64,000 bases of DNA. Source: Rhizophagus irregularis (lineage: Eukaryota; Glomeromycota; Glomeromycetes; Glomerales; Glomeraceae). Below are positions 1-64,000 of the stretch, one piece after another. Where the stretch lies: assembly GCF_026210795.1 (NCBI RefSeq), contig NC_089445.1:992001-1056000 (forward strand), read 5' to 3'. The notes beneath the pieces were generated by a model. It did no database searches. It had not been told where the DNA came from and worked only from the letters and a program-made list of their open reading frames with translations. The translations under genes were made by a program, and so were the position numbers. Every line of letters begins with the position of its first letter. Within the stretch, counting starts at the first letter, position 1.

Positions 1-465
1 AGTATTGAAGTTTATAAAAATAAAAAATGTGATTTTGAAATTCTTACAAATTCAACTAAACAAAATAAGAACTAGATTTCCCTTTACAAAAATCAATGAG
101 CGTTTTTTTGGTTACCAAATAAAGAACATAATATAACATAATTGTCTTATGATTTAGATCAAGAACATAACAAGAATTTTTTCTTTTATGTGGCATATGA
201 CCGTCGATCAACCTGGAAATTTATTATATAGTATTACAAGAAAATTCTCAATTCAAATTCTTAATCCAAATTCTCAAAAAAAGGGTTGAACAATATCGCA
301 AGAAATCTTTAATTGTTGTCAATGACATTAATTTTTATGGTTGCATTCTAATTGCAATAAAAATTTTCAATATTTAAGTCAAATCAAAATGTTGATAATT
401 TTTCATATCATGATTGCATTTATACACTTTTTTTCATTGCTTTCGTTATTTCACTACAAGTAAAA
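1..465. other. AT-rich upstream flank, no gene seen
   Basis: This is very AT-rich DNA with no ORF or repeat that I can recognise. It presumably holds the promoter of the kinase-like gene that starts at 466. No clear core element can be assigned. Confidence 0.5.
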
Positions 466-1780
466 ATGGATGAATTTGTTCCGAGAAAATCAAAATATTG
501 TCCGGACTGTTATAAACATAGTAGGATCTCTTTTGGATGGTGTAAAGATTGTGAAACTGATTTTATGAAGGGAAGATTTCCTTATTGGTCATCAGGAAAT
601 AGAGATGTTGATGAATTAATCCGTCATACTCAATTAAATTCCTCACAAACTTGTGATTATTTGGAATGGATTCCATTTGAGGTATTTGATATGGTTAAAT
701 ATATTGGGAGTGGTGGATTTAGTAGCATTTATTCAGCCCTTTGGATGGAAGGACCCAGATTGAATTGGGATGATGGATTGCAAGAATGGACTCGAACTGG
801 TCCAATAAAAGTTGCTTTGAAACGACTTGATAATTCAATAAATATTACAAGTTCTTACGTTGAACAGGTAACTATAATTAAATTAAACGGGTTTTAATTT
901 TTTCCTGAAAACAAGCACAATAATAATATCCATATGTTCTTTTTTTAAAATTTTCTCATCTAAATTGTAGATTAAAGCACATCATAAATGTATTCAGTCA
1001 GCTTCATTTGCCGAAATGTTTGGGATTACGATGGATCCAACTTCTAATTATATGTTAGTCATGAAGTATTACAGAAGTGGCAACCTGTACCAATATCTAG
1101 ACCGTTCCAATGGAATCCTTTCTTGGCGTGATATTATAGACATGTTATGGGGTATTGCTGGAGGTCTTGAAAGAATTCATACTGAAGGTAAAGTTCTTAA
1201 AAATCTTCACGGAGGAAATTTGCTTATTGGAGATGAAGAAATTTCTATAGATACCGGAGATGTTTATATAGACACTTATATTAGTGATGTGGGTCTTTAT
1301 GGACCAAGATATAATCCTAGAAGTTCCGATCAAATTTATGGAGTTTTGCCATACGTTGCACCGGAAGTTTTACGCGGTGAAAATTATAGTACCGCTTCTG
1401 ACATTTATTCATTCGGTATTATAATGTATACACTTGCGACTGGAGAAAGACCTTGGTATAATGAAGCACACGATATTAATTTAGCGAAAAATATCTGTGA
1501 CGGTAAGAGACTTGAAATTCCTGAGGATACACCGAAATTTTATGTAGAATTAATACGAAAATGTTGGGACAATGAACCAGAAAAACGTCCTACTGCAACT
1601 TATTTATATAAAAAATTAAATTGGATTAATTTAATTCTGGATCCTTTTGATGATGATTATTATATTTCTGAAGAAAAAAGGCGTAAAATAATTTCCCAAT
1701 TGCCTAAATCATATACTCATCCGGAAATACACCCAGAAGCATATTATACAAGTAGACTTCTATATTTTCCAGAATTATAA
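466..1780 (+). CDS. Kinase-like protein (probable pseudokinase), copy 1
   Basis: Two exons, 466-867 and 971-1780, are joined across a 103-nt GT-AG intron (phase 0) and give about 403 aa. An N-terminal Cys4 motif (C12, C15, C26, C29) may bind zinc. It is followed by a linker ending LEWIPFEVFD, the Gly-rich loop GSGGFSS, and VALK with the ATP-contacting Lys kept. Helix C reads VEQ|IK where the wider family has a Glu before the hydrophobic-Lys pair. The catalytic loop reads LKNLHGGN instead of HRDxxxxN, and the metal-binding motif is DVG instead of DFG. APE, SDIYSFG and the C-lobe RP are intact, and the tail ends YYTSRLLYFPEL. A TKL-type fold follows from the family. Lack of phosphotransfer is inferred from the lost Asp. 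The partner and pathway are unknown. It is the most divergent copy of the cluster. Confidence 0.88.
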
Positions 1781-4700
1781 TTATTAATCAAACAAATTTA
1801 TAAACAATTAGTATTCTAATGTAGTTTATTATTGAATTTTTTCCGTACATTTTCTCTCTCGTTTTATTTGTTTATTCATTTCAATTTTTTTTTTTACTGT
1901 AATAAAATGAACAATTTATTTTTCAACATTTATTTTCCTTCTTTTTTTATATGATAAATTGAATTATAAATGTTTGAGCCGAATATTAATATGATTTATT
2001 AAAGATAATGTATATAGAATGTTACTTAATATAATTCAGTTGGAAAAAATATCATGATACCTAGTTTAAAAATTATAAAACGCCCAATATGTCGATTTTT
2101 CAAGAAATTAAAAAGGACTACAATTACATACTTGCTTTATTGGCGAACTTGGGTACTCTTAAAAAATGGTGCTATTTTAAGAAGTGCGGTACGAATAAAA
2201 CTAGCACGTATTTAGCGAAACTAGTACAAAAAACGTCTTGAATAAAAAAAATTAAATCTTTAAAATTACGGACTTTTACCTATGATAGTAATCTGCTGTA
2301 CTCGTTACGCCCGTCCTTTATTAGCCAGAACTCGTTAGTCTTTCATTGTTCGTTTTTAGGGCGTATTTTATAACACTTTAAGGTAAATACCAAAAACAGT
2401 GTTCATTGTTTTCATAAATCTATATATGAGTTCATTTAAAACTGAATGAATATCATTAATTTATTAGGTATATAATTTCTTTTTCTGGTTAAAGGAATAA
2501 ACATTAGTAAGCAAAAAAGGTTAACAAGCATTTCTTGAAAATGCGGAAGTCATTTAAACATGTGATCGCGGTCATATGCTCCCGACATTTGTTTTTTTTT
2601 TACCAACAAAATTTATAAGTAGAAACACATGATCAACATACTCCTTCCAATAGGCTAAAGCATAACATTCAGGTTATTGGCTGAAACAGATTACAAAAAT
2701 TATAAGGACGGCAATTTATAACTAAACAATAATTTTATTATTTATTCGAAAATTTTCATGCAATTTAAAATTATTTAAATTTATTAATGAGGTCGGAAAG
2801 AGAAAGTATTTATATTAATGAATTTTAACATGTGTTACCACCAGTTTTCGTCGGGCGTCAGGTGATAACAGATAATAAAATAATGATTCACAATCAAATT
2901 AGTGTTAATTTATGTAGATCAAGTCAATTTACCGGAGCAAAATCCAAATTGATGAGCAATTTATTAAAAGTGCGTTGATATCTCAATAAAATTCTTACTA
3001 CTGCCTCACTCGGCGCTCTATAGTAACCAAAATTATATCAAACACACAAAAATAAATTCCCGATCAAGAAGAACTTCCACTAAAACAACCTTTCTTGAGA
3101 GAAAACCTTGTTTTAGGGTCTAAAGGTCTTGATTCTAAACTAAAAAAAAAACTAAAAACTAAAAAAAAAACTTTAAAAAAACTATCCTTCCTCCCACATC
3201 CATTTGGGGAGATATTTATAATGAAAAATTCAAAGAACAACTTGTCTATGGCCAAAATTGACTTTAGACAACTTACACACTTCGTCCAAGTAACAATTTG
3301 TCAAAGGTCACTTTGTGATAAGTTGACCAACGCCAATTTGTTTACATAATCATGATTGTCCCTGGCTAACGCTCTAAAATAGCTCTAAACTAATATATCT
3401 AATAAAAAAATAATAAAATATACTAATACAATAAAAAAATAAAACAATATAAAAAAAAACGATAATATAAATTCTATAATAAAAATATACTAAAATAAAA
3501 TAAAAAAAACCATATAAAATTATGATGATCATTCACTGATCACTAATAATATATTAGTGCGCAATCATCCAATAATCAAAGTTTCGCAACACATGCAATT
3601 GGTCGAATCATAATGAGAGATTTAAATGAAGTTTCAATTATGATTCATTGCAAAGTTTAGCCTCTCTCTCCCTTAGGCAAATGTCTCGTCCTTTCAAATC
3701 AAGCTCTCTCCCTAAGAGAGAGTTATCATCCTGATGTAGTAAAAATCATTTAATGAATAAATAAAAATATTTCTCACCAAATCGTCATTTTTTTTCTTTT
3801 TTCAGGCTCTTTGTAAATTGTCTTTAAAATTTCGGGATTCTTCAATAACACATTGGCATTTTTAGAATCTTCCTATTATTAATAAACACGTTAGCATTGA
3901 GTTAATTCAATATGGTCAGTGAGTGAAGTGAAATTTATTAGCCAAGGAAGATTCTTCCTCCAGAACCAGTATATACCTTAGTCCATTAAAAACCTCACTA
4001 AGGCGAAGTCAGCGAGGGAGAAAAAAAAACAGGATGTAAGGATATTTGAGAAATAACCCATACCCTTCACATTTATGAAAGGTTTCTGCTCGGCTGCTAA
4101 AGGATTCGAATGATAATAATTATGTATTTGTGAGATCGATATTTAGCATGTAATTTTACTTTAAATTGTTTAGACATTAAGTTTAGACATTTCCTATAAT
4201 ATCTTATAATTTTTAGCTCATTAAATTCGTCTCATTAAGGTGATAATGGCGGTAAATTTATAATGTTCTGATTGATATTGACCAAGTTATAGTAATTTAA
4301 TTCTTTTGTATTTCGTTATACAAATTGTAAAATTTGTGCAATAATTGGGTTCATATAATCCTGAAATGACAAAGTATTAAAATATAGAAATTTTGTTTTA
4401 TTAGTACAAAATTAACATGTGATAATCTGCATAATTTTGGCTGTCCGAATAATTTTGGCCGCCCTCTGTAATAAATCATCTTTTTCGTAGCATATCATAC
4501 GAATTTATGTGCGATACCGCGATACCAATGATGACAAAATGTTGTGCAGTTAAACACTGCTACACAATCTTCATTACAGTATGTCTTTATTGTCATCTAT
4601 TTATAATTTTCTCTCGTTAACTCAACTTCAGACAAAGTTTATTTATTTTTAACATATTTCTCAAAATTTTTATTTTATCATTTCAATTTTCTTTATTGCG

Positions 4701-7700
4701 ATTAAATGAATCATTTATTTTTCAATAAATTTAATAATTATTTACTTTTTCTTTTTTAAATTAAATTGGATTAACAAATGCAAAATATTCTGAATGAGTA
4801 AAGTTTTCAAAAAAAAAACATTTAAGACTTTAAAATTACGACCGGCCTTTACCAATAATAGTAATTTATGCTCAGTACGTTCCGCTTATGTCATATTTAA
4901 TAAATATTAAAAAGGTTATCTGTTATTATTGATTATATCAAAGTGTCAAAACCATATTTATTTTAACAATAGGCACTCAATCAGATCATTATGTATAATG
5001 TCGCAATCAAATATAATTAGATTTGTACAATTATTTATCAATTACATGATTTAAAAACGTGGCCTATATGATGATAGTCGTATTGATCGTACCTAGGGAT
5101 AATAGAAAGATATTAATGATAGCAAATGACTTGATCAGATGATACACTTTTTATTTTTATAATAAAGTGTTTTTGAGGATGTATTTATTCAAACAGCACT
5201 TTACCGGAATTTACCAGAATTTGCCGGTATTAAGTACTTTTAAAATATTCTTATCTGCGTCATAATCATTTTTAATTGAAACAAAAACTCATTAAGCACA
5301 TGAAAATTTATTAATTTAAATTATTACTAATAGGTTTTTATTGACATGTTTGTCTCTATAAATTAGTGGCCAAAAAAGGAATTATAAAGTATCAGTTATA
5401 ATGACAAAATTAGCATGATAATCTAAAATTTTATCCATAGAAGGGAATATTATGCTGAGCAGGATATTTTTATATTGTAATACACGATTAAAGAAACTGA
5501 GACAGATAAACATATGAAAGTGTCTCGACTTCATTATTTAGACCATTTATATATCATTAGTAATAAAGAAAATCGAGGTTGTACTAGTACGTAATATCTA
5601 AAGGATATATGAATAACCGAACAGGTTGTATTGTTGTAAAAGAAGGATATCTGATATATGATTGGCGCATATAATACATTAGACAATTGAATTCTTAACT
5701 TTACCTTGTTTTCATTGACGTACAAGGATTTCCGATTTCATTGAAATCTATATTTAAGATAAAGAAAAGAATAATTTTCTTCAAAGAAATATTTATAACT
5801 ACCAATTCATTCATTCATTCATTCATTATTATTACTATTACGCATTTTATGATTTTATAACACGTTAATATCTTCCATATAGAAAGGAATACTTGCGAAA
5901 CACATGCAGCGTACGTTTTAAGCTAACAAGAATTTTCTATAAATAATTTAATCAGGTTCAATCAGCTGTAACTAAAAATTATTAGAATTCTAGAATTCTT
6001 TTTTATAGAAATTTTCATACATTTAATAAATCTCTGGAACTTCTTTTTATTAGATTCGTATAGAGCAATATACTCAAATTCAATATGTAACCTTATTAGA
6101 TTTAAAATAATGGTCTTGTATAGCAATATTTTTTGCAGCTCATTTTTTTTAAGAGAATTAATCTCGAATTCATTTTTTTTTTTTTTGGAAAATTTTAAAT
6201 ATTTACCAAATTAGGCCTAGCCTCTTTATTAATCTATGTTTTAACGAAATTCTATAATAAACTTAAAGTCAGAAGATAACTCATTACTTTTATTATTATT
6301 CTTTATTAAATACAATTAAAATTCACGCTCATTCCCTTTAGGTAATCTGTGGAAAGCCCGGTAACCTAGAGTGAGAGCGTCCTCAATACACAAATTTTTT
6401 GGTGTTCTTTCTTTCTTTATACCATCATTCTTCTCAAGCATGTATGTATATTTATTTTTCTATCAATTTTATAAAATCAATACCTCACGTAATTGATGCT
6501 TTACTAATTACTACTATTAGTAACTGTATCATGTAAACCAATACTCTATAATTGAATTAAAGTAATAATAGACTACTGCTAGTAACGTTATTGTCTCAAA
6601 AATAATATTTTATAAATCCCAAATTGTAACTATTATTTAAATGTCATGTGTCACCTCATGAATCTGCACAACGCGGCCCAAATTCTTGCGGAATTTTTTA
6701 TAATTTTGGCCTATGTCATATTCAATAAATATTAAAAGGTTATTATTAAATTTAAGCTGCTTTAGTAATACTATATACTATACATTCAATTGACAATTTT
6801 TAGTATCTGTCAAGTCAAAGTGTCACAGACTAACAATATGGTGATCTTTGTATAAACCTATATAAGTCCTAATAAAAATAGCACTCGATCAGATCATTAT
6901 GTATAATGACGCAATAAAAATGAACAACTACTTAATGATATATATATTTACCTTAGTCGTTACTAGAATGTAAAATTTACCCTGAACTTTGCAGATTAAT
7001 GTTAAAGACTTTTATTATTCTTAATACGTATACACGTCCTTTTAATTTGTGTACTACTCGCACGTATTTTCATTTTGTTTATTTTTGTTCGTGCACGCAA
7101 ATTATCGTCATATACGATTCAATTCGCGGCGCCACGATTGTTTCTACGAAAAAATTTTTTTCCTTGAAAAAAAAAAAAGTTTTAATAAACTTATTTTTAA
7201 CTTCCAAAATTATGTAATTTCGCACGCTCTGCAGGTTTAGAACAAAAAATGAATTTTATATGTAAATTTTGACTTGTACGCGTTTTTTTTAAAAACATGC
7301 GCCACATACAGTACATTAAACAGTATAATCGGCGTAACCTGTCATATTATTCATACTTAGTTCTTAAATTTATTACCGATTCTTCTACCTTTTAAATTAT
7401 AATACTGTACTGTATATCTTAATTATAATATATCTAACAATTGAAAGCCTTTAAGGTTTTTCCCTATGATGTTGTATTACCGAATTCCATAACTTTATCT
7501 ATGCTTAATAATTTTAATACATAAGTGCTTTATAAATAAGGCTTTATTATAATTATGAAGCATTTTAATATGAAGCATTTTAATAAGTATAAAAAGATTC
7601 AAAATTTTTTTGAAGTTAATTTTTTTTTATTTTTTTTATTTTTATTTTTTTGAAGTTATTTTTTTTTTCATTTGCTGGTTATTTTTTTTTTATTTTTTCG

Positions 7701-7754
7701 AGGTTTTTTTTCTTATATACAAATTTTTTTATGAATACAGATTCATATCTCAAT
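1781..7754. other. Long intergenic region between kinase copies 1 and 2
   Basis: I see no convincing gene in about 5.9 kb. It begins with a kinase 3' flank. At about 2310-2365 lies a module (cctttattagccagaactcg and following bases) that recurs downstream of other copies. A short ATTC microsatellite sits near 5811-5826. The stretch 7150-7470 resembles the upstream flank of copy 4 (22660-22800 and 23850-23960). Short ORFs near 3100 and 7000 are low-complexity and look accidental. The last 130 bases before copy 2 are almost pure T runs. Confidence 0.5.
2310..2365 (+). repeat. Recurrent 3'-flank module of kinase units
   Basis: A phrase close to cctttattagccagaactcg, then gttagtctttcat and tttttagggcg, lies about 530 bp after kinase copy 1. 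Diverged versions occur near 16835-16890, 21985-22045, 27062-27110 and 54588-54630, and on the minus strand near 33660-33720, mostly 250-530 bp after a kinase copy or remnant. It marks the duplicated unit. No function is proposed. Confidence 0.55.
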
Positions 7755-9197
7755 ATGAATAACTATCAAGGACATAAGTTTATTCCGAAAGAGTTAAAAG
7801 ACTGTCCCGAATGCGGGAAACCTAGGATCTCTTTCAGATGGTGCAAGGATTGTGAAACTAATTCCATGAAGGAAAGCTTTCTTTATTGGACATCTGAGAA
7901 TAAAGAGATTGATGAATTAATTCGCCATACTCAACTTAATGCCTCTCAAACTTGTGATTATTTGGAATGGATCCCGTTCGAGAAATTTGAAATGCTCAAA
8001 TATATTGGCAGTGGTGGATTTAGTAGTGTCTATTCTGCACTTTGGTTGGAAGGACCTAGATGGAATTGGGATGATGATGCGCAAGAATGGACTCGAGCTG
8101 GACCCACTTATGTTGCTTTAAGACGTCTGGACAACTCGTTAAATATCTCAAGCTCTTACATTTATCAGGTATTATTTATGTTTAACAATTCAAAAAGAAT
8201 CATACCAGCCGTAACGATGAATGCTAATAAAAAACAATAATAATAATATACCCTTGTTTAGCGTCTCGTCATTTGGTAAAAAAGAAAATTTTCACAAAAA
8301 AATTAACATTTATAATAATTTTATCTGTTTCTATAAAAAATATACAATTTAATTTTATTTTCTCCACTTTAGATTAAAACATATCACAATTGTTTACAAT
8401 CTGCATCGTTAGCCGAAACATTTGGAATTACAAAAGACCCAACTTCCAATTATATGATCGTTATGAAATATTATGGAAGCGGCAATTTATACCAATACCT
8501 TGATCGTCACAATAGAATTCTTTCTTGGAAAGATATAATAGATATGTTACGGGGCATCGCTGAAGGTCTTGAAAAGATTCATGTTGAAGGAAAAATTCAT
8601 AGAAATCTTCATGGAGGAAATTTACTTATTGAGAATGAAAAAAATATTACTGATGCTCGTATTGGTGACGTAGGTCTTTATGGACCATGTGAATATAATA
8701 ATTCAGGACAGATATATGGAGTTTTACCATATATTGCGCCGGAAATTTTACGTGGTGGAAATTACAATACCGCTTCTGACATATATTCATTTGGTATTAT
8801 TATGAATATTCTTGCAACTGGGAAAAGACCTTGGCATAGTGAAGCACATGATATTAGTTTAGCAAAAAATATTTGTGACGGCAAGAGACTTGAAATTCCG
8901 GATGATACACCAAAATTTTATGCAGAGTTAATGCAACAATGTTGGGATAATGAACCAAAAAAACGACCAACTGCATCTAATTTATATAAAAAATTGAGTT
9001 GGATTAATTTAATGAATGGTGCAAATCCGTTTCATGATGATTACTACATTTCTGAAGTAAAAAGATGTAAAATAATTTCTCAATTGCCTAAAACATACAC
9101 ACATCCGAAAATACATCAAGAAGCATATTATATAAGTAGACTTTTGTATTTTCCTAAATTATCAAATATGAACATTAAAAAGATTATTTATAGATAA
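7755..9197 (+). CDS. Kinase-like protein (probable pseudokinase), copy 2
   Basis: Exons 7755-8168 and 8373-9197 with a 204-nt intron give about 412 aa. I chose the ATG at 7755 because it aligns with the start of copies 4, 6 and 7. An in-frame ATG at 7731 would add eight residues. The Cys4 motif CPEC-x9-CKDC, linker, GSGGFSS loop, IHRNLHGGN (Asn for the catalytic Asp), DVG and IAPE are all present. The VAIK Lys is Arg here (VALRRL), so the usual ATP-anchoring residue is lost as well. Helix C has Gln at the Glu position (IYQ|IK). The first exon, intron and start of exon 2 are almost identical to the broken copy at 19754, while the rest differs, which suggests gene conversion. A catalytically dead kinase fold is likely. 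Confidence 0.87.
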
Positions 9198-9742
9198 TTA
9201 TTATTTAGATCTTTGTTTAGTTAATAGAATTATCCGACAAATGAAATTACAAATGTTTTTTTTCTGCATATTTTCCTTTGTCGTTTCTTTTTATCATTTT
9301 AAATTTTTTTTTTTTTCGCCGTAATTAAACGAACAATTATTTATTTCCCCTTTTTTCTATAAGTCAAATCAAATAATAAAATATTTGTTATTATTCAACA
9401 AATACAAAAATTTTTGAATAAAAAAAAGGTTCGAAAAATTTTTTTTTGTGAACAATAGTCATATGACTTTTAATTCCCGAAAAATTAAGTTAAAGAGCTG
9501 TTTAGCGACAAAAAAAGGAAAGAAAGAAAATTAAAGAAAAGAGAAACGACCTGCCGATCTGTAGACATGCTCATTTATTAGCAGAATCATTTTGTTCTAT
9601 ACGGTTCTTTTTTACTATTTTAAGGTGTAAAACAATAAAGTAATTGTATAATTTCTTTTTTGGGTTCATTAAAGAATTATTTATTTATTCATTGTGATAA
9701 TAAGTTTATCTCGAAATGGGAAGAATAATTATCATTTATCTT

Positions 9743-9815
9743 AAAAATGCGGGAAACCTAATCTTTTTTTGGTTTATGGGACATGCAAGAATTGTGAAAC
9801 TAGTAAGGGCAGTGA
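9743..9815 (+). pseudogene. Remnant of kinase exon 1 (Cys4 region)
   Basis: The bases read roughly KCGKPNLFL then TCKNCETS, a decayed version of the Cys4 start of the kinase-like family. Nothing of the kinase domain follows before the transposon at 9945. The preceding 540 bases are the 3' flank of copy 2 plus T/A runs, with no gene seen. Confidence 0.55.
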
Positions 9816-9944
9816 ACATGATATATTAGCTAATATTCCTCCAAGGTAAGATCTTTTTTAACCAATAACATTCAATTATACATATAATACTAATTTAACC
9901 AATAAAAATGTTTAATTTGTGTCACGAGCTATACATATAAAGTC

Positions 9945-11164
9945 AACTACCCCAAGAACACCCAAAAAATTCTGCGTAAATCATGTGATCATCACGTATC
10001 ACATGATTGTGATTAAAGAGTTACGTAATTTACATAAATATTACTAGTCAGTTAATCTTTTATTAAAGTTTCGCCTTTCCACTTTCAATATGGATATTGT
10101 AACTACTAATAATTTACAAAAATGTAAAAAATGTTGAAAAACATTAACGAAAATACTCAGCAATTTAAAATTTGTAATATTGTCATCATAAAGCTACTTT
10201 GCAATATGAACAATCTAATCATCTACTAACACAGAGGTAGAACTTTAACTCTAGAAGAAATGTCAAAACAATTATTTGAAAGAATTTTAGAAATCAACAC
10301 TAATGGATATTTAGAAAATGGTTTAACTAGTAGTATAGATTTTAATTGCAATATTTCAAAAAAATTTTCGACCACGCCTTGATTTAGTAATTTATATTCT
10401 TCTTACACATCATTAACAACAATAAATATTTATGTGGTCGTGAAAAACCTTCATGGTGAAAAGATTTTAAATTGTAAGCATCTTCTCAATTTACAATTAA
10501 TCCTAGTACTTTTTTTACAAAGTTCAACGTCAAGAGATAGTATATCCATTTATATTTTTACCAGGCGAAAAATCAATGCAAAATCCACCTTCTAATTCAA
10601 ATAGAGGTAAATAATATTTATATTACCATATTGACAATAACAAAAATAAACTTTTTTTTATTTTTTTTTTAGATAATACATTAAGCAATATAACAAGTTT
10701 AATGGATAATAAAAAAACTGCTCAATTCGCAATTGTAAATTCAATGAGTGATGATGATGACGACCAAAAGATGCAACTTTTTAAAGATTACAAATTAATA
10801 CTATGTCAAGCATTGAAAATTGTAGAAGAACAAGATAATATTGGTAATAAAAGATGGGACAAGCAGTCAGACAAGTTTAAGGGAATTAAAAGTTTAGTAA
10901 CTGATATTGATAAGTATGAAAGACAGATTACAAATCCACACACATTCACGATAAACATACAATGTTTTTAGAGAAGTGATTTATTTTGTAAATAGGCAGT
11001 AAATTAATAAATTTATGAAATATTTTCTTTTTTTAAAAGTAATAAAATAATAAAGTTTTTCTTTAAAGTTTCATTAAATTTACGTAACTCTTTAATCACA
11101 ATCATGTGATACGTGATGATCACATGATTTACGCAGAATTTTTTGGGGTGTTCTTGGGGTAGTT
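9945..11164. mobile_element. 1.2-kb DNA transposon with about 85-bp terminal inverted repeats
   Basis: The left end (aactaccccaagaacaccc onward) is repeated in reverse complement at about 11080-11164, matching for about 85 bp with one or two differences and including tcatgtgatcatcacgtatc. Both ends run to the same outer bases (aactacccc). No certain target-site duplication is visible. The inside holds a decayed two-exon gene (see 10090). The right end lies 9 bp from the next inverted-repeat element. The superfamily is not assigned. Confidence 0.8.
10090..10971 (+). pseudogene. Decayed zinc-ribbon-type gene carried inside the TIR element
   Basis: From the ATG at 10090 the reading is MDIVTTNNLQKCKKC followed by a stop, then KNINENTQQFKICNI. 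A small frameshift later restores HHKATLQYEQSNHL. This pattern suggests a CxxC...CxxC zinc-ribbon followed by a charged helix. Further coding-like sequence (GRTLTLEEMSKQLFERILE) runs to a stop near 10380. A clean 3' part is EIVYPFIFLPGEKSMQNPP up to 10606, a 66-nt GT-AG intron (10607-10672, phase 1), then 10673-10971 encoding an acidic stretch (DDDDD) and a Lys/Asp-rich end. It may be the element's own protein or captured cargo. I do not recognise the family. At least one stop and one frameshift break it. Confidence 0.5.
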
Positions 11165-11196
11165 TATTATGAGGCGCCATGCTGTTCAAAAGTCTG

Positions 11197-11535
11197 GGGT
11201 TTAAACCCCAGATCAAATCCCAGATTTATCCGGGGTGAAAATGGATTAATCCATATTTCATCCCAGATTTTCCTATATTTCACCCCGGATTTGATCCATA
11301 TTTTATCCCGGATCTGATCCACATTTTACCCCAGATTAATTCCTTAAAATTCACCAAAAATTATATCACACCCAATTGTCAAACCCCGGATTAATCCATA
11401 TTTCATCCCAGATTTGATCCATATTTTATCCCGGATTTGATCTATATTTTATCCCGGATTTGATTCTATATTTTATCCCGGATTTGATTTATCCCAGATT
11501 CAATTTTATCCCAGATCTGATCTATATTTTATCCG
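11197..11535. repeat. Left long terminal inverted repeat (subrepeated)
   Basis: This is an array of degenerate 20-24-bp units with repeated words ggattaatccatatttcatc, ccggatttgatcc and atcccag. It matches 12959-13270 in reverse complement, including the internal landmark atcacacccaattgtcaaac. Units are themselves partly palindromic (ggattaatcc). Confidence 0.75.
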
Positions 11536-12958
11536 GATTATATTTTATCCTTAGACTATATCACAGGTTTTAAGTCATGTGATCAGATTTTTTTGTTTAT
11601 GAGATCATTTTAGAAACCTCTCTTATAACTTTAAAATAAAGTAAAATTTCTATTAAAGTTTACATGAGATGTTTTGAATAGAGATAAAGATGACCCTGAA
11701 ATTAGATTTTCCAAAATTCTGAACCCATAATCCGTAATTCCAAACTTCTGAAATCTGAAATTCCAGCCAAAATTGAAATTAAATATGTAAATTCAGCCGG
11801 AATTATGCACTTAATTCCAGCAGGAACTATTGAATTTCGATTTTGGCTGGAATTACGGGTTCATTAATTTTAATTATGAATTAATTTTGGCAGAATTTCA
11901 GATTTCAGATTTTTGTTAAATTAATTTCAAATTTCAGGGCTATCCTTAAATATAGAGATTACATGATTTTAAATTATTACCAGATGTCATACCCTTTACG
12001 CTTAATTTCAGCCAAGTTGCCAAGTTTGTAATGCTGGTTCCATTCTCACGTTATATCATATGACCAAAATTTTAGGTAAGTTTTCAAAAAATATTTTTCA
12101 AAAATAAAATTATTTTTTTTTCATTTTTATAGGAACTGACATTACACTTATTGAAATTTTGGTTCTAATAAAATTGGAAAATTATACATAAGGTTATATG
12201 ACTTTTTAAAAGGAAAATTTTCATATCAATCATTTGGTATTATTTATTTTATTTCTCTTATCTAACAATTTTATAATTAGAAGGCAAAAAAAAACCAAGT
12301 CCTTTAGATAAATATAAACAATAAATATTTTTAGATTACATAGGGGAGAAAATTTGTTGGTATTATTGAAAAAATATTTAGTATTATAATAATCATATAT
12401 ATAATTCATATTTAAAGTTTAAACATCCTATATATAAATAGAAACTTTATTATAAAAAATTTTTTTAAATTTTATTTTCAGAATTTTTCTAACTATTACT
12501 GGAGATGATGATCACCAGGTGACTGAAATTATGATAATCAACCAGCATTAAAAAATATAATGCCAGTAAAAATTGATAATTCTGGCTAAATGAAAATAAT
12601 TACCTGGTAATTTGAAGTAAAAAACTTATTTTCATACATTTTTTATAAATAAATATGTTGAAAAATATTTTGAGATTTTTTTAAAAATTTATTATTAACC
12701 TATTAACAGGCTGATTAAAATAAATTATTTTTATTATTTATTCAGTGCAATACCTCTATAATAGGTATCTCTTGTATCTTATATGATGATCTAATAATTA
12801 GAATTTTATAAAATTTTATCATTAAATAGTTTTTAATAAAATAAATTGATTAAGTAAAAAGAGCAGCGTAAGGAGAATTTAATTTTATTGGTTGATCGGC
12901 AAGAATTCTAACTGGCTAAAATCAATAATTGACTTCGTAATGTTGGATTTATATCACC

Positions 12959-13270
12959 AGGATAAAATCAAATATAGATAAAATCAAATCCGGGATAAAA
13001 TATAAATCAGATCTGGAATAAAATATGGATTAATCCGGGGTAAAATATGGATTAAATCTGGGATGAAATATGGATTAATCCGGGGTTTGACAATTGGGTG
13101 TGATGTAATTTTTGGTGAAATTTAAGGAATTAATCTGGGGTAAAATGTGGATCAGATCTGGGATAAAATATGGATCAAATCTGGGGTGAAATATAGGAAA
13201 ATCTGGGATGAAATATGGATTAATCCATTTTCACCCCGGATAAATCTGGGATTTGATCTGGGGTTTAAAC
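12959..13270. repeat. Right long terminal inverted repeat (subrepeated)
   Basis: Reverse-complement partner of 11197-11535. It is interrupted after gtttaaac (13263-13270) by the hAT element, and its last bases continue at 14934. Confidence 0.75.
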
Positions 13271-14933
13271 TAGTGCTCCTAACAGATCGGTTCAGACCGG
13301 ATTTAGCTTAAATCTGATCCGATCTGATTTTTATTTTAATAGATCTGATCTGATCTGAATCTGATCAGATCTGGTTCAATTTGATCTGAATCTGGTTCGG
13401 ATCCATTTGAATCTGATTTGAATCTGATCCGAATCTGGTTCGGATCTGGTCCTTGTACTAAAAAAAGGAAAGGGAACGTTAATTACGTTCCTTAAAGTAA
13501 AAAATAAAAATAAAAATAAAAAAACGAACTTACCATAGTTCGTTCTTTTAAATCCTGGTCGTTCAGCTTCGTCTCGCGTCCAGGTTTCCTAAAAATAAAA
13601 GAAAGGGAACGTTAATTACGTTCCCTTAAGTAAAAATAAAAAAAAACCTAAAAAAAAAAAACGAACTTACCATAGTAGTTCGTTCTTTTTTAAATCCTGG
13701 TCGTTAACGTCTTAACGACTTCGTTCGTTCAGGTTTCCTAAAAAAAAAGAAAGGGAACATTAATTACGTTCCCTTAAGTAAAAATAAAAAAAAAACTTAA
13801 AAAAAGAAATGAACTTACCATAGTTCGTTCTTTTTTAAATCCTGGTCGTTAATGGCTTCGTCCACGTCCAGGTTTCCTAAAAAAAGAAAGGGAACGTTAA
13901 TTACGTTCCCTTAAGTAAATTAAAAAAAAAACTTAAAAAAAGAAATGAACTTACCATAGTTCGTTCTTTTTTTAAATCCTGGTCGTTAATGGCTTCATCC
14001 ACGTCCAGGTTTCCTAAAAAAAAAGAAAGGGAACGTTAATTACGTTCCCTTAAGTAAATTAAAAAAAAAAACTTAAAAAAAGAAACGAACTTACCATAGT
14101 TCATTTTTTCTTTAAATCCTGGTCGTTAACGACTTTGTCCACGTCCAGGTTTCCTAAAAAAAAAGAAAGGGAACGTTAATTACGTTCCCTTAAGTAAAAA
14201 TAAAAAAAAAAACTTAAAAAAAGAAACGAACTTACCATAGTTCGTTCTTTTTTTAAATCCTGGTCGTTAATGGCTTCGTCCACGTCCAGGTTTCCTAAAA
14301 AAAAGAAAGGGAACGTTAATTACGTTCCCTTAAGTAAAAATAAAAAAAAAATTTAAAAAAAGAAACGAACTTACCATAGTTCGTTCTTTTTTTAAATCCT
14401 GGTCATTAATGGCTTCGTCCACGTCCAGGTTTCCTAAAAAAAAAAGAAAGGGAACGTTAATTACGTTCCCTTAAGTAAAAATAAAAAAAAAACTTAAAAA
14501 AAGAACGAACTCACCATAGGTTCGTTCTTTTTTTTTAAATCCTGGTCGTTAGGCTTCGTTCGTCCAGGCTTCCTAATAAAAAAGAAGGGAACCGTTAATT
14601 AAGTTCCCTCAAGTAAAAATAACAAAAAAAAAGAAATGAACTTACCTAGTTCATTCTTTTAAATCTTGGTCGTCCGGCGTCCGTTCGTCCAGGAAAGGGT
14701 TTTTAAAAAAAAAATGAATTTTTTAAAAAATTTAAAAAAAAAATCTGATCCGAAATCTGTTCAGATCGGATCAGATTTTCTCGTGTTTGATCTGATCTGA
14801 TCTGAATCTGATCGGATCAGATTTTTTTTTAAATCCGATCTGATCTACGGATCAAAATTTTGAAAACCGAACCGATCTAGCTCGGATCAAATCTGCAGAT
14901 CCCAGATCAGATCGGATTTTTTTCGGAGCACTA
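13271..14933. mobile_element. Nested 1.66-kb non-autonomous hAT-type element
   Basis: The ends are TAGTGCTCC and GGAGCACTA, perfect 9-bp inverted repeats. They are flanked on both sides by the 8-bp direct repeat gtttaaac (13263-13270 and 14934-14941), which fits the hAT target preference nTnnnnAn. Removing the element and one repeat restores ctggggtttaaaccccagac, the mirror of the host element's left end. Beyond the ends are runs of TCTGATC-type words (13300-13450 and 14740-14920). The middle is a tandem array (see 13472). There is no transposase ORF, so it must have been moved in trans. Confidence 0.85.
13472..14695. repeat. Nine-unit 140-bp tandem array, three hairpins per unit
   Basis: Units begin near 13472, 13605, 13753, 13890, 14029, 14169, 14309, 14450 and 14587 (spacing 133-148 bp). 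Each contains three inverted repeats in order: gggaacgttaattacgttcc, then cgaacttaccatagttcg, then cctggtcg...gtccagg. They are separated by A-rich spacers. The outer units are more diverged than the middle ones. Confidence 0.85.
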
Positions 14934-15064
14934 GTTTAAACCCCAGACTTTTGATCAGTATGGCGCTTTATAGTTTATAAAGTCCTGGTTATTTGCTTAA
15001 AATCATGTAAATCACTTCCGTTTGTTTGATGTTTGTACAACTTGAACATTTCGAACTAGCAATT

Positions 15065-15190
15065 ATTTCAGTCGGATGGTTCCCGTTTAAGAAATTTGAA
15101 ATAATTAAGTGGAAGAGGACCACAGCGAATTTGGATGATGTATTGCATATGCAGAAAGAGAGCATCGTTTTTGAAACATCTGGTTCTTCA
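15065..15190 (+). pseudogene. Remnant of kinase exon 1 (linker region)
   Basis: The bases ggttcccgtttaagaaattt, followed by gaaataattaag, align with the LEWIPFEKFEMVK coding stretch of the intact copies but carry stops. A closely related remnant lies at 17150-17250, sharing the downstream words gagcatcgtttttgaaac / gagcgtcgtttttgaaac. It is not translatable. Confidence 0.5.
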
Positions 15191-15849
15191 TTGATAATAT
15201 AAAAAATTATACATCTTATCAACTTTTTATTCGCAAATTTTTGTTTATACTGAAAACTAGCAACTTAATTTGTTATAGTATTTGTATACAATAAATCTTA
15301 GCCACAGCTACATTACTCTTAATATCATCATCATCAAAAACTTACACTTTATCAACATGAATACTTGATTTTTATAGTATATTAATTCCAGCTTTTTTTT
15401 TTTTTTGAAACGTTGAAAGAACCAGTTTCAAAAAGCGACTTAATTTGTGAATTTAATAGAGATCATTTAAATGATGATAGGAAACAAAAAAAAAAGACAC
15501 ATTTTTCCTGCCAAAGAAATGAATCCTTTTTAGGTTTTATCATATTGTAAATTGATCAATCCTCCTTTATTTGTATTTGATAGGCTATCAAAGAAAACAA
15601 ACAATGAAACGAATATCAGTGTAACTCCCTATTGTAAGGAAAAAAAAAAATTCTAAAAGCGAAAAGAAAAGTGAATTGAAATAACGTTTCAACAATTTAT
15701 TTTTTAATTCAGTACAATATTGTTAGTATATCGTTCGTTTATATCATTCATGATAGAAAAGCTTTTGAATTAAACAAAGCGAAAAATGAAAATAAATAAA
15801 TAAGAAAAAATATTAGAACGGATTCGAATTAAGATGAAATCATTCAAGA
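15191..15849. other. AT-rich spacer with kinase 5'-flank fragment
   Basis: No gene is seen. The stretch 15690-15840 (acaaagcgaaaaatgaaaat, cggattcgaattaagatgaa) matches the upstream flank of the broken copy at 55610 (54900-55000). Here it is joined directly to mid-exon-2 sequence, showing a deletion of everything between. Confidence 0.5.
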
Positions 15850-16579
15850 TAATAATAATTCAGGTCAGATATATGGAGTTTTACCATATATTGCGCTGGA
15901 AGTCATACGTGGCAAAAATTCCTGTTTCTGACATTTATTCGAAAAAGACCTTGGTATGATAGAGCGCATGATCATTATTCAGCAAAAAGCATTTGTGATG
16001 TGCCGTGCGAGAAAAGCTGCCACCTTTTCCACAAGTGACATTAAGTTAAATTAAATAAAAATAAGAACGTTATTAAATAAAATACGTTGCTTGGTTTATT
16101 ATTACATAAAAATATACGAATTTTGGGTTAAAATAATTACATTGTGATTAACGTAAGAACTCCTTTAAAAGTTACTCCTTATATAACTAATTTAAGGGTA
16201 CTTATTTTAGGGTTATTAACTTATAATCCTTTAATGTTATGTTCTACATCATGTGATCATTAATCACTTCAATACTGCGCCACATATTACGAGGTGGGTT
16301 AATATTGTCACTTAATTTACTACTTTTATATTATGATAAAATTATGGCAAAATTTTATGCAGAATTAATGCAACAATGCTGGGACAATCAGGAAACTGAC
16401 AAACTGCATCTTATCTATATAAAAAATTAAATTGGATTAATTTAAATTTAATTCGAAATAATTTGATGATTATTACATTTCTGAAGAAAAAAGATTTCTC
16501 ATTGGCTAAAACATATACTCATCCGAAAATTCATCACGATATTATACAAGTAGACTTTTGTATTTTCCTGAATTATTAA
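15850..16579 (+). pseudogene. Kinase exon 2 pseudogene split by an insertion
   Basis: The homology starts at NSGQIYGVLPYIA (15850) and runs through the IRG-like and SDIYS regions with a deletion before RPWYDRAHDHYSAKSICD. It stops at 16000. It resumes at 16348 with KFYAELMQQCWDN and runs with several frameshifts to the tail motif TSRLLYFPELL near 16578. The gap is filled by the repeat at 16001-16347. Exon 1 and the N-lobe are missing. Confidence 0.8.
16001..16347 (+). mobile_element. Dispersed repeat inserted in a kinase pseudogene
   Basis: It starts tgccgtgcgagaaaagctgc, then caccttttccac. Up to about 16308 it matches the reverse complement of 33906-34365, with shared landmarks gcttggtttattattacata, gttactccttatataactaa and cacatattacgaggtgggtt. 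The insertion replaces about 30 bp of kinase sequence. No inverted ends or target duplication are evident, so the class is unknown. Confidence 0.65.
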
Positions 16580-18035
16580 AATATAATTATTAATCAAAAA
16601 GATTCATTTGTAAATATTAATTTATTATTTAAATTTTTATTTAGTTAATAGAATTTAAATTACAAATGTTTTCTCTTCTCATTTTCTCTTTCGTTCGTCA
16701 TTCTTTTCAATAAATTTAATAATTATTTATTTCACCTTTTCCATAAATTAAATCAAATAATAAAATATTTATTATTAACTAATCTTTGTTGATTTTTAAC
16801 GTTCAATTCTTTATTTTGATTTGTACTCGTTGTGCTCCTTTATCTGTTATTGGTAGAATCATTTTGTCATTTTTAGGGCGTTTTCCAACTTCCAAGTAAT
16901 ATAAAATACCAAAAAAAGGATTTATTAAAACCTAGAAATAATTTAAAACAATCAATTTAATAAATTAATATACTGTATGTAAGAACTTCTTTTTCAGGTT
17001 AAAAATATATTCATTGTATGATCTCTAAATGGAATAAAATTTATCCTTAAAAAAAAATGTGGGAAGTCTAATCCTTTTTTGGATCATTTGTACAAAGAAA
17101 TTGTTGAACTACTTCCATGAAGAAAATTTTTGGTTTCAAAACTAGTAATTATTTGGAATGGACTCCCGTTTATGAAATTTGAAACAATTAAGTATAATGA
17201 TAATCAGGTGATGGAACGCAGGAAGTCAGCTTCAAAGAGCGTCGTTTTTGAAACGTCTTTATAAACCGCTAATTAATAATTTAAAAATGTTATACAGTTG
17301 AATAATTATAATCGTAAATATTTATGTTTTCATTTATGTTTTCCTTTTTTTTATTGTATAAAATTAAGTTTATATTCAAATATTAATCATTGTTTATCTA
17401 TTGTAAACTAATATCTTCACGTGCCGGACGGACCTAGATATTCACTATATATATGCTTAACGAAATTTAGAGAATTTGGCGAAAATGCAGATGTAAGACT
17501 AAGTAATCAACTACTTAATGAATTTATTCTGTCATACACAAATTTATGAATAAATAAAATAAACAATACCAGATTGGCCATCAGAACTGGTAATTATTAT
17601 ATTATTGTACGGAACAACTTTTCCGTTCTTTTATGTCATTTATCGTTAAGGGGTTAAAATGGTGTAAATATAAAAACATCCGTCGGAATATAATACCTCC
17701 ATTCCGAATTTTCATACAAAATACATTCTATCTATTAAGCACATAATATTAATATTTTGTGATGGTAAAAGACTTCAAATCCAGATGATATACCGATAAT
17801 GTCGAAAAGCCAGAAATCATCCACCCTTTCTTATTTTTAAGGTAAATGTATTACAAATAAATAAATAAATAAATAAATAAATAAACAATTTTATAATAAT
17901 ATAAATAGGAAAAGATATTCTTCCATAAAATTAAATTTGTTCATACCTTTCTTGGAATGATATATACCTGAAATATTCTAACGTTTTTGGAATACTAATT
18001 AGGTTAGATTGTTGGAATTTTATTTTAGTTTGTAC
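16580..18035. other. Kinase 3' flank and duplicated spacer with exon 1 remnant
   Basis: It contains the kinase 3' flank, the recurrent module (about 16835-16890), an exon 1 remnant (17049-17250) and a spacer. The spacer words ttggcgaaaatgcagatgta and gtacggaacaacttttccgt recur at 27570-27760 and, diverged, at 41650-41800. A (AAAT)n-type microsatellite lies near 17857-17885. No functional gene is seen. Confidence 0.5.
17049..17250 (+). pseudogene. Remnant of kinase exon 1
   Basis: Starts with CGKSNPFLDH-like sequence (decayed Cys4 start). It then has NYLEWTPVYEI-like sequence corresponding to the LEWIPFEKFE linker, but with frameshifts and stops. The related first part recurs at 27297-27335. 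Confidence 0.5.
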
Positions 18036-18325
18036 ATATTTGTGACGGTAAGAGACTTGAAATTCTGATGGATACACAAAATTTTATGCAGAATTAATGA
18101 CAATGATGTTGGGACAATGAATCAGAAAAACCTTCTTACTTGAATGAAAAATTGGGGGAATGGATTACTTTAATATGTGATGATACAAATCCTTTAGAGA
18201 TTTCAGATGAAAGTTCTGTTGCTGAAGAGAAAAGATGGAAAATGATTTCACAATTACCTAAAAAATACATCCATCCAGAAAAACATCCTGATGCTTATTA
18301 TATACATATATACAAGTAAACTTCT
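18036..18325 (+). pseudogene. Kinase exon 2 C-terminal remnant, tail type B
   Basis: Reads ICDGKRLEI, then after small indels the tail YLNEKLGEWITL...ISDESSVAEEKRWKMISQLPKKY, ending in a frameshifted YYTS motif. This tail type is otherwise found intact only in copy 7 (48840-49083) and, decayed, at 26500-26650. The upstream kinase body is absent. Confidence 0.7.
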
Positions 18326-19753
18326 ATATATTAGAAAAAAATGACCAAAATGCTTCTTTTTTTAGTAGTTGAGCCATAGAATATTTCGACGGAAAATATT
18401 AACTGTTATTACATTATATAACCAACCAATAAAAATGAAGAAATAGGCGAAACACGTCATATTCCGATAAAAATTTTAATTTATTTTCATTTTTATTTTA
18501 GATGAACATAAAGTTTTAAAAATATTCAACAATAGCAGATAATATATATAGTATCTGTAATAGAGTGTATAAGCTCGACAACAAACTAACACCAACAAAG
18601 ATTCATTTTTGTGTGAAGTAAATTTAAGAAGCGTAAACAGTTACTATTTCCTAAATCGTAAAACAAGCAACCTGTGATAAACTTGCAATGTAACAATTGT
18701 AACATGTACTACTTACTGTATTTATTTATTAAATTACCGGAATTTGTATTTATTGTTTGATTTTGGTCACCTGTCCCGGCTGTCCCCTTGATCGCCACTG
18801 TCGATCGTGCAGATGACAAGAATAGTGTAAACCATTTTATAATGATAAAGATTTTTTTTTTTTTTGTCTCAATATATAATCTTGTCGCAAAACGCTAACA
18901 TCAACAAAAAAGAGATAGACCATCTTACTATTTTAATCTATCAAAGAATTCCAATCTTCCGATCTTTTGGTTATATATGTATACGTATGATCGGTATAGA
19001 ATCTAGTTATTATTCCTTTTTGGATCAAATCTTATCACATGAAAGTCATGAAATATTATGAAATTGGTAACGTAAGAAAGTCATTAAAACCAATTAATTG
19101 ATAAACATTAAATCAATTATTAATTGACCAATTAGTATGTAATAACTGCGTAAAAATTGATATTTTTTAATATTCCGTAAATTAATAAAACGATACTATG
19201 TCATATTTCCATATCTAAAAATAAAATTTAATTATTAGAATGTTTATTAAATTCGGTTAATAATGAATTTTTCAGAATTCAAAATTAACCATACTAGCAT
19301 TTATTTAAAACTTTAATTATAAATATTTATTTTTATTTTTATTAAACAGTAATAGTTAGCATATACAAGAATTTATAAACTAATTAAAAATATTTATATA
19401 CATTCATCTCTCTAGTTTATCTATATTCAGTAAAGATGAGATAGGGGCAACTACTTCGGAAAATATTAAGGCATATTACATGTCCAAACTGCTGATTTAA
19501 CCATTCTTCATTATGATGTGAGTACCGAATTTAAATTTCCTTAAAAGTATCATTTAGAGTTTTTATACTTATTAGCTGAGACATATAAAAGACAGCTTTT
19601 TTTTTTCGATGTATTTTTCTAAAACTACAAAAAAAAAATAGTATCTACACATAATTCTTTTTATTATAAGAGATTTTTTTTTTTGCAAGATTAAATCATA
19701 TAAAATAATTTAACAATATTTTATAATCATATTATAGTAAGTTTACAGATATA
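18326..19753. other. Spacer, duplicated at 28350-29293
   Basis: No gene is supported. Large parts match 28360-29290, including the stretch ending just before copy 5 (acaaaaaaaaaatagtatctacacataattc and similar). This indicates that remnant, spacer and kinase gene were duplicated together as a unit. The 65-codon ORF near 18864 is not conserved as protein. Confidence 0.5.
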
Positions 19754-21165
19754 ATGGAATTTACAGATATAATGATGGAAGAGGACGGCTATCAAGGACA
19801 TAAATTTATTCCGAAAGAGTTAAAGGACTGTCCCGAATGCGGAAAACCTAGAATCTCTTTCGGATGGTGCAAGGATTGTGAAACTAATTCCATGAAGGAA
19901 AACTTTCTTTATTGGACATCTGAGAATAAAGAGATTGATGAATTAATTCGCCATACTCAACTTAATGCCTCTCAAACTTGTGATTATTTGGAATGGATCC
20001 CGTTCGAGAAATTTGAAATGCTCAAATATATTGGCAGTGGTGGATTTAGTAGTGTCTATTCTGCACTTTGGTTGGAAGGACCTAGATGGAATTGGGATGA
20101 TGATGCGCAAGAATGGACTCGAGCTGGACCCACTTATGTTGCTTTAAGACGTCTGGACAACTCGTTAAATATCTCAAGCTCTTACATTGATCAGGTATTA
20201 TTTATGTTTAACAATTCAAAAAGAATCATACCAGCCGTAACGATGAATGCTAATAAAAAACAACAATAATAATATACCCTTGTTTAGCGTCTCGTCATTT
20301 GGTAAAAAAGAAAATTTTCACAAAAAAATTAACATTTATAATAATTTTATCTGTTTCTATAAAAAATATACAATTTAATTTTATTTTCTCCACTTTAGAT
20401 TAAAACATATCACAATTGTTTACAATCTGCATCGTTAGCCGAAATATTTGGAATTACAAAAGACCCAACTTCCATTTATATGATCGTTATGAAATATTAT
20501 GAAAATGGCAACTTATATCAATATCTTGATCGTTCAAATGGAATCCTTTCTTGGAGAGATATGATTGATATGTTGTGGGGAATAGTTAGAGGTCTTGAAA
20601 GAATTCATGCTGAAGGTAAAGTTCATAAGAATCTACACGGAGGAAATTTACTTATTGAGGATGAAAAAATCTCAACAGACGCTCGTATTATCATGAAAAT
20701 AATAATAATTCAGGTCAGATATATGGAGTTTTACCATATATTGCGCCGGAAGTCTTACGTGGTGAAAATTATACACCTGCTTCTGACATTTATTCTTTGG
20801 GCATTATTATGAATACTCTTGCAACTGAAAAGAGACCTTGGTATAATAGAGAACACGATTATAGTTTGGCAAAAGATATATGTAATGGGTTAAGACCTGC
20901 AATTCCAGATGATATTCCAGAATTTTATGCAGATTTAATGCAACAATGTTGGAGCAATGAACCAGAGAATCGTCCAACTGCGTCTCTTATATATAAAAGA
21001 TTAAGTTGGAACAATTTATTTTGTGATTATGATTATTATGATGAAAAAAAAAGATATAGAATACATCCTCATCCGAAAATACATCCAGAAGCATATTATA
21101 CAAGTAGGCTTTTGTATTTTCCCGAATTATCAAATATGATCATTAATCAAATAGGTTTATCATAA
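19754..21165 (+). pseudogene. Kinase-like copy 3, frameshifted by a 31-bp deletion
   Basis: Exon 1 (19754-20194), the 204-nt intron and the start of exon 2 (from 20399) are intact and nearly identical to copy 2, including VALRRL. Exon 2 reads in frame to VHKNLHGGNLLIEDEKISTDARI. There about 31 bp are missing relative to copy 4, removing the DVG motif and shifting the frame. The deleted stretch is bounded by TATTA on both sides in copy 4, suggesting a microhomology deletion. The rest (NSGQIYGVLPYIAPEVLRG to the stop at 21165, tail type C with YDYYDEKKR) continues open in another frame. Alternative starts at 19772 and 19775 match other copies better. Confidence 0.85.
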
Positions 21166-21183
21166 ATACTGTAATTATTTATT

Positions 21184-21590
21184 TGTACCGCTTCCGACAT
21201 ATTTTCATTTGGTATTATCATGAATACTCTTGCTTGCAACTGGGCAAAGATCTTGGTATAATGAAGCACATGATATTAATTTAGCAAAAAACATTTGTGA
21301 TGGCAAGAGACTTGAAATTCCGGAGGATACACCAAAATTTTATGCAGTTTTAATGCAACAATGTTGGAGAAATGAACCAGAAAACCGCCCAACTGTATCT
21401 CTTATATACAAAAGACTAAGTTAGAACAATTTATTTTGTGATTATGATTATCATGATAAAAAAAAAAAGATATAAAATACATACTTATCCGAAAATACAT
21501 CCAGAAGCATATTATACAAGTAGTCTTTTGTATTTTTCCGAATTATCAAACATGATCATTAATCAAATAGGTTTATCATTAATACTGTAA
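21184..21590 (+). pseudogene. Tandem partial copy of kinase exon 2 3' half
   Basis: Begins at TASDIFSFGIIMNTL, carries a 4-bp CTTG duplication that shifts the frame, then reads through YNEAHDINLAKNICDGKRLEI to a premature stop after YKRLS. A decayed type C tail follows, with the same AYYTS-like end. It lies immediately after the copy 3 pseudogene and repeats its last third. Confidence 0.8.
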
Positions 21591-24569
21591 TTATTATTAT
21601 TTATTTGTAACTAACACAACTTTCTATTTAGTTATAAGTCATAAAGGATTTTTCCTTTTTTCCCGTACATTTCTCTTATTTTCTTCTTTTCATCCTCTTT
21701 TTTTATTTTTTTACTTAATTGAATGAGAAATTTTACTCTTCAATAAATTTAAATCTACCCAAGTTAAATTAAATATGACAGAATATTATTAATTAATAAA
21801 GAATTTGTTTAGTCATGGTTAATCAAACTAGTTTGATTTTAGCATATATATGTATGATGTGTATATACTGTATATATATATAACTAAATATTATATGCTC
21901 TTAAAAATTATTAATTTTACGAGACTTTTTGCGACACATAAGCTAGACTTTTCGTATAAATCTATGGAATCAACAATGGAAATCCGTCCATCCTTTGTTT
22001 GCCAAAACTCGTTAGTTTTCCCGTCATTTTTAGGCGTTTTTAACGTAATACAAATGAGGAATTTCATTTAATTAACCTAAGCGTAAATATTTTCAGTTAT
22101 AACGCGCTTATCAATAGTATAATCATTAAGAAATTGAGTTTATTAGAACAGTTAAAAGAATATCCAGAATGTACCAAGGTTCACAAGATTAAGTTATATT
22201 GGATGATCAATTTTTAGTTACTTATAAACCTATAAGTCAATTTGAAAATAGCATTGAAACAAGTTCATATCCGAAACTAACTTCATACATGAATAAGTTA
22301 ATTATTTCGAATGCCTAACTTAGATAACAGGTTTTAGAACAATAAGAGTTGATTACATGATAAACCGGTAGTTTTCATTTTTATTTATTTTTGTTCGTGT
22401 CTATTAATGTACCAAATATGTTCAGTTAATTAAAATAATATATTTAGTTTGTTGTCATTGAGAAAAATAAAATGCATTGCCAATAACCTGATGTCTATTG
22501 TGACTAGGGAGAATATCATTTTAAGTTGATTACTTGATCTAGTATTAAGAAATAAGAAGATTATATATTTATCATGTTAACCGATGCATGCAATTAGACA
22601 AAAAAGTTATATTATATACTATATAGTAATAACGTGCTTCTTGTAAAAAAAAACTTTAATAAACTTACTTTTAACTCACAAAATTACGTTTAGGGATATA
22701 TTTTCGCCCGCCCTGCAAGTTTACTTAGAACGACAAAATCTGTTTTATATGTAAATTTTTGACATACGTGATTTTTTTAAAAACATCATGCATCACATAC
22801 ATCAAACAGTACAGTCAGACCTCCATAATTCCACACCTCTTGGGACCATATGCATATGCATAATTTCAAAATAGTGCATTTAGAGAGGCTGTGCATTTAT
22901 AGAGGTAAAATAATTAGAGATCATATAAGCTTGGGACCGAATCAGGAAGGTGCATTTAGAGAGGGTATACATAGTAGTGAGTGCAATTATGAAAATGTGT
23001 TTTTTTAATGACAACGGAGAATTTTTATATTTGTGCTCACGTGCAGTAAATGTCATCAGGAGATTAAATTGTGCGATTATATGCGTAGATTTATCAAATA
23101 TGTGTAATATCGAAAATCTACACCTTAAAAAAGAGTGTAAATACTCAATTATGTGTAATTTACACCTTAAAACATAGTTTCAGTAATCTTCATTTTAAAA
23201 GTTTACATAAAATCACATAAATAGGTATTCTCAGTATTTTGCAATTTTAAAAAAAAAGCGTGAATACACAATTTCATGTAGTTTACACATGAAATCATAG
23301 TTTCAGTAATTTTAATTGTCAAGAGTTTACATAAATGGGTATTTTAAGTAATTTACACTTCAAAAAATTGTGTAAATACACAATTTTGAGTAATTTACAT
23401 TTAAATATATTGGTCAAAATACTCTTAGTATTTTGTATTTTAAAAAATTATATATATCTTATATAAATAGAAAATTTCGGCAATTTACACCTTAAAAAAT
23501 TGTGTAAATACACGATTTTATGTAATTTAAACCTAATTTTTATAAAATATAATATGTAAAATTTATAGTGGTTAGGTCGTGAGCTATGGTATATTAGTGA
23601 TAAGGTATTCGGTTCGGTTCTCAAGGTATGTAAAATAAATTGAAATTAATTTTATTAAAAAATATGGATTAAAAAAATGCGAGAATTTTCATTATTAAAT
23701 AATATTCGCAAATTTGCAGCTTCGTATATACCCGTCAATCAATCCGTCATAGGTGTGATTCAACGTGTTGTTTTATATGTCGCAAATTTACACTATTTAA
23801 ACTCCTGATGGTCTATTTTATAGGGTTACACATTACATCACATTACATATATGCACATGCTAGATCATTACTATTCTAATTATATTATTGTATATCTTGT
23901 ATATCTTAATTATAATCAACAACTAAATTAAAGCTTAGAGTTTTTTCTATTATCGATCGTGTTCTTTACTGAATGTTATATAATGTAAATCTTCCCTTTT
24001 TCTTATTTCTAAATAAATATAATAACTTTGTTAAAAAAAAAAGAGTTTTTTTCTCCGATATGGCCGGTATGGTAACAAATAAGCTTTGCGTTTCGGAAAA
24101 TCTTGCTTTATCCCTTTTTAGTTAGTGCTTAATAAATTTAATACTTTTATAAACAAAGTTTCATTTATTATAAAATAGTACTGAAGCATTTTGATAAGTA
24201 TAAAAAGATACAAAATTCTTGATAAATTTTTTAAAGAGTACCTTAAAATTACAAACAATTTATAATTTCTTTTCGGCCTAAAAGAATATTTACTAATAAG
24301 TATAAATTCTTGATAAATTTTTTTAAAGAATATCTTAAATTACAAACAATTTATATCTATTTCAATTTCTTTTCGGCCTAAAAGAACTTCTTGTAAGAAA
24401 AAATTCAAAATTTATTATTAATTTTAATATATTTATTAGAATATTTTTTTTTAAAGATAATTTTTTTAATTTTTTTTTGATTTATCTAAATAATTATATA
24501 TAAATATAGTAAGAAAACATTTTAAAACTTGCAAACAAATATTTTTATAATACAGGGCCATATCTCAAG
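21591..24569. other. Intergenic region with pogo-like end and hairpin repeats
   Basis: It holds the kinase 3' flank and module (about 21985-22045). A block at 22645-22795 is shared with 7155-7320 and 41240-41365. About 1 kb (22815-23830) has no counterpart at the 7.3-kb locus and starts acagtcagacctccataatt, resembling a pogo/Tc1-mariner-type end. It includes the hairpin repeat at 23100-23540. A possible promoter of copy 4 lies in the last 200 bases. No gene is supported; the 75-codon ORF at 22950 is low-complexity. Confidence 0.5.
23100..23540. repeat. Degenerate repeats built on a TGTGTAAATACACA palindrome
   Basis: Several units contain aaaattgtgtaaatacacaa or close variants, followed by tttatgtaatttacacctt. 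The core can fold into a hairpin. About five diverged units of 70-100 bp are visible. Confidence 0.6.
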
Positions 24570-25881
24570 ATGGAAGAGCAAGGACATAGTAAGTTTATTC
24601 CGAAAGAGTTGAAGGACTGTCCAGAGTGCGGGAAACCTAGAATCTCTTTTGGTTGGTGCAAGGATTGTGAAACTAATTCCATGAAGCAAAACTTTCTTTA
24701 TTGGACATCTGAGAATAAAGAAATTGATGAATTAATCCGCCATACTCAACTTAATGCCTCTCAAACTTGCGATTATTTGGAGTGGATCCCGTTTGAGAAA
24801 TTTGAAATGGTAAAATACATTGGTAGTGGTGGATTTGGTAGTGTCTATTCAGCACTTTGGATGGAAGGACCAAGATGGAATTGGGATGATGGTGCGCAAG
24901 AGTGGGCTCGAGCTGGTCCTATGACTGTTGCTTTGAAACGTCTTGATAATTCACAGAAAATTTCGAGTTCTTTCATTAATCAGGTAATAATAATAATATT
25001 AATATTAATCACTGTTTCGGTAAAATTATTTTCCGATACTTGGAATAATGACAATATTCATTTATTTATAGATTAAAACGTATCACAAATGCTTACAATC
25101 GGCTCCATTGGCTGAAACATTTGGAATTACAAAGGATCCAACATCTAACTACATGATAGTTATGAAGTATTACGAAAATGGTAACTTATATCAATATCTA
25201 GACCGTTCTAATGGAATCCTTTCTTGGCGGGATATGATAGATATATTACAGGGAGTTGCTAGAGGTCTTGAAAGAATCCATATTGAAGGAAAAATTCATA
25301 GAAATCTTCACGGAGGAAATGTACTCATTGAGGATGAAGAAATCTCAACAGACGCTTGTATTAGCGATGTGGGTCTTTATGGACCATGTTATTATCATGA
25401 AAATAAGAATTCAGGTCAGGTATATGGAGTTTTGCCATATATTGCGCCGGAGGTCTTACGTGGTGAAAATTATTCTCCTGCTTCTGACATATATTCATTT
25501 GGTATTATTATGAATATTCTTGCAAATGGAAAGAGACCTTGGTATGATAGAGCGCATGATCATTATTTAGCAAAAAGCATTTGCGATGGTGAAAGACTTG
25601 AAATTCCAGACGATACACCAAAAATTTATGCAGAATTAATGCAACAATGCTGGGATAATGAACCAGGAAACCGTCCAACTGCATCTTACCTATACAAAAA
25701 ATTAAATTGGATTAATTTAATTCGAGATAATCCGAATCCATTTGATGATAATTATTACATTTCTGAAGAAAAAAGATTTAAAATGGCTTCTCAATTGCTT
25801 AAAATATACACTCACCCGGAAATACATCCCGAAGCACATTTTACAAGTAGACCTTTGTATTTTCCCGAGTTTCAAACATAA
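24570..25881 (+). CDS. Kinase-like protein (probable pseudokinase), copy 4
   Basis: Exons 24570-24983 and 25072-25881, with an 88-nt intron, give about 407 aa. The Cys4 motif is at C17, C20, C30 and C33. The Gly loop is GSGGFGS (85-91) and VALK has K123. Helix C ends FINQ138|IK, with Gln where an active family member has Glu. The catalytic loop is H214-R215-N216-LHGG-N221, so the proton-acceptor Asp is Asn while the metal-binding Asn is kept. D237-V238-G239 replaces DFG, and APE is at 263-265. The tail is type A (LNWINLIRDN...YYISEEKR). It keeps the residues for nucleotide and metal contact but lacks the catalytic base. It could act as a nucleotide-binding scaffold or decoy (inference). The upstream motif ataatacag lies 16-25 bp before the ATG. 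Confidence 0.9.
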
Positions 25882-26103
25882 CACATTATTCATAGATGAA
25901 CATTATTTCTTTATTAACTAATCGTTAATTGTAGAATTATTTTTGGATTTCCAAATTATTAATATCATTATTCTTCTCTTTTTTACTGTATTTAAATGTT
26001 GAATTATTCTTTTAATAAAATTAATTATTTTTTCTTTTTTGCATCTATATTACCAAGAATACAAAATTGTTTTAAAATGAAAAATTGGGCTGTTTTCTTT
26101 TAT

Positions 26104-26690
26104 AATGGAATTCGAGTAATTTGAAATTGTCAAATACATTGTAATGGTGGATTTAGTAGTGTTCATTCTGCACTTTGGATGGAGGGGCCAAGGTGGAATT
26201 GGGATGATGGTGCGCAAGAGTGGGCTCGAACTGGTCCTATGATTGTTGCTTTGAAACGTCTTGATAATTCACAGAAAATTTCGAGTTCTTTTTTTTAATC
26301 AGGTAATAATATTAATATTAATAATCACTGTTTCGGTAAAATTATTTTCCGATCTTTAGTAACGTTGTACCTTATCTGTGCATCCATCTGTTGTATCTAT
26401 GATAAAGTTGTACTAATAATTTTTGCATAATGGTGATAATCATTTATTTATAGATTAAAACGTATCACAAAACAATGTTGGGAGAAAAACGTCCGACTGC
26501 ATCTTATTTAAATGAAAAATTGGGTGAATGGATCACTTTAATTTGCGACGATCCAAGCTTCTCAAATTTCAGATGAAAGTTCTGTTGTTGAAGAGAAAAG
26601 ATGGAAATGATATCACAATTGCCGAAAATTCATCCTGAAGCATATTATACAAGTAGACTTTTATATTAAATTATCAAATATAATTATTAA
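26104..26690 (+). pseudogene. Kinase-like pseudogene with internal deletion, tail type B
   Basis: Starts mid-linker and reads KYIVMVDLV/ GGFSSVHSALWMEGPRWN-like sequence through VALKRLDNSQKIS to a stop (F run then TAA). The intron follows (26301 to 26454). Exon 2 keeps only IKTYHK before jumping to QCWEKRPTASYLNEKLGEW, so nearly the whole C-lobe is deleted. The tail has small indels. It lies 220 bp downstream of copy 4. Confidence 0.8.
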
Positions 26691-28205
26691 TCAAAAAGAT
26701 TCAACCGATTATTTATAGATAATTTATTATTTAATTTTTATTTGGTTAATAGAATTTAAATTACAAATGTTTTCTCTTCGTTTTCTCTTCTCATTTTTTC
26801 TTCATTTGTTATTTATTTTTAATAAATTTAATAATTATTTATTTCACTTTTTTTTATAAATTAAATCAAATAATAAAATTTTCTGAAACATTGTTTCAAA
26901 ATTTTTTTATGAACGTAATTCTAAAACTTTAAAATTCCAACTTTTATCTGCGATATTGACTCATTAATAACGAAGCCTGATATTTTTATAAAAAAGTTTC
27001 ATTTTATTTTTTAATAAAAAAGGTTTATTTTGTCTTAAATAAAAAAGTTTCATTATTTTTGATCTGCTCCTTTATTGGCAGAATCATTTTTAAAGTGTTT
27101 TCTATGTAGTACTTGAGAAAAACAGATCATTTAAAACAATCAATTTAGTAAAGTGATACCGTACGTAAAATTTCTTTTTCTGGTTAATGAAATACTTATT
27201 TGTAGAATAAGATATAGTTTGTGCAACAAAATATTCATTGAATGCTGGGTTTGTCTCTAAATGGAAAGAATCATCAAGGAATAAATGTTATCCTAAAAAA
27301 AAAATGTGGGAGGCCTAATCCTTTTTTGGATCATGAGATTTCAAAAAATTTTAAAATTTTTATAATACTGTACATATATAAATTTTTTTTTTCATTTTAG
27401 TTAAATAATGTATGATATTTGTATACGATAAATTTTAGTTTAATCATAATATTTGCAAAATTAAGTTTATATCCATATATTAAATAATCACCTTTCTAAA
27501 TAATAAATATTAAAGTAGCAGATTAATTATTTATACAGTATATGCTTAACGATATGTTTCTAATTTAAGAGTTCGGCGAAAAATGCAGATGTAAGACTAA
27601 GTAATCAATCGTCTCTTAAAATGAAGAATTTTTAATACTATTATTTTGATTTACCAATTATTTATTATTCTACTGTACACAAAATTTGTGAATAATAAAC
27701 AATGGCCGGATTGGCCACCAAAGTATATTATTATTTATTGTACGGAAAAACTTTTCCGTTCTTTTTACGCCTCCATAGGGGTTAAAAAATATTCATTCCG
27801 AACTAATTGTCACGCAAATACATTCTGTCAATTGGACAAAAAAACTTTCATGATTTAAAAATGTAAGATGCTATATAAATATATAATGGAGCACATAATA
27901 ATATTAATTTTGAAAGATATTTTGTGATTATGAAAGACTTAAAATCCCAGATGTTTAATGCTATAATGTCGAAATAATGAACAAAAGCCAAAATCATCCA
28001 ATTTTTCTTATTTTTTTAAAATAAAAAAGTATTACAAAAAAAAAAACGATTTTTCCTATTGGATTTACTATTTTCAACTTTGAAATGAGCTATTTATTAA
28101 ATATTTAATATGTCTTTTATAAATTTAAATTTGTTCATACCTTTCATAAATATCTACCAAAGGTAATATATCTCTCTATAAAAAATCTTTTATCTCGTTT
28201 GCACA
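26691..28205. other. Spacer duplicated from 16.6-18.0 kb
   Basis: Contains the kinase 3' flank, the recurrent module (27062-27110), a short exon 1 remnant (27297-27335, CGRPNPFLDH-like) and the spacer words gcgaaaaatgcagatgtaag and cttttccgttctttt shared with 17.48-17.65 kb. No gene is seen. Confidence 0.5.
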
Positions 28206-28350
28206 CGATATTAGTAATTTAGCAAAAAAAATATTTGTGATGGTAATAGACTTGAAATTCCGAAGGATACACAAAATTTTATGCAGACGGAATGGTAATA
28301 CGACAATATTGGGACAATGAATCGGAAAAACGTCCGAAAAAATACATTAA
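28206..28350 (+). pseudogene. Kinase exon 2 remnant
   Basis: Reads AHDISNLAKKI, then CDGNRLEIPKDT and a shifted KFYAD...QYWDNESEKRP before ending. It is the counterpart of the remnant at 18036 in the duplicated unit and carries several frameshifts. Confidence 0.6.
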
Positions 28351-29293
28351 AGGGTGTAAATATTTTAAATATAGTAATCATTTTCTTAAATCATAAAACA
28401 AGCAACAATTGTATCATGTACTATTTACTGTATTTAGTCTATGATAATCTTAGTTAAATTTACATACTTTGTTTCTATATTTTAAACGAATTGGTATTTA
28501 TTTATTTGATTTTGGTCAAGCCTAGATTGGACCTTTATCGATCGACGATACTGACGAATAATAATATTAAATTTTTTTTTTATTTTTGTCTCAATGTACT
28601 GTATATACCAAAAACTGACAAAAAAGAGATAGGAGACCATTTTACCATGAATTCCAATCAAAGATGTTTTCCGATTAATGTATACATACGTATTAGTATT
28701 ATTCATTTTTTTGGAAATCGTTGAAAGAACTCGTCTGATCACATGATTGTCATACATGAAAAATCTCAATATAATTATTATTACAATAACTCGGAGAAAA
28801 AAAACATTAACCGTAAAATTAATAGGGCGATATTATGTCATATTTTCAAAAAATTTTAACTATTAATAGAAATTTATTGGTTAATAATTAATTTTTCAGA
28901 ATCTAAAATTAATCAAACTAGCTTATAATATACATATTAATCTCTAGCCTACTATCCAGTTCAGTAAAAATGACAAAGGAATTGGCTACTTTGAAGGCAT
29001 GATATTACATGTGCAATTGCATGATTTAACCATTTTTTATTATGAGTGAGTACCGAATTTAATTTTCCTTAAAAGTATCATTATAGGGCTTTTATACTTA
29101 TTAGACTTTGAAAAGTAGACTTTGAAAAGTATAAAAGACTTGGTTTTTTTTATGTATTTCTAAAATTACAAAAAAAAAAATTGTATCTACACATAATTCT
29201 TTTTGTGATAAGAGAATTTTTTTTTTTTGCAAGATAAAATCATATAAAATAATTAACAATATTTTATAATATTATAATAAGATTACAGATATA
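28351..29293. other. Spacer upstream of copy 5, duplicate of 18.65-19.75 kb
   Basis: Aligns in order with 18650-19753, for example ttttggtca, tcgatcg and gtaccgaatttaattttcct. It ends in the same leader before the kinase ATG. ORFs here overlap on both strands and look accidental. Confidence 0.5.
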
Positions 29294-30684
29294 ATGGAAT
29301 TTATAGATATAATGGAAGAGTACAATTATCAAGGTATCCCAAGGGAATTAAAAGATTGTCCGGAATGCGGAAAGCCCAGAATTTCATTTGGATGGTGTAA
29401 GGATTGTGAAACTAATTCCATGAAGGAAAACTTTCTTTATTGGACATCTGAAAATAAAAAGATTGATGAATTAATTCATCATACTCAACTAAATGCTTCT
29501 CAAACTTGTGATTATTTGGAATGGATCCCGTTCGAGAAATTTGAAATGGTCAAATATATTGACAATGGTGGATTTAGTAGTGTCTATTCTGCACTTTGGT
29601 TGGAAGGGCCTAGATGGAATTGGGATGATGATGCGCAAGAATGGACTCGAGCTGGACCCACTTATGTTGGTTTAAAACGTCTGAACAATTCATTAAACAT
29701 CTCAAGCTCTTATATTGATCAGGTATTATTTATTTTCTTGTTTAACAATTCAAAAAGAATCATACCGACCATAACAATGAATGCTAATAATAAAAAATAT
29801 ATATAACTATACGATGATCATTGCCTTGTTGGTAAAAAGAACTGTAATTTTTTTTTCTATAAAAAGTATACAATTTAATTTTATTTTCTTCACTTCAGGT
29901 TAAAACACATCACAAGTGCTTACAATCAGACTTGTTAGCTGAAACATTTGGAATTACGAAAGATCCAACGTCTAATTATATGATCGTTATGAAGTACTAC
30001 GAAAGCGGCAACTTATACCAATACCTTGATCGCCATAATGGGATTCTTTCTTGGAAAGATATAATAGGTATATTACAGGGATTCGCTAGAGGTCTTGAAA
30101 GAATTCATATTGAAGGAGAAATTCATAAAAATCTTCACGGAGGAAATTTACTTATTGAGGATGATAAAATCTCAACTGACGCACGTATTGGAGATGTGGG
30201 CCTTTATGGACCAAGCTATATTATTAAAAATGAAAATCCCAATAAAATTTATGGGGTTTTGCCATACGTTGCACCGGAAGTTTTACGTGGTAAAAATTAC
30301 AGTACCGCTTCCGACATATTTTCATTTGGTATTAACATGAATACTCTTGCAACTGGGCAAAGGCCTTGGTATAATAGAGCACACGACTATAATTTGGCAA
30401 AAGATGTATGTAACGGTTTAAGACCTGCAATCTCAGATGATACACCAAAATTTTATGCAGATTTAATGGAACAATGTTGGGATGATGAACCAGATAAACG
30501 ACCAACTGCATCTCATATATGTAAAACATTAAGTCGAAACAATTTGCTTTGTGATTATGATTATTATGATGAAAAGAAAAGATGTAAAATAGTACATTCT
30601 CATCATTTGAAAATACATCCACAAGCATATTATACAAGTAGGCTTTTGTATTTTCCTGAATTATCAAACATGACCATTAATTAA
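29294..30684 (+). CDS. Kinase-like protein (probable pseudokinase), copy 5
   Basis: Exons 29294-29722 and 29899-30684, with a 176-nt intron, give about 404 aa. An internal ATG at 29312 (MEEYNYQG) aligns better with other copies and may be the real start. The Cys4 motif is intact. The Gly loop is altered (IDNGGFSS: the first Gly is replaced), VALK is VGLK with Lys kept, and helix C is IDQ|VK. The catalytic loop is IHKNLHGGN and DFG is DVG. APE is present, and SDIFSFGINM is intact. The tail is type C (LSRNNLLCDYDYYDEKKR). It is the most degraded nucleotide site among the open copies, but it has no stop or frameshift. Exon 2 starts with Val, giving acceptor cttcag|gtt. Confidence 0.85.
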
Positions 30685-32000
30685 AAAGGTTAATATATGC
30701 TGTTATTATTATTTCTAACAAATTGATTTTATTTATAAAGGATTTTTCCGGAAAACGCTAAATTATTGTAGGAAGATTATCATTTACTATGTCTTAAAGT
30801 CTATTTTTCCATGTTGAATTAAATATGACAGAATATTAATTAATAAAGAATTTTGTTAACCAAACTAGCTTGATTTTAGCAAATATATATATAGTGTGTG
30901 TATATATATAACTAAATATCATTTGCTTCTCAATTTTACGAGAGTTTAGGAGTTATGCACGTGATAGCGTTAAACTTAACTCCGGTTAGTGCGTACGTTA
31001 ATATCGTACACATGATGCACAGCATCCCCTCTCCCATAGAATTCAAAGACCATGACGGCAATGAAATGTCACGTGATTTTTCGTGACATTTTTTCAGGTT
31101 ACGCCCAAATGACTCAAACTGGTCACATGTCATTTGGGTCAAATGACAAATGACCTAGTCATATAAAGATATAGTGTATGTCAATCATTTTTTCAGAAAG
31201 CAGTGGAATTTTCCCAGTCACTGTTTCTCATTTATGTATAACAGATAAGAATAATTTTCTTTGTATCATCCATGAGTCAGTGACCAGGTGAAATTAGGAT
31301 TAGGGGACTATTAAAACTTTTTTGAATTTAAATAGAAACTAAATAAACAAATAAGTTTCTCATAATAATCAAAATCTTATTTAATCCTAGATCCTAGATT
31401 CATCTTTTAATACGCTCTAATAATTTTATCAAAATAAAATTTCCAATCATTTCTTATTATCAGTATATAAATTAATTAATGTTTATCAGTTCGTCTCGTC
31501 CAAGCATATTGTATGTCTATTTAGCAGTTAAGACTTTAATTTTTGACTATCATATTGATACATTTACAAATTTAAGAATGACGTAAATATTTTGAAGATA
31601 AACGGTTAATTTTAGTGTTTAATAGTTGTACAATTACGTCAATAGTACAAAGAACCCCATTAGCGATTTTATATTGTAAAATCTAAGATTGATAAGCATT
31701 TATTAAGGATTGTGAAACATGGATAGGAAATAATTTTACTAGAAAAATAGATTATCAATTTGTGATAAGAGAAGAACAAATAACGAATACTGATTATCAG
31801 ATTGAATTAACTCATTTTTGTGAAAATAAAATATATGACTCATTTTGAGTCAGAAAATAATAAATATAAAATAGATAGGAAATAGAAATGTTAGAATTGG
31901 AAAATTATAAGGAATAGACCAGAATAATATTTGCGAAAAAAGGGATATAAAAAAGATAGATATTGAAAATTATTAATTTAATTTTTTAAGAAAAATTGAA
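30685..32000. other. Intergenic region, possible fragments only
   Basis: The first 250 bases are kinase 3' flank. At 30950-31000 the words cacgtgatagcgttaa and actccgg resemble 40880-40920. Paired ACATGTCATTTGGGTCAAATGACAAATG-type inverted words lie near 31120-31155. At 31700-31847 one frame reads DCETWIGNNFTRKIDYQFV onward to a stop, which may be a coding remnant but is not recognised. Confidence 0.4.
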
Positions 32001-32399
32001 ATGAGTACTGCAAGAGAAATTGTTCGAGAAATACATGCATATTTACAGAATATTAAAGCAGAAAAAAAGAATCATGAGAATTTACAAAAAGAAATTGAGA
32101 GAGATAGAAAAAATTTAGAAAAAGCTCGAGAAGCAGTAGAAGAATTACCAAAGAAAGTTGATAGAGAAATTAAAAGGAATAAAGAAAGAGAAAAAAGAAT
32201 TGAAGGATTAGAAAGAAATATTTGTCATTTTTTAGGGAGTCTCGAAAGTATAAAGGAGGAAGAATTGAAGAAATCTTTGAGCCCGAATCCATTGATCAAC
32301 TTAGAAACTTGTGCAGAAATGTTGAAGAAGTTATTAGAAAACCCAGATATAAAGAAAATAAAAAGAGAAGGAATTGATTTAAATAAAATAATATTATAG
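32001..32399 (+). CDS. Small Lys/Glu-rich coiled-coil protein, unknown
   Basis: A 132-codon intronless ORF starts MSTAREIVREIHAYLQNIKA. Residues 15-75 are rich in Lys, Glu and Arg with heptad-like Leu/Ile spacing, suggesting a long helical coiled coil. The C-terminal part (ETCAEMLKKLLENPDIKKIK) could form a short helical bundle. No Cys motif, signal peptide or membrane segment is seen. Purine-rich composition could make such an ORF by chance, but the length and clear ATG in this AT-rich context favour a real or recently real gene. I do not recognise the family. Confidence 0.5.
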   Translation: MSTAREIVREIHAYLQNIKAEKKNHENLQKEIERDRKNLEKAREAVEELPKKVDREIKRNKEREKRIEGLERNICHFLGSLESIKEEELKKSLSPNPLINLETCAEMLKKLLENPDIKKIKREGIDLNKIIL

Positions 32400-33905
32400 A
32401 TCAAAAATTTAGACAAAAAGGAAATTTATTACCGACCTATTTTTTTTAAAGATACAAAATAGGACTTTTAAAACTCATAATGCAATTGCTAGGAAAGCAT
32501 CCACGATAAATTATAGTAGTATTGCAGTAATGAATGTTCAAATTAATTCGCTTATAATAAATCTTAACCAGAGGAATAATAATGAGTTCTATGGCATGGT
32601 ATATGGAATTGTTGCAGAGATTGTTTCAATCAATTTGATTAAACCTGATCTTTACTTTATCTATAACAAAAGTAAATGGAGACGTCTAAGGATCGTAACT
32701 GAATGTGTTCAAGGTTCAATAATCAAATATATTGTAATTAAAAATAACTGTACAATTATTCTGGGAATGATATAAATATTTTTTTGTGGATTTAAATTGA
32801 ATCCTACATCACTAAATTTTTAGGGTATTCAATATTGCACAAATACTTAAATTTCTCAAAATTTATGCAATATAGTTAACAATATTATATATGTAATTTT
32901 TTGTACAATATATCACATAGAAAATTACTCAATATACATATTATATATATTAAATATGCAAATAATGTGCATTTTCAGGGTGTGCAAATCAGTTTTTTCG
33001 TGCATTCATGCACGAAATTTTGCATATTTTCTACACATAAAAAATTTCCTGATGTAAATGTTTTTCAAAGAAAATCAAAAAATCTTAAACTAGAATCGAA
33101 CTAGTCAAAGCATAGACATGCTCTCCACCAGGATAAGATTTAAAAAAAATTATCTTTTAAACACATAGGAGAAAGAAAAGAACAGAAAAAGAAGAGAAAC
33201 ACCTTAAAATATGGAAGAACCTAACTAGAGCTATGACCTCAAACACCAATCGGCAAACTCAGAGGGATGCTATGGCTGACCAGCTGGAAGACAGGGGCAT
33301 ACTATGCTATGGGTTTATCATGTTTCCAATAAACCAAGGTCATCTACAGTCACATTATGTATATTATATTATACAAATGGTCTAGAAAGTTCAACCATCT
33401 TCATTATACTGGTGACCAAATGTAAAGCCTAGACATCACCAGAAATAATGGGCGTTTTTACTCATCATCAGTGCTCAAAAGTGAATTAAGCCAATTATGA
33501 TATTTAACCAAAATAAAATTTTTTCAACTTTTTAAATTAAGCAATTGTAATTAATTAGTTACTATCAAATAAATATTGTTGCGCATATTAAAACCCGAAA
33601 AAGAAATTTTATTAAATGATCTCTAAGTTTTAATAAAATCCTTTTTTTGGTATTTGTATTACTTGGAAAACGCCCTAAAAATAACAAAATGATTCTGCCA
33701 ATAACAGATAAAGGAGCACACCGAGTACAAATCAAAATAAAAAATTGAACGTTACAAATCAACAAGAAATCTTTTTTTTTATTAAGAATAATGAAACTTT
33801 TTTTTATTAAAGACAAAATAAACTTTTTTATTAAAAAATAAAATGAAGTCATAATTTTAAAGTTTTAGATTGCGTTGTAGTGTCATAATTTTAGATATGT
33901 CAATA
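32400..33905. other. Intergenic region with tRNA-like sequence and kinase 3' module
   Basis: An 81-codon ORF at 32530 has no recognisable feature. About 33200-33480 is less AT-rich than its surroundings and may be part of a dispersed repeat. Between 33560 and 33890 the minus strand carries the kinase 3' flank and recurrent module belonging to copy 6, as at 16.8 and 27.0 kb. Inverted words tgcattcatgcacgaaa lie near 33000. Confidence 0.45.
33089..33147 (-). repeat. tRNA-like sequence, possible SINE head
   Basis: On the minus strand, actag-ttcgatt-ctagt forms a perfect T-arm: a 5-bp stem and a 7-nt loop matching TTCRANY, with the B box gttcgattc. It is preceded by a loose A-box-like ggtggagagca. 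The anticodon arm is too short for a working tRNA. This fits a tRNA-derived SINE or decayed tRNA gene. Confidence 0.4.
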
Positions 33906-34365
33906 ATTTAGGTAATAACAATATTAACCCACCTCGTAATATGTGACGCAATATTGGGAATAATTAATGATCATGTGATGTAGATCATTTCGTTATGAAA
34001 CCGCATGGTGATAAACATTAATAATAATAATTATGATGTAACATTATAGTGAAACATTATAAATTAATAACCCTAAAACAAAGTACCCTTAAATTAGTTA
34101 TATAAGGAGTAACTTTTGGAGATGGTTCTTACAAAGTTATTCTTACATTAATTAATCTTAATATTATAATTAATTTTCACAATGTAATAATTTTAACCCA
34201 ATAAAAATTATATTTTATAACCCAAAATTCGTGTTTGAATAATTTTATGTAATAATAAACCAAGCAATGCATTTTATTTAATAAAGTTCTTAATTTTATT
34301 TAACATTAATTTAACGTCACTTGTCGTGGAAAAGGTGGCAGCTTTTCTCGCACGGCAACATTCAT
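33906..34365 (-). mobile_element. Dispersed repeat, longer copy of the 16001 element
   Basis: The reverse complement starts tgccgtgcgagaaaagctgc, then caccttttccac, and parallels 16001-16308 throughout, with extra bases in the middle. It lies in the 3' flank of kinase copy 6. No ORF, inverted ends or target duplication are clear. Confidence 0.65.
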
Positions 34366-34595
34366 TTTTTTTTAGTTTTTATCATTTTTTTTTCGTAATT
34401 AAATGAACCATTTATTTTTCAATAATTTTAATAATTATTTATTTCCCTTTTCTATAAGTTAAATCAAATAATAAAATATTTATTATTAACGAAAAAAAAT
34501 GTGTCAAAGGAATGATGAATAATTTAAATTCTATTAACTAAACAAAAATATAAATAATAATTATCTATAAATAATCGGTTGAATTTTTTTAATGA

Positions 34596-35919
34596 TCATT
34601 TTGATAATTCAGGAAAATACAAAAGCCTACTTGTATAATATGCTTCGGGATGTATTTCCGGATGAGTGTATATTGTAGGCAATTGAGAAGCTATTTTAAA
34701 TCTTTTTTCTTCAGAAATATAATAATTATCATCGAATGGATTTGGATTATCTCGAATTAAATTGATCCAATTTAGTTTTTTATATAAATAAGATGCAGTC
34801 GGACGGTTTTCTGGTTCATCATCCCAACATTGTTCCATTAAATCTGCATAAAATTTTGGTGTATCATCTGGGATTGCAGGTCTTAAACCGTTACATATAT
34901 CATTTGCCAAATTATAGTCGTGTGCTCTATTATACCAAGGTCTTTGCCCAGTTGCAAGAGTATTCATGATAATACCAAATGAAAATATGTCGGAAGCTGT
35001 ACTGTAATTCTTACCACGTAAAACTTCCGGTGCAACGTATGGCAAAACCCCATAAATTTTATTTGGATTTTCATTTTTAATAATATAGCTTGGTCCATAA
35101 AGGCCCACATCTCCAATACGTGCGTCAGTTGAAATTTCTTCATCCTCAATAAGTAAATTTCCTCCGTGAAGATTTCTATGAATTTTTCCTTCTATATGAA
35201 TTCTTTCAAGACCTCTAGCAACTCCCTGTAATATATCTATCATATCACGCCAAGAAAGAATTCCATTAGAACGGTCTAGATATTGATATAAATTACCATT
35301 TTCGTAATACTTCATAACTATCATATAATTAGATGTTGGATCCTTTGTAATTCCAAATGTCTCAGCCAACGATGCCGATTGCAAGCATTTGTGATACGTT
35401 TTAATCTAAATAAATGATCATTTCATTATGCAAATCGTTCCAAATATCGGAAAATAATTTTACCGAAACAATGATTAATATTAATATTAATATTATTACC
35501 TGATTAATGAAAGAACTCGAAATTTTCTGTGAATTTTCAAGACGTTTCAAAGCAACAGTCATAGGGCCAGCTCGAGCCCACTCTTGCGCACCATCATCCC
35601 AATTCCATCTTGGTCCTTCCATCCAAAGTGCTGAATAGACACTACCAAATCCACCACTACCAATGTATTTTACCATTTCAAATTTCTCGAACGGGATCCA
35701 CTCCAAATAATCGCAAGTTTGTGAGGCATTAAGTTGAGTATGACGAATTAATTCATCAATTTCTTTATTCTCAGATGTCCAATAAAGAAAGTTTTCCTTC
35801 ATGGAATTAGTTTCACAATCCTTGCACCATCCGAAAGAGATTCTAGGTTTCCCGCATTCGGGACAGTCCTTTAACTCTTTTGGAATAAACTTATGTCCTT
35901 GATAACTGTCCTCTTCCAT
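34596..35919 (-). CDS. Kinase-like protein (probable pseudokinase), copy 6
   Basis: Exon 1 is 35919-35500 and exon 2 is 35405-34596, with a 94-nt intron; the product is about 409 aa. An in-frame ATG at 35991 would add 24 residues. Copy 7 has the same open extension, so it may be used. The Cys4 motif, GSGGFGS loop, VALK, helix C INQ|IK, IHRNLHGGN and GDVGLYGP are present. The activation-segment type (SYIIKNENPNKIYG) matches copies 5 and 7. The tail after ENRPTAS is type A as in copy 4, so the gene is a mosaic. It is the left member of the inverted duplication, running opposite to copy 7. Catalytic inactivity is inferred from HRD to HRN and the missing helix-C Glu. Confidence 0.88.
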
Positions 35920-38380
35920 CTTGAGATATGACCCTGAATTATTAAATATGACCTGCATTATAAAAATATGGTTCGAATTATTTATAACCATGAATTCATG
36001 GTTCTGTCTATTACAAACTCATACCGCTAACAATAAAGACCTTCACAAACCGTAGTATTTATTTTCTTCTTAAAATTCTTTATTAATTGGATCGTCACTT
36101 ATTTGACTTTAAAAAAAAAAATTATTAAAGAAATCTATTTTTTATAAATCAATTAAATTAGCAATAATTTTTAAACCTTAACTTACAAATAAATATTTCT
36201 TTAACCCGAAAAAGAAATTATAACTTAATTGTAATTTTAAGAGTATTCCTTAAAAATTTATCAAGGAAATTTGAAGGCTTTTTATACTTTAAACTGAAAG
36301 AAAGATCTTATAAATGGAAGCTTTCAAAAGGGGCATTATTTATACATATTATAAAAGTACTAACCAGAAATGGCTATTTTTAAGGAGTCGGACAATCTCC
36401 CGGTAATATTAAAATAGATGATCAGGTGGATAAATAATCATTGTTTTATCACTTTGCAGAATGATTTTCGTATATATTTATTTATATAATATATTTCATT
36501 CATTTTTTCATTTTTTTTTTAAAAAAAATAAATAAATAAAATTTAAAAATTCTTTTTTGATAATATTGATAATGGATAAGGTTTATCAAGGAGAACTTAA
36601 AAGGTTTCAACTTGAATAATAGCCCATGCAACAAATCCCTCCCCACATGAAATGTCTTTTGATTGGTATTTATTGGTTTTGGTCATGATTGCCGCATTTG
36701 GAAATTATTAATGTTAATTTCAATCAGTTTTTATTTATTTCTTTTTTTCCGATTTGTTTAATATGATGAACAATACAAATATAACAATATTGTATTGAGT
36801 CAAAAAATAATTATTGAAACGTTAATGTAATTAGATAGATATGATTATGATATGATTATGGAACGATAAAAAAAAAATATTTTTGAAATTGAATGGAAAT
36901 ATCAAGATTAAAACTTCTGTATTTTTTTATGTGTGTTCTACATGATCAAATAAAATCTAGCGTAACCGTAGTTTATTCAATTAATAGGAAGTTTTTTAAA
37001 TATATTAGGAAGATTGTATCATCTTATTTATGAATTTAGAATTGGTCACCAAGTATAAATCATGAACGTTGATGAATTGTTATGCTTAGTGATGCCGATT
37101 TAACTGATATGAATATAATTAAAACAAGATCTACAATAAGTACAGTAAACTCTTTTTCGTAATGACGAGAGACTTTTCATTTATTCTATAATGGAAGCAA
37201 TTTTGGAATTTGTACACAAAAGTTAATTTTAACTTTAAACATAGGTTTTAACAATTTTAACTAGTATTAGCTAAAAACTAAATAACACGCTGTCTTACAA
37301 TTAATTTTGGATAGATCGTCGTGTAACGTACAATACTAGTTAAATATTTCATTTTATTATCTAAAGCAATTTTTGCACAATATTGCTTGTCGTTAAGATC
37401 GTCGTGTTACTACATTATTACTAATATGGAAAATTTTGAATAATAAGATTTGAGTCTATAATCGGCAAAAAAATAAAGGAACCATTTTTTTTAAGTATAG
37501 CATTCGCCATACAATCCATTGTGAGATAGTAACTGTAGTATGCATGTGAAATTCAACTTAATACTATCATTATATCCAATAAATTATTACCCTAAAAAGG
37601 GTGTAAAACGAAGTATACTAGTTCAAACCTATCGGAAAGCAAGCACTGAAGATTTCTGACCCCATATTTATTGGCTATATATATATTGCTTAATAGCTGT
37701 TATATAAAAAGATTGTAGAATTAAAAATATAGTATCTTTTTACCTTATATGTTTATTAGGCCAGTAGATAAATCCCATGAAATTATTCTTTCAAAAAATT
37801 TTTTTATAACATTGAAATACTGATTTATGATTCTTGATTAATTTCGTTACGAAAAATTTTCTAGGAGACAATTTTATTATTTTTTATAAAAAATAAAGTA
37901 CGATTATTTAAATCTTAAGAAAAGGCATAAACTATTAATTATTAAATTCGTTAATAATGTTGATCTCTTGGAAATGTTTTTTAAAAACTCGATATACCGA
38001 AAATTTTACTTTCCTACTACATCTATACGAGGTATAATTTTGATATCTAATTTATTAATTCAAGAACGGACGAACTATTGTATTTAATTTAAAAAATATA
38101 ATATTATTAATTACGGTGATCAGTACTAAATAAGTAAGTTCTAGATCACCTAATTTTTTTATTTCAATTTGCAAATTTGGGTAACAAGGTAAAAATATCT
38201 TTTATTTAAAATAAGAAATAAATTCATGCAATAACAATAATATGACTACTTTACATGCGATGATACCACTAAAACTAAGAGCCTCGCAAACACAAATTGG
38301 AGTTTAAAATCTCTGAAAATTATGGACTTCAATTACCCATAACAAAATCCGATGTTTGAAAGTTTTGACAGAATAAATAA
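34800..38380. repeat. Left arm of large inverted duplication
   Basis: From the ENRPTAS codons of copy 6 outward, the sequence matches the reverse complement of about 45310-48840. Shared landmarks are the kinase exons, the 5' flank (gtgaaggtctttattg), ttggtcaccaagtataaatc and aaaatccgatgtttgaaagt. There are many small indels, so the duplication is not recent. Between the gene and 38.4 kb no other gene is seen. Confidence 0.8.
35986..36003. promoter_or_regulatory. 18-bp perfect palindrome upstream of copy 6
   Basis: aaccatgaattcatggtt lies 67-84 bp upstream of the chosen ATG and is repeated exactly upstream of copy 7 (47631-47648). In the broken copy at 51100 the same place is degenerate. It could be a dimeric factor site, but it also contains the alternative upstream ATG. 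Confidence 0.35.
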
Positions 38381-39596
38381 GGTTGAAATTGCATATCTAT
38401 TAACAATTTTATTATAGTAAAAATGGTTTGCAAATAGGATACGGAGAAGATTCTTTCTAAAATTTATTAAATTATTTCTGACTTGTTGAACTTTCTTTTT
38501 TAGTTAATATTAAGCTTCCATTATTTATTTAGTATATGGTATAAGGTACAATTAAGTTTTATTATATTGAAACGCTAAAAATAGAGATTAAATCTTCTCC
38601 TATTGATGTACGAATTAGTATAATTAATTAAGTTTACAAAGATAGATATCTTATCTCTTTATTATTTTTTTTTAAATATAATAATTTACATAAATTCTGG
38701 AGCATCGGACTTTAAATTCCGGTACATATTTATACGAAAATATCCTAACAAATTTTAACACAAATAAAAGCACAAAATCATTCATTGTCAATATTCCATA
38801 ATGAATTTTTAATTATGTTTGTAACTCAAACTCTAATATAGTGCCGAAATTTGAACTGAAGTAAACGTAGTAATCTATCGGCCCGTAATCTCGATGAGAT
38901 AAAATTCCTCTTATCAGATTAAGCCAAATTAACCATTTTAGGTTAATTTGATATTGGCTGAATAGTTACTTTCAAAAAATTACTAATTCAACAAGGCGTC
39001 TTTTAATAAATAATTATTATAATTAATTCTTTCATTTTGACAGCTCATTTACGCCAAAAAAAAAAAATTAATCCTGAGAAAAATTCGGCTCGTCGATTAA
39101 AAAATAATTATCGGTGCATCATAAATTGTTTCGTATCGTAATTTCTCATCTTTTAACATCCTTTGAAAAAATGGTAAGAATGTAAGTAATATTTAATATT
39201 TTTTTTCCAAATATTTAGAAAAATACATACAAAAGTGTATAGCGGACAAGCACAACTTTACATTCTTCTGTCGTTATTAGTTACCGAATAAAGTTTTAAT
39301 TGAAAGATTGTGTTAATGTGTCAATCCAAACATAAAAATTTCAAATTCGTTATGGAACTATTTATTATAATTAATTACATGATTTAGCAAAAAAAAAATA
39401 TTATTAAAGTAATTAAAAATACAAAAATGAAGATTTAAAATTGAAGTAAAAAAAAATATTGTAAACCTCAAATATTTTGTCCCACACCTGACGTAATATG
39501 AAAGTTTAACATGAAACTAAGAAAATGCTATATTGCGTGCAAAATTGTAAAAGAGCATCAAAATTGCCAAAATTGATTTTCAGTTATTCTGATACA
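38381..39596. repeat. Spacer duplicated at 51390-52190
   Basis: About 38740-39560 matches 51405-52160 in the same orientation (acgaaaatatcctaacaaat, gtgtatagcggacaagcaca, cccacacctga). No gene is seen. Small deletions distinguish the copies. Confidence 0.7.
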
Positions 39597-40344
39597 TATG
39601 GAAAGCCGTCCTTGACAAAAGGTTGATGTTCAAACATCATGAAATATAATGTTTAGACATCATGATGGTATGTCTAGACATCATATTTGATATATGTAGG
39701 ATGATGTTTGTACATTATTTAACATGATGTGAAAGACATCAACCGACATGATGTCTAGACATCATGCTGATTAAATTACCAAATATAGTATATTTATAAG
39801 GTACACAAAATAAAATTTACTATATTTGGTAATATGATGTCTAAGACATCATGTCGGTTGATGCTTGAGCATCACGTTGAATGATGTACAAACTGAACAT
39901 TATTCTACATATATTTGACATGATGCTCTAGACATTATCCAACATGATGTCTGGATATCTATGGAAAGCCGTCCTTGACAAAAGGTTGATGTCCAAACAT
40001 CATGAAATATAATGTTTAGACATCATGATGGTATGTCTAGACATCATGTTTGATATATGTAGGATGATGTTTGTACATTATTTAACATGATGTGAAAGAC
40101 ATCAACCGACATGATGTCTAGACATCATGCTGATCGAATTACCAAATATAGTATATTTATGAGTTACACAAAATAAAATCTACTATATTTGGTAACATGA
40201 TGTCTAAGACATCATGTCGGTTGATGCTTGAGCATCATGTTGAATGATGTACAAACATTATTCTACATATATCAAACATGATGTCTAGACATTATCCAAC
40301 ATGATGTCTGGATATCAACCTTTTGTCAAGGACGGCTTTCCATA
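39597..40344. mobile_element. Foldback MITE, tandem dimer with TA ends
   Basis: The unit starts TAtggaaagccgtccttgac, then aaaaggttgatg, and the second unit ends with the reverse complement at 40344 followed by TA context. The first unit (39597-39958) is cut before its right end, where the second (39959-40344) begins at another TA. Each unit is largely self-complementary and repeats tgatgtctagacatca-like words and a ccaaatatagtata / tatatttgg pair. TA flanks suggest Tc1/mariner mobilisation. It has replaced about 90 bp that are still present at 44975-45050 and 52185-52255. Confidence 0.75.
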
Positions 40345-43124
40345 GATTTACACAATTTTTTTTTTTTGGTAAAATGAGATACTTTATTAATTATATGATA
40401 AAGAACATACAAATATATAAAATATATCTAAAGTTTTGCAACGAAATTATCTCCCTCTATACCAAAACCGTTACTCCATACAGTACTTTTTCCTACTACC
40501 TTAAATTAGCTAAATATTGTAAGTTCCACTTTTTACAAACTATTATTTATGTCATTAACCACAATTTTTTTTTTTTTGATGATTTTTTTCATAACAATAA
40601 TGAAGTGAAATTGATGTCGATCAGGTGACAAACACAGAAAATGTGATAATGCGAAAGCTAACGATTTTATTTTAGCACAAAAACAAGTATCCCACATTTT
40701 CCTATGTGTGTGTCCGGCCAGATTTTAGGAGTTAAGTTGTTTCTTAAATTAAAAAAAAAAGAAAATTAAAAAAAAATAAATTAAAAAAAAATATGTAAGT
40801 TTCGAAATGAAACTTACATTACTTCCAAGAAAAAGAGGCGTGAGAAAAGGGGGAAGGGAAGGACGAAAGGGAAGGCTTGCACGTGATAGCTATAACGTTA
40901 ACTCCGGCCAGTTCGTACATTAATATCACCGTACATTAATATCACCGTACATTAATATCACCGTACATTAAGGAACCCGATATAAGCGTCCCTTTTTTGC
41001 ACTTAATGCCGGCCAAGATCCTCATAATTCTGGCCAGGGATGCTTATTTTCAGGGGTGCTTACTAACCGCAAAATATGGTATACGCTTTATAATAACATT
41101 TAACCTTTATTCGAAATGATGTCATCTATATATTTTTGCAAGCAGCAAATATGATGTAAGATTATAGCTTTCAGACCTGTAAATCAACTTTGCTTTGTGA
41201 TGTAAATTATTTTTTTACTAGTAATTTTTGTAAGTACTGTAAACATAATTCAAAAATAAACTCCTTTTAACTTACAAAATTACGTTTAGGAATGTATTTT
41301 CGTCCGCTCTGCGAGTTTACTTAGAACGACAGAATAAGTTTTATATGTAAATTTTTGACATACGTGCAACAGTAGCCATCTCGTCTCTGGTGGATGTGGC
41401 GGGGTTCAATTGTCTAACTCGAAACCATTGTACCTGAATTCGAAAAGTTGCAATCTGCTGTAAAAATCTATTCAATGTCGTGCCAATAAAAGACGTTTTT
41501 GATTCCTTCAAATTATTCTTATACAATAAATTTTATCTCAGTAGTATATTTTTTCTTTTTTTTATTGTATAAAATTAAGTTTATATCCAAATATTAAATC
41601 ATTATCTGTTTATTGCAAATATTAAAATATTAGATAAGAGTTTGGCGAAAATGCATATAGATCAACTGCGCAAAATTCTCTTAATTTATCCAATTATTTA
41701 TTTACTCTGATGAATAATAAATGATGAACGGGGCCAGAACCGTGAACTATTATGTTATTGTATGGAACAATTTTTTCCGTTCATCCATCGTTAAGAGATT
41801 AATATATATGTTATATTATATAGTAAATCTAATAAATTCATGAGGCAATTAACATAAACTAAACTATTAAATATATTCATTTGTCATTTAAAATATCAGC
41901 CCACTATGGGTAATTCTGATATCGTAATTTTCCTATTTTCATTTACTTTACAGAAACTTAGGCTGTGTAGCAGCTATGTAGCCGCTATATATATATTATA
42001 AAAAAGTAGTAGGCGTATCGCTATTTTATGATTAACATAGGGTATATGGAGCGGATATAAAAATACTCTTTTGAGACTTAGAACCGAGCCAGTGTGCTTA
42101 TAGAGTCTGGGGACTGTTTTGGGGTTCAATTTTTTGGAAATATCGGAGTTTATTTTTAGATTACATTAACTTTACGTAATAACAAAAGGACCACAAAATT
42201 TATATATCGCGGAGCAGTGATGAAATGATACTTAATGATGCTGCATGCTTTTGCATGGTCGATTGTGAGAACCATATAGACATAGAACGATTAACTATAG
42301 GGACGTGTATCTTATCTTTGGATCTATGTATTTCTGAAATTAATACTGTAACCTATATTAAAATATTATTACGTAAATTAATAAAGAAATGCGTTGCTAA
42401 TTAAAAAAATAAAAAAATAAAAAAATTTGCGAAAGTCATACTTTTGAAAGTATTCTCATCCTATCGAAAACAACAGTGTTTAAAATTGTAAAGATATTCA
42501 TAAAGATCAAGGGTCAATCAGATTTCTAATTAAACTTTTAAAAAAGTTTATAAAACTTATATAAGGGATCCTGAATCCAATAATTGTAGGCCAATTTCCC
42601 TACAAAAAAAAAGGTCAGCAAAACTTTTTTTAAAATTTCGAAATTCTTTTGAAGTTTACCTGAACTGTTTTCCCTACAAACAAGAAAAAACGTTAAAAAT
42701 GTTTTTTTTTAAAAGATTCAAATTTTTTTTTCTGAAATTTACCTGAGAATCTGGTATCCAAGTCAGGGGCGGAATTTTACAAAATAAAACAAAACCAAAT
42801 TCTGGTACTTCGAAATTGGAACTGGCGGCCCAAAAAGAAGCTCTCTAGGTAGTAAAAGGGAAAAAACAAAAAAAAAAGGAATGGAAAATTATGGGAGGGA
42901 AGATCTAAAGAGTGAGAAAGGGTAAGAAAGGAAAGTTTCGTTAAAAAAAAGGTTATTTTTTTTAACTAAACTTTTTTTAAAGTTTATCCCTTTTTTTTAA
43001 AGTTAAACTTTTTCTTTAAAGTTTAAAGGTTTTTTATTAAAGTTTAGTTTGAAAAAAAAAGTTAAAAGGTTGGCAGCGCGATTAATAATATTATACCACG
43101 TGATGTACAGTACGTGATATTTAA
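40345..43124. other. Core of the inverted duplication, no gene supported
   Basis: 40350-40690 matches 52258-52830. 41240-41365 is the block shared with 22.65 kb, and 41570-41830 is the spacer shared with 17.4 and 27.5 kb. Around 42740-43070 are purine/pyrimidine runs. The 101-codon ORF at 40323 starts inside the MITE end and is low-complexity. Confidence 0.5.
40914..40970. repeat. Short tandem repeat, 16-bp unit
   Basis: The unit cgtacattaatatcac occurs three and a half times in perfect register. A single diverged version occurs near 30993 (cgtacgttaatatcg). Confidence 0.85.
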
Positions 43125-44132
43125 GGGTATGATAATTTACCCGACACTTTTATAATTAAAATTCCACCCCCACGTGACCGGTGACATTTAAAGGGATGTG
43201 AAAAAAATAATTTTGTGAGGCAAAAAAAAAAACAAGTCCCTCAGATAAATATAAACAGTGAAAACGCGGTGGGGTGTGATGCCGGTGATGAATATTACAA
43301 AATCACGTGGGGGTGGAAAAAGTGTCGGTGATACTGGGGAAGATGGGTATGATATGTCAAGTCACGTGATCATATGAAGATCATGGCAAAAATCGTCTCG
43401 TTACAAGTAAAAAAATTTTTTGACCAACGAAACTTGAACAAAACTTTGCTCTTTGGTTTTTAGAGTTAAGGTCTATCAAATAGTATAGTTTTTGTCACAG
43501 TTTATTCATAAAATTAAACCAAAAAGCAAGTCAAAAGTTGTGAGAAACTGCGAATCCTCTAAGGTAAGTTGCGAATCCGCTAAATACCCTATCTTTAAAT
43601 TAATTAAAACTTTCTGATACTTCGCAAATAGATAGTGCATTTATAGTAGTAAATTTATCAAAAATTTTATTGAGAATTCAATAATTAAATAAAACTTATA
43701 TTACTATTTAGATATAAAATATCAAATATTTTGTGAAGTAATGATTAGAATCTTGTGATTTCATAATGAAATTAAAGGACAAAAGTAAGAGATTCTGCAA
43801 GTAAAAGTTATGTATGTTAGAAATTTATGAAGATATTAAGTTTTCAATATTTGAATAAAATTATTTATTTTCTTTAAATTTATTTACATATATTATTTAG
43901 AAATATTAATAAGTGATTAAAAAATTTTTTTTAAATTATTGGAGTGGTTATCTATCTTCTTTTTGAATATAAATTTAATAAAATTTATTAAGTAGTTAAT
44001 GAAATATTAATTTTTTTTGCAATTAACTGAGTTCTTTCGTTCGATTTCGGCATCACGTGATATTAATAAATGATCGACATAGATTTCGCCATATAAAACC
44101 CATATGTTCATATAAAGGGGTGAACCCTACCC
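43125..44132. mobile_element. 1.0-kb insertion flanked by TTAA (piggyBac-like, non-autonomous)
   Basis: TTAA occurs at 43121-43124 and 44133-44136, and the insert begins GGGTA and ends TACCC. The duplicate locus at 60085-60115 reads straight through with a single TTAA (60104-60107), giving an empty site. TTAA duplication is the hallmark of piggyBac transposition. There is no ORF, and the short ends differ from classical CCC..GGG. The insert itself contains a smaller inverted-repeat element at 43141-43328. Confidence 0.7.
43141..43328. mobile_element. Small inverted-repeat element inside the TTAA insertion
   Basis: Ends ccgacactttt...ccacccccacgtga and tcacgtgggggtggaaaaag...tgtcgg are inverted over about 26 bp with a gap. 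The last bases cggtgatactggggaaga (from 43327) recur at 50142-50160, beside an inversion breakpoint. Confidence 0.55.
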
Positions 44133-44273
44133 TTAAATAGGGGCTTTTTCCCGATATCTTCTTTATAATCTATAGTTTATTATATTAAGGTATTTATATA
44201 CATGAGTCTTCAGTAGTAAGGCTTAATATAATAGAAAAAATAAATAGTATTTCTAATCAATTACTATTTTGAC

Positions 44274-44499
44274 TAGAGATTGGAATCGAAAATCGAATCT
44301 TTTCAAGATTTTTCTTATAGACGACCAACCTAACTTTGAATCAGTTTCTAACTTCAACGAAAATAATCAGCACTTGGCCGGCATGAAAAATTACTTTGGA
44401 GTCAGGTTAACTTATATGTAAAAAATTGCTGAGAATCGATTCTCGAGAATCGATTTTACTATGTTTTGTCGATTTTCGATTAATCGATTCCAATCCCTA
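44274..44499. mobile_element. 226-bp hAT-type MITE with target duplication
   Basis: Ends TAGAGATTGGAATCGA and TCGATTCCAATCCCTA are inverted with one or two mismatches. The flanks are the exact 8-bp repeat ATTTTGAC (44266-44273 and 44500-44507), fitting nTnnnnAn. The duplicate locus has a single copy, ATTTTCAC, at 60333-60340 and no insert. An internal inverted pair gaatcgattctcgagaatcg lies near 44435-44455. Confidence 0.85.
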
Positions 44500-45766
44500 A
44501 TTTTGACCAAATTAAGAAATACATGTAAAAATTTTAATAAGTTAAATTGAACATTGACAAATAAAATAACCATACTTTAAATTAAAAAGTTGTCATATTA
44601 TTGTCTATATAGCCAAAGTGAATTTAAAAGACAGAATCTACAATTTACAAATAAATGTTCTTAAAAACAATCCATACTTTTTATGATTAAAAAAAAAAAC
44701 TTTCAAATTAATGTTTCTATATAGCTAATATAGTAGCAATGTAGAAAATAGACGGTCAAACGAAAAAAATGTCAATCTACTTATAGTCACATGATAGTAC
44801 ATGCAACATTAAGGTCGCTCATCCATTACTGAATTAAGTAATTATAAATGCAAAAATTAAACCCGAATCCTTTTGAACTATATCCGAATTAAATCTTTTT
44901 AATATGACTCGCAGTAAATCAGATGCAGTGTAACGTCTTTGAAAGATGTAACAATGTAACTTGATTTTCAGTTATTATCTGATACAAGCATAACGTGCCC
45001 ATTAATTTAGAAGTCTAAATAGGAAAAAGTGCTCTCGTGTAATGTCAAATGCCATTTACAACCATGAGATAACAATGAGGTCGGTTTTTATTCCCAAATA
45101 CTAACCGTAAGTCTTTTAATTAAATGTTATAGTAGCTATCTTTCATTATTAATAGCCTTAAAAAGACAAATTAAAGTTCAAATGATAATCTACTTTGGAA
45201 TGTTTTGAAAGTGTAGATATGGATCAGCATATCAAATGACTCATTGTGATAACATATCTGATATAATAAGTTTTCCATTAAATAATAAGGTTATCTAAAA
45301 AAAGAGGCATTGTTCTGTCAAAACTTTCAAACATCGGATTTTGTTATGGGTAATTTGAAGTCCATAATTTTCAGAGATTTTAGACTCCAATTTGTGTTTA
45401 CGAGGCTCCTCTTAGTTTCAGTGCATGCTTACAATGTAAAGTAGTCATATTATTGTTATTAAACAATATTTGTTTTATAAAAAGTAAGAATTAATTTAAA
45501 TAAAAGATATTTTGCCTTGTTACCCATATTTGCTAATTTGAAATAAAAAATTAGGTGATCTGCGGGCATACAATTATACAATGAAACTTACTAATTTAGT
45601 ACTGATGTACTATCATATTGTTATAATTTTTTTCCCACGAATGTTATATTTTTTGTTCTTGAATATCTGTATCTGTAATTCTAAATTGGGTTGAAAAAAT
45701 AAATTAAAAGTTATTCTTTAGCAGTTAGGTTTCTCAACTTGATCAGATTTTTCAAATTTAATAAAA

Positions 45767-46138
45767 AGTCAAACTCCAATATAACGTTATGTTGAGATCC
45801 ATATGAAAATCTTTGAAAAATAACGTTATATCAGAATTATACCGATATTTATATGTTCTCTCGTATTTATGTAGTAGTAAGAAAGTAAAATTTTCGTTAT
45901 ATCGAGTTTTTAACGTATGGTTCACCGAATTTTTATATAGTGAATAACTTGCTATAATGAAGAAAAGTTCATGCACAGATTTTTTATGTATAATAAAATG
46001 ACCCTCAGGCGGGCCTCAGTATAGTGAATTTCTTACTATAATGAATTTTAATCTCCAGCCCATGGGATTCATTTAAATATAGTGAGGGTGAATTGTATAT
46101 CGGTATATCGAATCTCGGTATATCGAGGTCTAACTGTA
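45767..46138. mobile_element. Pogo-like MITE (CGATATAACG ends)
   Basis: Left end agtcaaactccaatataacg and right end (reverse complement) tacagttagacctcgatata are imperfect inverted repeats resembling pogo/Tigger ends. The inside is full of TATATCG / CGATATA words. A partial version is seen at about 37990-38060 in the left arm. The 61.2-kb duplicate lacks the right two thirds. Confidence 0.5.
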
Positions 46139-47630
46139 GGTATAAAAAGAGATCAATATTTATATTAACGAATTTCCTTTTCTTAAGATTCAAATAATCA
46201 ATGCTTTTTTTTATAAAAAATAATAAAATTGTCACCTAGAAAATTTTTCGTAACGAAATTAATCAAGAATTCTCCAACCTTTTTAAGGTAATAATTTATT
46301 GAACGTAATGATAGTATTGTAGTAAGACATTAGATCACGCGCTCGTTTTAGTGAACTCCCAAATGTAAAATTGGTATTTTAGTTTTAGCTAGTAGTTAAA
46401 TTGTTAAACCCTATGTTTAAAGTTAAAATTAACTTTTGTGTACAAATTCCAAAATTGCTTCCATTATAGAATAAATGACAAGTCTCTTGTTATTACGAAA
46501 AAGAGTTTACTTATTGTAGATCTTGTTTTAATTATATTCCTATCAGTTAAATCGGCATCACTAAGCATAACAATTATCAACGTTCATGATTTATACTTGG
46601 TGACCAATTCTAAATTCATAAATAAGATGATACAATCTTCCTAATATACAGTATTTCAAAAACTTCCTATTAATTGAATAAACCACGGTTACGCTAGATT
46701 TTATTTGATCATGTAGAACACACATAAAAAAATATAGAAGTTTTAATCTTGATATTTCCATTCAATTTCAAAAATATTTTTTTTTTTTATCGTTCCATAA
46801 TCATATCATAATCATATCTATCTAATTACATTAACGTTTCAATAATTATTTTTTGACTCAATGCAATATTGTTATATTTGTATTGTTCATATTAAACAAA
46901 TTGAAAAAAAGAAATAAAAAAAAAACAATAAAAACTGATTTGAAATTAACATTTAATAATTTCCCAATGCGCAAATGCGGTAAATATACCAAATAAAGAG
47001 TTATGAAATGTGGGGAGGGATTTGTTGCACGGACTATTATCAAGTTGAAACCTTTTAAGTTCTCCTTGATAAACCTTATCCATTATCAATATTATCAAAA
47101 AGAATTTTTAAATTTAATTTATTTATTTTTTTTTAAAAAAAAATTGAATGAAAAGTATATTACGAAAATCATTGGTAAACAATGATTATTTATTCCCCTG
47201 ATCATCTATTTTAAAATTACCGGGAGATTACCCGACTCCTTAAAAATAGCCATTTCTGGTTAGTACTTTATAATATGTATAAATAAACCCCTTTTGAAAA
47301 GATCCTAATTACAAGATCTTTCTTTCAGTTTTAAAGTATAAAAAGTCTTTAAATTTCCTTGATAAATTTTTTAAGGAATATTCTTAAAATTATAGATAAG
47401 TTATAATTCCTTTTTCGGGTTAAAGAAAATATTTATTTGTAAGTTAAGGTTTAAAAATTATTACTAATTTAATTAATTTATAAAAAGTAGATTTCTTTAA
47501 TAAATTTTTTTTTTTTTTTTTTGAAAGTCAAATAAGTGACGATCCAATTAATAAAGAATTTTAAAAAGAAAATAAATACTACGGTTTGTGAAGGTCTTTA
47601 TTGTCAGCGGTATGAGTTTGTAATAGACAG

Positions 47631-47648
47631 AACCATGAATTCATGGTT
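47631..47648. promoter_or_regulatory. 18-bp perfect palindrome upstream of copy 7
   Basis: aaccatgaattcatggtt is identical to 35986-36003, and its spacing to the start codon is the same within a few bases. A regulatory role is a guess based on symmetry and conservation. Confidence 0.35.
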
Positions 47649-47714
47649 AGAAATAATTCGAACCATATTTTTATAATGCAGGTCATATTAAATAATGCAG
47701 GGTCATATCTCAAG

Positions 47715-49083
47715 ATGGAAGAGGACAATTATCAAGGACATAAGTTTATTCCAAAAGAGTTAAAGGACTGTCCCGAATGCGGGAAACCTAGAATCTCTTT
47801 CGGATGGTGCAAGGATTGTGAAACTAATTCCATGAAGGAAAACTTTCTTTATTGGACATCTGAGAATAAAGAGATTGATGAATTAATTCGTCATACTCAA
47901 CTTAATGCCTCTCAAACTTGCGATTATTTGGAGTGGATCCCGTTCGAGAAATTTGAAATGGTAAAATACATTGGTAGTGGTGGATTTGGTAGTGTCTATT
48001 CAGCACTTTGGATGGAAGGACCAAGATGGAATTGGGATGATGGTGCACAAGAGTGGGCTCGAGCTGGTCCTATGACTGTTGCTTTGAAACGTCTTGATAA
48101 TTCACAGGAAATTTTGAGTTCTTTCATCAACCAGGTAATAATAATTAATAATAATATTAGTTTCGGTAAAATTATTTTCCGATATTTGGAACGATTTGCA
48201 TAATGAAATGATCATTTATTTATAGATTAAAACGTATCACAAATGCTTGCAATCGGCATCGTTGGCTGAGACATTTGGAATTACAAAGGATCCAACATCT
48301 AATTATATGATAGTTATGAAGTATTACGAAAATGGTAATTTATATCAATATCTAGACCGTTCTAATGGAATTCTTTCTTGGCGTGATATGATAGATATAT
48401 TACAGGGAGTTGCTAGAGGTCTTGAAAGAATTCATATTGAAGGAAAAATTCATAGAAATCTTCATGGAGGAAATTTACTTATTGAGGATGAAGTAATTTC
48501 AACTGACGCACGTATTGGAGATGTGGGCCTTTATGGACCAAGCTATATTATTAAAAATGAAAATCCAAATAAAATTTATGGGATTTTGCCATACGTTGCA
48601 CCAGAAGTTTTACGTGGTAAAAATTACAGTACCACTTCCGACATATTTTCATTTGGTATTATCATGAATATTCTTGCAACCGGAAAAAGACCTTGGTATA
48701 ATAGAGCACACGACTATAATTTGGCAAATGATATATGTAACGGTTTAAGACCTGCAATCCCAGATGATACACCAAAATTTTATGCAGATTTAATGGAACA
48801 ATGTTGGGATGATGAACCAGAAAACCGTCCGACAGCATCATATTTAAATGAAAAATTAGGTGAATGGATTACTTTAATTTGCGACGATCCGAGTCCTTCT
48901 CAAATTTCAGATGAAAGTTCTGTTGCTGAAGAGAAAAGGTGGAAGATGATTTCACAATTGTCTAAAAAATATAGTCATCCAGAGAAGCATCCCGATGCAT
49001 ACTATACAAGTAGGCCGAAATGCCATTCCAATTACAATGGTAGGGTTTCTCTTTATGACGAGTTTCGCATGATCAGAAGTTAA
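47715..49083 (+). CDS. Kinase-like protein (probable pseudokinase), copy 7
   Basis: Exons 47715-48134 and 48226-49083, with a 91-nt intron, give about 425 aa. The ATG at 47643 would extend it by 24 residues. The body is nearly the same as copy 6: Cys4, GSGGFGS, VALK, INQ|IK, IHRNLHGGN, GDVGLYGPSYIIKNENPNK and VAPE. From NRPTAS on, it carries tail type B (LNEKLGEWITLICDD, ISDESSVAEEKRWK). The end is unique: the usual TSRLLYFPEL is replaced by TSRPKCHSNYNGRVSLYDEF and a few more residues, so the C-terminus probably runs into new sequence. It is the only intact holder of tail B here. Like the others it lacks the catalytic Asp. Confidence 0.88.
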
Positions 49084-49851
49084 AAATTGGGAATTGCCCT
49101 TAATGAAGAATTTTGGTTTCTTACGTTGCTTTGGCTATACAGTACATTAGACTATGTAAGTTGCGCTATTTTTTTCCCAGTCTTTCGATCGTATATCACT
49201 ATCAAAAGCAAAAACTCAGAATTTATACTGAAAATTCGGATAGAAATTTATGAATATTTTTAAGCATTTTAACGGTTTATAAATTATGCTAATTTTTATT
49301 ATGTACCAAATTACGATTATATGATTATCTTTTTCAATTTATTATTTTTATTTTATCTTATTTGATTATGACAATAGATATCAATATTATTTAAATTATG
49401 ACACTTTTGATTTTGACTTATTACTAATTTTGTCTGCATTTTTTATTTTTTATTTTTTTTAAAAAAAATAGTTGATGTTAACTACTATATACTGTAATTT
49501 ACTGTATTATAATTTTGACGTATCCTTAAACAGAAATTCCAATGGTGCCAAAAAGTTGGAACGGACATTTTTCTAAATGTGTCCAACATTTTCCGAACCT
49601 CTTTTTTTTTTATAAAACAAGTTTGGAAAAATCGATGGTCCGAATTTCCTGAAAAAATAAAACCCCGTAATGGTGTGGTTATCCGAAAAATAATTAGCCG
49701 CAACGTGATCCGGCTCAGGCGTAGATCGTCGTTGTGAATTCCAGGTCATACGCAAAGATTATTATTGATCGGCAGTAATTCCGGCCAAATTATAATTTTG
49801 GCCAGAATTATAAACGCTATGTCGATCATATCCTTTTTTGGCGATAGGCGT
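49084..49851. other. Spacer up to the inversion breakpoint
   Basis: No gene is supported. A near-perfect inverted pair ggccaaattataattttggc lies at about 49793-49812. Overlapping minus-strand ORFs at 49485-49755 are mutually exclusive and unrecognised. Confidence 0.45.
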
Positions 49852-50142
49852 AAGTCTTACGTGGTGAAAATTATACTTCTGCTTCTGACATTTATTCGTT
49901 TGGAATTATTATGAATATTCTCGCAACTGGAAAGAGACCTTGGTATGATAGAGCGCATGATAATTATTTAGCAAAAAGCATTTGCGATGGTGAAAGACTT
50001 GAAATTCCAGATGATACACCAAAATTTTATGCAGAATTAATGCAACAATGCTGGGACAATGAATCAGGAAACCGTCCAACTGCAGCTTATCTATGCAAAA
50101 AATTAAATTGGATTAATTTAATTCGAGATAATCCGAATCCAC
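49852..50142 (+). pseudogene. Inverted C-terminal half of kinase-like copy 8
   Basis: Reads VLRGENYTSASDIYSFGIIMN through PWYDRAHDNYLAKSICDG to LNWINLIRDNPNP, where homology stops. It is type 1/tail A and open throughout. It is exactly the piece missing from the minus-strand pseudogene at 51100-50251, but in the opposite orientation, as expected from an inversion within the gene. Confidence 0.8.
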
Positions 50143-50250
50143 GGTGATACTGGGGAAGATCCGCTTTAACGGGCCCATTTTAGGAATTTATTGTTACACA
50201 AGTTCTAAAAAGGAAATTTTTTTTTTGCAAAAAACAAAATTTGTGGACCA

Positions 50251-51100
50251 GCGCAATATATGGCAAAACTCCATATACCTGGCCTGAATTCTTATTTTCA
50301 TGATAATAACATGGTCCATAAAGACCCACATCGCTAATACGAGCGTCTGTTAAGATTTCATCATCTTCAATGAATAAATTTCCTCCGTGAAGATTTCTAT
50401 GAATTTTTCCTTCAATATGGATTCTTTCAAGACCTCTAGCGATTCCCTGTAATATATCTATTATATCCTTCCAAGAAAGAATCCCATTATGACGATCAAG
50501 GTATTGGTACTTCATAACGATCATATAATTAGATGTTGGATCCTTTGTAATTCCAAATGTTTCAGCCAATAAAGCCGATTGTAAGCATTTGTGATACGTT
50601 TTAATCTATAAATAAATGATTAATGTCAATATGCAAATCGATGCATGGATTCCAAGTATCGGAAAATATTATTATTATTACCTGATTAATGTAAGAACTC
50701 GAAATTTTCTGTGAATTATCAAGACGTTTCAAAGCAACAGTCATAGGACCAGCTTGAGCCCACTCTTGCGCACCATCATCCCAATTCCATCTTGGTCCTT
50801 CCATCCAAAGTGCTGAATAGATACTACAAAATCCACCATTACCAATGTATTTGACCATTTCAAATTTCTCGAACGGGATCCACTCCAAATAATCGCAAGT
50901 TTGAAAGGCATTAAGTTGTGTATGACGGATTAATTCATCAATCTCTTTATTTTCAGATGTCCAATAAAAAAAGTTTTCCTTCATGGAATTAGTTTCACAA
51001 TCCTTGCACCATCCGAAATAGGTTCTGGGTTCTCGCATTCGGGACAATCCTTTAACTCTTTTGGGATAAACTTACGTCCTTGATAACTGTCCTCTTCCAT
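50251..51100 (-). pseudogene. Kinase-like copy 8, N-terminal half, broken
   Basis: Exon 1 is 51100-50682 (419 nt, one less than copy 6). The missing base lies right after the first Cys pair (CPEC), shifting the frame before CKDC. Exon 2 starts at 50605 after a 76-nt intron and runs to VLPYIA at 50251. There the sequence changes abruptly, and the rest of the gene lies inverted at 49852-50142. Seven codons (YENGNLY region) are deleted in frame between MKY and QYLD. It still shows INQ|IK, IHRNLHGGN and SDVGLYGP, so the substitutions predate its decay. Confidence 0.85.
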
Positions 51101-53352
51101 CTCGAGATATGATCCTGCATTATAAAAATATTTATTTGCAGGTTTGAATTATTTCTAACCATAAATACATAGTTCTGTCTATTACAAACTCATACCGCTG
51201 ACGATAAATACCCTCACAAACTTACGGCGCTCTGTAGTACCTATTTTCTTCTTAAAATTTTCTATTAATCGGACCGGTTACTTATTTGTCCAAATATATA
51301 TATATATATATATATTATTTATATATTATTAAAGAAATTCATTTTTGTAAATTCAATTAAGTTAGTATTAAATAATTTTAAACCTTCCAGTCAATTACAT
51401 AATTATACGAAAATATCCTAACAAATTTTAACACAAATAAAAGCACAAAAATCATGTTAATATTCTATAATGAATTTTTTAATTATATTTGTAACTCAAA
51501 CTTTTATATAGTGATCCTTGCATGCATCCCGAAATTTGAACCGAAGTAAACATAGTCGATCGGCCCGTAATCTATCAGATTAAGCCAAATTTAACCATTT
51601 TAGGTTAATTTGATATTGGCTGAATAGTTGCTTTCAAAAAATTACTAATCGTCTTTTAAAAATAATAATTATAATTTTGACAGATCATTTACGCCAAAAA
51701 ACAAATAATCCCGAGAAAAATTCGGCTCATCGATTAAAAAATAATCATCGGTGCATCATAAATTGGTTTCGTATCGTAATTTCTCATCTTTTAACATCCT
51801 TTGAAAAAATGGTAAGAATGTAAGTAATATTTAATATTTTTTTTCCAAATATTTAGAAAAATACATACAAAAGTGTATAGCGGACAAGCACAACTTTACA
51901 TTCTTCTAGTTACCGAATAAAGTTATTGTGTTAATGTGTCAATCCAAACATAAAAATTTCAAAACTATTTATTATAATTAATTACATGATTTAGCAAAAA
52001 AAATTAAAGAAAATAGTATTATTAAAGTAATTAAAAATACAAAAATGAAGATTTTAAAATTGAAGTAAAAAAAAATATTGTAAACTTCAAATATTTTGTC
52101 CCACACCTGATCTTAATGGACGTAATATGAAAGTTTAACATGATTGCGTAAAAGTGTCAAAATTAATTTTCAGTTATACAAACATAACGTGTCCATTAAT
52201 TTGGAAATGGGATTTGAGCCTAAATAGGAAACAGATAGAAGTGCTCTCGTGATGATTTACACAATTTTTTTTTTTTTGGTAAAATGAGATACTTCATTGT
52301 CCGAAGCGTTAATTTACTTTAACCCCGTTTTTGTCCCTGTCACAATCGACAATTTTATTTCCTTTTTTAAATATGTATCACGATTTATGTAGCACTACCT
52401 ATTTGACCCCTGGAATTATGCCAAATAAATAAATGACACGTAGGTCAACGTAACATTTGCGAGTTATGCAACGCGAAGGACTTAAACGGTTCCGTTTTCC
52501 TAATTAATTATATGATAAAGAACATACAAATATATAAAATATATCTAAAGTTTGGCAACGAAATTACCTCCCTCCATACCAAAACCGTTACTTCATACAG
52601 TAACGTTGTAGTACTTTTTCCTACTACCTTAAATTAGCTATATATTGTAAGTTCCACTATTGCAAACTATTATCTGTCATTAACCACAATTTTTTTTTTT
52701 GCTGATTTACATCATGAGATAACAATGAGGTCGGTTTGTAATATATAAGAGAAGTGAAATTGATGTCGATCAGGTGACAAACACAGAAAATGTGATAATG
52801 CGAAAGCTAACCATTTGATTTTAGCACAAAAACTGTGTGGCCACTTATCTGATCGACATCATTTTGAAACGGCTGATACTGTGCGCATGTAATGTTAGAC
52901 AATTATAAGATACCCAGCTTTATTTATTTATTCCTTATCGGTAAATAATTAATGAAGATAGACATTTTAATTTGTCCTATTAAAAGAGTATCTTTCAAAC
53001 AATTATTACACGGCATTTTCGAAATGAACGAGAACTGATTTTTTTTCTTGTTTTATTCAACGGTTTATTTATAATTTTGACTAACGTTCGTTTGAAAAAT
53101 TAAAAATGGATTATTCTTCTCTAAATAGAATTCGGCCATAAGGGCCATAAGCTGGTTTCTTTTTGAGTGACTATTATGAATAAGTTTAAAGTTTTTGTAT
53201 ATCGATAGTTATTAAAAAATGAAAATTTTTTATGTAAAGAAAAGATTAAACTGCTGTCGTGTTCAGTATTACAATACTAGGAAACGGAAACCGTTGTAAG
53301 TCCGGATCGTAAGATTTGTACAAAAATCCAAATATCTTTAAAAATTCAATTT
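51101..53352. other. Duplicated flank of copy 8 and spacer
   Basis: 51101-51380 matches the 5' flank of copy 6 (35920-36180). It contains a (TA)n run at 51296-51314. 51405-52830 then matches 38740-39560 plus 40350-40690, so about 2.6 kb present at 36.2-38.7 kb is absent here. 52840-53350 is AT-rich with nothing recognised. Confidence 0.6.
52292..52500. other. About 205-bp insertion relative to the 40.4-kb duplicate
   Basis: The 40.37-kb copy reads gagatactttattaattat without interruption. Here about 205 bp starting cattgtccgaagcgtt and ending ggttccgttttccta are inserted. No inverted ends or target duplication are obvious. Confidence 0.5.
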
Positions 53353-53620
53353 GTACAAAAAATCTGGCATCCCTAAAAAAATAATAATAAAAAATGAAAC
53401 GTTAGAAACGTTTCTTTAAGGTTAAACAAGTAAGAAAAGCCCTCACAATTTACCTTTAAAAGTCCAGCATGTACAAAAAACCTGTGTTCCTAGATAAAAG
53501 AAAATAAAAATGAAACGCTAAAAACGTTTCTTTAAAGCAAAACAAATAAAAAAACAACTCACCAGTCCGGTATGTACAAGAAATCCAGAAACCCTAGGAA
53601 AAAAATAAGAAAGTCGTTTA
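53345..53620. repeat. Tandem repeat of about 105-120 bp with a hairpin
   Basis: Units share gtacaaaaaatctggcatcc, an A-rich run, the hairpin gaaacgttagaaacgtttc (variant gaaacgctaaaaacgtttc), and a ctcac-type segment. Two full units and a partial one are visible. The architecture resembles the array at 13472 (hairpin, A-rich spacer, cctaaaaaa). Confidence 0.6.
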
Positions 53621-55609
53621 AAAGAAAAATATACTTACTAGCCGAAATCTAAAAAAAAAAGGTAATAAACTTTTTTACTTGTTTATTTTTAATGTAGCAC
53701 GAAATTTCAATACACATTCTGTGCGGACCAATCAGAAATGACGCGTGCGGACAACCGGAAATCGCCACGTGACACTAATTGTAAAATTATATAGTCCTTC
53801 GCTACGCTCCGGACAATTAGCGAAAAACCGCAAGTGTAAAAAAACTAGATTATTTGTAATTTTCTGCTACGTCACCTACGTATTTCTTATAATTTCTATC
53901 TTCTTCAAACTCAATGGAAAATTAGTTATTCGTTTTATCTTCTCGATAATCTTGATAAAAATTCCAAAATTGACTTATTAAAACAATTCATTTATATATA
54001 CGTGTACCGTCAATAATCATTCGAGAAACAAACACGCACATTAAAAAAAATCGTGAAAACTTTAAAATTGTGAAACATTTTTTTTTTTATATACGCAAAT
54101 GTGGAACAAGGTTTTTTAAAGAATTATATTTTATCGTCATTATTTTGTTTCGTCCAATTTGAGACAATTAATGAAAGATTCTTTAATTACATTATTTGGT
54201 AATTTTAAGTTTTAACTTCATTGTTTTATACATCATGTGATATTCCGATTTAACGGAATATTTATCTTTTTTTTGTAACTGGAAATTAAATGTTTTCGTT
54301 AATCGTTACAATTAAAACTTTTTTTAAAGGAGAATTATCAAAGTATTGTTGTAGATCAAACAAAGTCAATGAATAAATATCAAAAGGAAATTGAAGGAGT
54401 CTTTTTCAAATTAGTCGCTCTGACATATCGTTTAATTAGACCAAAAAAAGCGGACAATTAATTAAGTAAATAAACTTGGATTAAATAACTATATTTAGTT
54501 TAACGAAAATAAAAGATACCACATATTAGTAATCTAAATTTTATGAACACAAGACTTTACTTATGACAACAATGAACGTGCGCCCATCCTTTATTAACCA
54601 GAATTCGTTAGTCTCTCATTTTTTGGCCTTTCTATATGCCATGATTAGTTGGTAGATATTGGCTTGTGTTTATATTATTTCAAAAGTTAAAATTTTGAAG
54701 CTTCAAATGATTTTTATGAAACAAATAGAAACAGAATTGGAAATCGATATGTCACATGAATAAAAAATTAAAATATCCGAAATTATACTTGTTCCACAAT
54801 TAGAATCTTGATATAATAAATTTTTTATTGTATTAACGTTTCAATAAATTCAATCCATTCACAATATTATTATATTGTATTACTCGTTCATAAAACTAGA
54901 AGGTTTGAATATTTTCATATAAACAAAGCGAAAAATGAAAATAAAAAAAAAATAATTAAAAACGGATTCGAATTAAGATGAAAACTTTCCCATATTGTAA
55001 GAAAAATACCAAATAAAGAATTATGAAATGTGTTGCACAGACTATTAAGTTGAAGTTTTTATTTTAGTTTGACAAACTCTTGATAAACTTTCAGTTTATG
55101 AAATATATGAAATATTTAAATTTTATTCATTTAATTTTTTTAAAAAAATATGGAAGTATACAAAATCATTTGCAAAATGACGAACGTTATTACCATGAGA
55201 TTTCCGACCCCTAAATAATTAAAAATAATCCGGATTGTTATGCACTTTACAACAAGCAATGCCCAGTTCTGTGCAAATTGATTGCCTGTGAAACATTTTC
55301 AGAAATATAAACACGACCAAAAGTATTCAAATTTTTTTAAAAAATTCTTTAAAATTAAAAACAAGTTATAATTTCTTTTTTTGGATTAAAGGGAATAAAT
55401 AATATTACTAATTATTTAAAGAAATTTTTTTTTTTTGAAGAATATAAGTGACACGATCCATTTAATAGAGGATTTTAAGAAGCAAATAGGTACTACGGAG
55501 TGATGTAAGCGGTATTGATCTCTTAGATAATAACAGACGGAAACATTGAGTTATGTTTAGAATTTAAACCTACAAACAAATATTTTATAATACAGATTCA
55601 TATATTGAG
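53621..55609. other. Spacer and kinase 5' flank
   Basis: A GC-richer spot at 53775-53822 contains ctaattgt...acaattag around cttcgctacgctcc, an imperfect stem-loop. The recurrent 3'-flank module appears near 54588-54630. 54830-55600 is the diverged kinase 5' flank also seen at 46.8-47.7 kb. The ORF at 53745 is not recognised. Confidence 0.45.
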
Positions 55610-55965
55610 ATGGAAGAGGAAAATATAAAGAAAATAAATTTATCTCAAAAGAGTTAAAGGACTGTCCCGAATGCGGGAAACTTAGAATCTCTTTCGGATG
55701 ATGTAAAGATTATGAAACTAATTCCATGAAGGAAAACTTTCCTTATTGGACATCTGAAAATAAAGTGATCGATAAATTAATTCGTTATACTCAACTTTAT
55801 GCCTCTCAAACTTATGATTATTTGGAATGGTTCCCGTTCGAGACTTTTGAAATGGTCAGATACATCGGCAGTGGTGGATTTGGTAGCGTCTGTTCTGAGG
55901 GACAAAGGTGGAATTGGGATGATGGTGCGCAAGAATGGACTCGAGTTGGACCTACTTCATCATGT
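55610..55965 (+). pseudogene. Kinase exon 1 pseudogene
   Basis: Starts ATGGAAGAGG as in copies 6 and 7. It has an early frameshift, stops in the Cys4 region (the second pair is WCKDC to stop-CKDY), then an open stretch from MKENFPYWTSENK through YIGSGGFGSV. An in-frame deletion of YSALWME precedes GQRWNWDDGAQEWTRVGPT. Homology ends there, before VALK. The following bases to 56141 can be read as NNNSESNVYGSLSKIFLTYN in another frame and may be a fragment of an unrelated gene. Confidence 0.75.
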
Positions 55966-56141
55966 TTTCTTTTATGGAAAGTGGTTTTCCAAATAATAAT
56001 TCAGAAAGTAATGTATATGGTTCTCTATCCAAAATTTTTTTGACATATAATCGATCACCTCGCGTATATTTCAATGAAAACAAGCTATTATCAGATGATA
56101 CTACATATTATATTCTGAAGATTATGCTGGAGAAAGACTGA

Positions 56142-56535
56142 GGAAGTAGGAATCTCAAATACACCCCCGAAACGAAAATGATCTTGAGAATACAGTCTAG
56201 TTTATTATACAGTATATTCACGAGAAACATGCAAACTTATATTGCGATTAGAAGTAGAGGTCTATTTTATGCAAAAATATATGGAAACATTATGTAATTT
56301 AGTACGTAAAAAGGATAGATGAGTTTTTATTAAAAAAGAAGATACATAAAGATGTATTTTCTATTATTTATTAATAATCAAAATTTGCTATTTATTTTTG
56401 ATTGGGTATTTCAATAACGCAATTATTAGAAGATTTATTTAATACTCCTTTTGCTCACGCTTCATTGTCTTGAGAAACAAAAATAATTTTGATATTTCTT
56501 CTGATAGGTTATTATTCTGATACATAGAATTATCA
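56142..56535. other. AT-rich spacer, nothing recognised
   Basis: No ORF or repeat is supported. Confidence 0.4.
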
Positions 56536-56793
56536 AGTGGAGGTATGTGTAGTAGCAGGTGTAGTTAGTGCAGTTGCAATGATGGTAGCAATAGCAGTTG
56601 CAGTTATAGTAACAGTTGTAATAGTAGTTGCAATAGTAGTTGCAGTAGTAGTAGTAGTTGCAGCCGCGGTGGCAGTATTAGTTGTAGTGGCAGTAGCAGT
56701 GGTACTCGCTCGGGCTCTTTGTGATCCTGTTTCATTATTGTTGTTTAAAATCGACGAAATTCTGTTATTATTCCTTATTAATCTAGATCTCAT
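56536..56793 (-). CDS. Thr/Ala-repeat ORF on a trinucleotide repeat, uncertain
   Basis: An 86-codon minus-strand ORF begins MRSRLIRNNNRISSILNNN, then ETGSQRARAS, followed by about 50 residues made almost only of Thr and Ala with a few Ile and Val. The DNA under the tail (56537-56710) is a degenerate RYN trinucleotide array (gta, gca, gtt on the plus strand), which explains why both strands stay open. The N-terminal Asn/Ser/Arg-rich part is not simple repeat, so it could be the end of a real gene whose upstream exons I cannot find. It may equally be accidental. Confidence 0.3.
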
Positions 56794-58421
56794 TAAAAGA
56801 AACCATAGGACTTAGCCACCATCTTTTCTTTCACTTTCAGATCGTTTTACGTTCAATCAAACTAGAATTTATGTTAGAAATTATTTTATATCATATGTAT
56901 ATAATTGTTGAATAAAATTATTATAAAATAAACTTTTTTTTACCGATCAAAAACTTGGTTTAAGTTAAAAGGTTCCAAAAGAGTATTGTTATATACAAAA
57001 ACAAGAGTTTACCATTTGCAGCATATTCACAATGAACCATGGAAAAATGAAGATATAACCAAATAAATCCCATATTTTTCAACTCCCCTTCCAATTTATC
57101 CAAAGAAAATGACTTTCCAAGATTTATTTGATAATTTCGTAGAATATTTTGCCGATTTCAACAGCCAAAAAATAAAAATAAAAATAAAATAAAAACTAAG
57201 TATGGACTAATAAATTTAATTTTATACATTTTTTTTTATCGATTTTATTGAACTTACATTATCAGGAATCGACGATTGGAAATATACGTTAAGGAAAAGT
57301 GGATGAATGAACAATTTCTTTTTGAAAATACTTGAATGTTTCTTTGATAAAAATAATTGCAATACGGATATAAAAATAAAGTGTTTTAAAGATTCACTAT
57401 CTAACATATTGTAATATTTGCATTTTTATGTTTCTTTCTTGCAAACTATTTTAGTAATCATGACCTTGAACATACAGTATTATATCTCATAAGAAAATTC
57501 TTTATTATATGCATATATGATTTTAAGCGATATAAATGTAAGTTTCTTTGAAGGCTGAAATTTGAGGAATAGTGTAACGAAAATAAACGCCTTCAAATCG
57601 AGGCATTTTCATTGACAAACGAATTTAGAAATTTTTAATTAATTGGATGTTATGTTTACTTTTTTGATAACTTTATTTAAAAAAAGGAATACAAGCATTT
57701 CTCACGAATTTGGTGAAACATAAAAGCTAATTTTAATAGTGCTTATGATTAATTGACCAATTATTTGTATTTTTATTATTTCTCTTTACCAAGTAGGTTA
57801 AAATGTCTCAATAATTTGAATGAACCTGATGAATATCATTAGTTGCCCTGTAAAAAAAGTCGATCCGTTTTTTATATTCCATCTTTTTTCCGTAAAAGGC
57901 TCATATTTCCGGAATTAATAACCTTATATCATGGAATTTATCGAATTATTTACATTTTCTGTGAAAGGCTTATTTTTACGGAGTTTTTACAGAAATAACG
58001 GATAAAATTTTTTATAGGTTGTCTTCAAAAATACCGACTTTCCTGGCAAATTAATGGTTTCACGGTCAATTTATACTATTCTTTATATTGACTTGAAAAT
58101 CAGACCTCATAATTATTTAAATTTCTCATTATTTTTATTAAATGATCGCACTTTTTTTGGATTGATTGCCCCTGCTCATTTAATCTTGAGCTTGACAACA
58201 AAATATTATAAATATTTTAATAACCTCTTAACGATCAGACTTTGTGTCAATTTTTAAAGTTTGGGTACGATGATAAACTGAAATTCTTCATTCCCGAATA
58301 AATTAGTGACACACTGTTAAATTAAAACAGCAGTTTGATTGATCTAATACAAACATAATTTTTATATTTTTCTAAAAGTATTTTCATTACTTCGTGATCT
58401 TGTTCGAATAATTTACATTCT
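56794..58421. other. Intergenic region
   Basis: No gene is supported; the ORFs at 57222 and 58054 are AT-rich and unrecognised. A likely foldback element lies at 57849-58013. Confidence 0.4.
57849..58013. mobile_element. Possible small foldback element
   Basis: ccctgtaaaaaaagtcgatc and, in reverse complement, cctataaaaaattttatccg form imperfect inverted ends about 165 bp apart. Both are flanked by ttg. Internal tttccgtaaaaggctcat and gtgaaaggcttatttttacg also pair partly. Confidence 0.4.
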
Positions 58422-58529
58422 TCATTGATCGTCGATTTCCCAAATTGCGAGGCTTGCGAGGCTTGATTGAGAACCTCCTTCTTTTTCTTCAAATATTTGA
58501 ACCACTTCCTGTTCCTGATCCTGCTGTTG
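58422..58529 (-). CDS. Possible 3' terminal exon, Gln/Glu-rich
   Basis: After a good acceptor (ttttctttag) the minus strand reads QQQDQEQEVVQIFEEKEGGS followed by QSSLASLAIWEIDDQ and a stop. This is 35 residues with non-AT-biased codons, unlike the flanking spacer. No matching upstream exon is certain. A candidate stretch around 58590-58700 is weak. It could be the last exon of a decayed or split gene. I do not recognise the family. Confidence 0.35.
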   Translation of the reverse strand, partial: QQQDQEQEVVQIFEEKEGGSQSSLASLAIWEIDDQ

Positions 58530-58739
58530 CTAAAGAAAAATTAAAGATAATTGTTTGTTTTTTGTTGTAATTTCATGTCACAGAAGACCAATAGACTGTT
58601 CCAAACGGCTTTTTAATATGCTAACCATATTAAAGCCCCAAACTTACAAGTACAACCTGCAAACACTTAATGAAGGGTTATCGATTCTACAAAAGATTTT
58701 AACTTGATAAAATGAATCATATAAAATAGTTCATTCAAA

Positions 58740-59632
58740 GTCAGCTTCAAGCTTGGATAACAATGATGACGGGATCTATACCAGTTCTGCATCTAATCCA
58801 TATATATCAATATTGGTCATAAAGGTAAGTTGATGGTAATAATTATAATAATATCGTTGGAATGAGTTTAAACAGTAACGGTTAAAAAGCATATATATCA
58901 TACTCTTATTATCAATATTGGTTATTTGAACCTAGAAATTGTAATATAAGTGCAATAGTAATACTCCAAATATAAGACTAGCGTTAACCTTTTAAGTGGG
59001 GGATTTTGCTTTTAAATATTATACAAATGTAACAATAGAACAAACTATCGGTAGAATTGAAACAAAATCAAACATTTATACCTTGGAAATAAGAAAATCA
59101 GAATTATTTGAATTTACAAATCATGTTGGTATGGAATTTCATCTTTGGTATGCCTATTCTCGAATTATTGGAGATATTTGTTGGTGGAACTAAAAGTATA
59201 CTATTTCATTCAAAGTATACAGTGAATCTGGATCAGAAACGGTTTCAGTCAAAAAATTACCGTGCCACCTATACCACCTATACTTACCGCCCAAATAAAT
59301 GGGGATGGGAACCAACATCCCAAATCCCCCGAATCCTCCGAATCCTTGGCCAAATTTTTCTTATAACCGACGACATCGGTCGTATGACTCACGTGACATC
59401 ACGCAAGATCACGGGAGGTATAGTGCTACCCTAAAAGTTAATATTTTATGGCAAAAATTCGAATCAATGGAAAAGCAGACAGAATGACGGAATACACTTA
59501 GATGTTATCTTTGAAAAGAAAATTATGAATCTAATGAATCTAAAAGTATACTAGTTGAAGGAAATTCTCTTATTATTGATAAGTTTATTGATACTAGTGG
59601 TACAGGACCCCGGACAATTATAATCAAGGTCA
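58740..59632 (+). pseudogene. Degenerate coding region, unknown protein
   Basis: Pieces look coding in different frames. 58750-58825 reads SLDNNDDGIYTSSASNPYIS followed by ILVIK and a perfect donor gtaagt. 58999-59192 reads GDFAFKYYTNVTIEQTIGRI and on to IIGDICWWN and a stop. 59550-59630 reads VEGNSLIIDKFIDTSGTGPR. Between them is a GC-richer insert (59270-59430) with Pro/Asn-rich readings. No single frame or intron set joins them. It is best seen as a decayed gene with an insertion. The family is not recognised. Confidence 0.35.
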
Positions 59633-60061
59633 TATCCCCTATGTTAAGAATTTTTAAAAATTTATTATTGCCATTTTGAATTTATTTTAAAAGATATAAA
59701 TGTAAAATTTTAATAAAATAGTTGCCTTCCTACTATTTATAACTTTGTAATTTTAAAAGTAATATTTAATAATGTAGTTTTTTATTTTTTTGAATATTTC
59801 TATGTATACCGATTGTGAAAAAGTGTATATTTTTTTGCCAAATTTTGCCTTGTTACACAACTTTATCTCTAATTTTAATCAGTAAATTTGCATAATTTTG
59901 GTATCAAAAGATTCTTTTCTTTAAAAGAACCATTTTTTTCTATATTATCTTATAATATTAACTTAATAAAATTATAAGATAAATAATGTATAAAGTTTAA
60001 AACATAGTCAGATGTGACCTCAACTATAATTATCCGGGGCCCTAGTGGTACTTTAGAAGTA
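59633..60061. other. AT-rich spacer, nothing recognised
   Basis: Only T/A-rich sequence. The words gacaattataatcaaggtca near 59615 and the reverse-like ctcaactataattatccggg near 60020 bracket it loosely as inverted repeats (ggaccccggacaatta / taattatccggggcccta). It may therefore be a roughly 430-bp inverted-repeat element. Confidence 0.4.
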
Positions 60062-62150
60062 GAAGGCGATTAATAATATTATACCACGTGATGTACGTGA
60101 TATTTAAATAGGGGTGATATTTTTTTTATAATTTATAGTTTATTATATTAAGGTATTTATATACATGAGTCTTCAGTAGTAAAGCTTAATATAATAGAAA
60201 AAATAAATAGTATTTCTAATTGAATAAGAAAAGTTTGAATATAAGATAATTTGTTTAACGTTACGGTCGTCACGTAATAAACTGGCCAAGTTAATCTAAA
60301 CGTCACAAAATTTTTTAATTATATAGATTACTATTTTCACCAAATCAAGAAATACATGTAAAAATTTTAAGAAGTTAAATTGAACATTGACAAATAAAAT
60401 AACCATACTTTAAATTAAAAGTTGTCATATTATTGTCTATATAGCCAAAATGAAGTGAAAAGACAGAATCTACAATTTACAAATAAATGTTCTTAAAAAA
60501 CAATCCACACTTTTTATGATTTAAAAAAGAAAAACTTTTCAATTAATGTTTCAATATAGCTAATATAGAGTACTAGCAATGTAGAAAATAGACGGTCAAA
60601 ATGAAAAAAATCTACTGTATAGTCACATGATAGTCACATGCTAGCAACATTGAGGTTTTTAAATCAGATTATCAGAGGTTTCAGCAGTCATTTGAAGAAT
60701 CATTTGCCATTACTGAATTAAGTAATTATAAATGCAAAAGTTAAACCCGAATTAAAGATTCGTTTCAAATAAGTACTTTCTTTTTGATCTATATCGAATT
60801 AAAATCTTTTTAATATGACTTATAGTTCATACTGTATGCAGTGTAACGTCTTTTGAAAGATGTAACAATGTAACATATCTGAAATGCAACACTTTGACAT
60901 TTTTTTTGATTTGTTCATATGATTCTTGTTACCCAAATTTGCAAATTGAAATAAAAAAATTTGGTGATCTGCGGTATACAATTATACAATAATTTTTTCC
61001 CCACATATGTTATATTTTTAAATTGACGTATAATAGATTGTTCTTGAATTAATAAATTTAGTTGTTGTATCTAAAAAAAATCAAATTTTTTCATATCTGT
61101 ATCTGTAATTTTAAATTGGGTTAAAAAAATGAAATTAAAAGTTATTCTTTAGTCGTTTCTCAACTTGATCAGATTTTAATAAAAAGTCAAACTCCGATAT
61201 AACGATATGTTGGGTTCCATATGAAAATCTTTGAAAAAATAACATATCAAAATTATAACGATATCTTTATATATATGTAGTAGGAAAGTAAAAATTTTGT
61301 TGTATCGTTAAGATTTAAATAATCAATACGTTTTTTTTAAAAAATAATAAAATTGACACCTAGAAAATTTTTTGTAACGAAATTAATCAAGAATTCTCTA
61401 ACCTTTTTAAGGTAATAATTTATTGAACGTAATGATAGTATTACATGCATACTACGGTTACTACACTCCCTTATTTCACAAGTGTAAATTATCTTATAAC
61501 AACAACAAATAGAATGTGATTTATTAATGTTACGTCATCCCCAAGAAATATTGGTATAGGTCATACAGCACATAAATGAAGAATTGACCAAATTTATATA
61601 ACAAGAATTTTTGGACTAAATTTAGATATTAGCTTAGCTAATATTATTTCGAAAATAAAAATTTCTTTTGTAAAATATAAATAATTATAATTTAAATCAT
61701 ATTTGTAATTTTTTTCTTCCCAAGAACCCAAGAACAATTACGTTCGGAGATTCGGTGATCAGTTCTAAATTCGGAAATAAGAAGATTCTTTTTTTCTTCT
61801 TAAGAAGTTGGAATGAAATTGAGAAGAATTGGAAGTAGAACTGGAAGTCCAATTGTTAACCGTACAATCTTCCTAATATATTTCAAAAATAACAGCGTCT
61901 CTATTAATTGAATATTCTACGATTCTTTGCGCTAGATTTTATTTGATCATCAGATCATGTAGAACAAACATAAAATACAAGAATCTTTACTTTAAAATTC
62001 TTACTTACTATTAAAATTCTTAATCACATGGATAAAAATAAAAATATCTCAATTCGTTCGAAATATATTTAGAATTCTTATATTTTTTAATTATTTCATT
62101 CAACTTCAAAAATAAATTTTTGTTATCGTTCCATAATCATATATATAATA
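60062..62150. repeat. Diverged direct duplicate of 43.08-46.82 kb
   Basis: Matches in order are 60064-60225 (43076-43124 joined to 44133-44260), 60330-60900 (44500-44960), 60930-61440 (45530-46315) and 61860-62150 (46640-46820). It lacks the TTAA insertion, the hAT MITE and most of the pogo-like MITE. No gene is seen inside. Confidence 0.75.
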
Positions 62151-62428
62151 CGTTTGGTGTAATATATTGTTGCAATATAAATATTTTTCCTGTTTAATTA
62201 ATATATAGTACAATATTACTAATCAATATTTTTATTTGAAAATTCTATTAATGGTTAAGGTTAGTGAAATATAAAGAGATTATTAAATATCATTATTCAA
62301 AATTAGAGGTATAAGACTAATATCTTGTTTATTCGAATTTGGAAAAAGGAGTTCAAATTCTTAAAAACAAAAAAATATAATTTTTATTAATAGTTAATAT
62401 GTGTTAAACAAAATAAAATATTTTATGT

Positions 62429-62677
62429 TTAAAAAAAGGTGATAAAATACATATCAAAATAATGATACCATCTACTTTGATAAATGTAAATTTTCACAAT
62501 GTCATTTTTTTTAAAGGATTGATAAGACCCTTTGCATGTATTATAAAAAACTTTCCATTTGAATTTTTCATAAGACTGTTGTCCTATTTTGAAAACTGCA
62601 TCCTCAAACTCTGCTCCAGATTTTGAATCATTAAACTTGGTTTCTATTAGACAGAATACGCTCATAGTAGCAGCCAT
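62429..62677 (-). CDS. Hypothetical 82-aa protein
   Basis: The minus-strand ORF starts MAATMSVFCLIETKFNDSKS, then GAEFEDAVFKIGQQSYEKFK. The first 65 residues have balanced composition and look coding. The last 15 are aromatic/AT-driven and may be read-through past a splice site. No domain, signal or membrane segment is recognised. It lies alone, about 250 bp from the hairpin MITE. Confidence 0.4.
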   Translation of the reverse strand: MAATMSVFCLIETKFNDSKSGAEFEDAVFKIGQQSYEKFKWKVFYNTCKGSYQSFKKNDIVKIYIYQSRWYHYFDMYFITFF

Positions 62678-62933
62678 TTTTATAATTTATTCTATTTTTA
62701 TGAAAAAGATGACAGAAAATTTTTATAAATCAAAAGATTATTGATTATATTGATTTTTGATATTTGTCTTCTTTTTTTAGATTTTATCACAATCTCATCA
62801 ATTCAAAAAACTTTTTAAAATAAGATGATGATTTCCTTATTAAGATTAATCACTTTTTTAAGAACGCTGTAAATAATGATCTGCAAATTCATATACATCA
62901 TAAGATAGATTAAATATGGCGTACCGTACAATA

Positions 62934-63022
62934 TGGCCCGCCGTAAGCACGGAAAGGTTGATGAAAAATCATCATGGTGCATGATGATTTTTCATCAACC
63001 TTTCCGTGCTTACGGCGGGCCA
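62934..63022. mobile_element. 89-bp near-perfect hairpin MITE with TA flanks
   Basis: tggcccgccgtaagcacgga, then aaggttgatgaaaaatcatca, is followed after a 7-nt loop by its complement. The arms are about 41 bp. TA lies on both sides, as for Tc1/mariner. The inner word aaaggttgatg is shared with the foldback MITE at 39597. Confidence 0.85.
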
Positions 63023-63199
63023 TAGTACAATGCTACTTGTTATAAAACAACATGTTTTTCATGTCGATCAACACAACAAGTGACTTTCCATTTATGGAAA
63101 TCAAATCCTTTTGGATTCCATTTATAGCGTCTTACCAATTATCTGGAGTTTAAAACATATCATGACTTTGATAATATCACCTTTTGTAATATGCAAAAA

Positions 63200-63530
63200 A
63201 ATCATTGAGAATTTTTTCTTTATAAGAGAATTTTTTAATAGGGAAGGTTTTTTTTTGATAGATAATTTTGTTAGAAAATTTTTTAAGGGGGGAGATTTTT
63301 TTGTTGATAAAGTATTTCATTAAAGAATTATTTTTTAATAGGAGGGGCTTTTTTTTTGATAAAGAATTTCTTTTGAGATTTTTTTTAATACTAGGTGAAA
63401 ATATTTGATAGATTATTTCGTTAGAAATTGATGGAGGATTTCTATTAGAAATTTTTCTTTAATAGAGGCGTTTCTTTTGACAATTTTGTTGGTTGAAAGG
63501 TTTTTTATAAGTGAGTCTTTTTTGATGTTA
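63200..63530. repeat. Degenerate tandem repeat, about 60-bp unit
   Basis: Variants of the phrase gaattttttaataggga, ggttttttttgata and aagaatttcgttagaaa repeat about five times. The ORF at 63111 is a by-product of this repeat. Confidence 0.55.
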
Positions 63531-64000
63531 TTTTATAATACTATATTTTCTTTTTTTTTTAATTAATATAATTAATCATTATTTGACAAAGTCAAATATT
63601 AGCCTAATCATAGATCATTACTAATTGATTGAATATGGGCCGAATTTTATTAAGGCCAAATATTCCTTTTTCGACCAATAAATTTAATGTATAAGTGGAT
63701 TAATACTGTAATTGTTATATAATTGAACTAACTTTATTAATTCATATTGCAATTGCGTCAGTAGATATTAAAAAAAAATCTTTGATCCCTATATTAGGAA
63801 ATATTAACAATTGAGGAAATGATGTAAGTCTTTTTTAAAAGAAATTTTTAAAATTTTTAATTATAATCTGGACTGATCATCAGAACAATCTGTGCGACAA
63901 TCCGATTTCTCATATATATATACTCCATACTCCTCAAAAATTTTTCTACTCTTTCATTACTTCTTTAATCGCAAAAGTTATGTCATTTAACGTTGCAGGT
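63531..64000. other. AT-rich end of window, nothing recognised
   Basis: No supported gene. The last 40 bases could be the start of a gene beyond the window (atgtcatttaacgttgcagg), but this cannot be judged. Confidence 0.4.

Follow-up and report, generated by a model that had tools for sequence, protein, structure and literature searches.

Several of the closest described systems are kinase-like domains with HRN in place of the HRD motif. HER3 combines VCIK, an alphaC His, HRNxxxxN, DFG and an accessible ATP site, as described in the available part of PMC13259870. The available part of the PSKH2 study reports no activity for either the HRN or the HRD form of that protein, and cites earlier reports of very low catalytic activity for the HER3 and JAK2 domains with HRN (PMC9988210). 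The excerpted text of PMC10234402 puts the expanded kinase repertoire of a Rhizophagus irregularis assembly at 2,533 members. The window analyzed here (the whole stretch of 64,000 nucleotides) contains a cluster of kinase-like copies from this fungus that share the HRN-type loop.

Kinase-like copies in the window

The six-frame scan of the 64-kb window accepted D, N, H, G or S as the catalytic residue of a loop-like motif and returned 24 matches, 8 of which were kinase loops judging by their context (Table 1). N occupied the catalytic position in all eight and D in none. The loop Asn (GGN) was kept in 8/8 and DVG was present in 7/8, the eighth copy (W3, 20399-21132) having lost its DxG site at a frame break. 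The scan agrees with the preliminary description of this DNA, in which eight copies read N for D, kept GGN and had DVG wherever the site survives. The presence of N in every loop of the window is a single inherited event, not eight independent ones. Sequence comparison also revealed mosaic copies and signs of gene conversion among the window copies. Broken sequences comprise W3, W8 and no fewer than seven other stretches of the window.

Table 1. Exons, catalytic loops and fragments of the kinase-like copies in the window. The exon 1 ends of W1, W2, W3, W5, W6 and W7 are computed, those of W1 (ATG and exon end) from the Cys position and the intron length.
Feature	Position	Strand	Loop	Remarks
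W1 exon 1	466..867	+		four-Cys motif CPDC..WCKDC, Gly-rich loop, VALK, alphaC Gln
W1 exon 2, with stop	971..1780	+	LKN at 1196	LKNLHGGN, DVG
W2 exon 1	7731..8168	+		beta3 Lys to Arg (VALRRL)
W2 exon 2	8373..9197	+	HRN at 8598	HRNLHGGN, DVG
Exon 2 pieces, decayed	15845..16549	+		several frames
Exon 2 C-terminal fragment	18107..18307	+
W3 exon 1	19754..20194	+		VALRRL
W3 exon 2	20399..21132	+	HKN at 20624	frame change at ~20690 breaks exon; HKNLHGGN, DxG site lost
Second exon 2 3' half	21184..21548	+		behind W3
W4 exon 1	24570..24983	+		last codon is alphaC Gln (CAG/GT)
W4 exon 2	25072..25881	+	HRN at 25297	HRNLHGGN, DVG
Exon 1 fragment and exon 2 scraps	26140..26666	+		behind W4; exon 1 fragment at 26140-26292
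Exon 2 scrap	28227..28283	+		19 residues
W5 exon 1	29294..29722	+
W5 exon 2	29899..30684	+	HKN at 30124	HKNLHGGN, DVG
W6 exon 2	34596..35405	-	HRN at 35180(-)	HRNLHGGN, DVG; used for fold prediction
W6 exon 1	35500..35919	-		earlier in-frame ATG at ~35991
W7 exon 1	47715..48134	+		earlier in-frame ATG present
W7 exon 2	48226..49083	+	HRN at 48451	HRNLHGGN, DVG; 3' end unlike W6 (mosaic)
Exon 2 fragment	49854..50141	+		APE to alphaI
W8 exon 2	50180..50605	-	HRN at 50401(-)	HRNLHGGN, DVG; truncated, ends after activation segment
W8 exon 1	50679..51035	-		5' part broken
Exon 1 fragment	55702..55962	+		beyond the range first described (466-51100)

A shifted alignment, named in the preliminary description as a possible source of HRN, was ruled out: H-x-N-L-H-G-G-N aligned column for column with H-x-D-[FL]-H-x-G-N of the relatives, and the best PDB sequence match was an Lck entry that itself has the loop HRN, 2.3 bits above an HRD Lck entry. 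Exon 2 of W6 matched PF07714 with 122.4 bits (cut-off of 23.1) and PF00069 with 108.5 bits (cut-off of 31.7), and exon 1 alone scored 12.6 bits, below the Pfam cut-off. The fold predicted for this exon 2 is a kinase C-lobe (mean pLDDT of 86.8, pTM of 0.89) matching the solved structures of CTR1, Src, EphA2 and RIPK1 with E values from 1e-11 to 4e-11. Neither the sequence nor the predicted fold departs from an ordinary C-lobe of tyrosine-kinase or TKL-like type.

Residues lost and kept across the family

Counting fragments, the genome holds about 70 loci of the family to which the window copies belong, with clade A on C17, C15 and C18 and clade B mainly on C8. The cluster had rightly been read as a pseudokinase lineage, but this lineage extends far beyond the cluster; likewise, the shared change from Asp to Asn holds for every loop of the window, but the clade as a whole has N, H or Y there. 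Among the 59 copies with a letter at the HRD position, 34 had N, 21 H and 4 Y, and Asp was found in none of the 69 loci sampled (the 59 readable copies, nine further loci with N or H, and W3 with N). Clade A carried Asn in 25/25 readable copies, next to a residue varying among R, G and K, and clade B carried His, Asn or Tyr (His or Tyr in 25 of 34). In the whole genome, we counted 1,735 HxD[LF]HxGN loops and 129 of the HxN form, with reversed-pattern controls giving 1 and 1. The search for Asp versions in the same sequence context (HxD-hydrophobic-HGGN) returned five loci, L092 to L096: L095 and L096 fell outside the clade in the tree, and L092, L093 and L094, absent from the tree, are by eye other kinases, less like the query.

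A second lesion, alphaC Glu to Gln, is absent from the preliminary description. The Glu was lost in all 52 readable copies (Gln in 51, Arg in 1), and the relatives had Glu in 17/17 readable cases. A stronger splice donor (CAG/GT) as the origin of the Gln was rejected for the whole clade because clade B mostly uses CAA (24/30 copies); for clade A alone, in which the codon is CAG in 21/22 copies, such an origin may still hold. DVG had been taken as a further mark of a pseudokinase, a claim that lapses, since the 26 relatives outside the clade read L (17), M (3), F (3), V (2) and I (1) at this position, i.e., mostly DLG, with DVG in two.

As judged from the readable copies, the family has kept the beta3 Lys (50/52, with Arg in the other two), the loop Asn (59/59), the metal-binding Asp of DxG (59/59) and the fold-stabilizing APE Glu (59/60), alphaF Asp (58/58) and alphaI Arg (54/54). 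In the window, W2 and W3 have Arg for the beta3 Lys. Where a letter could be assigned in the Gly-rich loop, its first Gly was kept in 23/24 copies of clade A and mostly lost in clade B (N in 26/30). One mark of a pseudokinase is the loss, in its lineage, of at least one of K, alphaC E, HRD D, loop N and DFG D; here, the HRD D and the alphaC E are lost, while K, N and D, the HER3-type set for nucleotide binding, are kept.

Descent and selection

The tree and the scoring of the HRD position that had been proposed were run on the copies of this genome and resulted in one fully supported clade in which D is absent. An exon 2 match was present in 104 loci or window copies, 86 of which entered the first tree (18 were dropped as short or broken); this tree gave clade AB an SH-aLRT of 97 with four long rows (L069, L080, L081 and L096) included. 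In the second tree, which excluded these rows and the HRD column, clade AB (55 copies with a long exon 2 frame) had a support of 100/100 and was recovered in 100% of 200 bootstrap trees; the warning of long branches meeting among the relatives persists in this tree. There were 11 changes among N, H and Y on the tree and D in 0 of 55 tips. The change from N to D takes one transition, and simulations allowing D left no D tip in 1, 7, 10 or 69 of 2000 runs under different root states and rates. This is suggestive of inactivity itself being kept by selection, since the site switches between Asn, His and Tyr but never back to Asp, an argument that is weaker if gene conversion moved these states between copies.

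The unbroken copies are under purifying selection and are not decaying. The maximum likelihood omega (dN/dS) was 0.143 in clade A (20 genes) and 0.136 in clade B (22 genes), values obtained from stop-free frames only, which biases omega downward, though hardly to a level of ~0.14. They cover 20 of the 26 loci of clade A (W3, W8, L014 and L016-L018 excluded) and 22 of the 34 of clade B (L040 excluded beforehand and 11 skipped as short). Setting omega to 1 lowered lnL by 774 in clade A, 893 in clade B and 104 in six of the seven HxD relatives. By pairwise counting, none of the scored pairs (190/190 in A, 191/231 in B) reached a ratio of 1, with a median dS of ~0.8 to 1.0, and all 20 young pairs with dS < 0.3 had ratios from 0.18 to 0.67. 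For the HxD relatives, the median ratio from pairwise counting was 0.63, and the maximum likelihood value, on only six relatives, was 0.189; because these estimates disagree, we make no claim of stronger constraint on the pseudokinases than on their active relatives. The preliminary description had argued against random decay, with a dN/dS near 1 as the sign of the contrary, and for an old pseudokinase lineage still being duplicated. Both views stand: the ratio of the stop-free copies is far from 1, young pairs also lie below 1, and the single clade, the young duplicates and the mosaic copies fit continued duplication.

Possible function and comparison with known systems

We favor, with a probability of about 0.5, a lineage-specific pseudokinase family, sampled in this one genome, with a HER3-like pattern of lost and kept residues and a probably allosteric or scaffolding role. 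It arose once from the expanded kinases of the fungus, which we take to be of the tyrosine-kinase-like (TKL) type. Its losses of both the catalytic Asp (replaced by Asn, His or Tyr) and the alphaC Glu (replaced by Gln) date from its base or earlier. Open-frame copies are under purifying selection amid duplicated and mosaic ones. The domain would still fold, probably still bind Mg-nucleotide and transfer no phosphate. It may bind and switch a partner, for which an active paralogue is the simplest candidate, by analogy with HER3 and its kinase partners. We infer catalytic silence from the missing residues; Asn alone is no proof of it, least of all in clade A with its uniform Asn among readable copies, because very low activity is on record for HER3 and JAK2, whose domains have HRN. 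Nucleotide binding would rest on three residues, and this is weakened by the missing first Gly of most clade B copies and the Arg of W2 and W3. More tentatively, the ~70 loci could form a pseudokinase repertoire in which inactivity is selected, N, H and Y being allowed and the return of Asp barred, coupled to the loss of the alphaC Glu; evolving in birth-and-death clusters, its members could be diversified switches or decoys for signaling or recognition in a root symbiont.

The roles of scaffold, nucleotide sensor or decoy named in the preliminary description stay conjectural, as they were there. It is possible, though doubtful, that the domain is a pure scaffold or decoy, its fold kept for a protein-binding surface, with the nucleotide irrelevant and K, N and D only holding the fold. 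The retained fold-stabilizing residues and the degraded Gly-rich loop of clade B are consistent with this, as is a cluster of duplicated, mosaic and broken copies, which resembles recognition repertoires. However, the near-invariance of K, loop N and DxG D over the median dS given above would exceed a purely structural need, and clade A kept its Gly-rich loop. Weakly or conditionally active kinases, with Asn either slow or turned into Asp by A-to-I editing of AAY or by deamidation, are improbable. The invariant Asn of clade A beside a variable neighbor speaks for them, and the available part of PMC9988210 raises deamidation, while stating that no evidence for it exists, and cites the weak activity of HER3 and JAK2. 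But neither editing nor deamidation yields Asp from the His or Tyr of most clade B copies, the alphaC Glu is lost as well, and PSKH2 was inactive in both forms in that source. A relic cluster of dead, decaying kinases with Asn spread by gene conversion would account for the broken and mosaic copies but is very improbable, being already contradicted by the low omega, the lnL losses and the pairwise ratios, young pairs included. Least probable of all is a repurposed fold with another chemistry, such as the AMP transfer of the pseudokinase fold of SelO, which would fit metal and nucleotide residues kept without the catalytic Asp but not an ordinary predicted C-lobe.

The unbroken copies of the HER3-like family favored here are thus probably regulators rather than enzymes. 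Because ~70 loci, with unbroken copies under selection, lack two catalytic residues, part of the kinase expansion of this fungus probably does not consist of enzymes. With N, H and Y all occurring naturally at its catalytic position, the family lets selection against Asp be tested. In 2019, Kwon et al. reportedly described fungi with expanded pseudokinases and linked these to interactions between plants and fungi. Among the papers listed in literature searches on this fungus and on HRN pseudokinases, no title or abstract start described the clade, which is no proof of absence.

One comparison lies within the genome, where HxD kinases (such as L054, L058 and L062) share with the family the four-Cys N-terminus, an intron directly after the alphaC residue and 41-45% identity in exon 2, but keep the alphaC Glu and HxD and read HSGN where the family reads HGGN. 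JAK2 JH2 stands in tandem with an active kinase domain, unlike the fungal kinase-like domain, which stands alone in the exons seen. The available part of PMC9988210 names the JAK2 domain as an analogous HRN-type domain with very low reported activity. PSKH2, a primate HRN pseudokinase of the CAMK group, shares the single Asp-to-Asn change in the loop, but it keeps the alphaC Glu, according to the part of the source available, and its gene has HRD in other vertebrates, whereas no sampled fungal paralogue has Asp. HER3 (ErbB3), in the excerpted text of PMC13259870, likewise kept the beta3 Lys, HRNxxxxN and the DxG Asp and lost the alphaC Glu, to His rather than Gln. HER3 is a receptor tyrosine pseudokinase, whereas the fungal exons seen encode a four-Cys N-terminal motif and a kinase domain without a receptor part, and clade B also uses His and Tyr. 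The likeness would lie in the way of working and not in HER membership; the relatives in the tree are the genome's own kinases.

Window copies and family extent

The window spans C17:992001-1056000. As the preliminary description had claimed, Asn replaces the catalytic Asp in all eight of its kinase-type catalytic loops, and none of them carries Asp. Six of the eight copies (W1, W2, and W4 to W7) could be read as two exons separated by a GT-AG intron right behind the alphaC residue, W3 was broken by a frame change, W8 was truncated, and at least seven further stretches were fragments. Identity in sliding windows revealed that the copies are mosaic: W6 and W7 shared 94 to 99% identity across most of their length, then 82%, and finally 70% at the 3' end, while identity between W6 and W5 passed from 76% to 96% to 71%. 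A Lys/Glu-rich, coiled-coil-like reading frame lies between kinase copies (see table).

Exon 2 of W6, folded with 44 other sequences of the same genome, was confidently predicted to be a kinase C-lobe (mean pLDDT, 86.8; pTM, 0.89) matching CTR1, Src, EphA2, and RIPK1. Its top PDB sequence match was an Lck entry (3mpm), which itself reads HRN in the loop. Used as a query against the genome (146.7 Mb, 32 contigs), the W6 exon 2 protein gave at least 144 matches, with 143 of 3,784 candidates scored. Identity was 70 to 100% for clade A (C17, C15, and C18), 45 to 58% for clade B (mostly C8), and about 38 to 48% for other kinases, clade B being told apart from the latter by the tree and not by identity. 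Outside the window we sampled 52 members (L001 to L052) and 26 relatives (L053 to L078), and 18 pattern-found loci (L079 to L096) were added later.

Substitutions that mark the clade

In trees built without the HRD column, the 55 rows whose exon 2 frame is long, including L083, which is broken elsewhere, formed one branch (86 rows, mixture model; SH-aLRT, 97). The same branch was recovered with LG+G4 on 82 rows, four long rows being left out (100/100; 100% of 200 bootstrap trees), and clades A (21 rows) and B (34 rows) were single branches (100/99 each). Residues were counted wherever a letter was present at the site, across 26 loci of clade A and 34 of clade B. The HRD position read N25 in clade A and H21 N9 Y4 in clade B, and the alphaC position read Q21 R1 and Q30, respectively. 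The beta3 position (K20 R2 and K30), the loop Asn (59/59), the DxG Asp (59/59), the APE Glu (59/60), the alphaF Asp (58/58), and the alphaI Arg (54/54) were kept. The 26 relatives showed D23 N3 at the HRD position and Glu at alphaC in all 17 with exon 1 in hand. Thus, the clade is distinguished by two lesions, of the HRD Asp and the alphaC Glu, with the residues for nucleotide and metal still in place. Almost every readable member has four N-terminal cysteines (CxxC...CxxC), as do most of the relatives that can be read. At the splice donor of exon 1, GC takes the place of GT in 4 of 30 copies from clade B, which may reflect either a GC donor or a slightly shifted assumed exon end.

Three relatives outside the clade (L055, L068, and L071) each underwent their own Asp-to-Asn change; L055 and L068 retain the alphaC Glu, and L071 had no exon 1 in hand. 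Asn alone therefore arises repeatedly, and it is the double change that marks the clade. The V of DVG, proposed in the preliminary description as a pseudokinase mark, is ordinary in these kinases, since the middle residue of DxG in the 26 relatives reads L17 M3 F3 V2 I1. That description had overlooked the alphaC change, the genome-wide extent of the family, and the N/H/Y alternation.

The pattern HxD[LF]HxGN occurred 1,735 times in the genome and its HxN version 129 times (reversed-pattern controls, 1 each); the HxH or HxY version occurred 45 times, a count that is partly noise, since its control gave 17. In the context HxX-hydrophobic-HGGN, N, H, or Y occurred 73 times (45 N and 28 H or Y by manual count; controls, 0) and D five times, and none of these five was a clade member as far as tree or sequence comparison could judge. 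By manual tally, 68 of the 73 were sampled family members, of which eight were assigned from sequence alone; one lies outside the sample (see table), and four (L080, L081, L090, and L091) are outside the clade or too short for placement. Adding W1, whose LKN the pattern misses, gives 69 sampled members.

Other loci also surfaced. L080 and L081 are adjoining, divergent genes on long branches outside the main clade. A second, scattered kinase-like group has SDYL where DFG would stand and resembles a separate Asp-to-Asn lineage, distributed across many contigs. A 24-base match recurs unchanged on six contigs, with a one-base variant on two further contigs, and may belong to a mobile element instead of a kinase.

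Coordinates of individual loci and side observations
Feature	Position	Description
Reading frame	window 31977-32399	140 residues
N/H/Y HGGN locus	C15:1252281	
L080	C8:679346	pseudokinase-like; HGNLHGGN with DMG
L081	C8:680449	pseudokinase-like; HKNLHGGN with DTG
L097	C1:1386774	HYNFH[DN]GN group
L098	C2:24115	HYNFH[DN]GN group
L100	C16:571232	HYNFH[DN]GN group
24-base repeat	C5:5095690, C7:4700445, C10:1071167, C11:5212715, C15:38340, C32:1193813	HLYLHHGN

Selection and persistence of the loss

Codon models gave an omega of 0.143 for clade A (20 genes, 390 codons), 0.136 for clade B (22 genes, 388 codons), and 0.189 for HxD relatives (six genes, 381 codons), and fixing omega at 1 cost 774, 893, and 104 log units, respectively. 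Pairwise counting gave medians of 0.20 (A) and 0.16 (B), with no ratio of 1 or more among the pairs scored (190 of 190 in A, 191 of 231 in B). Exon 2 pairs with a dS below 0.3 had ratios of 0.31 to 0.67 in clade A (five pairs) and 0.18 to 0.33 in clade B (fifteen pairs). Using only stop-free frames lowers these values, and mosaicism blurs the tree, but it is unlikely that either would turn an omega of 1 into 0.14. One clade with an omega of about 0.14 in its intact copies, far from the value near 1 expected of decay, bears out the earlier proposal of a maintained pseudokinase lineage.

Within the clade, parsimony counted eleven changes among N, H, and Y at the HRD site, the same number on each of the two trees. 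A four-state model (transition bias, 3.3) fitted better by 6.5 log units when D was barred; with D allowed, zero D tips arose in 1 or 10 of 2000 runs from a root Asn and in 7 or 69 of 2000 from a root His. The case that Asp does not return is suggestive rather than firm, because gene conversion could carry N, H, and Y between copies with no fresh mutation.

Likeness to known pseudokinases

Residual catalysis by Asn, deamidation, or editing would be possible for clade A alone, and could not be what the clade as a whole conserves, given that His or Tyr stands in 25 of 34 clade B copies. Most likely, by analogy with HER3, the fungal proteins would bind nucleotide without phosphate transfer and act on a partner. 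Pseudokinase expansions are already known in fungi; what stands out here is an unusual, testable evolutionary pattern. HER3, as described in PMC13259870, keeps the Lys, has lost the alphaC Glu, reads HRN, keeps the Asn and Asp, has an accessible ATP site, and is an allosteric activator. The set of lost and retained residues described there is the same as in the fungal family.
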